Made by a program: the position numbers and the translations under genes. The notes beneath the pieces are model-generated. The model was given only the letters and a program-made list of their open reading frames with translations. It was not told the DNA's origin and did not search any database. A DNA stretch of 43,195 nucleotides from a virus, in the IMG/VR virus record IMGVR_UViG_3300020152_000037, positions 1 to 43,195 of that record; one strand, written 5' to 3'. Positions 1 through 43,195 of the stretch are shown piece after piece; positions within the stretch are counted from its first letter, which is position 1; every line of letters starts with the position of its first letter.

Positions 1-1
1 A

Positions 2-550
2 TACCTAGCAGTCGGCGTTATTGCTCTCTTTATTGTCGGCTGTGGTGCCGGTAGTACGGCTACTGAGGATGATGTAAATCGCCTCAACGAACATGCAAAT
101 GAAGCTACCACAAAGTCCAAGGCTCCTGTAAAGAAGGAAATTACTGCCGGAGACTGGGAAATTGGTAAGAAGGAAAATCTGGCAGCTGGGATTATTACTT
201 CTGGAACCTACGTAATCACTACTCCTGCCGATGGCTTCAATTGCTATTGGGAGACCCTTCGTAATTTTGACCAGACCATCAATTCTGTTGTAGCTAATGG
301 TAACATCGCCCCTAATACGACTGCCCGTGTAGTGGTTAAGGATTCCTACAAGGGTTTGTCGTTGCAGGGTGAATGTCTGGCTAAGAAGCAAATTAAGTCT
401 CAGGCACAGAGTGTCGAAGATATTACAGATGTAGAAGATGCTAAGCCTGGTTCGTATTGTGCTAGCAGTCGCCTTGGAAAGACTTTCAAGAAGAATGGTA
501 ATACGTACAAGTGCGGTGGAACAAAGCCGTATCGTTGGCGTAAGGTGTAA
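2..550 (+). CDS. Secreted lipoprotein, 5' end outside the window (or joined to the right end)
   Basis: The frame is open from base 2 to a TAA at 548-550, about 182 residues. It begins in a hydrophobic stretch ending in a lipobox-like IVGC followed by GAGST, so the mature protein would be lipid-anchored at a cysteine. A first domain has the pattern G-TY-I ... CYWETL ... DS-KG--L-GEC, resembling a domain common in actinobacterial secreted proteins. The C-terminal part has two more cysteines (GSYCASS, YKCGG) and ends in a basic tail. If the window is circular, the start is ATG 43170, giving a leader MISDRNCTVYLAVG. No Shine-Dalgarno sequence is visible before that ATG. Surface exclusion or altered host envelope is a guess from the location signal only. 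Confidence 0.75.
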   Translation, partial: YLAVGVIALFIVGCGAGSTATEDDVNRLNEHANEATTKSKAPVKKEITAGDWEIGKKENLAAGIITSGTYVITTPADGFNCYWETLRNFDQTINSVVANGNIAPNTTARVVVKDSYKGLSLQGECLAKKQIKSQAQSVEDITDVEDAKPGSYCASSRLGKTFKKNGNTYKCGGTKPYRWRKV

Positions 551-570
551 TTAGATTTTAATGGTCGGGT

Positions 571-700
571 TTATTGTACCTAGGTCCGGGGTACAATAGA
601 GCATTAGAGTGTCGGGGGTGACGCTCTTATGTGGGAAATGTTGGGATTCGGTGGGGTTTCCCATCAAAAATTCCGTCCATCTCATAGGGTTAAAAATCCC
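571..700. other. Cluster of short hairpins before the first tRNA-like gene
   Basis: This gene-free stretch contains several inverted repeats. An 8-bp stem lies at 573-580/590-597. A second stem, AGAGTGTC/GACGCTCT with one G-T pair, spans 606-627. A third pairs GGGAAA with TTTCCC around 632-660. They may act as terminators after the lipoprotein gene or as processing signals for the tRNA-like RNA downstream. The first stem includes TACAAT (592-597), which could also be a -10 box, but I see no convincing -35. Confidence 0.35.
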
Positions 701-717
701 TAAGGGATGGGCGGCCT

Positions 718-786
718 GAGGATGTAGCTCAAATGGTAGAGCAGGCTTAGAACAGTCTGACCCAGGTTCGAATCCTGGCATCCTCG
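718..786 (+). tRNA. tRNA-like gene with an irregular anticodon arm
   Basis: The acceptor stem GAGGATG (718-724) pairs with CATCCTC (779-785). The D arm is GCTC/GAGC (727-730/739-742) and the T arm is CCAGG/CCTGG around TTCGAAT (762-778). The total is only 69 nt. The anticodon arm does not fit a normal 5-bp stem with a 7-nt loop. The best stem is CAGGC/GTCTG (742-746/755-759), leaving an 8-nt loop TTAGAACA, or a 6-nt loop if T747 pairs with A754. The anticodon is therefore uncertain (AGA or GAA). No CCA is encoded. It could be a working unusual tRNA, a frameshift-type tRNA or a decayed copy. Confidence 0.6.
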
Positions 787-813
787 CGTAGTTCTATATT
801 ATAGGAGAAAATT

Positions 814-1056
814 ATGCTTAGAAAAGTCGATGTTAACGATCTAATTATGCATATCAGATCGAATAAGATTGCAAAGGTTATAGAAGTCAGTAACATGTAT
901 GGATGGTTTAGGGCTCAGTTTACTGACGGAACAAAGAAGGTGTATACTCTGGTTGAGGATGGTAATCAGCAGTTTGTAGCTGTTACTAAGGAACAAATAG
1001 CTGATTACTACTTTAAAATGGAGCAATCGGGGATTACGGATAGTTGGCGAGAATAA
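814..1056 (+). CDS. Small hypothetical protein, 80 aa
   Basis: I do not recognise this protein. The start is supported by TAGGAGAAA about 7 nt upstream of the ATG. It has a mixed, fairly charged sequence with an aromatic centre (MYGWFRAQF) followed by TDGTKKVYTL, suggesting a small beta-rich fold. There is no membrane segment. It lies between the two tRNA genes and is followed 9 nt later by another small gene, so the two are probably co-transcribed. Confidence 0.75.
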   Translation: MLRKVDVNDLIMHIRSNKIAKVIEVSNMYGWFRAQFTDGTKKVYTLVEDGNQQFVAVTKEQIADYYFKMEQSGITDSWRE

Positions 1057-1065
1057 GGGGTCGAA

Positions 1066-1299
1066 ATGAAAGAATTTACAGGGCAGCTGATTGGAGGTCC
1101 TGATGACGGTAATTTTGTGACAGCTTCTAAGTCTGTTGTTGCCGTTACTAGTACCGTCGAATTAGCTCTTGACGGTGTAAATGCTGATATTTCAATTGTT
1201 GTAACTCAGGGAAATTATGTTTGGAATCCTGAGAGTAAGTATTTCGAATGGAAATTAATCGGTAGTCAGGTCTATACAAAAAAGTTAGAAGCAGCATAG
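1066..1299 (+). CDS. Small hypothetical protein, 77 aa
   Basis: I do not recognise a family with certainty. The N-terminus reads LIGGPDDGNFV, a pattern seen in small phage proteins of unknown function, followed by alternating beta-type residues and a YVWNPESKYFEWK segment. A GGGG purine run sits about 7 nt before the ATG. The gene ends just before a strong inverted repeat that abuts the tRNA at 1332. Confidence 0.75.
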   Translation: MKEFTGQLIGGPDDGNFVTASKSVVAVTSTVELALDGVNADISIVVTQGNYVWNPESKYFEWKLIGSQVYTKKLEAA

Positions 1300-1303
1300 G
1301 GGG

Positions 1304-1329
1304 TTGCCACTACATTTAAGTAGTGGCAA
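1304..1329. other. Perfect 10-bp inverted repeat abutting the tRNA
   Basis: TTGCCACTAC (1304-1313) pairs perfectly with GTAGTGGCAA (1320-1329) around a 6-nt ATTTAA loop. The hairpin ends 2 nt before the tRNA 5' end and follows the 1066-1299 stop closely. It has no following T-run on the + strand, so a processing signal for the tRNA 5' end, or a barrier to decay of the upstream message, fits better than an intrinsic terminator. Confidence 0.6.
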
Positions 1330-1331
1330 AG

Positions 1332-1404
1332 GCCATCGTATCCCAATGGCAGAGGAAATCGACTTAAAATCGATTCAGTGTGGGTTCGAATCCCACCGGT
1401 GGCA
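1332..1404 (+). tRNA. tRNA-Leu(UAA), short variable loop
   Basis: This is a full 73-nt cloverleaf. GCCATCG (1332-1338) pairs with CGGTGGC (1397-1403), with one G-T pair, and the discriminator is A1404. The anticodon stem ATCGA/TCGAT encloses CTTAAAA, giving anticodon TAA, which reads UUA. The T arm is GTGGG/CCCAC around TTCGAAT. The variable loop is only 5 nt, although bacterial leucine tRNAs usually carry a long variable arm. Similar short-variable-loop UAA tRNAs occur in phages. UUA is a rare codon in high-GC actinobacteria, while this phage uses it freely, so supplying this tRNA is a plausible benefit. Confidence 0.85.
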
Positions 1405-1419
1405 CATGAAAGGAATGTT

Positions 1420-1629
1420 ATGCCCAAGAATGATGGAAGGATTTCTCCTCAGTTAGGTGCAAAGGGTGTTTTGCACGATGGTTTAAAGAGTATTTGTTCA
1501 CTGTGCCGCAGAGGTATTTTTGCAGCACACGCATTCCAATGGAGCAATGTGGGTTTAGTACATACTGAATGCTTAGATGCGGAGTCTTCCGATGAAATTG
1601 AAGTTATTACGGGAGCATTACCAGAGTAA
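1420..1629 (+). CDS. Small putative zinc-binding protein, 69 aa
   Basis: The start is chosen at ATG 1420 with AGGA 6-10 nt upstream. An upstream in-frame start would lie inside the tRNA. The protein has CSLCRRG followed about 20 residues later by VHTEC, giving a C-x2-C ... H-x2-C layout typical of a single zinc-binding knuckle. The gene begins only 15 nt after the tRNA and overlaps the next gene in another frame. Function unknown; nucleic-acid or protein binding would be usual for such small phage zinc proteins. Confidence 0.75.
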   Translation: MPKNDGRISPQLGAKGVLHDGLKSICSLCRRGIFAAHAFQWSNVGLVHTECLDAESSDEIEVITGALPE

Positions 1630-1792
1630 CGATAATGTTAATTGGTATCCTAAACAGCCTTTCAATAATAAAGAAGAGATCCGCGAAAAGCTTGGCTATG
1701 ATCCAGAGAAGTGCAACCTTTATACCTGTGGCGTGTGCAGTAAGATACATATTGCTAGTTATCCTATGAAGAACAGGAATAATCAGAAATGA
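1592..1792 (+). CDS. Small putative zinc-binding protein, 66 aa
   Basis: Start ATG 1592 is chosen over ATG 1577 because GGAG at 1582-1585 is correctly spaced for it. The protein begins MKLKLLREHYQS and contains EKCNLYTCGVCSKIH, a cluster of three cysteines and a histidine that could bind zinc. The last codons overlap the helicase start by ATGA, implying translational coupling. It overlaps the preceding gene by 38 nt in a different frame. The function is unknown. Confidence 0.65.
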   Translation: MKLKLLREHYQSNDNVNWYPKQPFNNKEEIREKLGYDPEKCNLYTCGVCSKIHIASYPMKNRNNQK

Positions 1793-3534
1793 CTCTAGAA
1801 GACGAATTTAAGGAACTAGATAGGCGGCTTGAAAGCTATAGTTATGAATTTGTCAGTGTCACAGAGAAGGAACAACAGCTTAACGAGCAGATTGCTGCCA
1901 TTAGATTGGAGTTAGCAAGACTTCAAGATATTAAGTACGCCGTAAAGCAAAAGCAGCGCAAGGCTGTTATCGAAAAAGAATCTCTCGCGCGTAAGTTTGA
2001 ACTTCAAAAAGAAGCTGAAGCGATTCAGAAGTCTCTTGAAGAAAAGAGAGAAGAAGCCGAGAAGATTCTTGCTGATGCACCATGGCGAGACACTGCTTTT
2101 GATTGGCAAATTGAAGGAGCCCTTCAATTACCAGAGCGTGCGCTTCTTGGAGATAAGCGAGGAATGGGTAAGACTCTTAGCGCTATTATCTGGAGGCGTC
2201 TCCAGGGAGCTAAGAAAACTCTTATCTGTTTACGTCGTGAAGTGGCATCGGACTTTATCAAAGAGTTGGGTATTCGTGAGCCAGGTCTTTTCGTGTACTC
2301 ATTGCTCGGAGCTACATCAGAGACACGTAACATTGCTGCATCTCTTCTAAAAAATATTGATGAGTTTGTTGTAGTTACGAATATTGAATCTTGGCGTCGT
2401 AACGTTGATAAAACAACAGAGGATATCCTTAAGATTCCTTACGACGCTATTATTCTGGATGAAGCACATCATATTAAGAATACAAATACGGGTACTGCGC
2501 AAGGATTCTTCAGGCTTGCTCATAAAGTTCCTAAGGTACTAGAGCTAACAGGTACGCCTATTAAAAATCGGCCACAGGAGATGTTCTCTCTTCTCCATGC
2601 TTTGTATCCTCACCTGTTCCCGCGTGAGTCTAAGTTTCTTGTTGATTATTGTCACCAGGTTGCACAGAATAGGTATGTATTCTCGCCACAGGGGTTGAAG
2701 AATCTTGTCAATAAGATTAGTAGTTTCTACATTGCACGTAGTCCAGAAGATATTGGTAGGCAGGTTCCTCCCCCGCGTATGATTGAATACAAACTTACAA
2801 TGGATGGCCACACACAGCAGCAGGCCGCCTATAAGGAAATGACAGAACGTAGCATTGCTGTACTTGGTAGTGGGAAAGTTATTCCTATTGTCAGTCAGCT
2901 TGCTATTATGACGCGGCAGGCTCAGGTTGTTAGTTGGCCTGCCGGTATCAACTTTGAAATTAAAGATGAAGAAGGTTATGTTACTGAGGTAGTTAATTTT
3001 GATATCCATCAGTCCGTAAAAGCTGATTGGGCTGAGGATCTTCTTAGAGAACTAACTGAAGAAGGCGAAAGGACTATCCTTTTCTCCCGCTTCAAGCCTG
3101 CCATCTATGAACTTAAGAGGCGACTTGTTGCAGCGGGTATCTCTGTGGCTGTAATTACGGGGGATGAAAAGGCTAAGGGAAATACAGAAGATGTATTTAA
3201 TGACTTTGATCTGAAAACTGCTCCTGAGAATCCTAAGTATCAAGTACTTCTTGCGACTTATCAAACTGTTGGTGAAAGTGCCAACTTGAATGCTGCACGA
3301 CACATGATTCTATATGATCGCTTCTGGAATCCCGGTAATGAAGATCAGGCTATTGGGCGAATCGACCGGATTAATTCAATTGATCAGGCTACTGTGCATA
3401 TTCCGCTAGTTGAGGGCACTATTGATGAGTATATGACAATGCTTATTGATGAGAAGCGGAATATTGTACAGGACTTCAAGAGTGCCTCGGACATGCAGAC
3501 TAGCCTTATGGCGCACCTTAAGCAGACTGTATGA
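1789..3534 (+). CDS. SNF2-family DEAD/H helicase with N-terminal coiled coil
   Basis: This is a 581-residue superfamily-2 helicase/translocase. Residues 1-95 are a highly charged, probably coiled-coil region. The ATPase core starts near 105: Walker A GDKRGMGKT (121-129), DEAH (224-227) and TGTP (254-257). The second RecA lobe includes ILFSRFKPAI, VLLATYQTVGESANL and motif VI QAIGRIDRI (520-528). The order and motifs match SNF2-type dsDNA translocases found in many phages, where they are thought to help replication, recombination or protein displacement. It starts by ATGA overlap with the previous gene and ends by ATGA overlap with the next. Confidence 0.93.
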   Translation: MTLEDEFKELDRRLESYSYEFVSVTEKEQQLNEQIAAIRLELARLQDIKYAVKQKQRKAVIEKESLARKFELQKEAEAIQKSLEEKREEAEKILADAPWRDTAFDWQIEGALQLPERALLGDKRGMGKTLSAIIWRRLQGAKKTLICLRREVASDFIKELGIREPGLFVYSLLGATSETRNIAASLLKNIDEFVVVTNIESWRRNVDKTTEDILKIPYDAIILDEAHHIKNTNTGTAQGFFRLAHKVPKVLELTGTPIKNRPQEMFSLLHALYPHLFPRESKFLVDYCHQVAQNRYVFSPQGLKNLVNKISSFYIARSPEDIGRQVPPPRMIEYKLTMDGHTQQQAAYKEMTERSIAVLGSGKVIPIVSQLAIMTRQAQVVSWPAGINFEIKDEEGYVTEVVNFDIHQSVKADWAEDLLRELTEEGERTILFSRFKPAIYELKRRLVAAGISVAVITGDEKAKGNTEDVFNDFDLKTAPENPKYQVLLATYQTVGESANLNAARHMILYDRFWNPGNEDQAIGRIDRINSIDQATVHIPLVEGTIDEYMTMLIDEKRNIVQDFKSASDMQTSLMAHLKQTV

Positions 3535-3665
3535 ACAAGGACGAAATATTAGTTAAACTAAGGGAGATTAAAAATAGACTATTAGAAAAACATGCCTACG
3601 GTAAATGTGGTGGATTCTGTATTTTCTGTGAGGTGCCAAAGGATGTAAAAGATGAGCGAGAATAA
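3531..3665 (+). CDS. Small Cys-containing protein, 44 aa
   Basis: A short reading frame begins by ATGA overlap with the helicase stop. It encodes a charged helix (NKDEILVKLREIKNRLLEKH) followed by GKCGGFCIFCE, three closely spaced cysteines that could hold a metal with the nearby histidine. Its end overlaps the start of the next gene by 14 nt. The compact coupling with both neighbours supports it as a real gene. Function unknown. Confidence 0.7.
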   Translation: MNKDEILVKLREIKNRLLEKHAYGKCGGFCIFCEVPKDVKDERE

Positions 3666-3744
3666 AGTCTTTCTAGTAGGCTTGTTCGTGGGTATCGTTA
3701 TTGGCGCACAAATAGCAACAATTGTCAGTTACTTAAGTACTTAA
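3652..3744 (+). CDS. Single-span membrane peptide, 30 aa
   Basis: MSENKV is followed by a glycine- and valine-rich hydrophobic segment (FLVGLFVGIVIGAQIATIV) long enough for one membrane crossing, then a short polar tail. It overlaps the preceding small gene. AAAGATG and GAGAA context provides only weak ribosome-binding support, so translational coupling is likely. Function unknown. Confidence 0.6.
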   Translation: MSENKVFLVGLFVGIVIGAQIATIVSYLST

Positions 3745-3753
3745 GGGAGAAGA

Positions 3754-3951
3754 ATGATGGAGCACGTTGAGCCTTTGGAAACGATGAAGTCTGAAGTTGT
3801 TAAGCTTCTCGTTTCTAACTACGACTTTACTCTTGAGGAAGCAGAGGAGTCGGTAGAGGATTCCGTCAAGGAGAACGACGAAATTTGGAACGAGAATGCA
3901 TCGGCGGAAGATCTTGCTAAGTACGTTGCATCTGACGGTGATGACGAGTAA
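3754..3951 (+). CDS. Small acidic phage protein, 65 aa
   Basis: A well placed GGGAGA precedes the ATG; a second ATG directly follows. The protein is strongly acidic: VVKLLVSNYDFTLEEAEE, then NENASAEDLAKYVASDGDDE. This helical, acidic layout is familiar from small conserved hypothetical proteins of actinobacterial phages. No catalytic motif is visible. The gene is last before a hairpin at 3969-3992, so it may end a transcription unit. Confidence 0.8.
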   Translation: MMEHVEPLETMKSEVVKLLVSNYDFTLEEAEESVEDSVKENDEIWNENASAEDLAKYVASDGDDE

Positions 3952-3968
3952 GCTGTAGTACATAGGGC

Positions 3969-3992
3969 GGGACCTTCTTTCGGGAAGGTCCC
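3969..3992 (+). terminator. Terminator-like hairpin
   Basis: GGGACCTTC pairs perfectly with GAAGGTCCC around a 6-nt loop (TTTCGG). It lies 18 nt after the stop of the acidic gene. The sequence after the stem is CCAGGCTTT rather than a clean T-run, so termination may be partial. Confidence 0.6.
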
Positions 3993-4049
3993 CCAGGCTT
4001 TATGCTGCCCAAAAACAGGTCGGATCAAGCATCGCGGGGAGGTTTGATC

Positions 4050-4268
4050 ATGGCTAATAGGCTTATTTCAGGACAGACATTGATCACCACAGATTATGGT
4101 AAGTATGTTTGGTATCCTGCTCTTCAACTAGTTGATTGGATTCCTAAGGGACAGCGTAAGGCAACTTTTACTCTTAGTCTACTAACTAATAATAATACTG
4201 AACTTCGTGCAATGATTGCAGCCACTAATCATATGTTGAAAATGCTTAAGGAAATGAGAAGGCCATGA
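4050..4268 (+). CDS. Small hypothetical protein, 72 aa
   Basis: The start ATG 4050 has a strong GGGGAGGT 8 nt upstream, whereas the longer frame would start inside the preceding hairpin region. The protein has an aromatic N-terminal half (DYGKYVWYPALQLVDWIPKG) and a helical C-terminal half with methionines. It ends by ATGA overlap with the next gene. No family recognised. Confidence 0.75.
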   Translation: MANRLISGQTLITTDYGKYVWYPALQLVDWIPKGQRKATFTLSLLTNNNTELRAMIAATNHMLKMLKEMRRP

Positions 4269-4633
4269 GATCTGTTCCTATTCAAGTGTACAAGAATGAT
4301 GTTCCCGAGCGTGAAGGTTTTTGGCACTTTGGTGTTTGGGGAAGATCTGATGAGAGATTGATTACTCATGGTGAAGAAATTTGGGGACTTGCTATTGATA
4401 ATTGGCCTACTCAAATGTGTTATGGATTTGAGTATGCTAATCCTTGGATAGGAATTAAGCGTAGACGTCAACTAGCCATAGATTGTACGAAAGAAGGCTT
4501 TCAGTATAAGGCTAGTCCTGAAGAATACTTACGTTGGTACTTTGATGCAGGGCGAAGAATTTACTGTACTCTCGATGAATTAGAGAGATGTCTTCGAGCT
4601 TTGAACATTGAGGAGAACTATGAAGGTACATGA
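4265..4633 (+). CDS. Hypothetical protein, 122 aa
   Basis: I do not recognise it. The sequence is rich in tryptophan, tyrosine and arginine (FWHFGVWGRSDERL, YLRWYFDAGRRIYC) and has no membrane segment. It is translationally coupled upstream by ATGA and overlaps the next start by 14 nt. The charge-rich C-terminus (TLDELERCLRALNIEE) is probably helical. It sits in a run of coupled small genes of unknown function. Confidence 0.75.
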   Translation: MRSVPIQVYKNDVPEREGFWHFGVWGRSDERLITHGEEIWGLAIDNWPTQMCYGFEYANPWIGIKRRRQLAIDCTKEGFQYKASPEEYLRWYFDAGRRIYCTLDELERCLRALNIEENYEGT

Positions 4634-4826
4634 TCTAAGAAAGATTATTAAAGAGCTACCCGATGACACTGATATTGTTGTAAATGATGGCATTGAAAGT
4701 TGGGAATTATACGAAGATACTTGTCGTATGTATCCTGCTACAGAAGAGCATCCTCTCTGTCTTGAAATAACTATGGGACAAAGAATCGATAATGAGCTGG
4801 GCTTAATTCACCGTGAAGCCACCTAG
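4620..4826 (+). CDS. Small hypothetical protein, 68 aa
   Basis: ATG 4620 is preferred over an in-frame start at 4608 because GAGGAGAA lies just upstream of it. The N-terminus MKVHDLRKIIKELPDDTDIV resembles small phage proteins that begin with a short basic helix followed by LPDDTxV and a beta strand. The remainder is acidic. It overlaps neighbours at both ends. Function unknown. Confidence 0.7.
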   Translation: MKVHDLRKIIKELPDDTDIVVNDGIESWELYEDTCRMYPATEEHPLCLEITMGQRIDNELGLIHREAT

Positions 4827-5019
4827 ACCTTTCAAGTACTACAAGAAACGTGGATACTCCGAATGTATGGGATGTGGGCACTCTAAACTAGGTAACAATA
4901 TATTCTTTCACGAGGGTACGCTTTGGAGTCTATGCAAACTAGACTACTTTGATTATTGGGAAAATACAGAAGGTCTTCAGAGCGATTATAAGGATCATGA
5001 CTATAAGGAGTGGCGATGA
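4813..5019 (+). CDS. Small putative zinc-binding protein, 68 aa (GTG start)
   Basis: The frame starts at GTG 4813 inside the end of the previous gene. It contains CMGCGHSK and a later WSLC, with histidines between, a plausible single zinc site. The C-terminal part is rich in aspartate and tyrosine (DYFDYWENTEG). It ends overlapping the next ATG. No family recognised. Confidence 0.7.
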   Translation: MKPPRPFKYYKKRGYSECMGCGHSKLGNNIFFHEGTLWSLCKLDYFDYWENTEGLQSDYKDHDYKEWR

Positions 5020-5303
5020 CGCAAGAACGTAAAAGCATTACTGTTAGCGATACTAAAAATTTTAGTAGTACATTACGAGACATACTCATCGATAACGATC
5101 TGGATATTTTTAGTCTTTCTAATCGTGTATCTAAGGTGAGTAAGCACTCTTCAGTTAGTTTGAGAATGCGTTTCTTTCACTGGATGCAGGGTCAAACCTC
5201 GCCTATTCTCAAGAGTATTGGGGAGTTGACAGAGGCACTAGACTATGATATCGTACTAGTACCTAGGGAGAATACGAAAGATGCTTCCTCATATACGACT
5301 TGA
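5016..5303 (+). CDS. XRE-type helix-turn-helix protein
   Basis: ATG 5016 is chosen because AAGGAG sits 5 nt upstream. The 95-residue protein fits the Cro/C1-type fold: LRDILIDNDLDIFSLSNRV, then a helix ending HWMQGQTSPILKSI, then LTEALDYDIVLVPRE, the usual last helix and strand of XRE domains. It would bind DNA as a small regulator or act like an antitoxin-type protein, but no toxin partner is recognisable next to it. It overlaps neighbours on both sides. Confidence 0.75.
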   Translation: MTQERKSITVSDTKNFSSTLRDILIDNDLDIFSLSNRVSKVSKHSSVSLRMRFFHWMQGQTSPILKSIGELTEALDYDIVLVPRENTKDASSYTT

Positions 5304-5511
5304 GTTACAGAAAAAAGTAAGAAGAACTATAAAACTAGGATATGTCTCGGAATTTCTTATGTTACTACACGGATCACTTATGATCTGGTATCTTATTAAG
5401 GGAGCACACTTTCAAGCTGTAATTAATCTTATTATTGCACTGGTTAACGTATTTATCTATGAGCTATGCGCACGAAAGTTGGTGAAGCACTACACAGAAT
5501 TGAGTAAGTAG
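5281..5511 (+). CDS. Small two-span membrane protein, 76 aa
   Basis: A basic N-terminus (ELQKKVRRTIKLGY) is followed by two hydrophobic stretches, FLMLLHGSLMIWYLI and AVINLIIALVNVFIY, then a short basic tail. This suggests an inner-membrane hairpin protein. The start overlaps the XRE gene end by 23 nt and the stop abuts the next ATG. Holin-like activity is possible, but a better holin candidate is encoded after the endolysin. Function unknown. Confidence 0.65.
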   Translation: MLPHIRLELQKKVRRTIKLGYVSEFLMLLHGSLMIWYLIKGAHFQAVINLIIALVNVFIYELCARKLVKHYTELSK

Positions 5512-6003
5512 ATGGGATGCACTGCCTGTGGCCGAGGTTTTCACGATGAATGTGATACAGGCTGCCAGAACTGCCATGTAGACTATAGGCAACTAGCTAA
5601 ATCAATTTCTACAATTGGCGGTGAGAGAGGAGCGCCAACTAAAGATCCTGAAAATGTTAAGGATGTACTTTCTACCGGTCGTAAACGTGCAGCAAAGTTG
5701 TATCCTATCTTTAAAGGTAAGCCTTGTGAATGGCAGGGATTAAAAAATTGTGGAGGGGGTACGCCTATTGTAGGATGCATTAACGGAATTCAAACAGATA
5801 GACATCATGGTCCGGTTAAATTACCTTTAAGAAATGAACCGGGTAACGTACACAGAATTTGTAGTCACTGTCATAACAGATGGCACGCTGTTAATGATCC
5901 TATATATAATGAGGAAGAATACGATAAGACTAAGCATGAACCAGAGCCCGCCACAGAGCTGGAACTTATCGCTAACGAAGCTAAATGGAGAATTAAATCA
6001 TGA
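5512..6003 (+). CDS. HNH-type endonuclease-like protein with zinc cluster
   Basis: A 163-residue protein begins with a Cys-rich segment (CTACGRGFHDEC ... CQNCH) and has a central QTDRHHGPVK and a C-terminal HRICSHCHNRWHA. The conserved histidines together with the CxxC pair resemble the zinc-stabilised HNH nuclease fold often found in actinobacteriophages. The exact catalytic residues cannot be fixed by eye. It starts directly after the membrane-protein stop and ends by ATGA overlap with the Cas4-like nuclease, so it probably belongs to the DNA-processing group. Confidence 0.75.
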   Translation: MGCTACGRGFHDECDTGCQNCHVDYRQLAKSISTIGGERGAPTKDPENVKDVLSTGRKRAAKLYPIFKGKPCEWQGLKNCGGGTPIVGCINGIQTDRHHGPVKLPLRNEPGNVHRICSHCHNRWHAVNDPIYNEEEYDKTKHEPEPATELELIANEAKWRIKS

Positions 6004-6935
6004 CGCGATACACTGATGATTATACTGACTTTAATAATGAAATGGCTGAGATCCTGGAAGAGCAATCACCTGTCGAGAACTTCGTAGATGAACCTCTAAT
6101 CGTTAGCTACTCTGAAGTCTTCAAGTGGGATACTTGTCAGCGTCAGTACTGGTACCGATTTGGTATGGGACTCAAGCCTCTTGAAGAGTCCAATGCAATG
6201 CAGATTGGTACCAAGGGTCACAAACTTCTTCAGGATTTTTATAATCTTATTGCTGAAGGTAAAGAGAAGCACGAAGCTCATATCTTGACTGCTAGGAGTG
6301 CAGCTAAGATTCTGAGTAAGACGGATACTCCAGATTTTACTTTGCTTAAAGCCTGGACTATGGTTGATAACTACATTAGGGAAAATGAGTTTACTCCCAA
6401 TGCTATTCTGGTAGAAAACAGGTTCCTCTTTCCTGCTTCTCTTCTTTCAGATGATCCTATCTTTGAGGGCGTGCAGATTGGCTTTACTCCAGATGTTGTA
6501 TTTCAACGGCCAGGAAACAAGTTAGATGTAGAGGATGCAAAGTTTGTTGGTAGGGCATGGTCTAAGTCAAAACTTAATAGATTTCAGCAAGCAAAGCTGT
6601 ATCAAATTTTCTTGAAAGTTATGGGTTATAATGTAACACGTTCTGTTGTTAGGTTCTTTAACCTAGCTACAGGAAAGATTACTGTCCAAAACTACGGATT
6701 GCTAGAAGCCGAAGAGAAGATTATTATCAGGGACTTTCTAGCCGGTATTAAGGAGGTAGTTACGTACCGTAGGCTGCCATTAGAAGTGAGGCAGGAGGCA
6801 CGACGTACTACTAACTACACAGCATGTCAGTTCTGCGCTTTCGAGTTTCCGTGCACTTTGGAAGCCGAAGGTAAGGATGCATCCAAGACATTCAAATACC
6901 AGTACATGAAGAGTGATTATGACTACAGTAGGTAA
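6000..6935 (+). CDS. Cas4/RecB-like PD-(D/E)XK exonuclease
   Basis: The 311-residue protein opens with SYSEVFKWDTCQRQYWYRF, a typical Cas4/RecB-type start with one cysteine. It then has GTKGHKLLQDFY (motif I histidine), GFTPDVVF and LDVEDAKF (active-site D...D-x-K), and QQAKLYQIFL (motif III). It ends with a cysteine cluster ACQFCAFEFPC that could hold an iron-sulfur centre with the N-terminal cysteine. The expected role is DNA end resection for recombination or replication, working with the neighbouring Sak4-like ATPase. The next gene's start lies inside its end. Confidence 0.88.
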   Translation: MTRYTDDYTDFNNEMAEILEEQSPVENFVDEPLIVSYSEVFKWDTCQRQYWYRFGMGLKPLEESNAMQIGTKGHKLLQDFYNLIAEGKEKHEAHILTARSAAKILSKTDTPDFTLLKAWTMVDNYIRENEFTPNAILVENRFLFPASLLSDDPIFEGVQIGFTPDVVFQRPGNKLDVEDAKFVGRAWSKSKLNRFQQAKLYQIFLKVMGYNVTRSVVRFFNLATGKITVQNYGLLEAEEKIIIRDFLAGIKEVVTYRRLPLEVRQEARRTTNYTACQFCAFEFPCTLEAEGKDASKTFKYQYMKSDYDYSR

Positions 6936-7677
6936 GCTGAGTAAAGATGACCTTATACGTGAAGCGAACCGAGACGCAACGCTTTCCCCTTACTATGTAT
7001 CGGTCCTCTATGGAGACTACGGTAATCGTAAAACTACCACGGCCTGTTCTATGGTCAAGGAAAAAGGATTACTTCTTAGCTCGGACGATAGCTGGAAAGT
7101 ACTTCTTAATCCTAGACATGAGGAACTTTACAATCGAATTACTGTTGTCCCGTTCGAGGCACTGAGTCAACTTCAATACGTAAAACTTGATGGCTACGAT
7201 ACAATCATTTGGGATACCTTCAGTCAATCTGTGGATGAGTATCTCGACTTACTTTATGATGAAGCAGATTGGGGTGGGAAATTCAGAGAGAAAATTAAGT
7301 CTAAGCATCCTGATCTTAATGGTGTAGAAGCCCTGGCAGCTGTTGATTACCGGGTTACGCGAGACAGTATGCGACCGGTACTCAATAAGCTATTCAAGAA
7401 CACAGAATCTCATATCATTTTCACTTCACAAATGACCGAACCAATTAAGGGACTTAGTCAAAACGAACAGAAGAGACCTTCTATTCCTCAGGCTACTTTT
7501 AAAATTGTTGGCACTAGAGCTGACATCATTGCTAATACCCGTATAATGGGTAATAAAGCTGTTGCTGATGTCACAAACAGCCTAACTCAGTTGGGCAAAA
7601 GCCGTATTGAAGGAATTCAAGGTTCTATGGACCTTGATGCTTTCATTAACAAGTACAAGGAGACTGTTTTCAAATGA
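6919..7677 (+). CDS. Sak4-like RecA-fold ATPase (single-strand annealing/recombination)
   Basis: It has Walker A GDYGNRKTTT near residue 30, a Walker B-like YDTIIWDTFSQS, and HIIFTSQMTEPIKG near the end of the core. This pattern matches phage Sak4-type RecA-fold annealing ATPases, usually paired with an SSB and a RecB/Cas4-type nuclease as here. Start ATG 6919 overlaps the nuclease gene; GTG 6913 is an alternative. It ends by ATGA overlap with the SSB-like gene. Confidence 0.85.
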   Translation: MTTVGKLSKDDLIREANRDATLSPYYVSVLYGDYGNRKTTTACSMVKEKGLLLSSDDSWKVLLNPRHEELYNRITVVPFEALSQLQYVKLDGYDTIIWDTFSQSVDEYLDLLYDEADWGGKFREKIKSKHPDLNGVEALAAVDYRVTRDSMRPVLNKLFKNTESHIIFTSQMTEPIKGLSQNEQKRPSIPQATFKIVGTRADIIANTRIMGNKAVADVTNSLTQLGKSRIEGIQGSMDLDAFINKYKETVFK

Positions 7678-8144
7678 GCATTTTTGGTCAGCTTGACGCT
7701 GCTGCTATCCCCACCAACCCTTTCTTTATCGAGAAGGGTGAATACGAGGCCGAGGTTACTAAGGCCTTCTACAAGACTAATCGTGAAGAGCAGCGGCAGC
7801 TTGTTATTGAGTACACCATCACTGAAGAAGATTCTCAGTTTCTCGATTCTAAGGCTTCGCAGTACTTCACTCTCCCTGATGCAAATATGACCAATGAGAC
7901 TCTCGCTCTTCTTCCTGCTGATGAGCAGAAGGCGATTCGTCGTACTCTTTCTGCTATGAAGCGGACTCTTTGTGGTAACGATGCCAATTCTTCTCAGAAG
8001 GGTCTTGGTGTTGATGCCAATGACCTTAATGATGAGAACTGGGACCCTGAGGTTCTTGTTGGTAAGAAGGTTGCAATTGGTATCAGCAACTACGGTGCTA
8101 ACAATGAGGGTGTTAACATTCGCTGGGTTAACCTGATCGACTAA
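7674..8144 (+). CDS. SSB-like protein (DUF669/DUF2815-type partner of Sak4)
   Basis: This 156-residue acidic protein starts by ATGA overlap with the Sak4-like gene. It has alternating strands (GEYEAEVTKAFYKT, RQLVIEYTI), a KAIRRTLSAMKRTLCG helix, and a closing LVGKKVAIGISNYG ... NIRWVNLID. This fits the single-strand-binding type proteins encoded next to Sak4 in actinobacteriophages; I infer the role from layout and position. Its codons look more uniform than those of its neighbours, which would suit high expression. It is followed by the 335-bp leader of the primase-helicase. Confidence 0.7.
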   Translation: MSIFGQLDAAAIPTNPFFIEKGEYEAEVTKAFYKTNREEQRQLVIEYTITEEDSQFLDSKASQYFTLPDANMTNETLALLPADEQKAIRRTLSAMKRTLCGNDANSSQKGLGVDANDLNDENWDPEVLVGKKVAIGISNYGANNEGVNIRWVNLID

Positions 8145-8249
8145 AATAAAAACATAGGGCCGGACACATTCTGACAGGGGGTGTGGGTAATTTTTCAGTG
8201 TTGACGCACTGAGTCTCTTCCGGGAGTGAGGGGGTACCTCACATTAATT

Positions 8250-8283
8250 AGGGGCACATCTACCCGAAAGGTGTGCCCCTTTT
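8250..8283 (+). terminator. Hairpin 1 of three terminator/RBS cassettes
   Basis: AGGGGCACA (8250-8258) pairs with TGTGCCCCT (8272-8280), followed by a TTTT run. The 3' side continues CCTTTTGAAAGGAGGT, in which CCTTT could pair with AAAGG and hide the Shine-Dalgarno. In the 105 nt before it (8145-8249) there is no gene; I see a CAGTG/CACTG stem around TTGACG (8201-8206) and a GTGAGG/CCTCAC stem. Confidence 0.7.
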
Positions 8284-8298
8284 GAAAGGAGGTAATAT

Positions 8299-8316
8299 TT
8301 GATAGCAAATTCATAG
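8299..8316 (+). CDS. Five-codon minigene (TTG start)
   Basis: A strong AGGAGG (8287-8292) is followed 6 nt later by TTG ATA GCA AAT TCA TAG. The ideal spacing and the parallel with the second cassette make translation plausible. The likely role is as a leader peptide or ribosome-occupancy device rather than a functional protein. It could also be accidental. Confidence 0.4.
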   Translation: MIANS

Positions 8317-8339
8317 CGCATCCGCCTGGCACAAGGCGA

Positions 8340-8381
8340 GGGACCTATCTAACTTTTCGTCGAGCGTGATAGGTCCCTTTT
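8340..8381 (+). terminator. Hairpin 2 of three terminator/RBS cassettes
   Basis: GGGACCTATC (8340-8349) pairs perfectly with GATAGGTCCC (8368-8377) around an 18-nt loop and is followed by TTTT (8378-8381) and GAAAGGAGGT. The same 3' module is found in hairpins 1 and 3. Confidence 0.75.
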
Positions 8382-8396
8382 GAAAGGAGGTATTAT

Positions 8397-8414
8397 ATGT
8401 ATATCACTCACTAA
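8397..8414 (+). CDS. Five-codon minigene (ATG start)
   Basis: AGGAGG (8385-8390) is 6 nt upstream of ATG TAT ATC ACT CAC TAA. Like the unit 100 bp upstream it has a perfect ribosome-binding site and stops after five codons. It is probably regulatory, for example a leader peptide coupled to the next hairpin. Confidence 0.45.
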   Translation: MYITH

Positions 8415-8439
8415 TAATCCAGGGCTAAGCAACGGCCTG

Positions 8440-8466
8440 AGGAACCTACTTAAGTAGGTTCCTTTT
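8440..8466 (+). terminator. Hairpin 3: perfect palindrome directly before the primase-helicase
   Basis: Positions 8440-8463 form a perfect 24-nt palindrome (12-bp arms, centre CTTAAG), followed by TTTT and GGAAGGAGGT, which is the ribosome-binding site of the ATG at 8480. Terminator and translation signal are thus fused, so it probably sets primase-helicase output. Confidence 0.75.
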
Positions 8467-8479
8467 GGAAGGAGGTTAA

Positions 8480-10198
8480 ATGACGAATGAATTCCTTTCT
8501 GAACTGTTTGACGGTCAGGAAGGTATCGTTTATGCCCCTGTTAAAGGGGAAATTTGGGAACAACATTTCTTTGAATGGCCACAGGAGCGAAATAAGTTAG
8601 AAAGACATTTAAAAGATTATGATAAACGAGATGTCTACATTTCACCCGTCTTATTTAATGAGCCAAGAATATCGCCCGAAACATTCAGAGGTACTAACTT
8701 CTTATGGACAGAGTTTGACGGTACCCTACCTTCTGAATACATTCAGCCAACCATTAGAATCGCATCCTCTTTACCTGGACATGAACACTGGTACTGGAAA
8801 CTAGATCACTTTGAGACTGACAAAACTTTAATCGAAGACTTAACACGTCGTATTGCATATCATTATGGTGCAGACTTAAGCGTATGGGATTATCAAAATG
8901 TACTCCGTCCAGTTGACACTTGGAACCATAAAAGAAATAAGCCAGTTGTTCTCCTTGATCGATCTGGCACTGTTTATTCAATGGATAGGTTTTTCTCTCT
9001 TCCTACTGCTCCCGCTGGTTCCAATGTTAGCATTTCGCTTGGATCTCTCCCAAGACGAGACCAAATCTTAGCTAAATACAAATGGTCGTATGATGCGCTT
9101 GATCTCATCTTTAAGGATGAAGTCCCTAAGGGCAGTCGTTCTGATGCACTAGCGCGACTTGTTCATGAGTGCTTAGAAATGGGATTAAGTAATGAGGAAA
9201 CCTACGTACTCCTTGAAGATAGAGACTCAGTATGGGGTAAGTATGTAGGACGTAACGATAGAGAGAAACGACTTGAAGCAACAATCAACAATGTAAGAAG
9301 TCGTAAATCTTTCGTTGCAGAAGTTGTACAAGGTGCACCAGAAGTCTACAGATTCCATGACTTTATGCAAACCAACATTAAGCTGAAGTGGGCTATCGAA
9401 GGTTTGCTCCCTGTGGCTGGTTCTATGGTTATTTTTGGTAAACCTGGTATTGGTAAAAGTACGTTCTCTCTGCGTCTCGCTATGAATTTAGCTCTTGGGA
9501 AGGAGAAGTTTCTACTCTGGAATATTATTAATAAACAACGAGTACTCTTCGTCTCTCTTGAAATGCAACACTATGAAGTCAAAGAATTCTTTAACGATAT
9601 GCAGATACCAGAAGAAGAGCAGCTTGCACTACAGGAGCAGTTCTTTATCTGGCCTATTGGTAATCCTTATCCGTTTGATACCCCTGATCAACAAATTGAA
9701 CTTATTAAGCATATCAAGACGCATAAAATTGAAGCAGTCATCATTGACTCACTCAGTATCGCTATGTACGGATCAGTCAAGGATGATGATGCTATTAAGC
9801 GTCTAAACAGTTTCTTGAATGAAGACGTACGTAGAGATCTTAAGTGTAGTTATATTTTTATTCACCATCCCCGTAAAAAGGGTATCGGTGAAGAGAGAAA
9901 GGATGACGATCAAGATGACGCTTTTGGTTCAACTTACATTAATGCTAATGCACAAACTGTTGTCGTACTTTCATCGAAACCAGGATCAGTAAAGGTTCAT
10001 GTTAAATTACTTAAAACGCGAATGTCTCATGGTATGAAGGACTTTGACATTCAACGCACTCCTGATAGGGGGTTTGTACTTGCTGGAACAGCTGCACCTA
10101 TTACCGGAGAAGTCGTTACTTCTTCCGATGAAACAGGGGAAACCGAAGGCAAGCAAAAGCCAGATGCTCTCTCACTTGGCAAATTGCTTGACATTTAA
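8480..10198 (+). CDS. Primase-helicase (prim-pol-like N-terminus, RecA-fold helicase C-terminus)
   Basis: The 572-residue protein has an N-terminal region with WTEFDG (near 77-81) and SSLPGHEHWYWKLD (near 96-109), matching motifs of archaeo-eukaryotic-type primases. A RepA/DnaB-like helicase follows: Walker A GKPGIGKS (320-327), FVSLEM, Walker B AVIIDS (419-424) and IFIHHPRKK. It would unwind the fork and prime synthesis. The ribosome-binding site AAGGAGG is excellent and follows a three-hairpin leader. The C-terminus ends DALSLGKLLDI, a tail shared with the 41284 protein. It overlaps the exonuclease gene start by 35 nt. Confidence 0.88.
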   Translation: MTNEFLSELFDGQEGIVYAPVKGEIWEQHFFEWPQERNKLERHLKDYDKRDVYISPVLFNEPRISPETFRGTNFLWTEFDGTLPSEYIQPTIRIASSLPGHEHWYWKLDHFETDKTLIEDLTRRIAYHYGADLSVWDYQNVLRPVDTWNHKRNKPVVLLDRSGTVYSMDRFFSLPTAPAGSNVSISLGSLPRRDQILAKYKWSYDALDLIFKDEVPKGSRSDALARLVHECLEMGLSNEETYVLLEDRDSVWGKYVGRNDREKRLEATINNVRSRKSFVAEVVQGAPEVYRFHDFMQTNIKLKWAIEGLLPVAGSMVIFGKPGIGKSTFSLRLAMNLALGKEKFLLWNIINKQRVLFVSLEMQHYEVKEFFNDMQIPEEEQLALQEQFFIWPIGNPYPFDTPDQQIELIKHIKTHKIEAVIIDSLSIAMYGSVKDDDAIKRLNSFLNEDVRRDLKCSYIFIHHPRKKGIGEERKDDDQDDAFGSTYINANAQTVVVLSSKPGSVKVHVKLLKTRMSHGMKDFDIQRTPDRGFVLAGTAAPITGEVVTSSDETGETEGKQKPDALSLGKLLDI

Positions 10199-10694
10199 TT
10201 ACATAGCAGTAGACACCGAAGGTTTTGCTCCTAATCCTTTGGGCATCTCAGTAGCACATCCTGCTTTAGAGTCGATGTATTTTCCTATCGGCCACAGGGA
10301 GGATGTCAACATTGATGCAGAAGTATACGAATACCTTGTTCATGTACTTAAAACGGTTCGCTATAGGATTATGCATCATGCTGGGCATGATCTTATTGTT
10401 CTGCCTTTTCTTTTTGATCTTCCTTTTGTGGATACGATGATCCTAGCTCATATGGTTGATGAAAACCTAATGAGCAAAGGTTTGGACTATCTCCATAAAT
10501 ACTACTGTGGCGGCGATGGTAAACAGATGGACCCTTTAATGGATTCCATCATTAAGACTATGGGCTGGGATTACGTCCCTTTTGAGTTGATGAATATGTA
10601 CGCTGAAGAAGACGCACGAATCACTATGCAGTTATTCCAAAAGTTGCTCGATATGTATGAAGAACAATTCGGTCCCCTCTGGAGTGAAGTATGA
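10164..10694 (+). CDS. 3'-5' exonuclease (DnaQ/PolA DEDD type), separate from the polymerase
   Basis: The protein carries the three Exo motifs: YIAVDTEG, HHAGHDLIVL, and NMYAEEDARITMQLF (Y-x3-D type). This is the proofreading domain normally fused to family A polymerases; here the polymerase domain is encoded 4.2 kb downstream at 14930. Start ATG 10164 is inside the primase gene; no better start with a Shine-Dalgarno is visible, and TTG 10188 is possible. The stop overlaps the next ATG. It probably acts with the separate polymerase. Confidence 0.85.
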   Translation: MLSHLANCLTFNYIAVDTEGFAPNPLGISVAHPALESMYFPIGHREDVNIDAEVYEYLVHVLKTVRYRIMHHAGHDLIVLPFLFDLPFVDTMILAHMVDENLMSKGLDYLHKYYCGGDGKQMDPLMDSIIKTMGWDYVPFELMNMYAEEDARITMQLFQKLLDMYEEQFGPLWSEV

Positions 10695-10990
10695 GCGCTC
10701 TGTTATACATTATCAGCCCTGTGGCCGCACTCGCTTTGGTTTGTCTTTTCCTTATTCTGATGTATGTTAAGATAGTTAACTATGGGGTACCTAAGTTTTC
10801 TACTTCACATCGGCATCCTGAGAATAAGCGGACTAGAAGAAAGCGTAAGGAGGTGACAGTTAAGAAGCAGACTACGAATATTATCGATCCAATCAAAGAG
10901 GAGACTAGCTACTTTTCAGATCTTAAGAGTACAACAGCTGAATCTGTTAGAGGCTTTAATGCCGAACTCAACAAGATTGCGAAAGGGTAA
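10691..10990 (+). CDS. Single-span membrane protein with basic cytoplasmic tail, 99 aa
   Basis: An N-terminal hydrophobic segment (LLYIISPVAALALVCLFLIL) is followed by a strongly basic stretch (NKRTRRKRKEVTVKKQ) and a polar C-terminal half. The topology would leave most of the protein in the cytoplasm. It starts by ATGA overlap with the exonuclease. A role in anchoring replication or a lysis accessory is possible, but nothing in the sequence decides it. Confidence 0.7.
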   Translation: MSALLYIISPVAALALVCLFLILMYVKIVNYGVPKFSTSHRHPENKRTRRKRKEVTVKKQTTNIIDPIKEETSYFSDLKSTTAESVRGFNAELNKIAKG

Positions 10991-10999
10991 AAGTTAATA

Positions 11000-11233
11000 A
11001 TGTCATCTGGTAAGCATCTAGATACAGGAGCATTTGCCACAGGTTCAGCAACTTACTCTGGACTACATAGAGCCGGAGAGATGGACATGGGTGTAGGTTT
11101 TTGGCCCATGGGTGATAGGTCGCGTGATAGGCTAATTGATTTAGGCAATGGAAACGGAACTGGAGTATACGAAGAAAGGGAACCTGTTGACAAATACACC
11201 AAGTACTACTCCCCCAACAGATCCAAACGATGA
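11000..11233 (+). CDS. Small hypothetical protein, 77 aa
   Basis: MSSGKHLDTGAFATGSATYS is followed by a glycine- and aspartate-rich segment. The ribosome-binding site is weak. Its last 86 nt overlap the next gene in another frame, so one of the two boundaries may be wrong. Function unknown. Confidence 0.55.
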   Translation: MSSGKHLDTGAFATGSATYSGLHRAGEMDMGVGFWPMGDRSRDRLIDLGNGNGTGVYEEREPVDKYTKYYSPNRSKR

Positions 11234-11468
11234 CCCAGAAAAGCTCTTTCCTGGAATATGGGAACCAGTTAAGGAACGTTTAGGTTTTGAGTCTAGGCAA
11301 TTAACTGAAGATACTTTTCAGATTCGCTCTAAGAGTCATGAAATCACGGTCACAAAAAAGGGATACGAACTTTTTAAGACTGATTCTCCCGAATGGCAGA
11401 TGTGGCTTTTTAACAATGGGATTACATCTACTCCCCGTTCGGATTGGAAATTTACATGGCCGTCCTAG
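11148..11468 (+). CDS. Hypothetical protein, about 106 aa; start uncertain
   Basis: From about residue 27 the frame looks well formed (DDPEKLFPGIWEPVKERLGF ... DSPEWQMWLFNNGI). The first part overlaps the preceding gene, so the true start may be later, for example a TTG after the GAAAGGGAA around 11177-11185. It ends overlapping the endolysin start by 13 nt. No family recognised. Confidence 0.6.
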   Translation: METELEYTKKGNLLTNTPSTTPPTDPNDDPEKLFPGIWEPVKERLGFESRQLTEDTFQIRSKSHEITVTKKGYELFKTDSPEWQMWLFNNGITSTPRSDWKFTWPS

Positions 11469-12235
11469 TTCCCTGTCTCGTCACCTTACGTAGTGAATTT
11501 AATAAAATCGCTCCTAATCGAGATAAAGAATCTGATGGTTGGATTGGAAACGCGGCCCATCGAAAAACTAAGTCTGATCATAATCCTGATAAAAACAACA
11601 GAGTACATGCTGTTGACGTAGATGATGATCTGCGTGTTCCTGGCTTAAGCATGGAAAAGTGTGTGCAGGCTATTCTTGCTGAATGCAGAAAGTCTGGCAC
11701 TTCTGGAAAGGATAGAGGACGACTCAAGTACATCATCTATGAGGGGAGAATCTGGGAGGCAAGTAATAATTGGGAAGAAGAAGATTACGACGGTCCAAAT
11801 GCCCATGATAAGCACGCTCACTTTAGTGCAGAATCTGATTTCGAATTTTCTAACGATACACGTCCGTGGGGTTTAGTAGAAAAGTTTGGAGATGAACTTC
11901 CAGTGGATCAGGTAACATTTAATAGAATGTTTGCTGAAGCCTTAAAGCAGGCTGATGAAGAATTTGCCGATGTTTTAAGCAAGGCTATCTATGAAGTTAA
12001 TGTTCCTGACTATGCCGAAAAAATTACTCCTGAAGAAGAAAAGAAAGGTAAGAAGCGGCGTCTTCTTACAATTGCACAGTGGCTTGGTTGGTCTGATGGA
12101 CGTGCAGATGTTGCACGTGTTGAGAAGCAGGTTAATGAACTCAGTAATAAATTGGACAAGTTAAGTGAAGCTGTTGACACCTTATCCAGCATTTTAGTAA
12201 CCAAGCCCGATTCACGAGGAGCTGTGAACTTATGA
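11456..12235 (+). CDS. M15-type peptidase endolysin (D-Ala-D-Ala carboxypeptidase/endopeptidase-like)
   Basis: The 259-residue protein has SDHNPD (H42) and HAVDVD (H51, D54) plus HDKHAHF (H117-H122), the zinc-binding and catalytic pattern of VanY/peptidase M15-like enzymes that cut peptidoglycan cross-links. The N-terminal catalytic domain is followed by a C-terminal coiled coil (VEKQVNELSNKLDKLSEAV) in place of a classic cell-wall binding repeat. Start ATG 11456 is preferred over 11444, though neither has a strong Shine-Dalgarno. The holin gene follows by ATGA overlap, making a lysis pair. Confidence 0.85.
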   Translation: MAVLVPCLVTLRSEFNKIAPNRDKESDGWIGNAAHRKTKSDHNPDKNNRVHAVDVDDDLRVPGLSMEKCVQAILAECRKSGTSGKDRGRLKYIIYEGRIWEASNNWEEEDYDGPNAHDKHAHFSAESDFEFSNDTRPWGLVEKFGDELPVDQVTFNRMFAEALKQADEEFADVLSKAIYEVNVPDYAEKITPEEEKKGKKRRLLTIAQWLGWSDGRADVARVEKQVNELSNKLDKLSEAVDTLSSILVTKPDSRGAVNL

Positions 12236-12546
12236 CTAGTAAGTTAGAGCAGTTTGTTGCTAGTGATAAGAAGCCTAAGGAACCTGCTGCTAATATTGGT
12301 ACTACTGTAGGTTTTCTTACGGCAGTTTTTGTCTTAGTCAACAACTTCTGGCCTAACATTATCAAGGACAACGTACAGGAAGCAATCATTTCGATTGCTG
12401 CAATTTTGTTACCCTTTATTACTAGCTTGTTGATTCGCCGTAAGGTCTGGTCTCCAGCAAGTGTCGAGGACTTATTGGAAGAAGCTGTTACAGAAGCTAA
12501 CTCTTCCAATAATCCTCCTACTCCCCCAGCCCCACGCTTAATGTAA
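12232..12546 (+). CDS. Holin, two transmembrane segments
   Basis: This 104-residue protein has a polar N-terminus (TSKLEQFVASDKKPKEP) and two hydrophobic segments (TTVGFLTAVFVLVNNFWP and EAIISIAAILLPFITSLL). A charged C-terminal tail ends in a proline run. Size, topology and ATGA coupling to the M15 endolysin all fit a phage holin. A hairpin with terminator shape follows at 12557. Confidence 0.8.
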   Translation: MTSKLEQFVASDKKPKEPAANIGTTVGFLTAVFVLVNNFWPNIIKDNVQEAIISIAAILLPFITSLLIRRKVWSPASVEDLLEEAVTEANSSNNPPTPPAPRLM

Positions 12547-12556
12547 CTACTAACTA

Positions 12557-12582
12557 AGAGGGGCCATTAATTTGGCCCCTCT
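12557..12582 (+). terminator. Terminator-like hairpin after the lysis pair
   Basis: AGAGGGGCCA pairs perfectly with TGGCCCCTCT around a 6-nt loop, starting 11 nt after the holin stop. There is only ATT after the stem, so termination may be incomplete. Confidence 0.65.
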
Positions 12583-12620
12583 ATTGGCAAAGGAGTTGCC
12601 CACTAGAGATAGGTTAAACT

Positions 12621-12890
12621 ATGGATTTCCGTGTCGAAGGAACTGGCATTTCTCAACATGTTTCTGGCTTTTTTAACAATACACCTGAGTTTGATCCGCT
12701 TACAGGTAATCACCACTGGGCAATTTTTGCTAATTGGAAATGTGCCGATCCTCAGGGTGTAATGATGGGTAAGGGTGGAATGCATCTAGATAGGGAAAAT
12801 CTCGAATCTATAAGTCCTCCTATGTGTCTATTCTGTGAAAAAGTTTGGACTCCTCAGCTTGCACTCCATAAATGTGAAGGTGTAGAATGA
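12621..12890 (+). CDS. Small putative zinc-binding protein, 89 aa
   Basis: The protein has an N-terminal beta-type region and a C-terminal CLFCEKVWT ... HKC, a C-x2-C ... H-x-C metal-binding pattern. It starts with a weak ribosome-binding site (GATAGG) and is coupled by ATGA to the next gene. Function unknown; it belongs to the run of small zinc proteins between the two polymerase pieces. Confidence 0.7.
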   Translation: MDFRVEGTGISQHVSGFFNNTPEFDPLTGNHHWAIFANWKCADPQGVMMGKGGMHLDRENLESISPPMCLFCEKVWTPQLALHKCEGVE

Positions 12891-13072
12891 GTAAAATATG
12901 GGCTTACCGTTTTGGAGGCTCAGCTAAGCACGTATTAGTTAGTACTAAGAAAACACGCTCAGTTTGTGGCCGGGCACCTAAACTATACTGGCAATCCTGG
13001 AAGACCGATCCAGAAGGACTTGCTAAGTTAGAAAAATGTAAAAGATGTGTCTTTCTCCTGACACCGAAATAA
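12887..13072 (+). CDS. Small basic Cys-containing protein, 61 aa
   Basis: A basic protein (net positive) with VCGRAPK and EKCKRCVFLL, so three cysteines that may bind metal. Coupled by ATGA to the upstream gene. It ends just before an unusually GC-rich gene-free patch (13080-13228). Function unknown. Confidence 0.7.
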   Translation: MSKIWAYRFGGSAKHVLVSTKKTRSVCGRAPKLYWQSWKTDPEGLAKLEKCKRCVFLLTPK

Positions 13073-13120
13073 CCTACTTCTGCACTTATCCCGCTAGCCT
13101 GGCAGCATCGGCAGCCATGA

Positions 13121-13228
13121 TCACCTAGCAGTAGCCCGCTGTACGTACAGCTCACGGCCTATCAGGTCTGCCAGGTATCCCTTGGTAGGGTCGTCCAGGG
13201 AGACGCTCTCAGCGGGCTGAAATAACAT
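13121..13228 (-). pseudogene. Possible gene remnant on the opposite strand in a GC-rich patch
   Basis: On the minus strand an ATG at 13228 opens a 35-codon frame: MLFQPAESVSLDDP, then GYLADLIGREL, then a stop. The GYLxDLIxxR stretch resembles the repeated core of small actinobacterial phage proteins. After the stop a shifted frame reads MAADAARLAG. The patch is visibly more GC-rich than its surroundings and runs against the operon, so it looks like a decayed imported fragment. The same DNA contains an inverted repeat AGCCCGCTG/CAGCGGGCT (13133-13141/13210-13218) and the palindrome GCTGTACGTACAGC, so a structured RNA is the alternative. No Shine-Dalgarno is visible. Confidence 0.35.
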
Positions 13229-13246
13229 ATGAAGAAAGAAGGTTAG

Positions 13247-13426
13247 GTGGACTCTTCATATAATCAGTACGCACGTCATCTTAAGCATAATTTAATCCAT
13301 AAATTTAAACTTAATAGAGATGAAGTTAAGCATTACCTGAGACAGCACAGACAGTGGTTAAAAATGCAGTATACATTAGGAGTAAATCCAGTCAATCTTG
13401 CCAGAAAGATTAGGAAAGAAGGTTAG
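13247..13426 (+). CDS. Small basic hypothetical protein, 59 aa (GTG start)
   Basis: A frame opens at GTG 13247 after AAAGAAGG and runs to TAG 13424-13426. It encodes VDSSYNQYARHLKHN, a histidine/lysine-rich helix and KMQYTLGVNPVNL, ending IRKEG. The same 17-base sequence precedes this gene and the next, providing each with its ribosome-binding site and GTG. The composition suggests a basic nucleic-acid binding protein, but no family is recognised. Confidence 0.65.
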   Translation: MDSSYNQYARHLKHNLIHKFKLNRDEVKHYLRQHRQWLKMQYTLGVNPVNLARKIRKEG

Positions 13427-13612
13427 GTGGGTACTTACAAAGCACATGGTAAACACACAGGACATAATAACAAAAATAGGGGAAGGACTAAAGTACGCAA
13501 GAAATTAGCACAAACGTTTTCTAATCACGGAGATCACTTTGATGAGTGCTATCTTGTGATGTATCCGACAGATCCTAATAACTACTGTACCTGTTATGAT
13601 TGGTGGGATTGA
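13427..13612 (+). CDS. Small His/Cys protein, 61 aa (GTG start)
   Basis: GTG 13427 directly follows the previous stop and uses AAAGAAGG as ribosome-binding site. The N-terminal half is very basic with several histidines (YKAHGKHTGHNNKNRGRTK). The C-terminal half has HFDECYLVMYP and YCTCYDWWD. The metal-type residues could bind zinc. The stop overlaps the next ATG (TGATG). Function unknown. Confidence 0.7.
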   Translation: MGTYKAHGKHTGHNNKNRGRTKVRKKLAQTFSNHGDHFDECYLVMYPTDPNNYCTCYDWWD

Positions 13613-13833
13613 TGGTAGTTGTTATTCCTGATCCACCTACGGTGTATCTTAAGGAACATGCGGATCACCTTGAATTTGCTCCCAATAGTGTGGTTTATCT
13701 TTCTAACCACCTAGGCGAATTACAAATCAAGATATGCGACCTCTGTGGCTATGAGACAATCAGATGCATGCATATCAGAAATAGAACTGATTTTGAGAAG
13801 AACACCATCACTTGTCTACTATGTGGGGAATGA
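13612..13833 (+). CDS. Stand-alone zinc-ribbon protein, 73 aa
   Basis: The start ATG 13612 overlaps the previous stop. The C-terminal half has IKICDLCGYET, a central CMH and ITCLLCGE, forming a C-x2-C ... C-x-H ... C-x2-C zinc ribbon. The same domain forms the C-terminal half of the next gene (IKICATC ... CRH ... ICGLCGS), so the two are paralogous. Its stop overlaps the next ATG. Confidence 0.75.
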   Translation: MVVVIPDPPTVYLKEHADHLEFAPNSVVYLSNHLGELQIKICDLCGYETIRCMHIRNRTDFEKNTITCLLCGE

Positions 13834-14204
13834 TGTTAACTAGAGAAGAAGAGCACAGATTAGCTGCTGTACTTGGTGTCTCCAAGAGGGATATTCAAGA
13901 GAATATCAAAGCAGCTGAAGAGTACACAGTAGAAACTGTTTATTGGCTTGCTAATCGATTGAAAGAATTAAATACCGAACTTAAGCAGAAACCGCGTATT
14001 CAAGAAGTAGCAGTTGTACATCGCCACAGGGAGGGCTATGGGCTACTTGTTGAAGAGCTGCAGAACGATAAAGGAACTCTTGCTGTAAAGATCTGTGCTA
14101 CGTGCCATCTTATCGTAGACGTACAATGTCGGCACGATATGGTTAAGAAATTAGAAGGTAAATTTATTTGTGGACTATGTGGGAGTAGGGTAAATGCTGA
14201 CTAA
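13833..14204 (+). CDS. Helical domain fused to zinc ribbon, 123 aa
   Basis: ATG 13833 gives MLTREEEHRLAAVL, matching the start of the following gene (MLTKEEEAKLASI). The N-terminal 55 residues are helical and charged. The C-terminal half has VKICATCHLI, a CRH and FICGLCGSR, the zinc ribbon also found in the preceding gene. The protein thus joins domains that its two neighbours carry separately. It was probably formed by duplication and fusion. Function unknown. Confidence 0.75.
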   Translation: MLTREEEHRLAAVLGVSKRDIQENIKAAEEYTVETVYWLANRLKELNTELKQKPRIQEVAVVHRHREGYGLLVEELQNDKGTLAVKICATCHLIVDVQCRHDMVKKLEGKFICGLCGSRVNAD

Positions 14205-14493
14205 AGAAGAAGAAGCTAAGCTCGCCTCAATCAAAGAGTCTCTTGAAAGAGAGATTGCAGGAAAGGAAGAATTTTACCTTAATCTAGAGATGATGCTTTG
14301 GATGGCCACAGAGCTGGAAAAGGCTCATGAAGAAGTTAGTACAATTGTTAAAAAGGCTAAAGACCGGCTCATGACTGATCTTGGCGCAACGGAACCATTT
14401 GCACATAAGTTTATGCAACAGACAGCTATGAGTGGTCGCATGCGTTTAGTTGATGTTGCTATCAACGTCCTTACTGCTGATACTTTGGTGTGA
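14194..14493 (+). CDS. Helical protein paralogous to the preceding gene's N-terminus, 99 aa
   Basis: It begins MLTKEEEAKLASIKESLERE, parallel to the previous gene, and shares the later W-A-ELEKA/W-A-RLKEL pattern. The rest is helical (TIVKKAKDRLMTDLG) and ends without cysteines. It overlaps the previous gene by 11 nt. It is probably a duplicated helical module lacking the zinc ribbon. Confidence 0.75.
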   Translation: MLTKEEEAKLASIKESLEREIAGKEEFYLNLEMMLWMATELEKAHEEVSTIVKKAKDRLMTDLGATEPFAHKFMQQTAMSGRMRLVDVAINVLTADTLV

Positions 14494-14494
14494 G

Positions 14495-14770
14495 ATGAAA
14501 GAACCCGTATGGATCTACAGTCACAGGTATGAACGCTGGACTAACGGTGTATATAAAATTACGGTTGAAGCAGTCAAGTACTACGGTCAGAAGAAGATTC
14601 GACAAGTAGAGCCGACCTGGTCTATTCCACACTATGACTTAACAGTACCTAGCCATAAAGAAATAAGAGATAGACAACCTCGTATGCGGGTACGGCGTAC
14701 ACCACAAGAAGTCGCAGCTATTTTTAACCAACCTAAGAATGATATTTCGGATAGATGGTATCCTAGATGA
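14495..14770 (+). CDS. Small basic hypothetical protein, 91 aa
   Basis: ATG 14495 is 1 nt after the previous stop and is preferred to a start inside that gene. The protein is aromatic at its N-terminus (VWIYSHRYERWTNGVYK) and has a basic region (RQPRMRVRRTPQEV). Coupled by ATGA to the next gene. No family recognised. Confidence 0.7.
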   Translation: MKEPVWIYSHRYERWTNGVYKITVEAVKYYGQKKIRQVEPTWSIPHYDLTVPSHKEIRDRQPRMRVRRTPQEVAAIFNQPKNDISDRWYPR

Positions 14771-14922
14771 AAATACATAAATGTGAAATAACAATACGTT
14801 ACAATCCAGAAGCTAAGGGCTACATGTATCTAATAGCGTGTAAGGGATGTCCTTTAAACTACACGTCAGCTTCCTTCGATCATGCTATATACTATGCTAT
14901 CCAACACTACGGTCTACACTAG
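14767..14922 (+). CDS. Small hypothetical protein, 51 aa
   Basis: The frame opens by ATGA overlap and encodes MKIHKCEITIRYNPEAKGYM, then ACKGCPLNYTS and a helix with several tyrosines. The three cysteines could bind metal. It lies 7 nt before the polymerase gene. Function unknown. Confidence 0.65.
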   Translation: MKIHKCEITIRYNPEAKGYMYLIACKGCPLNYTSASFDHAIYYAIQHYGLH

Positions 14923-14929
14923 GAGATAG

Positions 14930-16126
14930 ATGGCGATTCAAACGCTCTGGGAAACTGAGCAAGATTTCATTAGACTAATTGCAAGGATTAGACAACGTGG
15001 CATCAAGGTGGATACGGCTTTTTCTCGTAAAAAGGCTATTGAAGGAACACGAATTCTCAATCAAATTAGATCTGAACTTGGGTGGAATCCCGGAAGTTCA
15101 GATCAAATCGGTAAGTATCTTATCGATGATCTGGGTTTACCTGTGCTTAAAAGATCATCCCAAACCGGCAAGCCTTCATTTGACCGTGAAGCACTAGAAG
15201 AGTACGAACTATATCTGAATAACATTAATGATGACACTGCTAAGAAGGTGCTTACCTATCGGGGTTGGCAGAAAACAGTAAGTTCCAATTTCCAAGCCTA
15301 TTTAGATTTGATGGATGAAAATGAGATTCTACATCCGAACTACAAAGTCCATGGTACTCGTACCGGCAGACTCAGCTGCGAAAAACCAAACCTCCAACAA
15401 ATCCCGCGTGAAAGTGTTAAGCCTTGGAACGGAGACGTTAAAAAGGCATTCATACCTAGAGGTGCTGAGCTATATGAATCAATTAATCCCAGGTCTGGTA
15501 TCTGGCCCCACAATCCCTGTGGCGAACTAAAACTTAGAACTTTTGACTTCAAGCAAGTTGAGTTTAGACTGGCGGCTGCTTATGCTAGAGAAAAAGAACT
15601 CCTTGAGATCTTCAATTCTGGCGGAGACATTTTTACGGAAATGTCGAATCGCTTGGGACGACCAAGACATCAAATTAAGACGTTCGTTTATTCAACTTTG
15701 TATGGAGCAGGCAAGGCGAAAGTAGCATTAGTACTTGGAATGCCTCGTTCTGAATCTGATGAACTCTATGAAGAGTATCATGGAACATGGCCTGGCTTTA
15801 GACGTATGGCAGAGAAAGCAACACTGCTGGCTAAAAATGATGGGTATATTGAGTACTGGACAAAAAGAAGGAGACATCTAAATAAAGGTGAAGCTCATAA
15901 AGCTTGGAACTCAGTACTTCAGGGTGGTGCTTTTGAGATTGTCAAACGGCGTATGCTTGCGCTTAGGGACGAACCAATTGTACTACAGGTACATGATTCA
16001 ATTACGACTGAAGATGATGACAATTGTGATATTGATTGGATCAAGAGGACACTTGAAGCTGTTCCTGAAAGTAACGCGCTCGGTGTGAAATTTGAAGTTG
16101 ACATGGTTGTGGAAGGAGAGAAGTAA
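14930..16126 (+). CDS. DNA polymerase A, polymerase domain only
   Basis: This 398-residue protein has the family A core: TGRLSCEKPNLQQIP, motif A DFKQVEFRLAA (catalytic D206), motif B RHQIKTFVYSTLYGAG (near 246-261) and motif C LQVHDSI (D356). There is no exonuclease domain at its N-terminus; that activity is encoded by the separate gene at 10164. It would synthesise phage DNA with the primase-helicase. Ribosome-binding AGGAGATAG precedes the ATG. The stop and next ATG overlap (TAATG). Confidence 0.93.
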   Translation: MAIQTLWETEQDFIRLIARIRQRGIKVDTAFSRKKAIEGTRILNQIRSELGWNPGSSDQIGKYLIDDLGLPVLKRSSQTGKPSFDREALEEYELYLNNINDDTAKKVLTYRGWQKTVSSNFQAYLDLMDENEILHPNYKVHGTRTGRLSCEKPNLQQIPRESVKPWNGDVKKAFIPRGAELYESINPRSGIWPHNPCGELKLRTFDFKQVEFRLAAAYAREKELLEIFNSGGDIFTEMSNRLGRPRHQIKTFVYSTLYGAGKAKVALVLGMPRSESDELYEEYHGTWPGFRRMAEKATLLAKNDGYIEYWTKRRRHLNKGEAHKAWNSVLQGGAFEIVKRRMLALRDEPIVLQVHDSITTEDDDNCDIDWIKRTLEAVPESNALGVKFEVDMVVEGEK

Positions 16127-16335
16127 TGGTAAGTAGTCTGCAAGATTATTTAAGTAGATTAGTAGAACAACCTGAACCTGCAATAAAGGGTAATTGGTAC
16201 CCTGTTGTAAGAGACGCCCTTCCCTTCGGATATGTTGAATTTCATTTTGATGATGCAGGTAAACTAACAACTGTAAGACTTTCTAACGCACAGGGAGAAG
16301 TATTAGTTTCATCTGAGGTCGAGGGAGAGCAATGA
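16126..16335 (+). CDS. Small hypothetical protein, 69 aa
   Basis: Coupled to the polymerase stop by TAATG. It has an N-terminal helix (SSLQDYLSRLVEQ) followed by a short beta domain with FHFDDAGKLTTVRLSN. Ends overlapping the next ATG. No family recognised. Confidence 0.7.
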   Translation: MVSSLQDYLSRLVEQPEPAIKGNWYPVVRDALPFGYVEFHFDDAGKLTTVRLSNAQGEVLVSSEVEGEQ

Positions 16336-16568
16336 GTAACGAGACCCATGAGTTTGAGCAGTTAATCGGATCTGAGTTTCAACAGCTCATTAATCAAGAG
16401 ATTGCCGTGATGGAGCAGTTTCAAAACGAATCAGTAGAGAGGGTTAAGGCTTTTCATAGGGCAAGATGTAAGAATAGTGGTAGCCAACTAGAGCGCTGTG
16501 AGGAAGCTTTTGTACTATTCTATGCATCAGCCTTTCGTGATCAAGTAAAGGAAAAGAGACTAGGGTGA
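16332..16568 (+). CDS. Small helical protein, 78 aa
   Basis: Starts by ATGA overlap after GAGGGAGAG. The sequence is helical and charged (IGSEFQQLINQEIAVMEQF) with two cysteines (ARCKNSG, LERCEE) in the second half. The stop overlaps the next GTG. Function unknown. Confidence 0.7.
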   Translation: MSNETHEFEQLIGSEFQQLINQEIAVMEQFQNESVERVKAFHRARCKNSGSQLERCEEAFVLFYASAFRDQVKEKRLG

Positions 16569-16711
16569 TTTGCACAATGTGTAAGCAGGCTGCGGACACT
16601 CCGACTACTAATGGCCCTGCATCTCGCATTTATAAGAGTGCCTTACATCAGGCGTGTAAAGGCGGTACGTGGTGCGATTGTCAACACAGAGTGAAGAAGG
16701 TTACTAAATGA
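16565..16711 (+). CDS. Small zinc-binding protein, 48 aa (GTG start)
   Basis: A GTG start overlaps the previous stop. The protein begins VICTMCKQAAD and ends with HQACKGGTWCDCQHRV, so it has a C-x2-C pair and a C...C-x-C-x2-H cluster, a likely zinc finger. It overlaps the RuvC-like gene by ATGA. Function unknown, but its coupling points to DNA processing. Confidence 0.65.
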   Translation: MICTMCKQAADTPTTNGPASRIYKSALHQACKGGTWCDCQHRVKKVTK

Positions 16712-17208
16712 TTCTTCCAGGACAAGAGATTACGCCTGAAATTCTTAAGAGATTCAAGAGCGTAGTTAATGCTGAAGAGAATCCTGTAAAGTACCTTGGA
16801 ATTGATCCTGGAAAATCTAACGGCGTCTGTGGCTACGACGAACGTTATCGTTTAATGTTCATGTACAATATTCCTCAAGAACATATGATCGATTTCATTG
16901 AGTCTTTTGATAAGGTTACTCATGTAGTGATCGAATCATTTAGACTTTATCCTGGTCGTACCATGACAGCACAAACGTACTCCGATATGGAAACCTCTAG
17001 GGTTATTGGAAGGGTTGAATCTTGGGCTAAGCTCCATGGAGTGAAGTTCATTAGTCAAGGTGCTAATATTAAGAATACAGCCTATAAGTGGCTAGGTAAA
17101 AAGCCCCTGCCTAAGAGTGATCCTAATAATCACTCCTTAGATGCCCACATTCATTTTATGTATTGGGCAATTAAAAATGGAAAAGTTAAAATCGAAAACG
17201 TTGCTTAG
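16708..17208 (+). CDS. RuvC-like Holliday junction resolvase
   Basis: The 166-residue protein has YLGIDPGKSNG (first acidic residue, RNase H fold), HVVIESFRLYPG (second acidic residue) and NHSLDAHIHFMYW (C-terminal acidic helix). This is the RuvC-type resolvase layout found in many actinobacteriophages. It would resolve branched DNA before packaging and act with the Sak4/Cas4-like recombination genes. It is the last gene of the rightward operon and is followed by a strong terminator. Confidence 0.88.
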   Translation: MILPGQEITPEILKRFKSVVNAEENPVKYLGIDPGKSNGVCGYDERYRLMFMYNIPQEHMIDFIESFDKVTHVVIESFRLYPGRTMTAQTYSDMETSRVIGRVESWAKLHGVKFISQGANIKNTAYKWLGKKPLPKSDPNNHSLDAHIHFMYWAIKNGKVKIENVA

Positions 17209-17219
17209 GTTAAGTAAAT

Positions 17220-17259
17220 AAAAAGGCCCCGGAACTCATTTCGAGTCCGGGGCCTTTTT
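17220..17259. terminator. Bidirectional intrinsic terminator between convergent operons
   Basis: AAAAAGGCCCCGGA and TCCGGGGCCTTTTT form a strong stem, which is extended by CTC/GAG around the loop, with A-run and T-run flanks on both sides. It lies between the resolvase stop (17208) and the minus-strand stop at 17260, so it serves both operons. Confidence 0.95.
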
Positions 17260-17544
17260 CTATTCACAATGAAATTTATCTCGTATAATGAGCATCTCTT
17301 TTGATATCTTTCTTCCAACTTCTGTAGGAGGCGGATTTTCTTTATAAGCTTGATTAAATAGATTAACGATGCCACACCAGCGCCGATTACTTCTCTCATC
17401 AATATAATAAGCCCATTGGACAGAGGCACCTGTCATAATTATCATACATACCATAGACGCTATCCAGGCCCTAATTAACTTCTTAGGTACAACAGCATAT
17501 GAGTGTTTATGCTTTTCGTGAATTCCATCAGACTTATCTGTCAT
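17260..17544 (-). CDS. Membrane protein with conserved WC...AY..NPP tail, 94 aa
   Basis: A hydrophobic segment (AWIASMVCMIIMTGASV) is followed by RRWCGIVNLFNQAYKENPPP and a helical end RDKFHC. The pattern W-C--(I/L)--L--AY----PP--E-GR resembles a family of one-span membrane proteins found near the lysis or tail genes of actinobacteriophages. Terminal gene of the late operon, ATGA-coupled upstream. It may be a lysis accessory, but the role is not proven. Confidence 0.7.
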   Translation of the reverse strand: MTDKSDGIHEKHKHSYAVVPKKLIRAWIASMVCMIIMTGASVQWAYYIDERSNRRWCGIVNLFNQAYKENPPPTEVGRKISKEMLIIRDKFHCE

Positions 17545-17807
17545 TGCTCATCTGCCGAAGAATTCTGAGATAAGGTACCCGATGCCTGCTCCAAAGGTTC
17601 CGAAGGAGATGACGATGATTGTAAGACGAGAGGCGAGCTGCGTATAAGTGATATAATTTCTGCGATACCAGGAATACCCGTCATTGTGGTAAATACTAAT
17701 AGTAGAATCCAATTGACTTCCCCGGTCCATTGCTGGTAACCAATACCCGCTAGTCCGGCGATCAGTAATAACCAACTTTTTGCTCTGGCTTCCCTGTTTG
17801 TGCTCAC
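17541..17807 (-). CDS. Small two-span membrane protein, holin-like, 88 aa
   Basis: Two hydrophobic segments (SWLLLIAGLAGIGYQQW and WILLLVFTTMTGIPGIAEI) are separated by TGEVN, and the C-terminal tail is serine-rich. Similar phage proteins have this GxP-containing second segment and Ser-rich tail, often next to lysis genes. It follows the peptidoglycan hydrolase gene and is coupled by ATGA to the terminal gene. A second frame over the same DNA also contains a hydrophobic run, but I judge this frame better supported. Confidence 0.65.
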   Translation of the reverse strand: MSTNREARAKSWLLLIAGLAGIGYQQWTGEVNWILLLVFTTMTGIPGIAEIISLIRSSPLVLQSSSSPSEPLEQASGTLSQNSSADEQ

Positions 17808-17837
17808 TCACTTTTTATCCAAACTTGAGCGCAATAG

Positions 17838-18557
17838 CTATTTATTGAACGAGGCATGTACGTGGTCCGTGTGTGGCGATGGACCGTTATACTTCTTCCA
17901 CCCTCTACCAGGCTGCCAAATGTATCTATTCCAAATAACATACTTAACATTCCATGCTTTGTAGTTATTGATAAGATCGTTAGCTAGGGCATCTCCAACT
18001 TTCTTACCATTCTTGATATTATTAATCATGTAGTCAAGTGCGCGACCTTTAGGGTGATCAGACCCAGGAACAGAACCTCTTTCCCGATAACCACCAATAG
18101 TCTTAATACCGTATTTAGAACCGAAATAATCAGCAGCTTTAGAAGTTGTAGGACTAACACTTTTTAAACCATATTTTCTACTTTTACCACTGAAACTACC
18201 AGTTTCACCACTACCGTGATCATGTCCATCAGAATAAGTAAACTTAGGATTTAGTCCCTTAATAGCATTCAGAGCTTCAGCATTAGCTCTCTCTTGTTCT
18301 GCCTGAGCCCTGTTAGCTGCTTCTTGTCTTGTAACGTTAGTAGCTAATACAGAGATATCCCTAAAAGATCCTAACTGTTTGTAATAAGAACTAGGATCGA
18401 AAGGATCTCTTTTAAATTCAAAACCTACAGGACTTCTTTTTAAACGTTCAGTTTTAGGTTGATATCTTTTATCAATAAGGTCTTTAATCCAAGGAGCAGG
18501 TTGGGCCACAGGCTGTTCTTTTTCGCGTAATGCGAGAAGATCATCTGTAATCGCCAC
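17838..18557 (-). CDS. Peptidoglycan hydrolase (ARB_07466/M15-like C-terminal domain)
   Basis: The 239-residue protein has a variable, charged N-terminal half and a C-terminal domain with GSDHPKGRALDYMI, WNVKYVIWNRYIWQPG and GPSPHTDHVHASF. Those histidines and aspartate match the zinc-peptidase-like domain often called ARB_07466-like. It overlaps the large internal protein gene by 17 nt at its start. The position at the end of the virion genes suggests either a virion-associated lysin for DNA entry or a second lysis enzyme; the N-terminal half (FEFKRDPFDPSSYYKQLG) favours a virion part. Confidence 0.8.
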   Translation of the reverse strand: MAITDDLLALREKEQPVAQPAPWIKDLIDKRYQPKTERLKRSPVGFEFKRDPFDPSSYYKQLGSFRDISVLATNVTRQEAANRAQAEQERANAEALNAIKGLNPKFTYSDGHDHGSGETGSFSGKSRKYGLKSVSPTTSKAADYFGSKYGIKTIGGYRERGSVPGSDHPKGRALDYMINNIKNGKKVGDALANDLINNYKAWNVKYVIWNRYIWQPGRGWKKYNGPSPHTDHVHASFNK

Positions 18558-21500
18558 GATTTTCCTTAGTAATACGTTTCATAAGTTCTCTAATTTCAGT
18601 TTGAGACTGTGCTTGGTACGGGCCAGTCCCCGTAACACCCATGCCTGTACTGAAGTTGATGAGCTGTTCAGGATTCCAAGGCTCATTGTCCCTGGTCATA
18701 CCTGTCAATCTAGCCCCAATTCCCACAGCGGGAATCTGTTGAGCTAAGTAGCCAGGCACTCCCCCTTCAACACTTTCTAGCGGAATACCTAGCGTAGATT
18801 GCCCTGTAAGAAGTTCAAGGGGAATTCTGGCACCAGGTGTAAGTGCAGATAGTAAAGTTTTTCCGGGAGAACCAAGTTGCGCAGCTTGGTCAATAAAGGG
18901 ATTTGTTGGGTTAATAATCGTATATCCGGGTGATTCCCCTCTCCAAGTCTCGTCTCTTCCCAATCCACTACCGGGTTGTAAAATGGGTCCAACGCCTTTT
19001 TCCTTTAACCAATCGGGAAACATTTGATCCATCGGGAAAGGATCTCCAGGACCCTCAGATTCAATCCCTGTGGCAAGTTGCATATTAGCCATGGCTTTAG
19101 GAAATGCTAGTGTAATATGAGGACGCATCAAAGCTCCCTCGATTACAAGAGGAGTAGCTTTCCGCATCCATGAATAGAAGGGTATAACTCGTCTAAGTAC
19201 GTTTTGCTCAAATCCTGTGAGATCCATTCCATCGGGATGAAATTTTTTAACACGTCGCCCTGCTTGTTCAATTGCCACACGCAAAGGCTGTCGAGACTTA
19301 GAGAGTATGTCAGAAAAATGGGCAAGCCTAACCCAGTGGTCTCTAAGTTCTGAGACTCTTGTTGCTGCATCATAAACTCTTCCTCCGAGAGGTTTAAAGC
19401 CAGCTCCAAAAGTTCCAAATGCTGGAGAAGCATCACCTGCTAAATCTTCAATATTCATAGCACGAATAAAGAGACCTTGAGATTCGGCAGCTTGATAAAG
19501 TTGTTCAGCGGTTACTTTTTCACCACGTTTTGTTGTGAGGACCACATTTCCCGGACGAGATCTAAGAGCAGTTTCCCGGAGTTTTGGGTCCATAATATTG
19601 AGTACTGATTCCAAACTCTTGTATCTGGTAGGATAGGCATGCAACACCTTAGTAGCAATTGCGTAAGGACGAGGAGAAACAACGCCGTCAAGAGCAGCAA
19701 GGTAAATATCACCGTTAAGGTTACGAATATGGTGGCTCGGAGAATAGATCGTAACACCAGTTTTCCACATCCTCTGTACTTTATCAAAAATATCAATAGC
19801 TTTATTGGGTGTCCTAAAAACATCCCTGTCAAGCTGTCTCTGAAGATTACTTAATTGATCTGCAATCTGCTGAGGGAAGTAAGTTCCAGCAAGCCTAGGA
19901 ATGTTCTTAACAGGATACTGATATTCGGCAGTTCGTAAAGGCATTCCCCAGCGTGTGGCTGCATCATCCCACATACTATTTTTACGAGTAACCATCTGTA
20001 GAGATCTAGTTAATTGGTACAAAGCCTCAGCAGGCTCTTTAATATCCCACTCTTTCCATGAGTGCATCCAATTACCGTTAGTATAATCAAATTGTCTACC
20101 CAGTTTATCTGTGCCCTTACCACCCATAAGTTGAAGAGTCTTAGGAAGTTCATCATTCAGTTCTTTAAGAAGCGTACCACTACGTAAAACAACTGCCTCG
20201 GCATTTTCAGTAATCCCATGGGTACCCATCAGTCTTTCTACAAGGTACCTAAATTGATCTGCTAATTGTTGCTCTTGTGGAGAAGTTGCTCCCCTTCTTC
20301 CTGTAGCTACAGCCCAAGCCGCAGTACGTTGAGAAGGAGTAGTAACCCTAACAAGAGGTTTCATAGTTTCTGAAAAAGCAGCTGCTACGTTTCGGGCCGT
20401 ATCAATATATTCACGAGAGAACGGCTTAAGATCCTTAGCTCCCCACCATGTAGCAAACTTAGTCATAATTCCTTCTACGACTTTTGTCTGCTCTACCTGA
20501 CGGCCGAGAACCTTAGGATTAGCATTTAATGACTTATAGGTCTGTTCTGAGATTTTATGAAGAGTTCTAGGATCAACCACCCCGGAAGATGACTGGCGAA
20601 CCAAATTCCGAGCTTCCTGTTCAATGACAGAATACAGCTTGTCACGGTCCACGCTAAACAAATCGTCAATGAACGCTTTAGCTGTTTTAGCTTCCACACT
20701 GGAGGCTCCCGCTTGTCGAGCGAGTTTAGTTAATGCCTTAGAGATATCAGAGCCAATCATAACAGTTTGACTCTCAGGTAACTTCTGAACATCAGGAACT
20801 AAGTCAGCAGCAGTCTTAATTACTGGATCAAGAATCTCACTTGCAACCTGTGGCGTTGTAAAGGCCTTCAAATTTTCAACTTGCTGAGAAGGTCGAGCCT
20901 TTCTGAAATCATCTACTAATTTAGAATTAAGAGCACGAGGCCCACCAAGCATATTAGCAACGTCAGTTAGTCGAACGCTAATACCCTCAGCATCTACTAA
21001 GTGACGACCTGCTGCAAGGATTTCCTCTTCTGCAACTCTAAGCATTTGTAAAACATGGAAAGCTCTACGATCTTTCCTAACCTTACTAGCCGAATGGAGA
21101 ATCTTATTATAGAGATTAGTCTGTCCCACATGGTTAATATTTGATAGTCTGTTATTCTTTAGGAAATCTTGTGCAGCTGATCGCGCAGTATCAATCCATC
21201 GTGCATTAATAGATAATTCAGGGAACGGCGGTGGAGCAGTTCTGACTTCACTAAGAACATCAGCAGGCTTAACACCTGCCTGTAATTTATCAATTTCTTT
21301 TCGAAGGATGTTCTTAGCCACAGGGCTCTTAACTGCTGCGATTTGTTGATTGAGCTTCTTAATATCATCAATAGGATTCTTCGGAGGAGCAGGCAACTCC
21401 CTCATAGGAACACTCTGACGTAGATCTAAAGCAAGCGTAGGCTCATCCAGATCGTTACCCAAATTCATTACAGGAGACTTTGGAGTTTTAAGTCCACCCT

Positions 21501-22215
21501 CGGGTCCAGGACCGGCAACAAATGTTCTAGGAGGATCTGTAAGTTTAGGAGCAGGCATACCCGCTTTAGGAACTACAACATTTAGATCGTTAGCCTGCTC
21601 TGCTGCTCTACGAGAAATCTGTTCAGCAATACTTTGTGCAGATTTAGCAGTACCCTCTTCAACAGTTCTTAACGCTTCTGTACTGGCTTTTGCTCCCTTA
21701 CCTACTTTGGAAGCAAGACCAATACCTCCAACATAAGTTAAGGGATCTGCTAAAACATCAATACCAAAACCTGCAACAGCTTGTAAAGGCTTAGGAATTT
21801 CCTGGTCTAGAGTAGAAGCCTTAAGAAGATCTCTACCTGTTGTCTTTCCCTTACCAGAAACACCAGCCCAGATATCATCTAATTGAGTAATTGGACTAAG
21901 AAGATTAGCAGAACCTGTAATAGCTCCTGCAAGATCTCCTTGTCGCGCTTTCGCAATATTCTCTTCAAGTTCTTCTTTAGCAGGGTTCAATACGCCATAG
22001 AGAGGACGAGACATTACATCTAAAACACGGTTTACAAAACTTGGACCACGAGGATCTTTTTGAGTTGCTTCTGTAGACTTATAAGGGTTTTGAAGTCCTA
22101 CTCCAGAAAGAATAGCATTTGATACTCCTGTAACTTGAGGCATGGTCGGCAGAGAAGAACTGGCATTATTCCTAACTAACTGTGCTAGGATATCTGTCAG
22201 TTTCTGGTCTACCAC
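18541..22215 (-). CDS. Large internal virion/minor structural protein, 1224 aa
   Basis: The longest gene. The first 300 residues include glycine/alanine-rich stretches (VAGFGIDVLADPLTYVGG) and a proline-rich region. The middle is helical with many arginines, and the later part includes IYSPSHHIRNLNGD, FEQNVLRRVIPFYSWMRKAT and VIEGALMRPHITLAFP. Such long, mostly helical proteins with amphipathic segments are typical internal or ejection proteins of short-tailed phages and would pass with DNA into the cell. No tape-measure repeats are seen. Exact family not assigned. Confidence 0.65.
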   Translation of the reverse strand: MVDQKLTDILAQLVRNNASSSLPTMPQVTGVSNAILSGVGLQNPYKSTEATQKDPRGPSFVNRVLDVMSRPLYGVLNPAKEELEENIAKARQGDLAGAITGSANLLSPITQLDDIWAGVSGKGKTTGRDLLKASTLDQEIPKPLQAVAGFGIDVLADPLTYVGGIGLASKVGKGAKASTEALRTVEEGTAKSAQSIAEQISRRAAEQANDLNVVVPKAGMPAPKLTDPPRTFVAGPGPEGGLKTPKSPVMNLGNDLDEPTLALDLRQSVPMRELPAPPKNPIDDIKKLNQQIAAVKSPVAKNILRKEIDKLQAGVKPADVLSEVRTAPPPFPELSINARWIDTARSAAQDFLKNNRLSNINHVGQTNLYNKILHSASKVRKDRRAFHVLQMLRVAEEEILAAGRHLVDAEGISVRLTDVANMLGGPRALNSKLVDDFRKARPSQQVENLKAFTTPQVASEILDPVIKTAADLVPDVQKLPESQTVMIGSDISKALTKLARQAGASSVEAKTAKAFIDDLFSVDRDKLYSVIEQEARNLVRQSSSGVVDPRTLHKISEQTYKSLNANPKVLGRQVEQTKVVEGIMTKFATWWGAKDLKPFSREYIDTARNVAAAFSETMKPLVRVTTPSQRTAAWAVATGRRGATSPQEQQLADQFRYLVERLMGTHGITENAEAVVLRSGTLLKELNDELPKTLQLMGGKGTDKLGRQFDYTNGNWMHSWKEWDIKEPAEALYQLTRSLQMVTRKNSMWDDAATRWGMPLRTAEYQYPVKNIPRLAGTYFPQQIADQLSNLQRQLDRDVFRTPNKAIDIFDKVQRMWKTGVTIYSPSHHIRNLNGDIYLAALDGVVSPRPYAIATKVLHAYPTRYKSLESVLNIMDPKLRETALRSRPGNVVLTTKRGEKVTAEQLYQAAESQGLFIRAMNIEDLAGDASPAFGTFGAGFKPLGGRVYDAATRVSELRDHWVRLAHFSDILSKSRQPLRVAIEQAGRRVKKFHPDGMDLTGFEQNVLRRVIPFYSWMRKATPLVIEGALMRPHITLAFPKAMANMQLATGIESEGPGDPFPMDQMFPDWLKEKGVGPILQPGSGLGRDETWRGESPGYTIINPTNPFIDQAAQLGSPGKTLLSALTPGARIPLELLTGQSTLGIPLESVEGGVPGYLAQQIPAVGIGARLTGMTRDNEPWNPEQLINFSTGMGVTGTGPYQAQSQTEIRELMKRITKENRGDYR

Positions 22216-23483
22216 TATTTACCTGAGCCAAAGTACAGCTGCATATACATTAAGAGTGCCTGATGTGTAACAGGATCGATCTCCTGCCTACGCAGCATTT
22301 CATCAGCCTGTGCCATATACCATTCAGGAGTAGTTTCAACAAAACTACCAGGAACAGGATTACGCTTATCTTCAACTTTACCATAAACTGCTTCTGGAGA
22401 ACGTTGTAATCTAGTAAACGCACCAGCCACAGATTGCTGAGCTTCAGGCGGTAACTGACTTAAATAAGTATCAGGAGTTAAGGGCTGTTGCTTAGAACCT
22501 GCCTGCATTTGTCCTTGCAACATCTGCCAAAGCATTTCTTGCCTACGTCCGGCTTCACTTTGAGCGGCCTGTTGCTGTTGTGCTAACAATCCTTGAGCCT
22601 GTCCCAGCTGATCCATATAAGCAGACTGAATACCAGAACTTCTCTCAGCTTCAACCTGACGTAAGTAATCCTGTAACTGAGTAAGCATATCTGTAGAAAT
22701 TTCATTACCAGCCATAGTTGCCACAGGGCTACCCTGCCGATAATAGGTGGCATCCATTTGACCGATATCCATGTATCGTTGTTCTTGCTGTGCTTGATTC
22801 TGCGATGCAGCAGTTAAAGCTTCCTGTACTGGAGCCTGTTGTTCTTCCATTACTTCAGGAAGTGCAGCTTCAATACCTAGCTGCTTAAACAGATCTCCTT
22901 GTTCCTTAGAGACTCTAGAATAACTACCTTCAATATTACTTCTAAGCTGCCCGTAAAGTCCTTCAATTTCTTCCTGAGCAGCTTTAGCTTGTGCAACTTG
23001 TTCTGGAGCTAAGCGTTCATAATCATTAGCTAATGCACGATACATTTCTTGAACATCTTTAGTTGCACGCTCACCTTGACTTTGGGCTCGCTGTGCGCGT
23101 TCATCGTAAATAGGATCAATAGCTCTACGAACTTGATTCATTAAATCTTCAGTATCAATACCCGTAGGCATATTAACAGGAGACTGTAGCTGACTTACAA
23201 GCTGCTCATACAAACTAGCCATAGGATCTTGTTGCTGCTGTTGACCTCCTAACTGAGAAATAATACTACCAATACCACTTCCGAAGAGATTGCCCTGGTC
23301 TCTAAACTGAGGAGTTGTAGGACGGGCACCTGTACGATTCTGAGTTAATAAATTAAAAGCAGCAAGCGGTCCTGAGATTACAGGGGAAATTTTACTAGCT
23401 GCTCGTACTCCCTGCTGTACCCGGGGACTACGAGTTAACCTAGCTAATCTATCAGCAATCCCAGGATCGAAAATACTAGCCAT
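22215..23483 (-). CDS. Gln-rich coiled-coil virion protein, 422 aa
   Basis: ATG 23483 (MASIFDPGIADRLARL) is chosen because it follows the upstream stop and GGGG; a TTG at 23495 is weaker. The protein is rich in glutamine (QLGGQQQQQDP, LLAQQQQAAQSE) and predicted mostly helical, with coiled-coil-type stretches. It is probably an internal or ejection protein acting with the 1224-residue protein next to it. No enzyme motif is visible. Confidence 0.65.
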   Translation of the reverse strand: MASIFDPGIADRLARLTRSPRVQQGVRAASKISPVISGPLAAFNLLTQNRTGARPTTPQFRDQGNLFGSGIGSIISQLGGQQQQQDPMASLYEQLVSQLQSPVNMPTGIDTEDLMNQVRRAIDPIYDERAQRAQSQGERATKDVQEMYRALANDYERLAPEQVAQAKAAQEEIEGLYGQLRSNIEGSYSRVSKEQGDLFKQLGIEAALPEVMEEQQAPVQEALTAASQNQAQQEQRYMDIGQMDATYYRQGSPVATMAGNEISTDMLTQLQDYLRQVEAERSSGIQSAYMDQLGQAQGLLAQQQQAAQSEAGRRQEMLWQMLQGQMQAGSKQQPLTPDTYLSQLPPEAQQSVAGAFTRLQRSPEAVYGKVEDKRNPVPGSFVETTPEWYMAQADEMLRRQEIDPVTHQALLMYMQLYFGSGK

Positions 23484-23484
23484 A

Positions 23485-24192
23485 TTAGGCCCCAATCTTG
23501 TACTTAGCTGCCCGCCTCTGAAGTGCTTCCTGCTTGGCAGCCTCTAAAGCTAAGTCATTCTCACGACGGTAATTCTTCTCTTGACCAAGTAAATCAGCTA
23601 AAAGTGCGGCCTGCTGCTGTTCTAATGCAGTCTGCTGCTCCTGGAACTGCTTCTGAAAACGTCCTTGCTCTTCACCATAAAGACCTGACTGAATAAGTCC
23701 ACGAGAAGCAAATTCATTGCGTAAATCTTCAAGTTGCTGCGTACGATCGCGTTCCATACTTGATTTAGTCATGGTAAACTGTGTTCCAGCTTCACCCCGA
23801 CGACGCCCTAGCTCACTAATAAAATCAGCAAGACTACGCTGCCCACCACGAACAACATTCTGATAAGCAGCATCAGTACCTAAATAAGCATTTAAGCTGG
23901 GAACACTAGGAGCTTTAGGAGCTTTCGGAGTACTAGCGCGACCTCCGCCTCCACCACCCGATGATCCCCTATTTGAAGAACTACGAGAAGACGAACTCCT
24001 ACTCGAAGAACTTCTTCCAGAAGAAGAACTACGCCGTGAAGACGAACTAGCCTTACGAGTAGTCTTTGCAGCCCTAGAAACAGAACGTCCTACAGAACTA
24101 CCGCTAGTTGCCTTCTTGACAGTACTTCCAACAACTCTACCGATAGAGTTGCCAACACTTCCGATACCGCTTCCAATACTTCCAAAAGCCAC
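23485..24192 (-). CDS. Virion protein with Ser/Arg/Gly low-complexity segment, 235 aa
   Basis: The N-terminal 95 residues begin MAFGSIGSGIGSVG and continue with dense SSSSRR/SSSGR repeats and a GGGGGGR run. The C-terminal part is helical (SLADFISELGRRRGEAGTQF ... QEQQTALEQQQAAL). The basic disordered start suits DNA contact inside the capsid or internal tail. Probably an internal virion protein; family unassigned. Confidence 0.6.
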   Translation of the reverse strand: MAFGSIGSGIGSVGNSIGRVVGSTVKKATSGSSVGRSVSRAAKTTRKASSSSRRSSSSGRSSSSRSSSSRSSSNRGSSGGGGGGRASTPKAPKAPSVPSLNAYLGTDAAYQNVVRGGQRSLADFISELGRRRGEAGTQFTMTKSSMERDRTQQLEDLRNEFASRGLIQSGLYGEEQGRFQKQFQEQQTALEQQQAALLADLLGQEKNYRRENDLALEAAKQEALQRRAAKYKIGA

Positions 24193-24206
24193 TGTTTTAC
24201 CCTTTC

Positions 24207-24419
24207 TTAAATAATGCGACCAACATCAGGGCTAGCGTAATTCTGCTGTCCTACAGCCTTTAAACGACGTAAAAGAGCAGTACGTCGAGCCTGATATTTA
24301 AGATCTCTTTCCCTGTGGCCTGTAGGATCTACTGGACCAATATTAGGAGCATCTCTTCCACCGCCGTAAATCTTATCTCCAGCAGCGTAAGGCAGAAATT
24401 GCTTACCTTGATATAACAT
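24207..24419 (-). CDS. Small basic structural-region protein, 70 aa
   Basis: MLYQGKQFLPYAAGDKIYGG is followed by a basic segment RERDLKYQARRTALLRRLKA. A good ribosome-binding site (GGAGGGA) lies upstream on the minus strand. It lies between tail and internal protein genes, so a minor virion component is likely. Confidence 0.6.
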   Translation of the reverse strand: MLYQGKQFLPYAAGDKIYGGGRDAPNIGPVDPTGHRERDLKYQARRTALLRRLKAVGQQNYASPDVGRII

Positions 24420-24427
24420 TTCCCTCC

Positions 24428-26002
24428 TTACGTAACCTTAGCGCTAACTAGCTGCTTAACACCTACAACAGCTACATACTGGAAAATCTTAGCAGGTCTT
24501 GTAGGTGTTCCATCCGTGATTAAACGAACAGAAAAGTTAGCTTTTCTAAATCTCATAGTCTTGCCAAACTTAATCATCTTATTGGTATTCTCAATGTCAT
24601 CACCAGGTACAAGTTCTGAATAAACAGTTGCTTCTGTAGTAGGACTAGACCAAGTACCCAGATCTGCCCATGTCTCAGTTGTTAGCATATCCCAGGTTAC
24701 AGAATTAATAAGAGTAATAGGAGTAATAGAACCTAGTACATCATCACCTGTACGAACATCGGCACCCCACCAGAACAATTTCTTATAGCGTACTGGATCT
24801 GCCATGTCATAATCTTTAGTAGTTGCAATGCAGTAGAAACTGTGTAGTCCTGTACCTTCAGCAGCACCACCTGTTCTACCATCTACAATTTTAATTACCT
24901 TGTATCCGTTAGCAGATACGTCGAAAGAGTAGCCAGTATAGTAGCTATCAAGACCAGAACCAGATAAGTCTCTAGCCCGAATAAGAGGACCGAAAATATG
25001 CCACTCAATAATAGAAGTGGAATCCGTTTTAGACCACTCACTCCAAGTCCTCGTTCTTAGTTGGAACGAATAGGTACGATTGTAGTATCTAACAATTAAA
25101 CGTTCTCCTAGCGTACTTAAGCTCTGATTTTCATACCGAGCAGTCGTCCCAGATGGTAACGCATTATCAAATACAAGGGGAACCTTAAGGTTAAGAAGAG
25201 AAAAGTTATAGTTCGTAATTTCGTAAACTTTGTTTCGGTGCATTGCGTAAACAGTATTTTCATACTGTACTACTCCTAAACTTCCGGTAGATCCAACTAC
25301 AGGATTAATTTCACGCAAGATAGCATCTACGGGATCTAAGTCATAGGCAAGAACGTGCGTACTTTCACCTTTGAAGAGAAGTAGATTATCCTGATAAACA
25401 ATAACATTGTTAAGCGTATCACCATCTCCAGGCTGTACATCAATAAAGCTAGTACCTGGCCATGTAGTAAAATCAGCAGATTGTGAGAACGTAAGTCTAG
25501 AAGCATTAGTAGTTGCTGATTCTCCTGGAACACAATAAAGTCTATTCTTGTGAACTGTGCATTTTTCAGCTCTAGGCATTGCTGCAACTGCTACAGCTCC
25601 ACCACCAACAGTCCATGACATACCACCATTAGCACTACCAGGAGTAGCAGGTAACCATACAGTATTATTATAAACTTCCATAGTCTTGCATTCACGCGAT
25701 AAACCACCAGGAGCTAATTGCGTCCACGTAGTTCCCGCATTAGAGCTAACATATGTACCGCCAGCCCTAGTAGCAAAAAGATAAAGAACACCGCTAAATA
25801 CGACAGAGCCAAAAATAAGTAAACGTTCATTATTTGCCCCCTGCACTGTCACCTGAATAGCTGGTCTACTAACTAAAGAGCCATCAATGTCTAGTTCAAA
25901 ATTTAAGAGATCGATAAGTTCATCATCTTTAACAAGAACAGGATCGGAGCTGATATTTAGACCACCTGAGAAGGGACCTAATCTGAGAATCTCAGTAGGC
26001 AT
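24428..26002 (-). CDS. Tail protein, beta-rich (524 aa)
   Basis: The N-terminus LGPFSGGLNISSDPVLVKDD and LLNFELDIDGSLVSRPAI match the beginning of phage tail/collar proteins that build a propeller-like ring. The rest is beta-rich with repeated aromatic strands (YLFATRAGGTYVSSNAG). It follows the adaptor genes, consistent with the short-tail tube or stabilisation protein. A good AGGAGG precedes the start on the minus strand. Confidence 0.65.
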   Translation of the reverse strand: MPTEILRLGPFSGGLNISSDPVLVKDDELIDLLNFELDIDGSLVSRPAIQVTVQGANNERLLIFGSVVFSGVLYLFATRAGGTYVSSNAGTTWTQLAPGGLSRECKTMEVYNNTVWLPATPGSANGGMSWTVGGGAVAVAAMPRAEKCTVHKNRLYCVPGESATTNASRLTFSQSADFTTWPGTSFIDVQPGDGDTLNNVIVYQDNLLLFKGESTHVLAYDLDPVDAILREINPVVGSTGSLGVVQYENTVYAMHRNKVYEITNYNFSLLNLKVPLVFDNALPSGTTARYENQSLSTLGERLIVRYYNRTYSFQLRTRTWSEWSKTDSTSIIEWHIFGPLIRARDLSGSGLDSYYTGYSFDVSANGYKVIKIVDGRTGGAAEGTGLHSFYCIATTKDYDMADPVRYKKLFWWGADVRTGDDVLGSITPITLINSVTWDMLTTETWADLGTWSSPTTEATVYSELVPGDDIENTNKMIKFGKTMRFRKANFSVRLITDGTPTRPAKIFQYVAVVGVKQLVSAKVT

Positions 26003-26010
26003 ATTACCTC

Positions 26011-26664
26011 CTATAGGTCATCCGCGAGTACGGTGATTGTTGGATATGTTGCAGTAGCTTCCGTAGTTTCTCGAGTTTTAAGTAAATTCATATCACCCTG
26101 AAAATCTGCTCTGTACATCTGAGCAGGCTCATGATCTTCATCTAATTGACTAGCTTGCCACAGGCAGTACTTGACTACTGTATTGTGATAGATAAGAGGA
26201 AGAGCTAAGTTATCGGCAACAGTTACAACATCAGTAGGTTTCTGATTATATAGTACCTTTAAACCATCCGCCACAGAGTACTCAGGTGTAGGAAAAAGGA
26301 TAACCTTACCCTCGTACATAGTGAAAAACTGAGGGTTGCCATTATTGTAGGCGCTACCATCCCAGCCATCAATGGAGTCATCAAACTCTTGCATATTCTT
26401 GTATTTAAGGGCACGGAAGCTGAGCATGTCACTAAACTTATAACGTAAAGATCGAATAAGGAGTAAATCAGCTGGCATTACATATGTAGACTGAGTTGCT
26501 ACAAGATCAATTAGATCTGACTTCTGTAGTGCACCATCGTTGTGTTTGACAATTTCTACTTGAGCGTCATTAATCCATCGAATGATGTCATCATTGGTAA
26601 CTTGTACTGCTGCTTCATCACCAAATGTTCGCCGAATACGAGTTACGATATCCTGTACGTTCAT
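26011..26664 (-). CDS. Tail adaptor (gp4-like), 217 aa
   Basis: The protein begins MNVQDIVTRIRRTFGD, followed by NDDIIRWINDAQVEIV and later YVMPADLLLIRSLRYK. These features match the gp4-like head-to-tail adaptor proteins of P22-type phages, which bind the underside of the portal. It starts by ATGA overlap with the upstream gene. It supports a short-tailed particle. Confidence 0.75.
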   Translation of the reverse strand: MNVQDIVTRIRRTFGDEAAVQVTNDDIIRWINDAQVEIVKHNDGALQKSDLIDLVATQSTYVMPADLLLIRSLRYKFSDMLSFRALKYKNMQEFDDSIDGWDGSAYNNGNPQFFTMYEGKVILFPTPEYSVADGLKVLYNQKPTDVVTVADNLALPLIYHNTVVKYCLWQASQLDEDHEPAQMYRADFQGDMNLLKTRETTEATATYPTITVLADDL

Positions 26665-27128
26665 TTGCGTACTCGCCTCTGTGGCGTAATATCAATATGC
26701 TGCTTTTTAGGACCGAGATCTCTAAATTCATCATCATAGATTTTACCATTATGGGTCCAGCGACTCTTAGTGTTCTTAATAATAAATGCTGAAAAATCCA
26801 TCATAGCTTCTCTACGCTCTAAGTGTTCTTTAAGCCGTAATACTTCAACAGCTCTGTTAGCTGCATCTAAGCGTCCAACTACATCACCATGCTTGAGATC
26901 CATACTCCAAAGACGAGTAAGAATCTCCTGAGGATTCGCTAAGGAATCTGCATACATGACAATCTTTTTATTACGATCGTCTACAATACGAAAAACCTTA
27001 GTTTTATCATTTAATTTGTGGATCTCTGATGGAGGTACAGCTTCTAAAAATAAGTAAGGGTCGTAATCATTTACGATCTCCGCCAAGCGTTGAAACTCAG
27101 CGGAGACCCAAACGTCAGCTAGTGACAT
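26661..27128 (-). CDS. Head-completion/structural-region protein, 155 aa
   Basis: No named family recognised. The protein starts MSLADVWVSAEFQRL, has a central RIVDDRNKKIVMYADSL, and ends with a basic tail (DITPQRRVRK). The place between capsid genes and gp4-like adaptor suggests a head-completion or connector role. It is coupled downstream by ATGA. Confidence 0.6.
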   Translation of the reverse strand: MSLADVWVSAEFQRLAEIVNDYDPYLFLEAVPPSEIHKLNDKTKVFRIVDDRNKKIVMYADSLANPQEILTRLWSMDLKHGDVVGRLDAANRAVEVLRLKEHLERREAMMDFSAFIIKNTKSRWTHNGKIYDDEFRDLGPKKQHIDITPQRRVRK

Positions 27129-27133
27129 TTAAA

Positions 27134-27805
27134 TTAATCTGCCAGGTTCTCAGGAACAGGCTGCTTAATACCCTTGTCGTCGTTCTCATTCTCAGTTGCA
27201 AAAACCATCTGAGTACGAGCAACCTGGACTTCTCCACGCTCTGTACCCGTACCAACTGCACGATTGTAGTTATCACGTGCAATATCCGGGTGAAGATGGG
27301 TACCAGAAGGAATCTGATAATTTCCCATAGCGGCATGCGCCATAACATTGGGGTTTTCGTCAACCTCCTTCGGAACTTCATCGCTAATACCGTACCGCTG
27401 CTGAGTCTCCTTAGGAGTTTCAGCAGACATGTCCGCAGGAGTCTTATTAATAACGTTAGCCTGCGGAATAGTTACACCGTTAGTATTTCCGAACGGGTCG
27501 TTATCGTTAGAACCTTCAGAACCAGCCTGGTTGTCAGTACCCTTTTCAGGAATACGAACTACTCCCCCACCAGGAGCAGTTTCCTCGTTCTCGTCATCCT
27601 CGTTCTCGTCATCTCGATCGAACTCTTCATCGTTCGAATCGTTATTGTCAGAATCCTTGTTAGTGTCATCCTTGCTGTCATCATCATTGTTGACAACAGG
27701 ATTCGGCTCCTTGTCTTCCGTAACAGTGCTGTCGTTGTCATTATCGGACTGCATCATCTCAGCTAAAGACTTAATCGGAGGACTAGCCTTCTTAGCAGGA
27801 GTCAT
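27134..27805 (-). CDS. Highly acidic, Asp/Asn-rich structural-region protein, 223 aa
   Basis: ATG 27805 follows GAAAGGAAAGG and is preferred to an upstream start in the previous spacer. Residues about 18-75 are a nearly continuous Asp/Asn/Glu/Ser run (NNDDDSKDDTNKDSD, EDDENEE). The later half is ordinary (NPNVMAHAAMGNYQIPSG). Such acidic disordered regions may coat or neutralise basic virion parts or regulate assembly. No family recognised. Confidence 0.7.
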   Translation of the reverse strand: MTPAKKASPPIKSLAEMMQSDNDNDSTVTEDKEPNPVVNNDDDSKDDTNKDSDNNDSNDEEFDRDDENEDDENEETAPGGGVVRIPEKGTDNQAGSEGSNDNDPFGNTNGVTIPQANVINKTPADMSAETPKETQQRYGISDEVPKEVDENPNVMAHAAMGNYQIPSGTHLHPDIARDNYNRAVGTGTERGEVQVARTQMVFATENENDDKGIKQPVPENLAD

Positions 27806-27861
27806 TACCTTTCCTTTCAGCAGGTAAGAGTGGCCGCAGATTACTACGGCCACTCTTTAAC

Positions 27862-28131
27862 TTAATCCATCTTGTCGTGCTTTTCCTTATCCATACAATC
27901 ACAGCCATATACCGGACTCCAAGTTGGACAAATTGACATGATAGAAAAACTATGCTTGCAGGGATGATTATATGCTTCTTTCCCACATTTACATCGTGTA
28001 GGATCGTGCCAGTATCTAACTAATTCTTTACATGTAGTACAAACAAGAAAAGGATTCGCAAAACCAACTAGCACATGAGACTTCTCTCTCATATGCATAA
28101 CACCATTAAAGGGTGTAGGCTCGTTGGGCAT
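27862..28131 (-). CDS. Cys/His-rich zinc-binding protein in the head gene cluster, 89 aa
   Basis: Start chosen at ATG 28131 (MPNEPTPFNG), which overlaps the preceding gene by 26 nt; the longer frame lies deep inside that gene. It contains CTTCKEL, TRCKCGKEAYNHPCKHS and GCDC, enough ligands for two zinc ions. Zinc proteins within late head genes are unusual. Function unknown. Confidence 0.65.
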   Translation of the reverse strand: MPNEPTPFNGVMHMREKSHVLVGFANPFLVCTTCKELVRYWHDPTRCKCGKEAYNHPCKHSFSIMSICPTWSPVYGCDCMDKEKHDKMD

Positions 28132-28441
28132 ATAGATTAGCGGAAGCAGTATCGGAAGCACCTGTGGCGGTAGCTAACTGGATGGAAATACTATCTGTAC
28201 TATTTAAAATATCTACAATAACAGGACCAAAAGATTCAGATCCTGAAGCAGCATTAGTAACAGTAAGAACAGTTGTTGAACCAACTAATAACTTACAACC
28301 ATCGATTAAAGTATGACGAACTGTTCCCCAGACTTTCCATCTACCTTTACCAGGAGTAGCAATAGATGCAACGACGGTGTTAGCAGCTACACTATTCCCA
28401 GCGGAACCTGAGGCATATTTAGTTAGTTCTTCAACAGCCAT
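28106..28441 (-). CDS. Small head decoration-like protein, 111 aa
   Basis: This beta-rich, Ala/Ser/Thr/Val-rich protein (VVASIATPGKGRWKVWG, VLTVTNAASGSESFG, SISIQLATATGASDT) starts 1 nt from the capsid stop. Size, composition and position fit a capsid decoration or stabilisation protein. No family proven. Confidence 0.6.
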   Translation of the reverse strand: MAVEELTKYASGSAGNSVAANTVVASIATPGKGRWKVWGTVRHTLIDGCKLLVGSTTVLTVTNAASGSESFGPVIVDILNSTDSISIQLATATGASDTASANLYAQRAYTL

Positions 28442-28442
28442 C

Positions 28443-29663
28443 TTAGGCCTCGATAATACCTGTGATCATACCGTGCGAGTTACGACGGTGAGTACCAAGC
28501 TGCCAGTACTTGAACATACGAGCACGATAAGCATCATACTCACCAGAAGAGTCAATTAAGCGCTGCCACATATTACCATCACGGTTCATCCAAGACCAGT
28601 CACCGTTCTGGTAAATCTTAATTTCCTTCTCATTCATCCAGTACATACGTCCAGGCTGGCAATCGAAATCCGCAACAATCGGAATCTCGCCATTATCAGT
28701 CGTAAACGCAATACCGCTAAATCCACCAGTGAACTTAGTAGTGTTAACATAACGCCGCTGCTGCTCCAGAAGATTAGCATAAGCGCGACGAACACCAAGA
28801 GAAGTAAATGCCACAGTGGGGGCACCACCGCGAGTACGCATCTTATCAACCATATTTAACATACGGCCTTCAGAAATAGCGCCAGCAGTAGAGTCCATAT
28901 TACCGGTCCACGTAGAGTGCGTAATACCATAAAGAGCACCAGTACCGGTACCAAGAGCATTCGTAGCAGTTAAACCAGCAACAATCTGCTCGAAACCAAC
29001 AGGCTCCTTACTACGAGAACCCGTACGAGTCATAAAGTCACCAACAGCAACAGCAGTAACCGTAGAACCAAGAGTTACAGTGAAGACACCAGCGGCTTCA
29101 GTAATATCAGTAATTTCAATGTTAGCATTATTCAGAACAGGAACAGAGTTGGTGTCTGTGGCATCGTAAAGATCCACAAACATACCAACTTCAAGGTACT
29201 GCGCATTGCTAGTAACAAAAGTAGTCGTAGAACCGGAAGACGCAACTGCGAGAATTCCAGTACTCGTACCATAAACCTGCCGGTTGGTCTCTTTCTTAAG
29301 ACCTTCCCGCATTCCGTTAACTTCCTGGTCTAAAACAGACGCAAAAGCCTGAGCATTGCTATCAGCTAACTCAAAAGTCTGACCAGAAAGCTGGATAGCA
29401 CCGTAGTTGTAAGAAAGATTGAGCTGAGCCGAACGATAATCCTGAGTCTTCGGGTTCGGCAGAGCTTCCATTTCATTACGAGCACCGATACCGTGGTTAC
29501 GCTTAACTCGCACAGCGAATCGAACGTACTTACCACCGATACCATCGGTTTCGACACCCTCGTTAGTCTTTTCAATACGAGAGATAGTAATAACTTCAGA
29601 CTGCAACTGATCCCGAACGCGAGGCTCGTAAACCTCTTTTAGAATCTGAGTAGCGGTCGTCAT
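28443..29663 (-). CDS. Major capsid protein
   Basis: The 406-residue protein begins MTTATQILKEVYEPRVRDQL and has GGKYVRFAVRVKRNHGIGA, LNLSYNYGAIQLSGQ, and KKETNRQVYGTSTGI. The later part contains DCQPGRMYWMNEKEIKIYQN. These are features of an HK97-fold capsid protein, and the position downstream of the scaffold gene fits. The nearest Shine-Dalgarno (GGAGG) lies about 20 nt upstream of the ATG, farther than usual. Expected to form the shell. Confidence 0.85.
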   Translation of the reverse strand: MTTATQILKEVYEPRVRDQLQSEVITISRIEKTNEGVETDGIGGKYVRFAVRVKRNHGIGARNEMEALPNPKTQDYRSAQLNLSYNYGAIQLSGQTFELADSNAQAFASVLDQEVNGMREGLKKETNRQVYGTSTGILAVASSGSTTTFVTSNAQYLEVGMFVDLYDATDTNSVPVLNNANIEITDITEAAGVFTVTLGSTVTAVAVGDFMTRTGSRSKEPVGFEQIVAGLTATNALGTGTGALYGITHSTWTGNMDSTAGAISEGRMLNMVDKMRTRGGAPTVAFTSLGVRRAYANLLEQQRRYVNTTKFTGGFSGIAFTTDNGEIPIVADFDCQPGRMYWMNEKEIKIYQNGDWSWMNRDGNMWQRLIDSSGEYDAYRARMFKYWQLGTHRRNSHGMITGIIEA

Positions 29664-29740
29664 TGTAGTAGTAATAGCTACTGCCCTCCAATTAGGCTGT
29701 TAACAAAAAGGTTCTATAGGAGTTTAAGCTACAACTACGT

Positions 29741-29758
29741 TGAGATTTTTAAATCTCA
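29741..29758. other. Hairpin between scaffold and capsid genes
   Basis: TGAGATTT and AAATCTCA form an 8-bp stem around a TT loop in the 110-bp spacer 29664-29773. It may be an attenuator, terminator or message-stabilising element that raises capsid expression relative to scaffold. The rest of the spacer holds no gene. Confidence 0.5.
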
Positions 29759-29773
29759 GTAAAACAAGTACTG

Positions 29774-30499
29774 CTAGCGTTGCTGGTTTGCGTGCTGGAT
29801 CATCTGAGCAACTAAGCTCTTCGTATCCTTTGTATCCAATTTCGTCGGATCGATCGCCTTGGCAGGAATCGCTCCAGTATTACCCATCAACATAGGAGCA
29901 GGACGTCGCTTCCTAAGTTCAGAAACCTTACCCGCATATTCCTGATAAGCCTGCTCAGCAGTTAAATTCTTGTGAATCATACGCATGACGATTTCTTCTT
30001 CATCAAAATCATCACCGTACTTCTGCTTAAGACTATTGAACTCTTTTTCAAGAGCTGCCTCTTGCTCCTGCTGTAATTTCTGAGCAGAAGTCTGCTCTCG
30101 CTGAGCTAAAGCAATCTGAGTAAGAGTTTCAACCTGCTTCTGTAGTGTAGAGATTCGAGGATCATCTTCATCGATATTTTCTTCCATAGTTTCGACAGCT
30201 TCTTTAACTTCCTTAGGCGTAAGACCTAAGTGCTGTCCAAGACTATCGTAAACTTGCTTAGGATTATTTTCAATAACAGAGTAAATGCTAAGAGCAGTAC
30301 CAATAGTCTCCGGGTCTACACCGGACTTGTGAAAGTCTTCATAAGCCTTAAGTGGCTCATACGCATCAATACGCGACTTAAGAAGCGGAGCTAACTCAGC
30401 TCGCTTATCTTCCGGAAATGCTCCTACAATATCGTTCCAGGAAGCATCAAGTCCATCATACAGAGGGACATTATCTCCTGGAGGAGTGGGCTGACCCAT
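29774..30499 (-). CDS. Scaffolding protein, 241 aa
   Basis: An acidic, highly helical protein (AVETMEENIDEDDPRISTLQ, QKLQQEQEAALEKEFNS) with a basic C-terminal third (VSELRKRRPAPML) and a position just upstream of the capsid gene. These are the usual properties of a scaffold that templates procapsid assembly. It starts 1 nt from the preceding stop. Confidence 0.8.
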   Translation of the reverse strand: MGQPTPPGDNVPLYDGLDASWNDIVGAFPEDKRAELAPLLKSRIDAYEPLKAYEDFHKSGVDPETIGTALSIYSVIENNPKQVYDSLGQHLGLTPKEVKEAVETMEENIDEDDPRISTLQKQVETLTQIALAQREQTSAQKLQQEQEAALEKEFNSLKQKYGDDFDEEEIVMRMIHKNLTAEQAYQEYAGKVSELRKRRPAPMLMGNTGAIPAKAIDPTKLDTKDTKSLVAQMIQHANQQR

Positions 30500-30748
30500 T
30501 TACTTTCCTGCTCTCTTCCGTAAAAGCCTATTCTTTAAAGCAGCCTGACGTGCAGCAGCTACTTTATCTGCATTAGGATCAGAAGTAGACTTAATCTTTT
30601 TTAATGACTTAGGCATTACAAAAGGCTTCTTTTCACGACGACCTGCTTCTTCGTCATCATCACCATAAGCAGCATCAGCACGAGACTCAGGAGTTGCACT
30701 AGTTTTCTTATAATAATCAGAATAACCTGTAGCGCGATTCTTAGCCAT
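30500..30748 (-). CDS. Small basic/acidic structural-region protein, 82 aa
   Basis: MAKNRATGYSDYYKKT is followed by an acidic DDDEEAG run and a strongly basic end (KNRLLRKRAGK). It lies between the beta-rich protein and the scaffold. It could be an internal or assembly protein. No family recognised. Confidence 0.65.
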   Translation of the reverse strand: MAKNRATGYSDYYKKTSATPESRADAAYGDDDEEAGRREKKPFVMPKSLKKIKSTSDPNADKVAAARQAALKNRLLRKRAGK

Positions 30749-31218
30749 TAAATAGATCCAGAATCATCAGAAATACGCAACTGGTAATCTTTATCATTTT
30801 CTGTCAAAGTAGCGATACGAGCTGCTGTAAACCCCAAATCAGCAAGCCTTCGATCTTTTTCACCAGTACTATATCCAAGACCAACCTCCTTTATAGTATC
30901 TCCAGAAACAGGAGCAGTAGCCGCAGCGGGTGTAAATGTAACTGTAGTACTAGCAGCAACAGCAATAGCTGTAATTCGGAAGACCTTCTCTTCCTTTAAA
31001 ACACCTGTAGATGTAAATAACTTGAACTCGTCACCGATACGCACAACATTAGTGTTAGTAGCTGGTGCAGCGTTAGCACCAACAATAGTAGTTGTCGTAC
31101 CTGTGGCGTTTGCAGTAAAAACTACAGGTCCACCAACTACACGAGATTCAAAATCATCTTTATAAGTACGACGCTTATCTACATACCCAACTAACTGATC
31201 ACCAAGTTGGTGAGTCAT
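30748..31218 (-). CDS. Beta-rich hypothetical protein, 156 aa
   Basis: The sequence has an Ala/Thr/Val-rich beta region (FTANATGTTTTIVGANAA, AASTTVTFTPAAATAPVSG) and ends with a short helical part (RLADLGFTAARIATL). Placed after the portal gene with its start overlapping that stop. A head-associated or decoration-type role is likely but unproven. Confidence 0.65.
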   Translation of the reverse strand: MTHQLGDQLVGYVDKRRTYKDDFESRVVGGPVVFTANATGTTTTIVGANAAPATNTNVVRIGDEFKLFTSTGVLKEEKVFRITAIAVAASTTVTFTPAAATAPVSGDTIKEVGLGYSTGEKDRRLADLGFTAARIATLTENDKDYQLRISDDSGSI

Positions 31219-33299
31219 TACATCATCCCTCCTGAAGATTCTCCTTCTAATTCTGGCATCGGTTCAGGACCCGTAGTTTCCCCTTCACCTTCTTGTTCCA
31301 TTTGCTCCATAGCCATTTCCTCTTCTTCTGGATCAGGAGCATTAGGATTACTTGGGTCCATACCCGTTAACGGATGTACTGCCTGTCCTGCTAAAGCTTC
31401 CATATGCTGTCTAACATGCTCTTCAAAAAGTCGCTTTGTAACTGGAGACGCACTTTCGAAGTTTTGACTCTTACGATAGTTGTTATGAATCTCAATGTGC
31501 AATGCGTGATTATCATAGGTATGAATGGGAACAATCAGCGGAGGTTCTAGCTGCAAACCAGAATCAATATCTTTAGCAGCTTCCGGATTATTCGCCATAA
31601 ATTCCTGCATATGTGCCTGGACATCTTCATCAGTCACAACACGCATCTTAAGATTTTCACGCTGAGCTTGACGTTTATCAATTTGAATTTCTTCATAGAG
31701 TCGATTAAGTCCGCCAACCTCCATAAGTTCCAGACCCTTATCCGGCGGGATGAATCCCATCTTCATAAGGTCCATAATAAAGGCTTGCTTAGCAGCACGA
31801 GAAGTGGGAAGTGCAGAACCTGATTCTACTCGAATATCACTATTACCTCGAAGATCAGCACCTTTGAAAGTTTGTACATCAAAAGTACCCTCAATACCTA
31901 CGAGCTTAACAGTTCGCTCTTCATCCCAGAACATCTTTACATAAGTAAGGCACTGACTTGCTACCTTTTCGATGCCTTCTTCAATCGAGGTGTAATGGGT
32001 ACTAATTAGACTTTCGTCTTGCTCCTGCAAGAAACTAATTGCAGTAGCGGCGGTAACCCCAGGCGGCGTACTGCCATTACTAACCTCGTGCTGTCCAGAT
32101 AAATCTGCAATATCAGTGTAGAGACGATTAACTTCTTCTGTAACATAAGTAGGAATATTCTGTAACGGTAAAGGCTGTGGAGGATTAAATCCTACAGCAT
32201 ATTCAATAACCTGTCCAGGTTCGGTAGTAATCTTACGAGGGTCGACAGTACCCTTTTCAGCCACTAACTGTGGCTTAGCCATTCTATTCTTAGCTTCAAT
32301 TAACTGCGCACGCGTACGGTTAAGCTCCTGCTGTAAAGGAATCAAATCCTCAATAACAGAAGCGGTGTAAAATTTACCTGTGAGAATACCGTCAAGCTTC
32401 GTAAAAGGATACTGTCCATGCTCGTAAGGCCAATAATCAAAACCCTGCACTAGTTGTTCAGCAGCAATAGTAAACATGCCACCGTTAGGTAGTTCAGGTA
32501 AATAACCGGGCTTTACCCATACTTCAAGAATAATTGACTGATCTTTCCCAGTTTCATTTCTATCAACACCCATAACACTTTGCAAAGTAGCATCTACGGA
32601 TTCAAGTTTGTTACTTACAGCTTCAACACCGTAGTTCTGCCTAATCCAAGAATTATTCTTTACCTGAGCCTGAATAACATAAGGCTGATCTTCAATATCT
32701 GTAGCCATTAAATCAGGTACAAAAATGTGAAATGGATTTACATTCTGAATTGCAATATCACCTGCTTGTTCATTATCAGTATCCATAGCAGTTGGGTCCC
32801 AGTAACTTTTAAGGAATCCATTACCAGTAACAGCTTGCCAAAAAATAGCTTCCCGAAGAGTCTTATTAAACTTAAGTCTCCGCCACAGGGAGTCCCAGAT
32901 CTGCTCACCCGCCTGTGCCGCAAATACATCTGCATCTTCTGTAGAAGAAGGAACAACAAATGCATTGGGCTTTTGAGCAGTAAGTCTGGAAATCTCCTTG
33001 CGAACAGTTCTACGAATCTGATTGATTACAATACGTACTCGATAATAGGGAGCCTTCGGAGTGTATAAGTCAAACGCTCCAGAGCCCGGAACGTTTCTAA
33101 ATTGAACATGCTGATTACCGGCAAAGAAAGCGTAATTGAGATACCACTGTCGTTCGTGGCGACTTCGCTCATTCTGACATTTATTAAACCACTGCATTGC
33201 AATAGCGGCTAATCGAGCCCTTCGAGCGTCAGCATCTCTACCTTCTTGTGTAAAGAAACCAACACTCGTAAGCCCCGTAGGATTATCTGGATATGTCAT
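31218..33299 (-). CDS. Portal protein, P22-like, 693 aa
   Basis: The N-terminal part reads RHERQWYLNYAFFAGNQHV, RVRIVINQIRRTVRKEISRL and FWQAVTGNGFLKSYWDP. It has the typical long portal core with LIPLQQELNRTRAQLIEAKN and DIADLSGQHEVSNG. Length and motifs fit P22-type portals of short-tailed phages. It ends with an acidic, Met/Glu-rich tail (EEEMAMEQMEQEGE). GAGGA lies 8 nt before the ATG. It would form the dodecameric vertex ring for packaging and ejection. Confidence 0.9.
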   Translation of the reverse strand: MTYPDNPTGLTSVGFFTQEGRDADARRARLAAIAMQWFNKCQNERSRHERQWYLNYAFFAGNQHVQFRNVPGSGAFDLYTPKAPYYRVRIVINQIRRTVRKEISRLTAQKPNAFVVPSSTEDADVFAAQAGEQIWDSLWRRLKFNKTLREAIFWQAVTGNGFLKSYWDPTAMDTDNEQAGDIAIQNVNPFHIFVPDLMATDIEDQPYVIQAQVKNNSWIRQNYGVEAVSNKLESVDATLQSVMGVDRNETGKDQSIILEVWVKPGYLPELPNGGMFTIAAEQLVQGFDYWPYEHGQYPFTKLDGILTGKFYTASVIEDLIPLQQELNRTRAQLIEAKNRMAKPQLVAEKGTVDPRKITTEPGQVIEYAVGFNPPQPLPLQNIPTYVTEEVNRLYTDIADLSGQHEVSNGSTPPGVTAATAISFLQEQDESLISTHYTSIEEGIEKVASQCLTYVKMFWDEERTVKLVGIEGTFDVQTFKGADLRGNSDIRVESGSALPTSRAAKQAFIMDLMKMGFIPPDKGLELMEVGGLNRLYEEIQIDKRQAQRENLKMRVVTDEDVQAHMQEFMANNPEAAKDIDSGLQLEPPLIVPIHTYDNHALHIEIHNNYRKSQNFESASPVTKRLFEEHVRQHMEALAGQAVHPLTGMDPSNPNAPDPEEEEMAMEQMEQEGEGETTGPEPMPELEGESSGGMM

Positions 33300-33642
33300 G
33301 GTTCACATCCTCAAAAGGATTACCACCTGTGAACCCAAAGTCTTGAATAGCGTAGTGCTTAATATCTTCGGTAGTCATATAATTAGACTCACCTAGACCC
33401 TGCATTTGTGCAAGTCTCTGTGCCTCGGATTCATCATCCTGTGGCACATATGTAGTTTCAGTCTCCAGCTTCGAGGAGTTTTGCAAGGCTAGGAACGTCC
33501 GAACGTCTGGGGCTTGGAGTCGATTTAGTAACTCCTGATTCTGTTTTAGAAGTTCCGCTACTATTGGTGGCTGCCTTGTCAGGCTCCATACTAGGATTAA
33601 TATCAGCATCAGTATGATTACTAGGAGACTGTACGTCAACAA
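33283..33642 (-). CDS. Membrane-anchored small protein overlapping the next gene, 119 aa (TTG start)
   Basis: It begins LLTYSLLVIILMLILILVWS, a strong membrane segment, followed by IVAELLKQNQELLNRLQ, a likely coiled coil, and a polar C-terminus. An AGGAGGTG (33655-33660 region) sits about 12 nt upstream of the TTG start, inside the upstream gene. The first 185 nt overlap the 3' end of that gene in another frame. Both frames look coding. It overlaps the portal start by 17 nt. Function unknown. Confidence 0.65.
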   Translation of the reverse strand: MLTYSLLVIILMLILILVWSLTRQPPIVAELLKQNQELLNRLQAPDVRTFLALQNSSKLETETTYVPQDDESEAQRLAQMQGLGESNYMTTEDIKHYAIQDFGFTGGNPFEDVNHDISR

Positions 33643-34030
33643 AATGATTCTTCACCTCCTCGAAAGTATGTAATACCACATTCTGTAATTCCTGTCCTCT
33701 ATCATTCAATGCACGAAGTGCAACTACCTCACGCTGAAGCTTTTTAATTTCTTCGTTATAAGGGACAAACAAACCAATATTATGGGTAATATCTAAGAGA
33801 CATAAACTACAAATATAAACAATGCCGTACCAATCAACTTCCAAACCAAAGTCAAGGTATTTCCTACCATCAACCTTGGAAGACCCACAGTTAGAACACT
33901 TACCCGGTTTCATTTGTGGTACATCTAGAAAGCGGTATTTAGTCATGCGCAACATCTCCAAATAATCAGGATCACGTTCCGTTGGTAGCCTTCCATATCT
34001 TTGTATGAATCGATCTACCAGATCAGACAT
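33458..34030 (-). CDS. Zinc-ribbon protein with disordered tail, 190 aa
   Basis: The N-terminal region has a helix RFIQRYGRLPTERDP and a zinc ribbon GKCSNCGSS ... YICSLCLLD. A coiled coil (NEEIKKLQREVVALRAL) follows, then a Ser/Thr-rich disordered segment and the end PSLAKLLEAGD. That end resembles the tail of the primase-helicase. The start overlaps TerL's stop by 1 nt. A packaging or head-assembly link is inferred only from position. Confidence 0.7.
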   Translation of the reverse strand: MSDLVDRFIQRYGRLPTERDPDYLEMLRMTKYRFLDVPQMKPGKCSNCGSSKVDGRKYLDFGLEVDWYGIVYICSLCLLDITHNIGLFVPYNEEIKKLQREVVALRALNDRGQELQNVVLHTFEEVKNHFVDVQSPSNHTDADINPSMEPDKAATNSSGTSKTESGVTKSTPSPRRSDVPSLAKLLEAGD

Positions 34031-35475
34031 TAGATCTCTCCAAAAGAGTACTCAGCAGGACCGCTACTATCGAAGTAGAATCCTGAATCAACTTCCCAGG
34101 GAAAGTCTTGCCTGTTAGTTTCCGTCAAGCTTTTACTCTGTCGGAAACTTTTCTGTTCAGGAGCTAGATAGGGCATAAACCCAAAGAAGTAACCGCAGGA
34201 ATCCATAGCATGGTCATTCTTCTTATTAGGCTCTTCTCGTCTGTTATTACGATCAGCAATCTTAGCTGAGTTAAAGATCTTAAATGCATAACCTCTAGCT
34301 TCTTTAATAGTGTTTGGACAAGCATCTGTAATGTGCCAACGATCGTACTTCAAGTACTCATTCATCTTATTAATTCGGCCAGGAACATCCTTCTTAGCCT
34401 GAATTAAAGGAATACCATTATCCCTATAGATTTGCAAAGGAGAAGATCCCGTTTCAGCAGTTTTTTGACTCATGGAAGGATCGCCCATGTAAATCTGTGG
34501 CGTTCTACCGATTTCGCGATTAACTTCTTTGATCTTAGCTGCATGCTGCTTGATTAACCACTTACGCATGTAATGTTCTCTGAACGTTACTACTCGACCA
34601 TCAGGAGATACAGCATGCCAGAGAATCGCAGTAGGGTTATTAAAACCATGGTCGATTGAACAGTAGATAGTCCAAGATGCAGGTATCGGACCACCACCTT
34701 CAATAACATGTCTACCGTGATCAAACTCTGATAATACTAAACCGCCCTTAGGTACAAAAATACCCTGACGACGGATTTTCTTCTCATCATCGTCAAGGTC
34801 ATCATCGAGTAGCGCCAAGGCTTGTTTATTTAGATGAGGATTGTCGTCAATGTTGACTTCAAACATATCCACATTTTTTGCTTTTGAAACAATGAACCTA
34901 TCGAAGATCCAGTCTTGACCTTCAACAGGAGTCATTGTCATATACCAACAACCATTGTAGTCAATAAGTCGAAGGCGACATTCATTGAAGATGTCTTGTG
35001 GACATTCTTCATCAAACCATACCCAGTGAAGCGGAACACCAGCAAAAGATTCTACTTCTTGCTGATGCGTCTTCAATTCAATTGTAGATCCGTTTCTAAA
35101 TGTAAATGTCTTTCTTGCATTGCTATATGAATCCTCCCAGGACCCATTTACTCTTTCACTTGTTGGAATCCATTGCTGAAGTAGTGGTTTAATAATCTGT
35201 TCAATACCTGCATCACGGTCAACTGTTACAATACGTCCGCGTGTAGGTACTTCATGCGTATTCTGATATGGATGTCGTCCTGTAGATCTCCAGACACTTT
35301 CTACCATTCCGGCAACTGATTTTCCAGAGCGGTTACCCCCCCGTAAAATCCTGCCTACTTTGGTAGATTTATGGAATTCCTCATGTGTGGCTGAGTTAGC
35401 TTTATATGCAAGTACGTTCGGCTTTTTAGCCGCAAACTGCAAGGAGCTTGCTAGTTGTTCCAGAAAATCTTCCAT
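34030..35475 (-). CDS. terL: Terminase large subunit
   Basis: This 481-residue protein has Walker A GGNRSGKS (46-53), Walker B VWFDEE (152-157), and a C-terminal RNase H-type nuclease: CSIDHGFNNP (D275), YMGDPSM (D332) and NHAMDSCGY. It powers DNA packaging and cuts the concatemer. It sits between the 90-aa protein and the zinc-ribbon gene and has overlapping boundaries on both sides. Confidence 0.95.
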   Translation of the reverse strand: MEDFLEQLASSLQFAAKKPNVLAYKANSATHEEFHKSTKVGRILRGGNRSGKSVAGMVESVWRSTGRHPYQNTHEVPTRGRIVTVDRDAGIEQIIKPLLQQWIPTSERVNGSWEDSYSNARKTFTFRNGSTIELKTHQQEVESFAGVPLHWVWFDEECPQDIFNECRLRLIDYNGCWYMTMTPVEGQDWIFDRFIVSKAKNVDMFEVNIDDNPHLNKQALALLDDDLDDDEKKIRRQGIFVPKGGLVLSEFDHGRHVIEGGGPIPASWTIYCSIDHGFNNPTAILWHAVSPDGRVVTFREHYMRKWLIKQHAAKIKEVNREIGRTPQIYMGDPSMSQKTAETGSSPLQIYRDNGIPLIQAKKDVPGRINKMNEYLKYDRWHITDACPNTIKEARGYAFKIFNSAKIADRNNRREEPNKKNDHAMDSCGYFFGFMPYLAPEQKSFRQSKSLTETNRQDFPWEVDSGFYFDSSGPAEYSFGEI

Positions 35476-35747
35476 CAGGAACCAAAACCTAAATCTCTGA
35501 GTGCATCAATCACAGCTTGCATCTGTGCTTGAGTATAGGCAGGAGTGGCAGTCGAAGGAAAAGTAGCATCTAGCCCTTTACCTAATCTCCTAGAATTCTT
35601 TCCATTATGAGTATGATCTCCCGGACTTGCCTGATCATGTTGAATCCCTAAAGTGTGATGTTGAGCCACAGAGGAGGAATCAACATCTGAATTCTGATGA
35701 AACTTGTTAACCTCAGTAGATGAAGGATTCACACCAGGACTAGTCAT
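35475..35747 (-). CDS. Small tail-fibre-region protein, 90 aa
   Basis: ATG 35747 gives MTSPGVNPSSTEVNKFHQN, which overlaps the upstream stop. It contains HHTLGIQHDQASPGDHTHNG and a C-terminal helix (QAQMQAVIDALRDLG). The H-x-LG--H-QASPGDH pattern is common in phage head-fibre or tail-fibre linked proteins. It probably belongs to the receptor-binding group. Confidence 0.7.
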   Translation of the reverse strand: MTSPGVNPSSTEVNKFHQNSDVDSSSVAQHHTLGIQHDQASPGDHTHNGKNSRRLGKGLDATFPSTATPAYTQAQMQAVIDALRDLGFGS

Positions 35748-36301
35748 AATGGCGCTCTCTGATAACGTGCAAACCAACTTACTCCGTCATTGATGGCCCA
35801 GGAAACATATCCTGTTTCTCTAAGCTCTCGGAAAGCAAAACCTGAGTTCATCCTAATTCCAAAGAACAACTGATCTGCTGCTCTAATATGTGTAGTTAAC
35901 GGCAACCGACCTGCGTTTGAACTATCATCATAGGTACAAGCACTTCCAACTACTGGAGCACTTCCAGGAGTGTTCGTGTAACCAATCTGATTATTTACTG
36001 GAAAGGGAAGCGTTACGTAGTATAGACCGTTACCAACATTAATTGCAGCAGTACCGAATCTAAACTCACCCCAAGTATAAATCTGATCCCAGATCGAGTA
36101 ATAAAATCCTCTAATGTATCCGTTAGTCCCAAGAACAGGATCAGTAGTGTCTGCTTTAAGAACAGGATTATAAGTCTGTAGAGGATGAGAAGTTAAACAT
36201 GGCCCAGCCGCTGCATCAATACTATCACAGTTCAATGCATTCATACTGGGGAAATCTTCTAAGAAGTCTGCTCCTACCGGCGAAGATAAATCAAGAACCA
36301 T
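35744..36301 (-). CDS. Receptor-binding-type protein paralog 3
   Basis: A 185-residue protein with PVLGTNGYIRGFYYSIWDQI, GNGLYYVTLPFPV, VVGSACTYDDSS and a closing SWFARYQRAPL. The framework P-LG-NG-I-G-Y, G-G-YY-(T/S)LP and VGxA is shared with the next two genes. The N-terminal part differs, which may give a different attachment. Position next to TerL is unusual for such proteins. Binding target unknown. Confidence 0.65.
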   Translation of the reverse strand: MVLDLSSPVGADFLEDFPSMNALNCDSIDAAAGPCLTSHPLQTYNPVLKADTTDPVLGTNGYIRGFYYSIWDQIYTWGEFRFGTAAINVGNGLYYVTLPFPVNNQIGYTNTPGSAPVVGSACTYDDSSNAGRLPLTTHIRAADQLFFGIRMNSGFAFRELRETGYVSWAINDGVSWFARYQRAPL

Positions 36302-36867
36302 TAGGCCACCGCCGTAGGGTAACTAAAGTAGCCAGATACTCGATCGTTTTGTGCGATAGTGAAAGGATCGTTAAATGACCAAACAGATCCGTTGTGCTTT
36401 CTAAAGAACATAGTTCCTAATGAAGGACTATACATAGCAACCAAAACAGTAGCATTTGCCACAGTGTCGGTATCTAAGAGGTAAGCCTTACCGATAGGTA
36501 CCGAATCTTGGAATGTTCCTAAACTAACTGGATCAGGAGCCACAGGGAGTGAAAGTTGGTATAATCCCGCACCTGTGGCAAATCCTGCACCACCTGTTAA
36601 AATTCTGTAGTAACCAAAAACCATCCGAGGATGTATTCTAATGTAATTACCGTTTACCGATCCCCCTGCACCAAGTACTGGATTACCACTTCCTCCAGTC
36701 CATGCAGGAGCATAAGTAATTCCCTCAGCTCTGAATAAACCATCTACCTTATCCATGTTGGTAGCATTTTGACTCGCCCAACCAGGAAAATCAGGTAGAT
36801 CTTCTCGAATAGATTCTTCTACATCAGGTTTAATCAGACCTAAATGAGTAGTTACTGTTGTTCCCAT
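36301..36867 (-). CDS. Receptor-binding-type protein paralog 2
   Basis: A 188-residue protein: TTVTTHLGLIKPDVEESI at the N-terminus, then NPVLGAGGSVNGNYIRI, GAGLYQLSLPVAPD, SVPIGKAYLLDTDT and RVSGYFSYPTAV. It shares its framework with the genes on both sides. The N-terminal anchor LG-KPxxExS is typical of small fibre proteins with an attachment part followed by a beta-rich tip. The stop abuts the neighbour. Confidence 0.7.
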   Translation of the reverse strand: MGTTVTTHLGLIKPDVEESIREDLPDFPGWASQNATNMDKVDGLFRAEGITYAPAWTGGSGNPVLGAGGSVNGNYIRIHPRMVFGYYRILTGGAGFATGAGLYQLSLPVAPDPVSLGTFQDSVPIGKAYLLDTDTVANATVLVAMYSPSLGTMFFRKHNGSVWSFNDPFTIAQNDRVSGYFSYPTAVA

Positions 36868-36877
36868 CTCTCACCTC

Positions 36878-37468
36878 CTATGCTTTCTTATAGAAGAAGG
36901 AACCAGCGAAGTAATCGCCAGTTGCCAGAGTAAAAGGCATTCCATTCGTAAACAACCGAGAAGTCTTAGCAGGAGCCGTAAAGGCTTCAGTTAACAACCT
37001 ACAGTAGCTAACTCCACCAACTGTAACTACATCTAAAGCTACTGTACCCGAAGTTGCTACTGCACTAATATCTAATACGTAACCTTCACCGATCACAGTT
37101 GGAGAACCGGTTCCAGTATCAAATGCAGTTCCTACAACATGGAAACTTCCATCTGCTACTGCTGGAAGGCTAATAGCGTAGAAACCGTTTCCAGAAGATA
37201 CTCCAGGATCTAAGAACTGAATCTTAAAGTTACCCATAATAAAACCATGGATATCTTGGTACTGTCCAATACGCGTACCTGCCCCAGCACTAGGAGCAGT
37301 AGTTTGTGCAGCTAATGTAGGAGTGTAGGTAGTTGTAGCTAAATTAGCTTTGTTCATAATAATTGTATTGTTATCATCTGCAAGTTGCTGAGATCTAGCC
37401 CAGTTTAAAGCTAGCTCAGTTTCGGTGGGTTTTGCTAATCCTGCATAAGTCGTAAAGTTGACAGCCAT
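36878..37468 (-). CDS. Receptor-binding-type protein paralog 1
   Basis: A 196-residue protein with a YAGLAKPTETELALNWA anchor, YTPTLAAQTTAPSAGAG, GQYQDIHGFIMGNFKI, GNGFYAISLPAVAD and TGDYFAGSFFYKKA at the end. This is the framework seen in beta-sandwich tip domains of actinobacteriophage fibres. It is the first of the tandem trio. A 133-bp spacer containing an AGAGAC/GTCTCT stem separates it from the TerS-like gene. Confidence 0.7.
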   Translation of the reverse strand: MAVNFTTYAGLAKPTETELALNWARSQQLADDNNTIIMNKANLATTTYTPTLAAQTTAPSAGAGTRIGQYQDIHGFIMGNFKIQFLDPGVSSGNGFYAISLPAVADGSFHVVGTAFDTGTGSPTVIGEGYVLDISAVATSGTVALDVVTVGGVSYCRLLTEAFTAPAKTSRLFTNGMPFTLATGDYFAGSFFYKKA

Positions 37469-37601
37469 TTACAATAACACCTCCCCTCTGAATCGTGATC
37501 CATATAGTAAACTGAATTATGCAGCCACAGAGGTACGTCTATCTTATCAGAGACAAAGAACGAACCGTCTCTAGAGAGTAGCACTGTTAGGAACAATTCC
37601 A

Positions 37602-38366
37602 TTAGCCAAAGCCTATCTGCTTCTTAGCAGCTTCTAATTCAGGATCGTGTTCGATTACCGAACCATTAATTGCAGGCTTCTCTGTGGCTACTTCTAAGGT
37701 CCTATTAGCAGCTGCCAATTTAATATCCTGAGCAATGGCAACAATAGTATCAGGATCTTTAACGTGCCTCTGAATGATCTCAACGATCATCTTAAGTAGC
37801 TGTTCACTCTGTGGCTGATCATTACTAGTAAGTTCACCAGTTGTCTCCAACCAGTACTTAATAGCGTTCCAATCACCCTGGTTAATCTTCTTTGTAAATT
37901 CACCAATAGCAGTTGGTCGAATGTGAGCTAAGTTTTGATCTGCTAAGTTATCAATTGCATTCTTAAAGGTTGGATCTTTCAACCATGCATAGTATTGTGT
38001 AGAGGTAACACCAAGCTGATCTAGTTTCTCATCATTACTTCTAGTATCAGCAAAATTCATCATTGTCACAGCAGCAGCTACCTGAGTCGGCGTTAACTCA
38101 ACTTGAGTGTGCTGTTGCCATGGAATTCCACGGTTGTCAAGTGCCTTCGTGAAATTCTTACGTGTAAAGTAGTAATTAAGTGCTGAATGTTTTAGCCTGT
38201 GGTGCTTACCATCTTTTTCGTATTTTCTGTTGATGTATTCTACCACATCCTCGTAAGTAGGTACCCTGTGGCGCAGAAACCATTCTAACTCGTAATAGTT
38301 AATGATCTCTTTCTCAGTGCTGCTTAAAGCAGCTTTAATAGCGTGGTATTGTCCTCTGCTAACCAT
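37602..38366 (-). CDS. TerS-like DNA-binding protein, 254 aa
   Basis: ATG 38366 is preferred, with GAAGG upstream. The first part is helical and basic (HRVPTYEDVVEYINRKYEKD, LNYYFTRKNFTKALDNRG). A second HTH-like part reads SNDEKLDQLGVTSTQYYAWLKDPTF, typical of small-terminase or resolvase-like HTH. A helical end follows. Position upstream of TerL (with the fibre genes between) suggests the small terminase subunit; I see no alternative candidate. Confidence 0.7.
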   Translation of the reverse strand: MVSRGQYHAIKAALSSTEKEIINYYELEWFLRHRVPTYEDVVEYINRKYEKDGKHHRLKHSALNYYFTRKNFTKALDNRGIPWQQHTQVELTPTQVAAAVTMMNFADTRSNDEKLDQLGVTSTQYYAWLKDPTFKNAIDNLADQNLAHIRPTAIGEFTKKINQGDWNAIKYWLETTGELTSNDQPQSEQLLKMIVEIIQRHVKDPDTIVAIAQDIKLAAANRTLEVATEKPAINGSVIEHDPELEAAKKQIGFG

Positions 38367-38538
38367 AATTACCTTCGAGGTAATCTTTAGCAAACTGAGT
38401 AAGTTCTTCAGTATTTGTTAGTAATATCAGATCTGGATTTTTACTATCCCGAATGAAAACTTCTCTATCACTGACGAGAATCTCAAGGCATTTATCGGTA
38501 GAGCACTTACTCGATCTTTTCCATTCAAGCATGTCCAT
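38359..38538 (-). CDS. DUF397-type protein
   Basis: The 59-residue protein reads LEWKRSSKCS, then KCLEILVSDREVFIRDSKNP and ELTQFAKDYLEGN. This matches the DUF397 pattern (W-KSS-S, C-E, V-V-RDSK-P, L, F). DUF397 proteins are highly amplified in Streptomyces and relatives, where they pair with XRE-type regulators and affect development. A phage copy at the head of the late operon is notable. GGAG lies 5 nt before ATG 38538; ATG 38532 is an alternative. Confidence 0.8.
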   Translation of the reverse strand: MDMLEWKRSSKCSTDKCLEILVSDREVFIRDSKNPDLILLTNTEELTQFAKDYLEGNYG

Positions 38539-38812
38539 CCTTACTCCGAGCAATTCCGGCATTAGCCCAGAACATTACTTCTTCTAACTTAGTCATTGCT
38601 AAAGCCTTTTCCCTACCTTCAGGAAGAAGGTTATTTAACTTAAGTGCTAAGGTCACGCAGTCAGTTCTAACTTTTTCGTGAGCATTTCTGACGTTATCGG
38701 TATTAGCAGGATGAAAAGTAAAACGGTTGTGGATATCTTCAAGAGTTAACTGAGGAGGTCGTTTGTGATCCCCTTTGGCTGCCATAGCTTGAGTAGTCTT
38801 CGATTCTTCCAT
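38525..38812 (-). CDS. Acb2/Tad1-like cyclic-nucleotide sponge (anti-CBASS/Thoeris candidate)
   Basis: The protein (95 aa) has a variable N-terminus and the core LEDIHNRFTFHPAN, a helical middle (AHEKVRTDCVTLALKLNNLL), and PEGREKALAMTKLEEVMFWA followed by NAGIAR. This closely resembles the Acb2 family (T4 Vs.4-like): F-(Y/F)H-P, then P--REK-LA-TKLEE--MWANA-IAR. Acb2-type proteins are known to bind cyclic nucleotides and block CBASS-type defence. The gene is coupled to the Cys-rich gene upstream and overlaps the DUF397 gene. Confidence 0.82.
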   Translation of the reverse strand: MEESKTTQAMAAKGDHKRPPQLTLEDIHNRFTFHPANTDNVRNAHEKVRTDCVTLALKLNNLLPEGREKALAMTKLEEVMFWANAGIARSKDGHA

Positions 38813-38922
38813 CAGATGTCCTTATCTCTATTTGAACAGTTCAGATTTGTGCAGCAAGGTCCAGAATGTGCGTAAGTTCCGTGACATTCCTTAGTAGAAC
38901 ATCCTTTATTGTTATTGTCCAT
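38812..38922 (-). CDS. Cys-rich small protein, 36 aa
   Basis: This frame encodes MDNNNKGCSTKECHGTYAHS followed by GPCCTNLNCSNRD. It has five cysteines and two histidines in 36 residues, so metal binding is likely. ATG overlaps the preceding stop and its own stop overlaps the Acb2-like start. AAGGA is not obvious upstream, so coupling probably drives translation. Function unknown. Confidence 0.65.
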   Translation of the reverse strand: MDNNNKGCSTKECHGTYAHSGPCCTNLNCSNRDKDI

Positions 38923-39338
38923 TAATCAGGAATCCTAACGTTCTCTAGCTTTGTGTAGGCATCCAGGTAAGTTTCTTCTTTGTCACCGTTGTAAGTGACT
39001 TCAAAAAGAAACTGGTCTTTAGTTCCAATAATTGCAATAATAGCTTTCCAGTTCTGAAGAGTCTTACTAAACCAGACCACTTTAACGTTACTGAAGTTAA
39101 AATTAGAATCAAGAGCGTTCTCTTGAGCCCACTGAAATACAAAAGAACGAGCCTTAGTCTGTGGCTCGATTTGCTCGAGCTTAGTAGCACTAGTGTTTTC
39201 TACTTCTTGTAGTTTAGTTCTAAATTCTTTTTGTTCCTCAGTTAGAGGTTCAGATACAGCGTGAATGTCGTGGCTATAATCTTCTCCACACTTACATAGA
39301 TGTGAGTTAGAAGCCTTCTCAAATTCATGTGCTTCCAT
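38922..39338 (-). CDS. DUF6275-like protein, first gene of the late operon
   Basis: ATG 39338 (MEAHEFEKAS) is chosen as start. After a short HLCKCGEDYSHDIH element come a helix and KVVWFSKTLQNWKAIIAI, EVTYNGDKEETYLDAYTKLE and VRIPD. The VVWF-KTLQNWKA ... TYNGDK-E-Y-D-Y pattern is that of DUF6275 proteins in Gram-positive phages. Function unknown. It lies about 50 bp below the putative promoter and CRP-type site. Confidence 0.75.
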   Translation of the reverse strand: MEAHEFEKASNSHLCKCGEDYSHDIHAVSEPLTEEQKEFRTKLQEVENTSATKLEQIEPQTKARSFVFQWAQENALDSNFNFSNVKVVWFSKTLQNWKAIIAIIGTKDQFLFEVTYNGDKEETYLDAYTKLENVRIPD

Positions 39339-39391
39339 TAAAAGGTCCAATCTTCAAATATGAGACCAGGAAATCCTAACCTTCCACGTTC

Positions 39392-39420
39392 AAAGTAATT
39401 TAATGACCTTGCAAATACAA
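39392..39420 (-). promoter_or_regulatory. Candidate promoter of the leftward late operon
   Basis: On the minus strand TTGTAT (39420-39415) and TACTTT (39397-39392) are separated by 17 nt. The boxes are imperfect matches to sigma-70-type sequences. The position, just ahead of the first late gene and next to a CRP-type palindrome at 39426, is the main support. Confidence 0.4.
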
Positions 39421-39425
39421 GGGAA

Positions 39426-39441
39426 TGTGACGCAGGTCACA
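39426..39441. promoter_or_regulatory. Perfect CRP/GlxR-type palindrome
   Basis: TGTGACGCAGGTCACA is TGTGA-N6-TCACA, the full CRP consensus, and also fits GTG-N6-GNCAC described for actinobacterial Crp. Its centre lies about 48 bp upstream of the estimated transcription start of the leftward operon, immediately beyond the -35 box, where an activator could sit. The pairing partner is unknown; a host cAMP-responsive regulator is the simplest inference. Confidence 0.5.
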
Positions 39442-39640
39442 CTGCTGTCATCAGCATTCAGCCCTGGATCATCCTCAGCCCAGGTAAGCCCTTTCCTTGC
39501 TCCGTACAGGCTCTAACAGGCTGTCTAGGTGTCTCTGTCTGGGTAAGGCTTCTAGAGGCGTACAGAGGCTCTCAGGCTGCCGTCTTCACTTAATTCTTTA
39601 CATTTGTAATAAAGGGAAATCAGCCACAGGCAGGCGGAAC
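39442..39640. other. GC-rich gene-free patch with imperfect repeats
   Basis: The stretch is visibly GC-richer than its surroundings. Two imperfect copies of CGTACAG(AG)GCTCT(AA)CAGGCTG occur at 39503-39523 and 39559-39579. One copy of the GCCACAG motif lies at 39623. On the minus strand a stop-to-stop frame (about 36 codons) reads LEALPRQRHLDSLLEPVRSK but has no start. It may be a remnant of an imported gene, like the patch at 13121. I see no supported gene here. Confidence 0.35.
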
Positions 39641-39910
39641 GGCTGCATTGTATTTAATATTAGGGATATGCCTGTATTCAGTTGTGTAGGAACGGCTGCT
39701 TTCAATAAATAAATGGGGATTAAGGTTGTTTAAGTTTTAAGGAATAAAGGATTCCTTTTTCTTCCTTGAATTTTTGGAGTAAAGGATTCCTTTGGGGTTT
39801 AGATGGGACCCTAATTCGGGTTGGTTTAATTTGCTTCAATGTGATTTATGGTACCGCTCACAAGTTCGCCTGGAATTTAGGGACAACATGTTATGCGACA
39901 TTTACAAATA

Positions 39911-39926
39911 ATCGGATATGTCCGAT
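39911..39926. promoter_or_regulatory. Operator-like palindrome ATCGGA-TATG-TCCGAT
   Basis: A perfect 6-bp inverted repeat with a 4-bp spacer. Related sites TCGGACATGTCGGAT occur at 41302-41316 and 41607-41621, and TCGGACACACCGG near 40597. They surround the winged-helix gene at 40647, which is the natural candidate for binding them. Confidence 0.5.
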
Positions 39927-39967
39927 TTAACTCTCAGTTACTTTAGGTTTCAAATAACTGAGCGTAA

Positions 39968-40057
39968 TGTATGTACATTGGTATGTTCTATTGTTGGCGC
40001 GCTAGTATGTTGTATTGTATGTACATCAGTATGTAGCGCTTGCTCATTGTACATACA
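39968..40057. repeat. TGTATGTACA repeats in the divergent control region
   Basis: TGTATGTACATTGGTATGTT (39968-39987) and TGTATGTACATCAGTATGTA (40016-40035) are near-identical direct copies. An inverted copy TGTACATACA is at 40048-40057. The palindromic centre GTAC suits binding by a dimeric protein. Together with the iterons just downstream this looks like a replication origin or a multi-site operator. Confidence 0.6.
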
Positions 40058-40177
40058 TTAGAATGTACTAATGTTCCTACGTATTATATTAGATATGTAG
40101 ATCTTAAAGCGCTTGAATGGAAGTTATCGCTTAAATTGGACATACTATTATTTGTTATACTATTAGACTGCAAATGC

Positions 40178-40210
40178 ATTAAACAAGTATTAAACAAGTA
40201 TTAAACGAGT
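40178..40210. repeat. Three 11-bp iterons
   Basis: ATTAAACAAGT (40178-40188), ATTAAACAAGT (40189-40199) and ATTAAACGAGT (40200-40210) follow one another without gap, so each repeats after about one helical turn. They lie in AT-rich DNA. This is the layout of initiator-binding iterons. No obvious initiator gene is adjacent except the winged-helix protein. Confidence 0.6.
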
Positions 40211-40320
40211 ATAAAAGAGGCAATAGGCTCTCAAATACGATAAACACACAATAGGTCACTAATAGCGTCAAATCATAATCTTCAATTATTTATCTCAAAA
40301 ATGGTGTATATGGGGTGTGA

Positions 40321-40407
40321 ATGAGCGTGAATGAGGCATTCCCACGGAGGCGCAGCCGAAGTGTTTTGGGGAATGATGATTTACGCGATTCCTTTTTATC
40401 TAAGTGA
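40321..40407 (+). CDS. Doubtful very small ORF, 28 aa
   Basis: ATG 40321 follows a GGGG run and encodes SVNEAFPRRRSRSVLGNDDL before a stop at 40405. The sequence overlaps the hairpin region and has no recognised family. It may be spurious. Confidence 0.2.
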   Translation: MSVNEAFPRRRSRSVLGNDDLRDSFLSK

Positions 40408-40454
40408 GTAAATGATTACATAAACGGGGCGTAGCCCCAATGTAATCAATTTAC
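40337..40454. other. Two large hairpins in the control region
   Basis: CATTCCC (40337-40343) pairs with GGGAATG (40369-40375). A second, stronger structure has outer arms 40408-40421 and 40440-40454 (GTAAATGATTACAT against ATGTAATCAATTTAC, one bulge) and an inner GGGGC/GCCCC stem (40426-40430/40434-40438). They could terminate transcription, form a small RNA or be part of an origin. The remaining DNA up to 40646 holds a short CATTCA/TGAATG stem and no supported gene. Confidence 0.5.
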
Positions 40455-40646
40455 GAGCGTAGTCTCCCCATTCATAGACATCATACCCTCTCTGACCTGC
40501 ACATTCGTGGTATTCACCGGGATATGCTACTGTGCACCATGCATATGCACATTCACCTCTGAATGAGCGATTAGTCCCATGACTAGGGGGACAAAATCGG
40601 ACACACCGGGCAGAACCGTGCTACCATAATTAAGGAAAGGTGAGAT

Positions 40647-41282
40647 ATGGATAAGTACCATGAGCCCATTCTTAGTTTCATTACAAGGAATGGTGAGTCG
40701 GGAGTAAATGAGATTGCTAAAGCTACAGGGATTCCCCTTAGTACAACACAGAAATATCTAGAGAAGCAGAGTTACTTTAAGAAAACAGTACGGCGTAAAT
40801 GGGATTTGCCACAGAATGTAACAGAAGAGTTTGAAAGCACTATTGAATCAAATAGATTAGCTTTGCTTAGTTCTGCCTTGGAGACGCAGGCATTGCTCAT
40901 TAATCAGCAAGTGGAATTACTCCAGAACGCATTTGAACAAATGGTAACCCAGATCCAAACAATAAAGCCTTTATTAGAGAACCATCGCCCCCCTGTGGCG
41001 AATAAGAACAATTCCACAATTGATATGGATTCGCGTCTTATTAATGTTATTGATAATTGGACTAAGCTTAAGAACCTATTTAAGAAGCAAAAGGATGTTA
41101 TTCCTGAGGAGTACAGAGATTTGTTCTTTAATCTGGATTACGTTGGATTTGTACTAAAAGATGGAGTAGAGTACGTCACTAAGTTTTTAGAAGATAATAC
41201 ATACGAAGTATTAGTAGGAAAGAATAAAGTATTGGATGAAGATACGATTAGTATCCTTAAAGAGAATCAAAAAGAGGGATAA
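40647..41282 (+). CDS. Winged-helix DNA-binding protein with coiled coil, 211 aa
   Basis: The N-terminus has ILSFITRNGESGVNEIAKAT and GIPLSTTQKYLEKQSYFKKT, a typical winged helix-turn-helix. A long helical region follows (ALLINQQVELLQNAFEQMV) and then a C-terminal domain (DLFFNLDYVGFVLKDGVEYV). It probably binds DNA as a dimer, perhaps the TCGGACAT sites or the repeats upstream, as regulator or replication initiator. AAAGGTGAG precedes the ATG. It is followed 1 nt later by a partner gene. Confidence 0.75.
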   Translation: MDKYHEPILSFITRNGESGVNEIAKATGIPLSTTQKYLEKQSYFKKTVRRKWDLPQNVTEEFESTIESNRLALLSSALETQALLINQQVELLQNAFEQMVTQIQTIKPLLENHRPPVANKNNSTIDMDSRLINVIDNWTKLKNLFKKQKDVIPEEYRDLFFNLDYVGFVLKDGVEYVTKFLEDNTYEVLVGKNKVLDEDTISILKENQKEG

Positions 41283-41283
41283 T

Positions 41284-41574
41284 ATGGAATACCGTATTAT
41301 TTCGGACATGTCGGATTTAATGGTATTAATAAAGAATAGTAGAGTTATCCTTATTACTAGAGATATGTCAGAGATAACAGCACGACTTATGAAAGAAGAT
41401 GAGAACTATCGCAATAAAGTAACAGAAACACTAAAAGCAGCAGATATTACAACAGACCTAGCAGTAGAGGAGAAATCACTACAAGAAAGAGTTAAAGCTG
41501 TTAAGGCTATGAAAAGTACAAACCATAAGAACCCATCTGATGGACTATCATTAAGTAAGTTACTTGATATTTAG
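41284..41574 (+). CDS. Small protein with primase-helicase-like C-terminal tail, 96 aa
   Basis: ATG 41284 has AGAGGGA upstream and starts 1 nt after the winged-helix stop. The protein has an N-terminal alpha/beta part (EYRIISDMSDLMVLIKNSRV), a helical middle and the end DGLSLSKLLDI. That tail matches the primase-helicase end DALSLGKLLDI, so both may dock to the same partner. An operator-like site (41302-41316) lies within its start. Function unknown, replication-linked by inference. Confidence 0.7.
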   Translation: MEYRIISDMSDLMVLIKNSRVILITRDMSEITARLMKEDENYRNKVTETLKAADITTDLAVEEKSLQERVKAVKAMKSTNHKNPSDGLSLSKLLDI

Positions 41575-41606
41575 TACAAAAAGGACATTCCAGCGGGTGG
41601 CCGAAA

Positions 41607-41621
41607 TCGGACATGTCGGAT
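41607..41621. promoter_or_regulatory. Operator-like site TCGGACATGTCGGAT before the small-gene operon
   Basis: An exact copy of the site at 41302-41316, located between the 41284 gene and a candidate promoter at 41663-41690. It may let the winged-helix protein or another regulator control the small genes downstream. Seen directly; the binding protein is inferred. Confidence 0.5.
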
Positions 41622-41662
41622 ATGGTAATTTATACATCTGGAGCATCTGCAATAAAAAACTT

Positions 41663-41690
41663 TTGAATTAGCTAGTTTTGGGACTACACT
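41663..41690 (+). promoter_or_regulatory. Candidate early promoter for the small-gene run
   Basis: TTGAAT (41663-41668) and TACACT (41685-41690) are separated by 16 nt, about 40 bp before the gene at 41733. TTGACA at 41696 is another possible -35 but lacks a matching -10. Weak evidence. Confidence 0.35.
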
Positions 41691-41732
41691 TATGCTTGAC
41701 AGAGAAAAACACCGAAGTTGAGGGAGATTCAA

Positions 41733-41891
41733 ATGGTTCGTATTGTTGAGATCATCATCAACAACCAACAATTTACCTTTATGTACAAATCTTCAGAGAT
41801 GAGAGATTCCGAAGCACTTCACAGACTGCTGTGTGAAGTAGATCCGGGAGACGACTACAGCGCACGTTTTTACAACGCTACAGACAACTAA
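41733..41891 (+). CDS. Small hypothetical protein, 52 aa
   Basis: GAGGGAG 8 nt before the ATG supports this gene. It encodes MVRIVEIIINNQQFTFMYKS, a beta-type start, followed by RDSEALHRLLCEVDPGDDYS and ARFYNATDN. It has no membrane segment or metal cluster. It is the first gene of the rightmost small-gene run and is followed directly by the first nested hairpin. Confidence 0.7.
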   Translation: MVRIVEIIINNQQFTFMYKSSEMRDSEALHRLLCEVDPGDDYSARFYNATDN

Positions 41892-41952
41892 TTGAGGGTC
41901 ACTCGTGAGTGCAATTCGCAAGACTTGTACTCACTCTGAGATCATCAATTAG
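41888..41952 (+). repeat. Nested intergenic hairpin, copy A
   Basis: Outer arms CTAATTGA (41888-41895) and TCAATTAG (41945-41952) enclose an inner stem GTGAGTGCAA (41905-41914)/TTGTACTCAC (41925-41934) with one G-T pair. It fills the gap between two small genes. The design matches copy B at 42479 and in part copy C at 43149. Confidence 0.7.
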
Positions 41953-41968
41953 AATTGGAGTGATTCAA

Positions 41969-42094
41969 ATGCTGCTCGACGCTTTCTTTTGCCGCTATTG
42001 CGATAAGTTTGTCCCTGTTCTTGAGAATTTGTTTTCAGATGTTCTCGATTCTATGACAGATGATGAGCGCGACACATATCTGTCCATCAATTAG
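41969..42094 (+). CDS. Small Cys-containing acidic protein, 41 aa
   Basis: ATG 41969 is preferred because TTGGAG lies 8 nt upstream; the longer frame would run through the hairpin. MLLDAFFCRYCDKFVPVLEN contains a C-x2-C pair and the rest is acidic (MTDDERDTYLSIN). Function unknown. Confidence 0.65.
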   Translation: MLLDAFFCRYCDKFVPVLENLFSDVLDSMTDDERDTYLSIN

Positions 42095-42134
42095 TTTATT
42101 CACTCACCCATAAAACTCTAAAAGGAGAATTGAG

Positions 42135-42374
42135 ATGCAGATCGAAGCCATTTCTTTCGAGATTCACAACGCCAACCTCAATTACCGTGAGGACTTCCTT
42201 GTTGAGGCGACCGAGGACAACTACGACATGATTCTTCAGCACCGTTTCACTCGTCAGATTAAGTTTGTCAAGGTCTTTGATTTCCAATTCGAGAAGGAGG
42301 AGCACACTCCGGTTTCTTTCATCGATGTTCCGGACGCTATTGACCCGATTGATGAGATGGTTGGTGCTTTCTAA
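42135..42374 (+). CDS. Small acidic hypothetical protein, 79 aa
   Basis: AAAGGAGA provides a strong ribosome-binding site. The protein is a beta-type, acidic sequence (IEAISFEIHNANLNYREDF, FTRQIKFVKVFDFQFEKEE, DAIDPIDEMVGAF). The codon choice looks more GC-ending and regular than in the left arm, suggesting high expression. The stop overlaps the next ATG (TAATG). Function unknown; possibly an early host-takeover protein by position. Confidence 0.75.
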   Translation: MQIEAISFEIHNANLNYREDFLVEATEDNYDMILQHRFTRQIKFVKVFDFQFEKEEHTPVSFIDVPDAIDPIDEMVGAF

Positions 42375-42475
42375 TGGAAACCGAAATTCCGAAGTGTCCT
42401 ACTTGCAATAGGTTTCTTGAGTGGGATGGCTATTCGTGGATTTGCATCTCCAAAGTAATTGGTCAACACGAATAG
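42374..42475 (+). CDS. Tiny zinc-binding protein, 33 aa
   Basis: Coupled to the preceding gene by TAATG. It encodes METEIPKCPTCNRFLEWDGY and then SWICISKVIGQHE. The CPTC pair, the later cysteine and the terminal histidine could complete one zinc site. It ends 3 nt before hairpin copy B. Confidence 0.6.
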   Translation: METEIPKCPTCNRFLEWDGYSWICISKVIGQHE

Positions 42476-42478
42476 TCG

Positions 42479-42544
42479 CTAATTGATGATTACTTGAGAG
42501 TGCAATTCGGCTGGAATTGCACTTTCAGTGAAGTTATCAATTAG
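42479..42544 (+). repeat. Nested intergenic hairpin, copy B
   Basis: Outer arms CTAATTGAT (42479-42487) and ATCAATTAG (42536-42544) enclose a perfect 10-bp stem AGTGCAATTC (42499-42508)/GAATTGCACT (42514-42523) with loop GGCTG. The sequence AATTGATGATTAC at 42481 recurs at 43149. Confidence 0.75.
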
Positions 42545-42559
42545 AAAGGGATGATTACT

Positions 42560-42799
42560 ATGTTCACTCAGTCTCGCGTATGGCGTTCCCTCTCCAATGG
42601 CGGACACAACGGCTTCTTTGTTTGGGAAGTTATGGAGGCTAAGGGAGAGCCTGCTTTTTGGCCTTCCACTACTTACCTCGCCACTACTGACAATGGTTTG
42701 ATCACAGTCATGTGTTATCACTTCTTTACTAAGGTCGAAGCGGAGAAGTTCTTTAACGCGAACGATTTCCCGGAGTTTAACACCGTCATTCACGTCTAA
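42560..42799 (+). CDS. Small hypothetical protein, 79 aa
   Basis: ATG 42560 is chosen because AGAAAGGG sits about 8 nt upstream; ATG 42551 is too close to it. The protein is aromatic (SRVWRSLSNGGHNGFFVWEV, PAFWPSTTYLATTDNGLITV) and ends with a helix (FFTKVEAEKFFNANDFPEF). No family recognised. It lies just after hairpin copy B. Confidence 0.75.
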   Translation: MFTQSRVWRSLSNGGHNGFFVWEVMEAKGEPAFWPSTTYLATTDNGLITVMCYHFFTKVEAEKFFNANDFPEFNTVIHV

Positions 42800-42823
42800 T
42801 CATTAATTGGAGGCTATGTATAC

Positions 42824-42919
42824 ATGTTCTATGCTGTATTTGATATCAGTCTCAGGTATTTCGGACCTACTTATCTTTTCTCACTCGTGCTCTTTTGCAC
42901 TATGTTAGGGATGATCTGA
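42824..42919 (+). CDS. Small membrane peptide, 31 aa
   Basis: TTGGAGG at 42808-42813 and ATG 42824 define a frame coding for MFYAVFDISLRYFGP, then YLFSLVLFCTMLGMI, a single hydrophobic segment. An alternative ATG at 42816 in another frame is too close to the ribosome-binding site. The stop overlaps the next ATG (TGAATG). Confidence 0.55.
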   Translation: MFYAVFDISLRYFGPTYLFSLVLFCTMLGMI

Positions 42920-43150
42920 ATGAAAGATGTTTCCTTTCCGGACAATGTGCCTTTCACCCCCTGTAAGACACGTACTAACAGTCATGTCCTACGTAGAGGC
43001 TTTAAAGGGCCACACGGGGCAGAGAAAACACTCGTGACCTACGAAAACCACATGATTAAGGCCACTTATTCGGCTGTTGATGAGTACGTCTATACTAATC
43101 GCATCAATCCTCCGTTTCCTAAGCGGATTGCTCGGAGGCGCGTTTATTAA
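42920..43150 (+). CDS. Small basic protein, 76 aa
   Basis: Starts directly after the membrane peptide's stop. The sequence is basic and ends NRINPPFPKRIARRRVY; earlier it has FTPCKTRTNSHVLRRGFKGP and YENHMIKATYSAVDEYV. Nucleic-acid binding is possible. Followed by hairpin copy C. No family recognised. Confidence 0.7.
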   Translation: MKDVSFPDNVPFTPCKTRTNSHVLRRGFKGPHGAEKTLVTYENHMIKATYSAVDEYVYTNRINPPFPKRIARRRVY

Positions 43151-43195
43151 TTGATGATTACTCGACTGTATGATTTCTGACCGGAATTGTACAGT
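43149..43195 (+). repeat. Intergenic hairpin, copy C, at the window end
   Basis: AATTGATGATTAC (43149-43161) repeats the left part of copy B. A 13-bp stem follows: ACTGTATGATTTC (43165-43177) pairs with GGAATTGTACAGT (43183-43195) using three G-T pairs, loop TGACC. The stem contains the ATG at 43170 that reads in frame into the lipoprotein at base 2 if the map is circular. Confidence 0.65.

Follow-up and report, generated by a model that had tools for sequence, protein, structure and literature searches.

A soil-phage genome (IMG/VR record IMGVR_UViG_3300020152_000037; the whole stretch of 43,195 nucleotides, hereafter the window) raises the question of why a single 7-mer, CTGTGGC or its complement GCCACAG, recurs throughout its length. 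We asked whether the excess of this word survives comparison with suitable backgrounds, how its copies are arranged, and which gene product might read it.

Abundance and coding context of CTGTGGC

CTGTGGC is the most frequent 7-mer of the window. By sequence count it lies on the plus strand at 1726-1732, 3143-3149, 5526-5532, 9411-9417, 10505-10511, 10719-10725, 13743-13749, 15517-15523, 16827-16833, 19068-19074, 20848-20854, 24313-24319, 26679-26685, 28162-28168, 29156-29162, 31101-31107, 32268-32274, 33439-33445, 34495-34501, 36573-36579, 37682-37688, 37809-37815, 38266-38272, 39159-39165 and 40993-40999, and on the minus strand at 2571-2577, 2685-2691, 5950-5956, 8578-8584, 10291-10297, 11036-11042, 14023-14029, 14305-14311, 18505-18511, 21317-21323, 22426-22432, 22720-22726, 26157-26163, 26270-26276, 28810-28816, 32882-32888, 35665-35671, 36458-36464, 36539-36545, 37524-37530, 39623-39629 and 40808-40814, for a total of 47 copies (25 plus, 22 minus). 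A sequence-only reading had reported the enrichment with 45 copies (24 and 21); its claim of over-representation was borne out and its exact count was not, since the copies at 3143 and 11036 had been omitted, and those at 19068 and 22426 had been entered as 19078 and 22436.

Against the 47 copies observed, an order-2 Markov model predicts 3.1 and an order-3 model 4.3, and when synonymous codons were shuffled within genes the mean was 8.9 +/- 2.0, with a maximum of 15 among 500 shuffles. Shuffled backgrounds of this kind had been suggested along with the original observation, and because their expectations are far below 40 the enrichment stands. A maximum-order Markov model yields an expectation of 30, and we set it aside as an unfair null, since the 6-mers of the motif itself are built into it. 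Single-base variants of CTGTGGC are scarce in the window, at 0-10 copies each. A megablast search of the window against phage records returned no match.

Sites within genes account for 43 of the 47 and occur in every frame, 20 of them sense and 23 antisense, so that the signal is at the DNA level, in codon frames of all kinds, as had been argued from the letters. The same figures speak against an L5-type stoperator. Chi sites, stoperators and start-associated sequences (SAS) are likewise short words that recur within a bacterial or phage genome; SAS and stoperators, however, lie mostly between genes and follow the direction of transcription, whereas the window word is genic, uses every frame and obeys no orientation rule. 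The base 5' of the word is C in 27 copies, T in 16, A in 4 and never G. Because G dominates at this position in genome G014, where the pyrimidine preference is absent, we dropped a general pyrimidine rule 5' of the word. The 3' base is C in 8 of 47 copies, and the statement that a C never follows is true of the GCCACAG reading only. Positions 1-1725 and 41000 to the end do lack the word, as described, but we judge both stretches too short at this density for the absence to be remarkable.

Strand-wise spacing of the sites

Taken one strand at a time, the copies in the window are regularly spaced: their coefficient of variation (CV) is 0.66, where random placement gives 0.95 (P = 0.0027). Several relatives show greater regularity still. 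The mean same-strand distance is about 2 kb, distances below about 1 kb are avoided, and the two strands are mutually independent. Summed over eight genomes, the same-strand CV was 4.70, against 7.33 +/- 0.44 for uniform placement and 6.50 +/- 0.36 with strand labels shuffled, and neighbouring same-strand gaps shorter than 1 kb numbered 51, where 98.8 (uniform) or 84.7 (labels shuffled) were expected. Among seven relatives, same-strand pairs closer than 1 kb were depleted (42 observed, about 100 expected), whereas opposite-strand pairs were not (110 observed, about 103 expected); in one relative the strand alternates at 21 of 22 steps. Other frequent 7-mers, used as a comparison, had a median CV of 0.89-0.98. 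The layout seen is therefore one of strand-specific sites at Okazaki-fragment spacing.

Related words in other phages are also regularly spaced, namely CTGTAGG in G021 (CV 0.53) and G023 (0.41), CCTGTAG in G022 (0.47), GTGTGGC in Neferthena (0.53) and GTGTGG in Cleo (0.62); the regularity of the genome's own word was non-significant in G015, ctEqG8, Jasmine, DS1, Shocker, Serbin and Lebethron. The regular per-strand spacing is a feature that the sequence-only reading had missed.

The AEP-type primase-helicase and the words of other phages

The proposed reader of the motif is a primase-helicase encoded at 8480-10198 on the plus strand, recognized from motifs and from AlphaFold2 (AF2) models searched with Foldseek. 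Its product is predicted to comprise an AEP-type primase domain (about aa 1-180), a helical, HBD/PriCT-like domain (about aa 190-279) and a RecA/RepA-like helicase (about aa 290-530). The AEP-like motifs E78-x-D80, S96...GHEHWYW and AD-S-WD...LRP-x-T-x-N-x-K are invariant in the primase; across 17 homologues E78-x-D80, S96...G100-H101-E102-H103 and D132/D137 are invariant or nearly so, and AEP catalytic motifs I (two acidic residues), II (S-x-H-like) and III (acidic) are all present. Pfam AEP models did not match the phage primase. A full-length AF2 model returned helicase matches only in Foldseek, and we therefore modelled the N-terminal part alone. This model of aa 1-284 (pLDDT 88) best matched the RepB' primase 3h20 in the PDB (E = 2.9e-9), then S-2L PrimPol 6zp9 (2.1e-7) and RepB' with DNA 3h25 (1.2e-6), with CAPP and human PrimPol lower down; the pRN1 structure (helix bundle) was not among the matches listed. 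The primase domain is thus predicted to adopt an AEP fold like that of RepB' and S-2L PrimPol. The C-terminal half matches the RepA helicase of RSF1010 (1nlf, E = 2.9e-11), and the intervening helices (aa 193-279), which carry a conserved W-x-K-F/Y, were assigned to the helical domain by position and helix content.

Every relative examined (about 70% nucleotide identity) shows an excess of the same word, which answers the earlier suggestion that relatives be inspected; they carry 39 copies in 44.7 kb, 49 in 46.6 kb (25/24), 43 in 46.3 kb (21/22) and 38 in 31.1 kb. Positions show both conservation and turnover, with CTGTGGC conserved in 39.6% of aligned cases compared with 12.0% for 7-mers of the same composition. 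More distant phages have top words of their own: CTGTGG, CTGTAG, CTGTCG, CTGTAAAG, GTGTGG, GTGTGC, CTGTGC and CCGTGCG, including CTGTAAAGG in Shocker, GTGTGGC in Neferthena, CTGTGG in Jasmine and CTGTGC in Yappy. GT is kept in CTGTAG, CTGTCG and CTGTAAAG, which have no literal GTG. Among about 7,000 7-mers the word family ranks 1-8 in each of the 30 genomes that encode the primase (rank 1 in 24; ranks 5 and 3 in Cleo and SheckWes), and in seven genomes without a close primase homologue it ranks 49-648. SAS-like repeats are the top words in the control phage Adonis.

On the primase tree a CTGTGGC clade has a CTGTAGC(G) sister, and there are further clades with CTGTAG, with GTGTGG and with [CG]TGTGC/CCGTGCG. 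GTGTGG was top in PMBT14, Lebethron and Muddy, three of three as expected beforehand. It is common to phages that infect Serratia, Pseudomonas, Gordonia and Mycobacterium, whereas the words of two Microbacterium phages are unlike each other (CTGTAAAG and GTGTGGC). The top word follows the phylogeny of the AEP primase-helicase, giving way to sister words as the primase changes, and not the host or the structural genes. Co-inheritance alone does not single out the primase, because the polymerase and the Cas4-type exonuclease often travel along.

A candidate priming site and its alternatives

From these results we consider it very probable that CTGTGGC is the site at which the AEP-type primase-helicase encoded by the phage itself recognizes its template and initiates. 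Characterised primases mostly require 2-5 nt of template, and a 7-nt requirement is therefore unusual. The phage protein resembles the RSF1010 system in that the RepB' primase and RepA helicase are the best structural matches of its two halves; RepB' and RepA, however, are two separate proteins acting at defined ssi sites, whereas the phage protein is fused and has many dispersed sites. CTGTGGC contains GTGG with CT preceding. ORF904 of the archaeal plasmid pRN1 reads GTG and initiates opposite the two bases on the 5' side of this triplet, and in the NMR template 5'-CTGTGCTCA-3' ATP pairs with T and dGTP with C (PMC11009956, PMC8076596). As predicted for the phage protein, ORF904 has an AEP-type domain followed by a helical domain, and CTGTGCTCA shares CTGTG with the window word; ORF904 differs in its three-base specificity, its small plasmid and its SF3 helicase, and a genome-wide site grid is not described for it in PMC11009956 and PMC8076596. 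The NrS-1 primase-polymerase, also a phage AEP enzyme, reads GTGG/GTGA and the 8-nt TTTGGTTA, the nearest case to a 7-nt requirement, and starts 1-4 nt upstream (PMC8718748); unlike the window protein, it has a ring-forming C-terminal domain and is the replicative polymerase. T7 gene 4 is likewise a phage primase-helicase with short template sites, 5'-(G/T)2GTC-3', and the T7 Okazaki range of 1-6 kb (PMC12839067) brackets the spacing of about 2 kb, but its primase is of the TOPRIM/DnaG type. The T7 pentamers GGGTC and TGGTC are not regularly spaced, and the T7 7-mer ranking has no such primase-site word on top.

In this reading, the helical domain would hold the 3' part, GTGGC, of a single-stranded template 5'-Y-C-T-G-T-G-G-C-3', leaving it uncopied, and the catalytic domain would begin synthesis opposite T and then C. 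The primer would be 5'-ApG followed by purines over the upstream pyrimidines, and would be extended by the family A DNA polymerase (14930-16126, plus strand; phrog_17, E = 9.8e-61), the presumed primer extender. Each strand, when serving as lagging or displaced template, would need a start point every one to few kb, and selection would therefore maintain about one site per 2 kb per strand, in any available codon frame.

Of the four roles offered by the sequence-only reading, a start site for primase came first. The other three are disfavoured on the following grounds: the word goes with the AEP primase whatever the host or the set of structural genes; phages with a Cas4-type exonuclease that lack a close AEP homologue lack the word as well; each strand is read separately; and the word agrees with the motif that characterised AEP primases recognize. 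The strongest of these rivals, though still quite improbable, is a Chi-like site at which the Cas4/RecB-type exonuclease (6000-6935) or the host RecBCD/AddAB is switched to recombination. The exonuclease gene is near the primase in the window and in many relatives, and the word, present on both strands, resembles known Chi sites in being asymmetric and rich in G and T. A tblastn search with the window exonuclease against phage records found nothing, and the Cas4 of SorJuana served as query instead; since SorJuana and Yappy each carry both primase and exonuclease and the modules are inseparable there, we chose as controls six actinobacteriophages with a Cas4-family match and no close AEP primase homologue. 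All six lack the word family (best rank 106-648). A Chi-like role also gives no reason for the same-strand exclusion below 1 kb, and the word follows the primase while hosts differ.

Slightly less probable again is a binding site for a DNA-organising, segregation or packaging protein, for instance the winged-helix protein encoded at 40647-41282 (HTH_24, E = 0.00018). Even spread along the genome would suit such a protein, but a binder of double-stranded DNA has no reason to be spaced independently on each strand, the word matches AEP primase specificity, and distant phages with the word family have unrelated structural genes and hosts. We give least credence, in equal measure, to the two remaining readings. 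A site kept for modification, restriction or nicking would fit an asymmetric 7-mer on both strands, and some phages are known to have localized nicks in their genomes; yet no methyltransferase or nickase appeared among the window proteins examined with Pfam (part of the ORFs), and neither the per-strand regularity nor the drift of the word with the primase is explained. The other is a host-derived word (a host Chi, uptake or segregation signal) or a by-product of composition. The codon shuffles speak against the latter, and the former is already largely refuted by a comparison of hosts among cultured relatives: phages of the same host genus have different words (Shocker, Neferthena), and one word is common to very different hosts (Serbin, PMBT14, Muddy).

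In an open-access literature search we found no report of the CTGTGGC word or of primase-site grids, and a Microbacterium phage survey lists other repeats, with GTGTGG absent. A primase site is usually a three-base word that does not stand out from the background, which makes its genomic usage hard to learn; here the genome itself would reveal the site, its length, strand and spacing, and would do so for different words across dozens of phages, the mycobacteriophage Muddy included. We lean towards a broader reading of the candidate priming site, in which many phages with AEP primase-helicases carry a genome-wide "priming grid", their primase specificity widened to 6-9 bases and their genomes selected to carry the word on each strand at intervals of about 2 kb. 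If so, the start points of Okazaki fragments would be fixed and predictable on both strands, and the genome alone would suffice to tell what any such primase recognizes, so that primase specificity could be predicted from sequence. The near-equal coverage of both strands throughout the genome would further point to replication in which either may be the lagging or displaced strand anywhere, for example recombination-driven replication. The change from CTGTAGC to CTGTGGC between sister clades would offer a natural series of primases whose specificity shifts base by base, and the grid would allow the start points of lagging-strand fragments to be tested directly. Replication would then shape genome sequence at the DNA level, across coding regions.

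CTGTGGC in the window and its relatives

Across the 43,195 bases of this IMG/VR virus record, CTGTGGC (or its complement GCCACAG) is the commonest 7-mer, with 47 copies, 25 on the plus strand and 22 on the minus strand. The sequence-only reading had recognized the over-representation but counted 45 copies, overlooking those at 3143 and 11036 and placing two positions ten bases off. The excess holds against both Markov and codon-shuffled backgrounds: we expected 3.1 copies from an order-2 model and 4.3 from an order-3 model, and synonymous-codon shuffling within genes yielded 8.9 ± 2.0 (maximum of 15 in 500 shuffles). The signal lies at the DNA level, as had been claimed, in that the 43 of 47 copies within genes occupy all three frames and both orientations (20 sense, 23 antisense). 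Each single-base variant is present in at most 10 copies. In 43 of 47 copies the word is directly preceded on its 5' side by C or T, and in none by G; C is preferred two bases 5' (26/47).

The enrichment extends to related phages. Every relative at approximately 70% nucleotide identity carries CTGTGGC (39 copies in 44.7 kb, 49 in 46.6 kb, 43 in 46.3 kb and 38 in 31.1 kb), often in near-perfect strand balance (e.g., 25/24, 21/22, 19/20), and fragments have a similar density. In aligned cases 39.6% of sites were retained in place, compared with 12.0% for 7-mers matched in composition, and individual sites are therefore constrained. More than half of the sites turn over, with site number and strand balance maintained.

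Sites that share a strand lie at regular intervals, averaging about 1.7-2.8 kb. Summed over eight genomes, the CV was 4.70; uniform placement gave 7.33 ± 0.44 and shuffling of strand labels alone gave 6.50 ± 0.36, although the spacing P values are not fully independent because the compared genomes share ancestry. Frequent 7-mers other than the word had, in these genomes, a median CV of 0.89-0.98. Across seven relatives we counted 42 pairs of sites less than 1 kb apart on one strand where about 100 were expected, whereas such pairs on opposite strands numbered 110 where about 103 were expected; in relative G012, the strand alternates at 21 of 22 steps. Because same-strand spacing is regular and opposite strands are unaffected, the strands are covered independently, and thus whatever reads the word meets a single strand at a time and requires a site every 1-3 kb. 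The same regularity, with different words, is found in far-apart lineages (phage genomes G021, G022 and G023, and phages Neferthena and Cleo).

Genome layout and the primase-helicase

Cousins of the window include Arthrobacter phage Jasmine, Microbacterium phage Shocker, Cellulosimicrobium phage DS1 and the uncultured podophage ctEqG8, to whose portal, terminase and polymerase its proteins are about 30-40% identical. All share a two-arm layout, which in the window comprises a rightward arm of replication genes (1-17 kb) and a leftward arm of structural genes (17.8-39 kb). DNA polymerase A is split in the window, its 3'-5' exonuclease domain (10044-10694) and polymerase domain (14930-16126) lying in genes about 4 kb apart, and the polymerase gene encodes only 398 aa vs about 581 in Jasmine. 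A small protein at 14194-14493 has an ANTAR (RNA-binding antitermination) domain (E 2.4e-9), which seems unusual for a phage replication region. Imperfect direct copies of about 70 bases (71-84%; 41888-41959 and 42479-42551, 591 bases apart) sit in the right end, which has no CTGTGGC sites. The PstI site CTGCAG is found a single time where an order-2 Markov model predicts about 16; the depletion recurs in relatives G004, G005 and G014 and in Jasmine, ctEqG8 and DS1, though not in G011, and the scarcity is probably restriction avoidance.

The primase-helicase (8480-10198, plus strand; 572 aa) has archaeo-eukaryotic primase (AEP)-like catalytic residues that are invariant in 17 homologues. A structure model of residues 1-284 (mean pLDDT 88) best matched, among solved structures, the RSF1010 RepB' primase, the cyanophage S-2L PrimPol and RepB' bound to DNA, and the C-terminal half matches the RSF1010 helicase RepA; the TM-scores lie at a moderate 0.4-0.7. 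As modeled, the phage protein thus resembles a fusion of the two RSF1010 proteins RepB' and RepA, separated by a helical domain; structure comparison gave no direct match between this domain and the pRN1 helix bundle. A 25-base repeat that carries a strong ribosome-binding site, CCCTTTTGAAAGGAGGT, occurs in three near-identical copies, at 8277-8301, 8375-8399 and 8460-8484, the last running into the primase start codon; the copies resemble start-associated sequences.

Sister words and the primase

The top words of the cultured cousins are relatives of CTGTGGC: CTGTGG in Jasmine and phage Brad (101 and 90 copies), CTGTCG in DS1 (116) and CTGTAAAG in Shocker (45). That of ctEqG8 is CTGTAG (98), and CTGTAG words also prevail among further IMG/VR phages that have a homologue of the primase. 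GTGTGG is found in Serratia phage Serbin, Gordonia phages SheckWes and Cleo, and Microbacterium phage Neferthena, in which the primase is about 24% identical and structural genes and hosts are quite different. We expected GTGTGG beforehand for Pseudomonas phages PMBT14 (74 vs 16.5) and Lebethron (90 vs 23.0) and mycobacteriophage Muddy (71 vs 23.2), and it was the top 6-mer in all three. Phages SorJuana (GTGTGC, 114 vs 30.1), Yappy (CTGTGC, 124 vs 56.6) and CN1A (CCGTGCG, 59 vs 16.5) have primases that match only in the N-terminal part. The words group into clades on the primase tree, where G014, sister of the CTGTGGC clade, has CTGTAGC.

A primase N-terminal profile matched 32 genome records and fragments, with no or only marginal match in T7 and six actinobacteriophages picked for matching a Cas4-family exonuclease. 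Within the word family (CTGTGGC plus its sister words), the highest-placed 7-mer ranked 1-8 in every one of 30 primase-bearing genomes (first in 24); in the seven controls without the primase its rank was 49-648. The family was defined after most genomes had been seen, the only blind cases being PMBT14, Lebethron and Muddy. The marginal matches, GrandSlam, TPA4 and Adonis, may carry another AEP type. In the controls the ranking picks up known elements, namely the promoters of T7 and, in Adonis, a repeat resembling start-associated sequences. Other strongly repeated or enriched words were seen: TTCGGAAACCGAA-like words in mycobacteriophage SchoolBus (30-40 copies, unrelated to the primase word) and TACCCTA in Shocker beside CTGTAAAG (25 copies vs 1.1 expected). 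Jasmine is also enriched in CTATGCTAC and ATAGGATAG, and DS1 in AGGCTAT; these may be promoters or start-associated repeats.

Alternative roles and a proposed mode of action

Of four roles proposed from sequence alone, the primase start site is the most probable. The best rival is a Chi-like site for the phage exonuclease, because the exonuclease gene often accompanies the primase; however, Cas4-positive phages without a close AEP primase homologue lack the word, and same-strand exclusion has no reason under Chi. A DNA-organizing protein that binds double-stranded DNA is disfavored, as it would not keep the strands independent, and so is a modification site, since the window proteins examined include no modification enzyme. 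Imposition of the word by the host, a further alternative, is contradicted by host comparison.

Primase sites as such are already known; in the open-access literature searched we found no 6-9-base primase site that leaves its mark on an entire genome, each strand separately, and whose evolution is traceable through sister words. The pRN1 primase ORF904 requires a template GTG, held by its helix bundle, and the two bases 5' of GTG pair with the first two nucleotides; in the NMR template 5'-CTGTGCTCA-3', ATP sits on T and dGTP on C (PMC11009956; PMC8076596). For the NrS-1 primase, GTGG and GTGA are both efficient sites, and synthesis begins chiefly at the first upstream base (PMC8718748). Read by analogy with these, 5'-YCTGTGGC-3' would supply C-T as start bases and GTGGC for recognition, and the primer would be A-G-purine. 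This reading of the primase site would explain why the T hardly varies, why the C is kept in most cases and why the 3' part shifts along with the primase. The siphophage clade has G in place of that C, and its second primer base would be C. Site spacing in the window falls inside the 1-6 kb quoted for T7 Okazaki fragments (PMC12839067). Both strands are equally covered by sites throughout, which suggests that either strand can be the lagging or displaced template anywhere.
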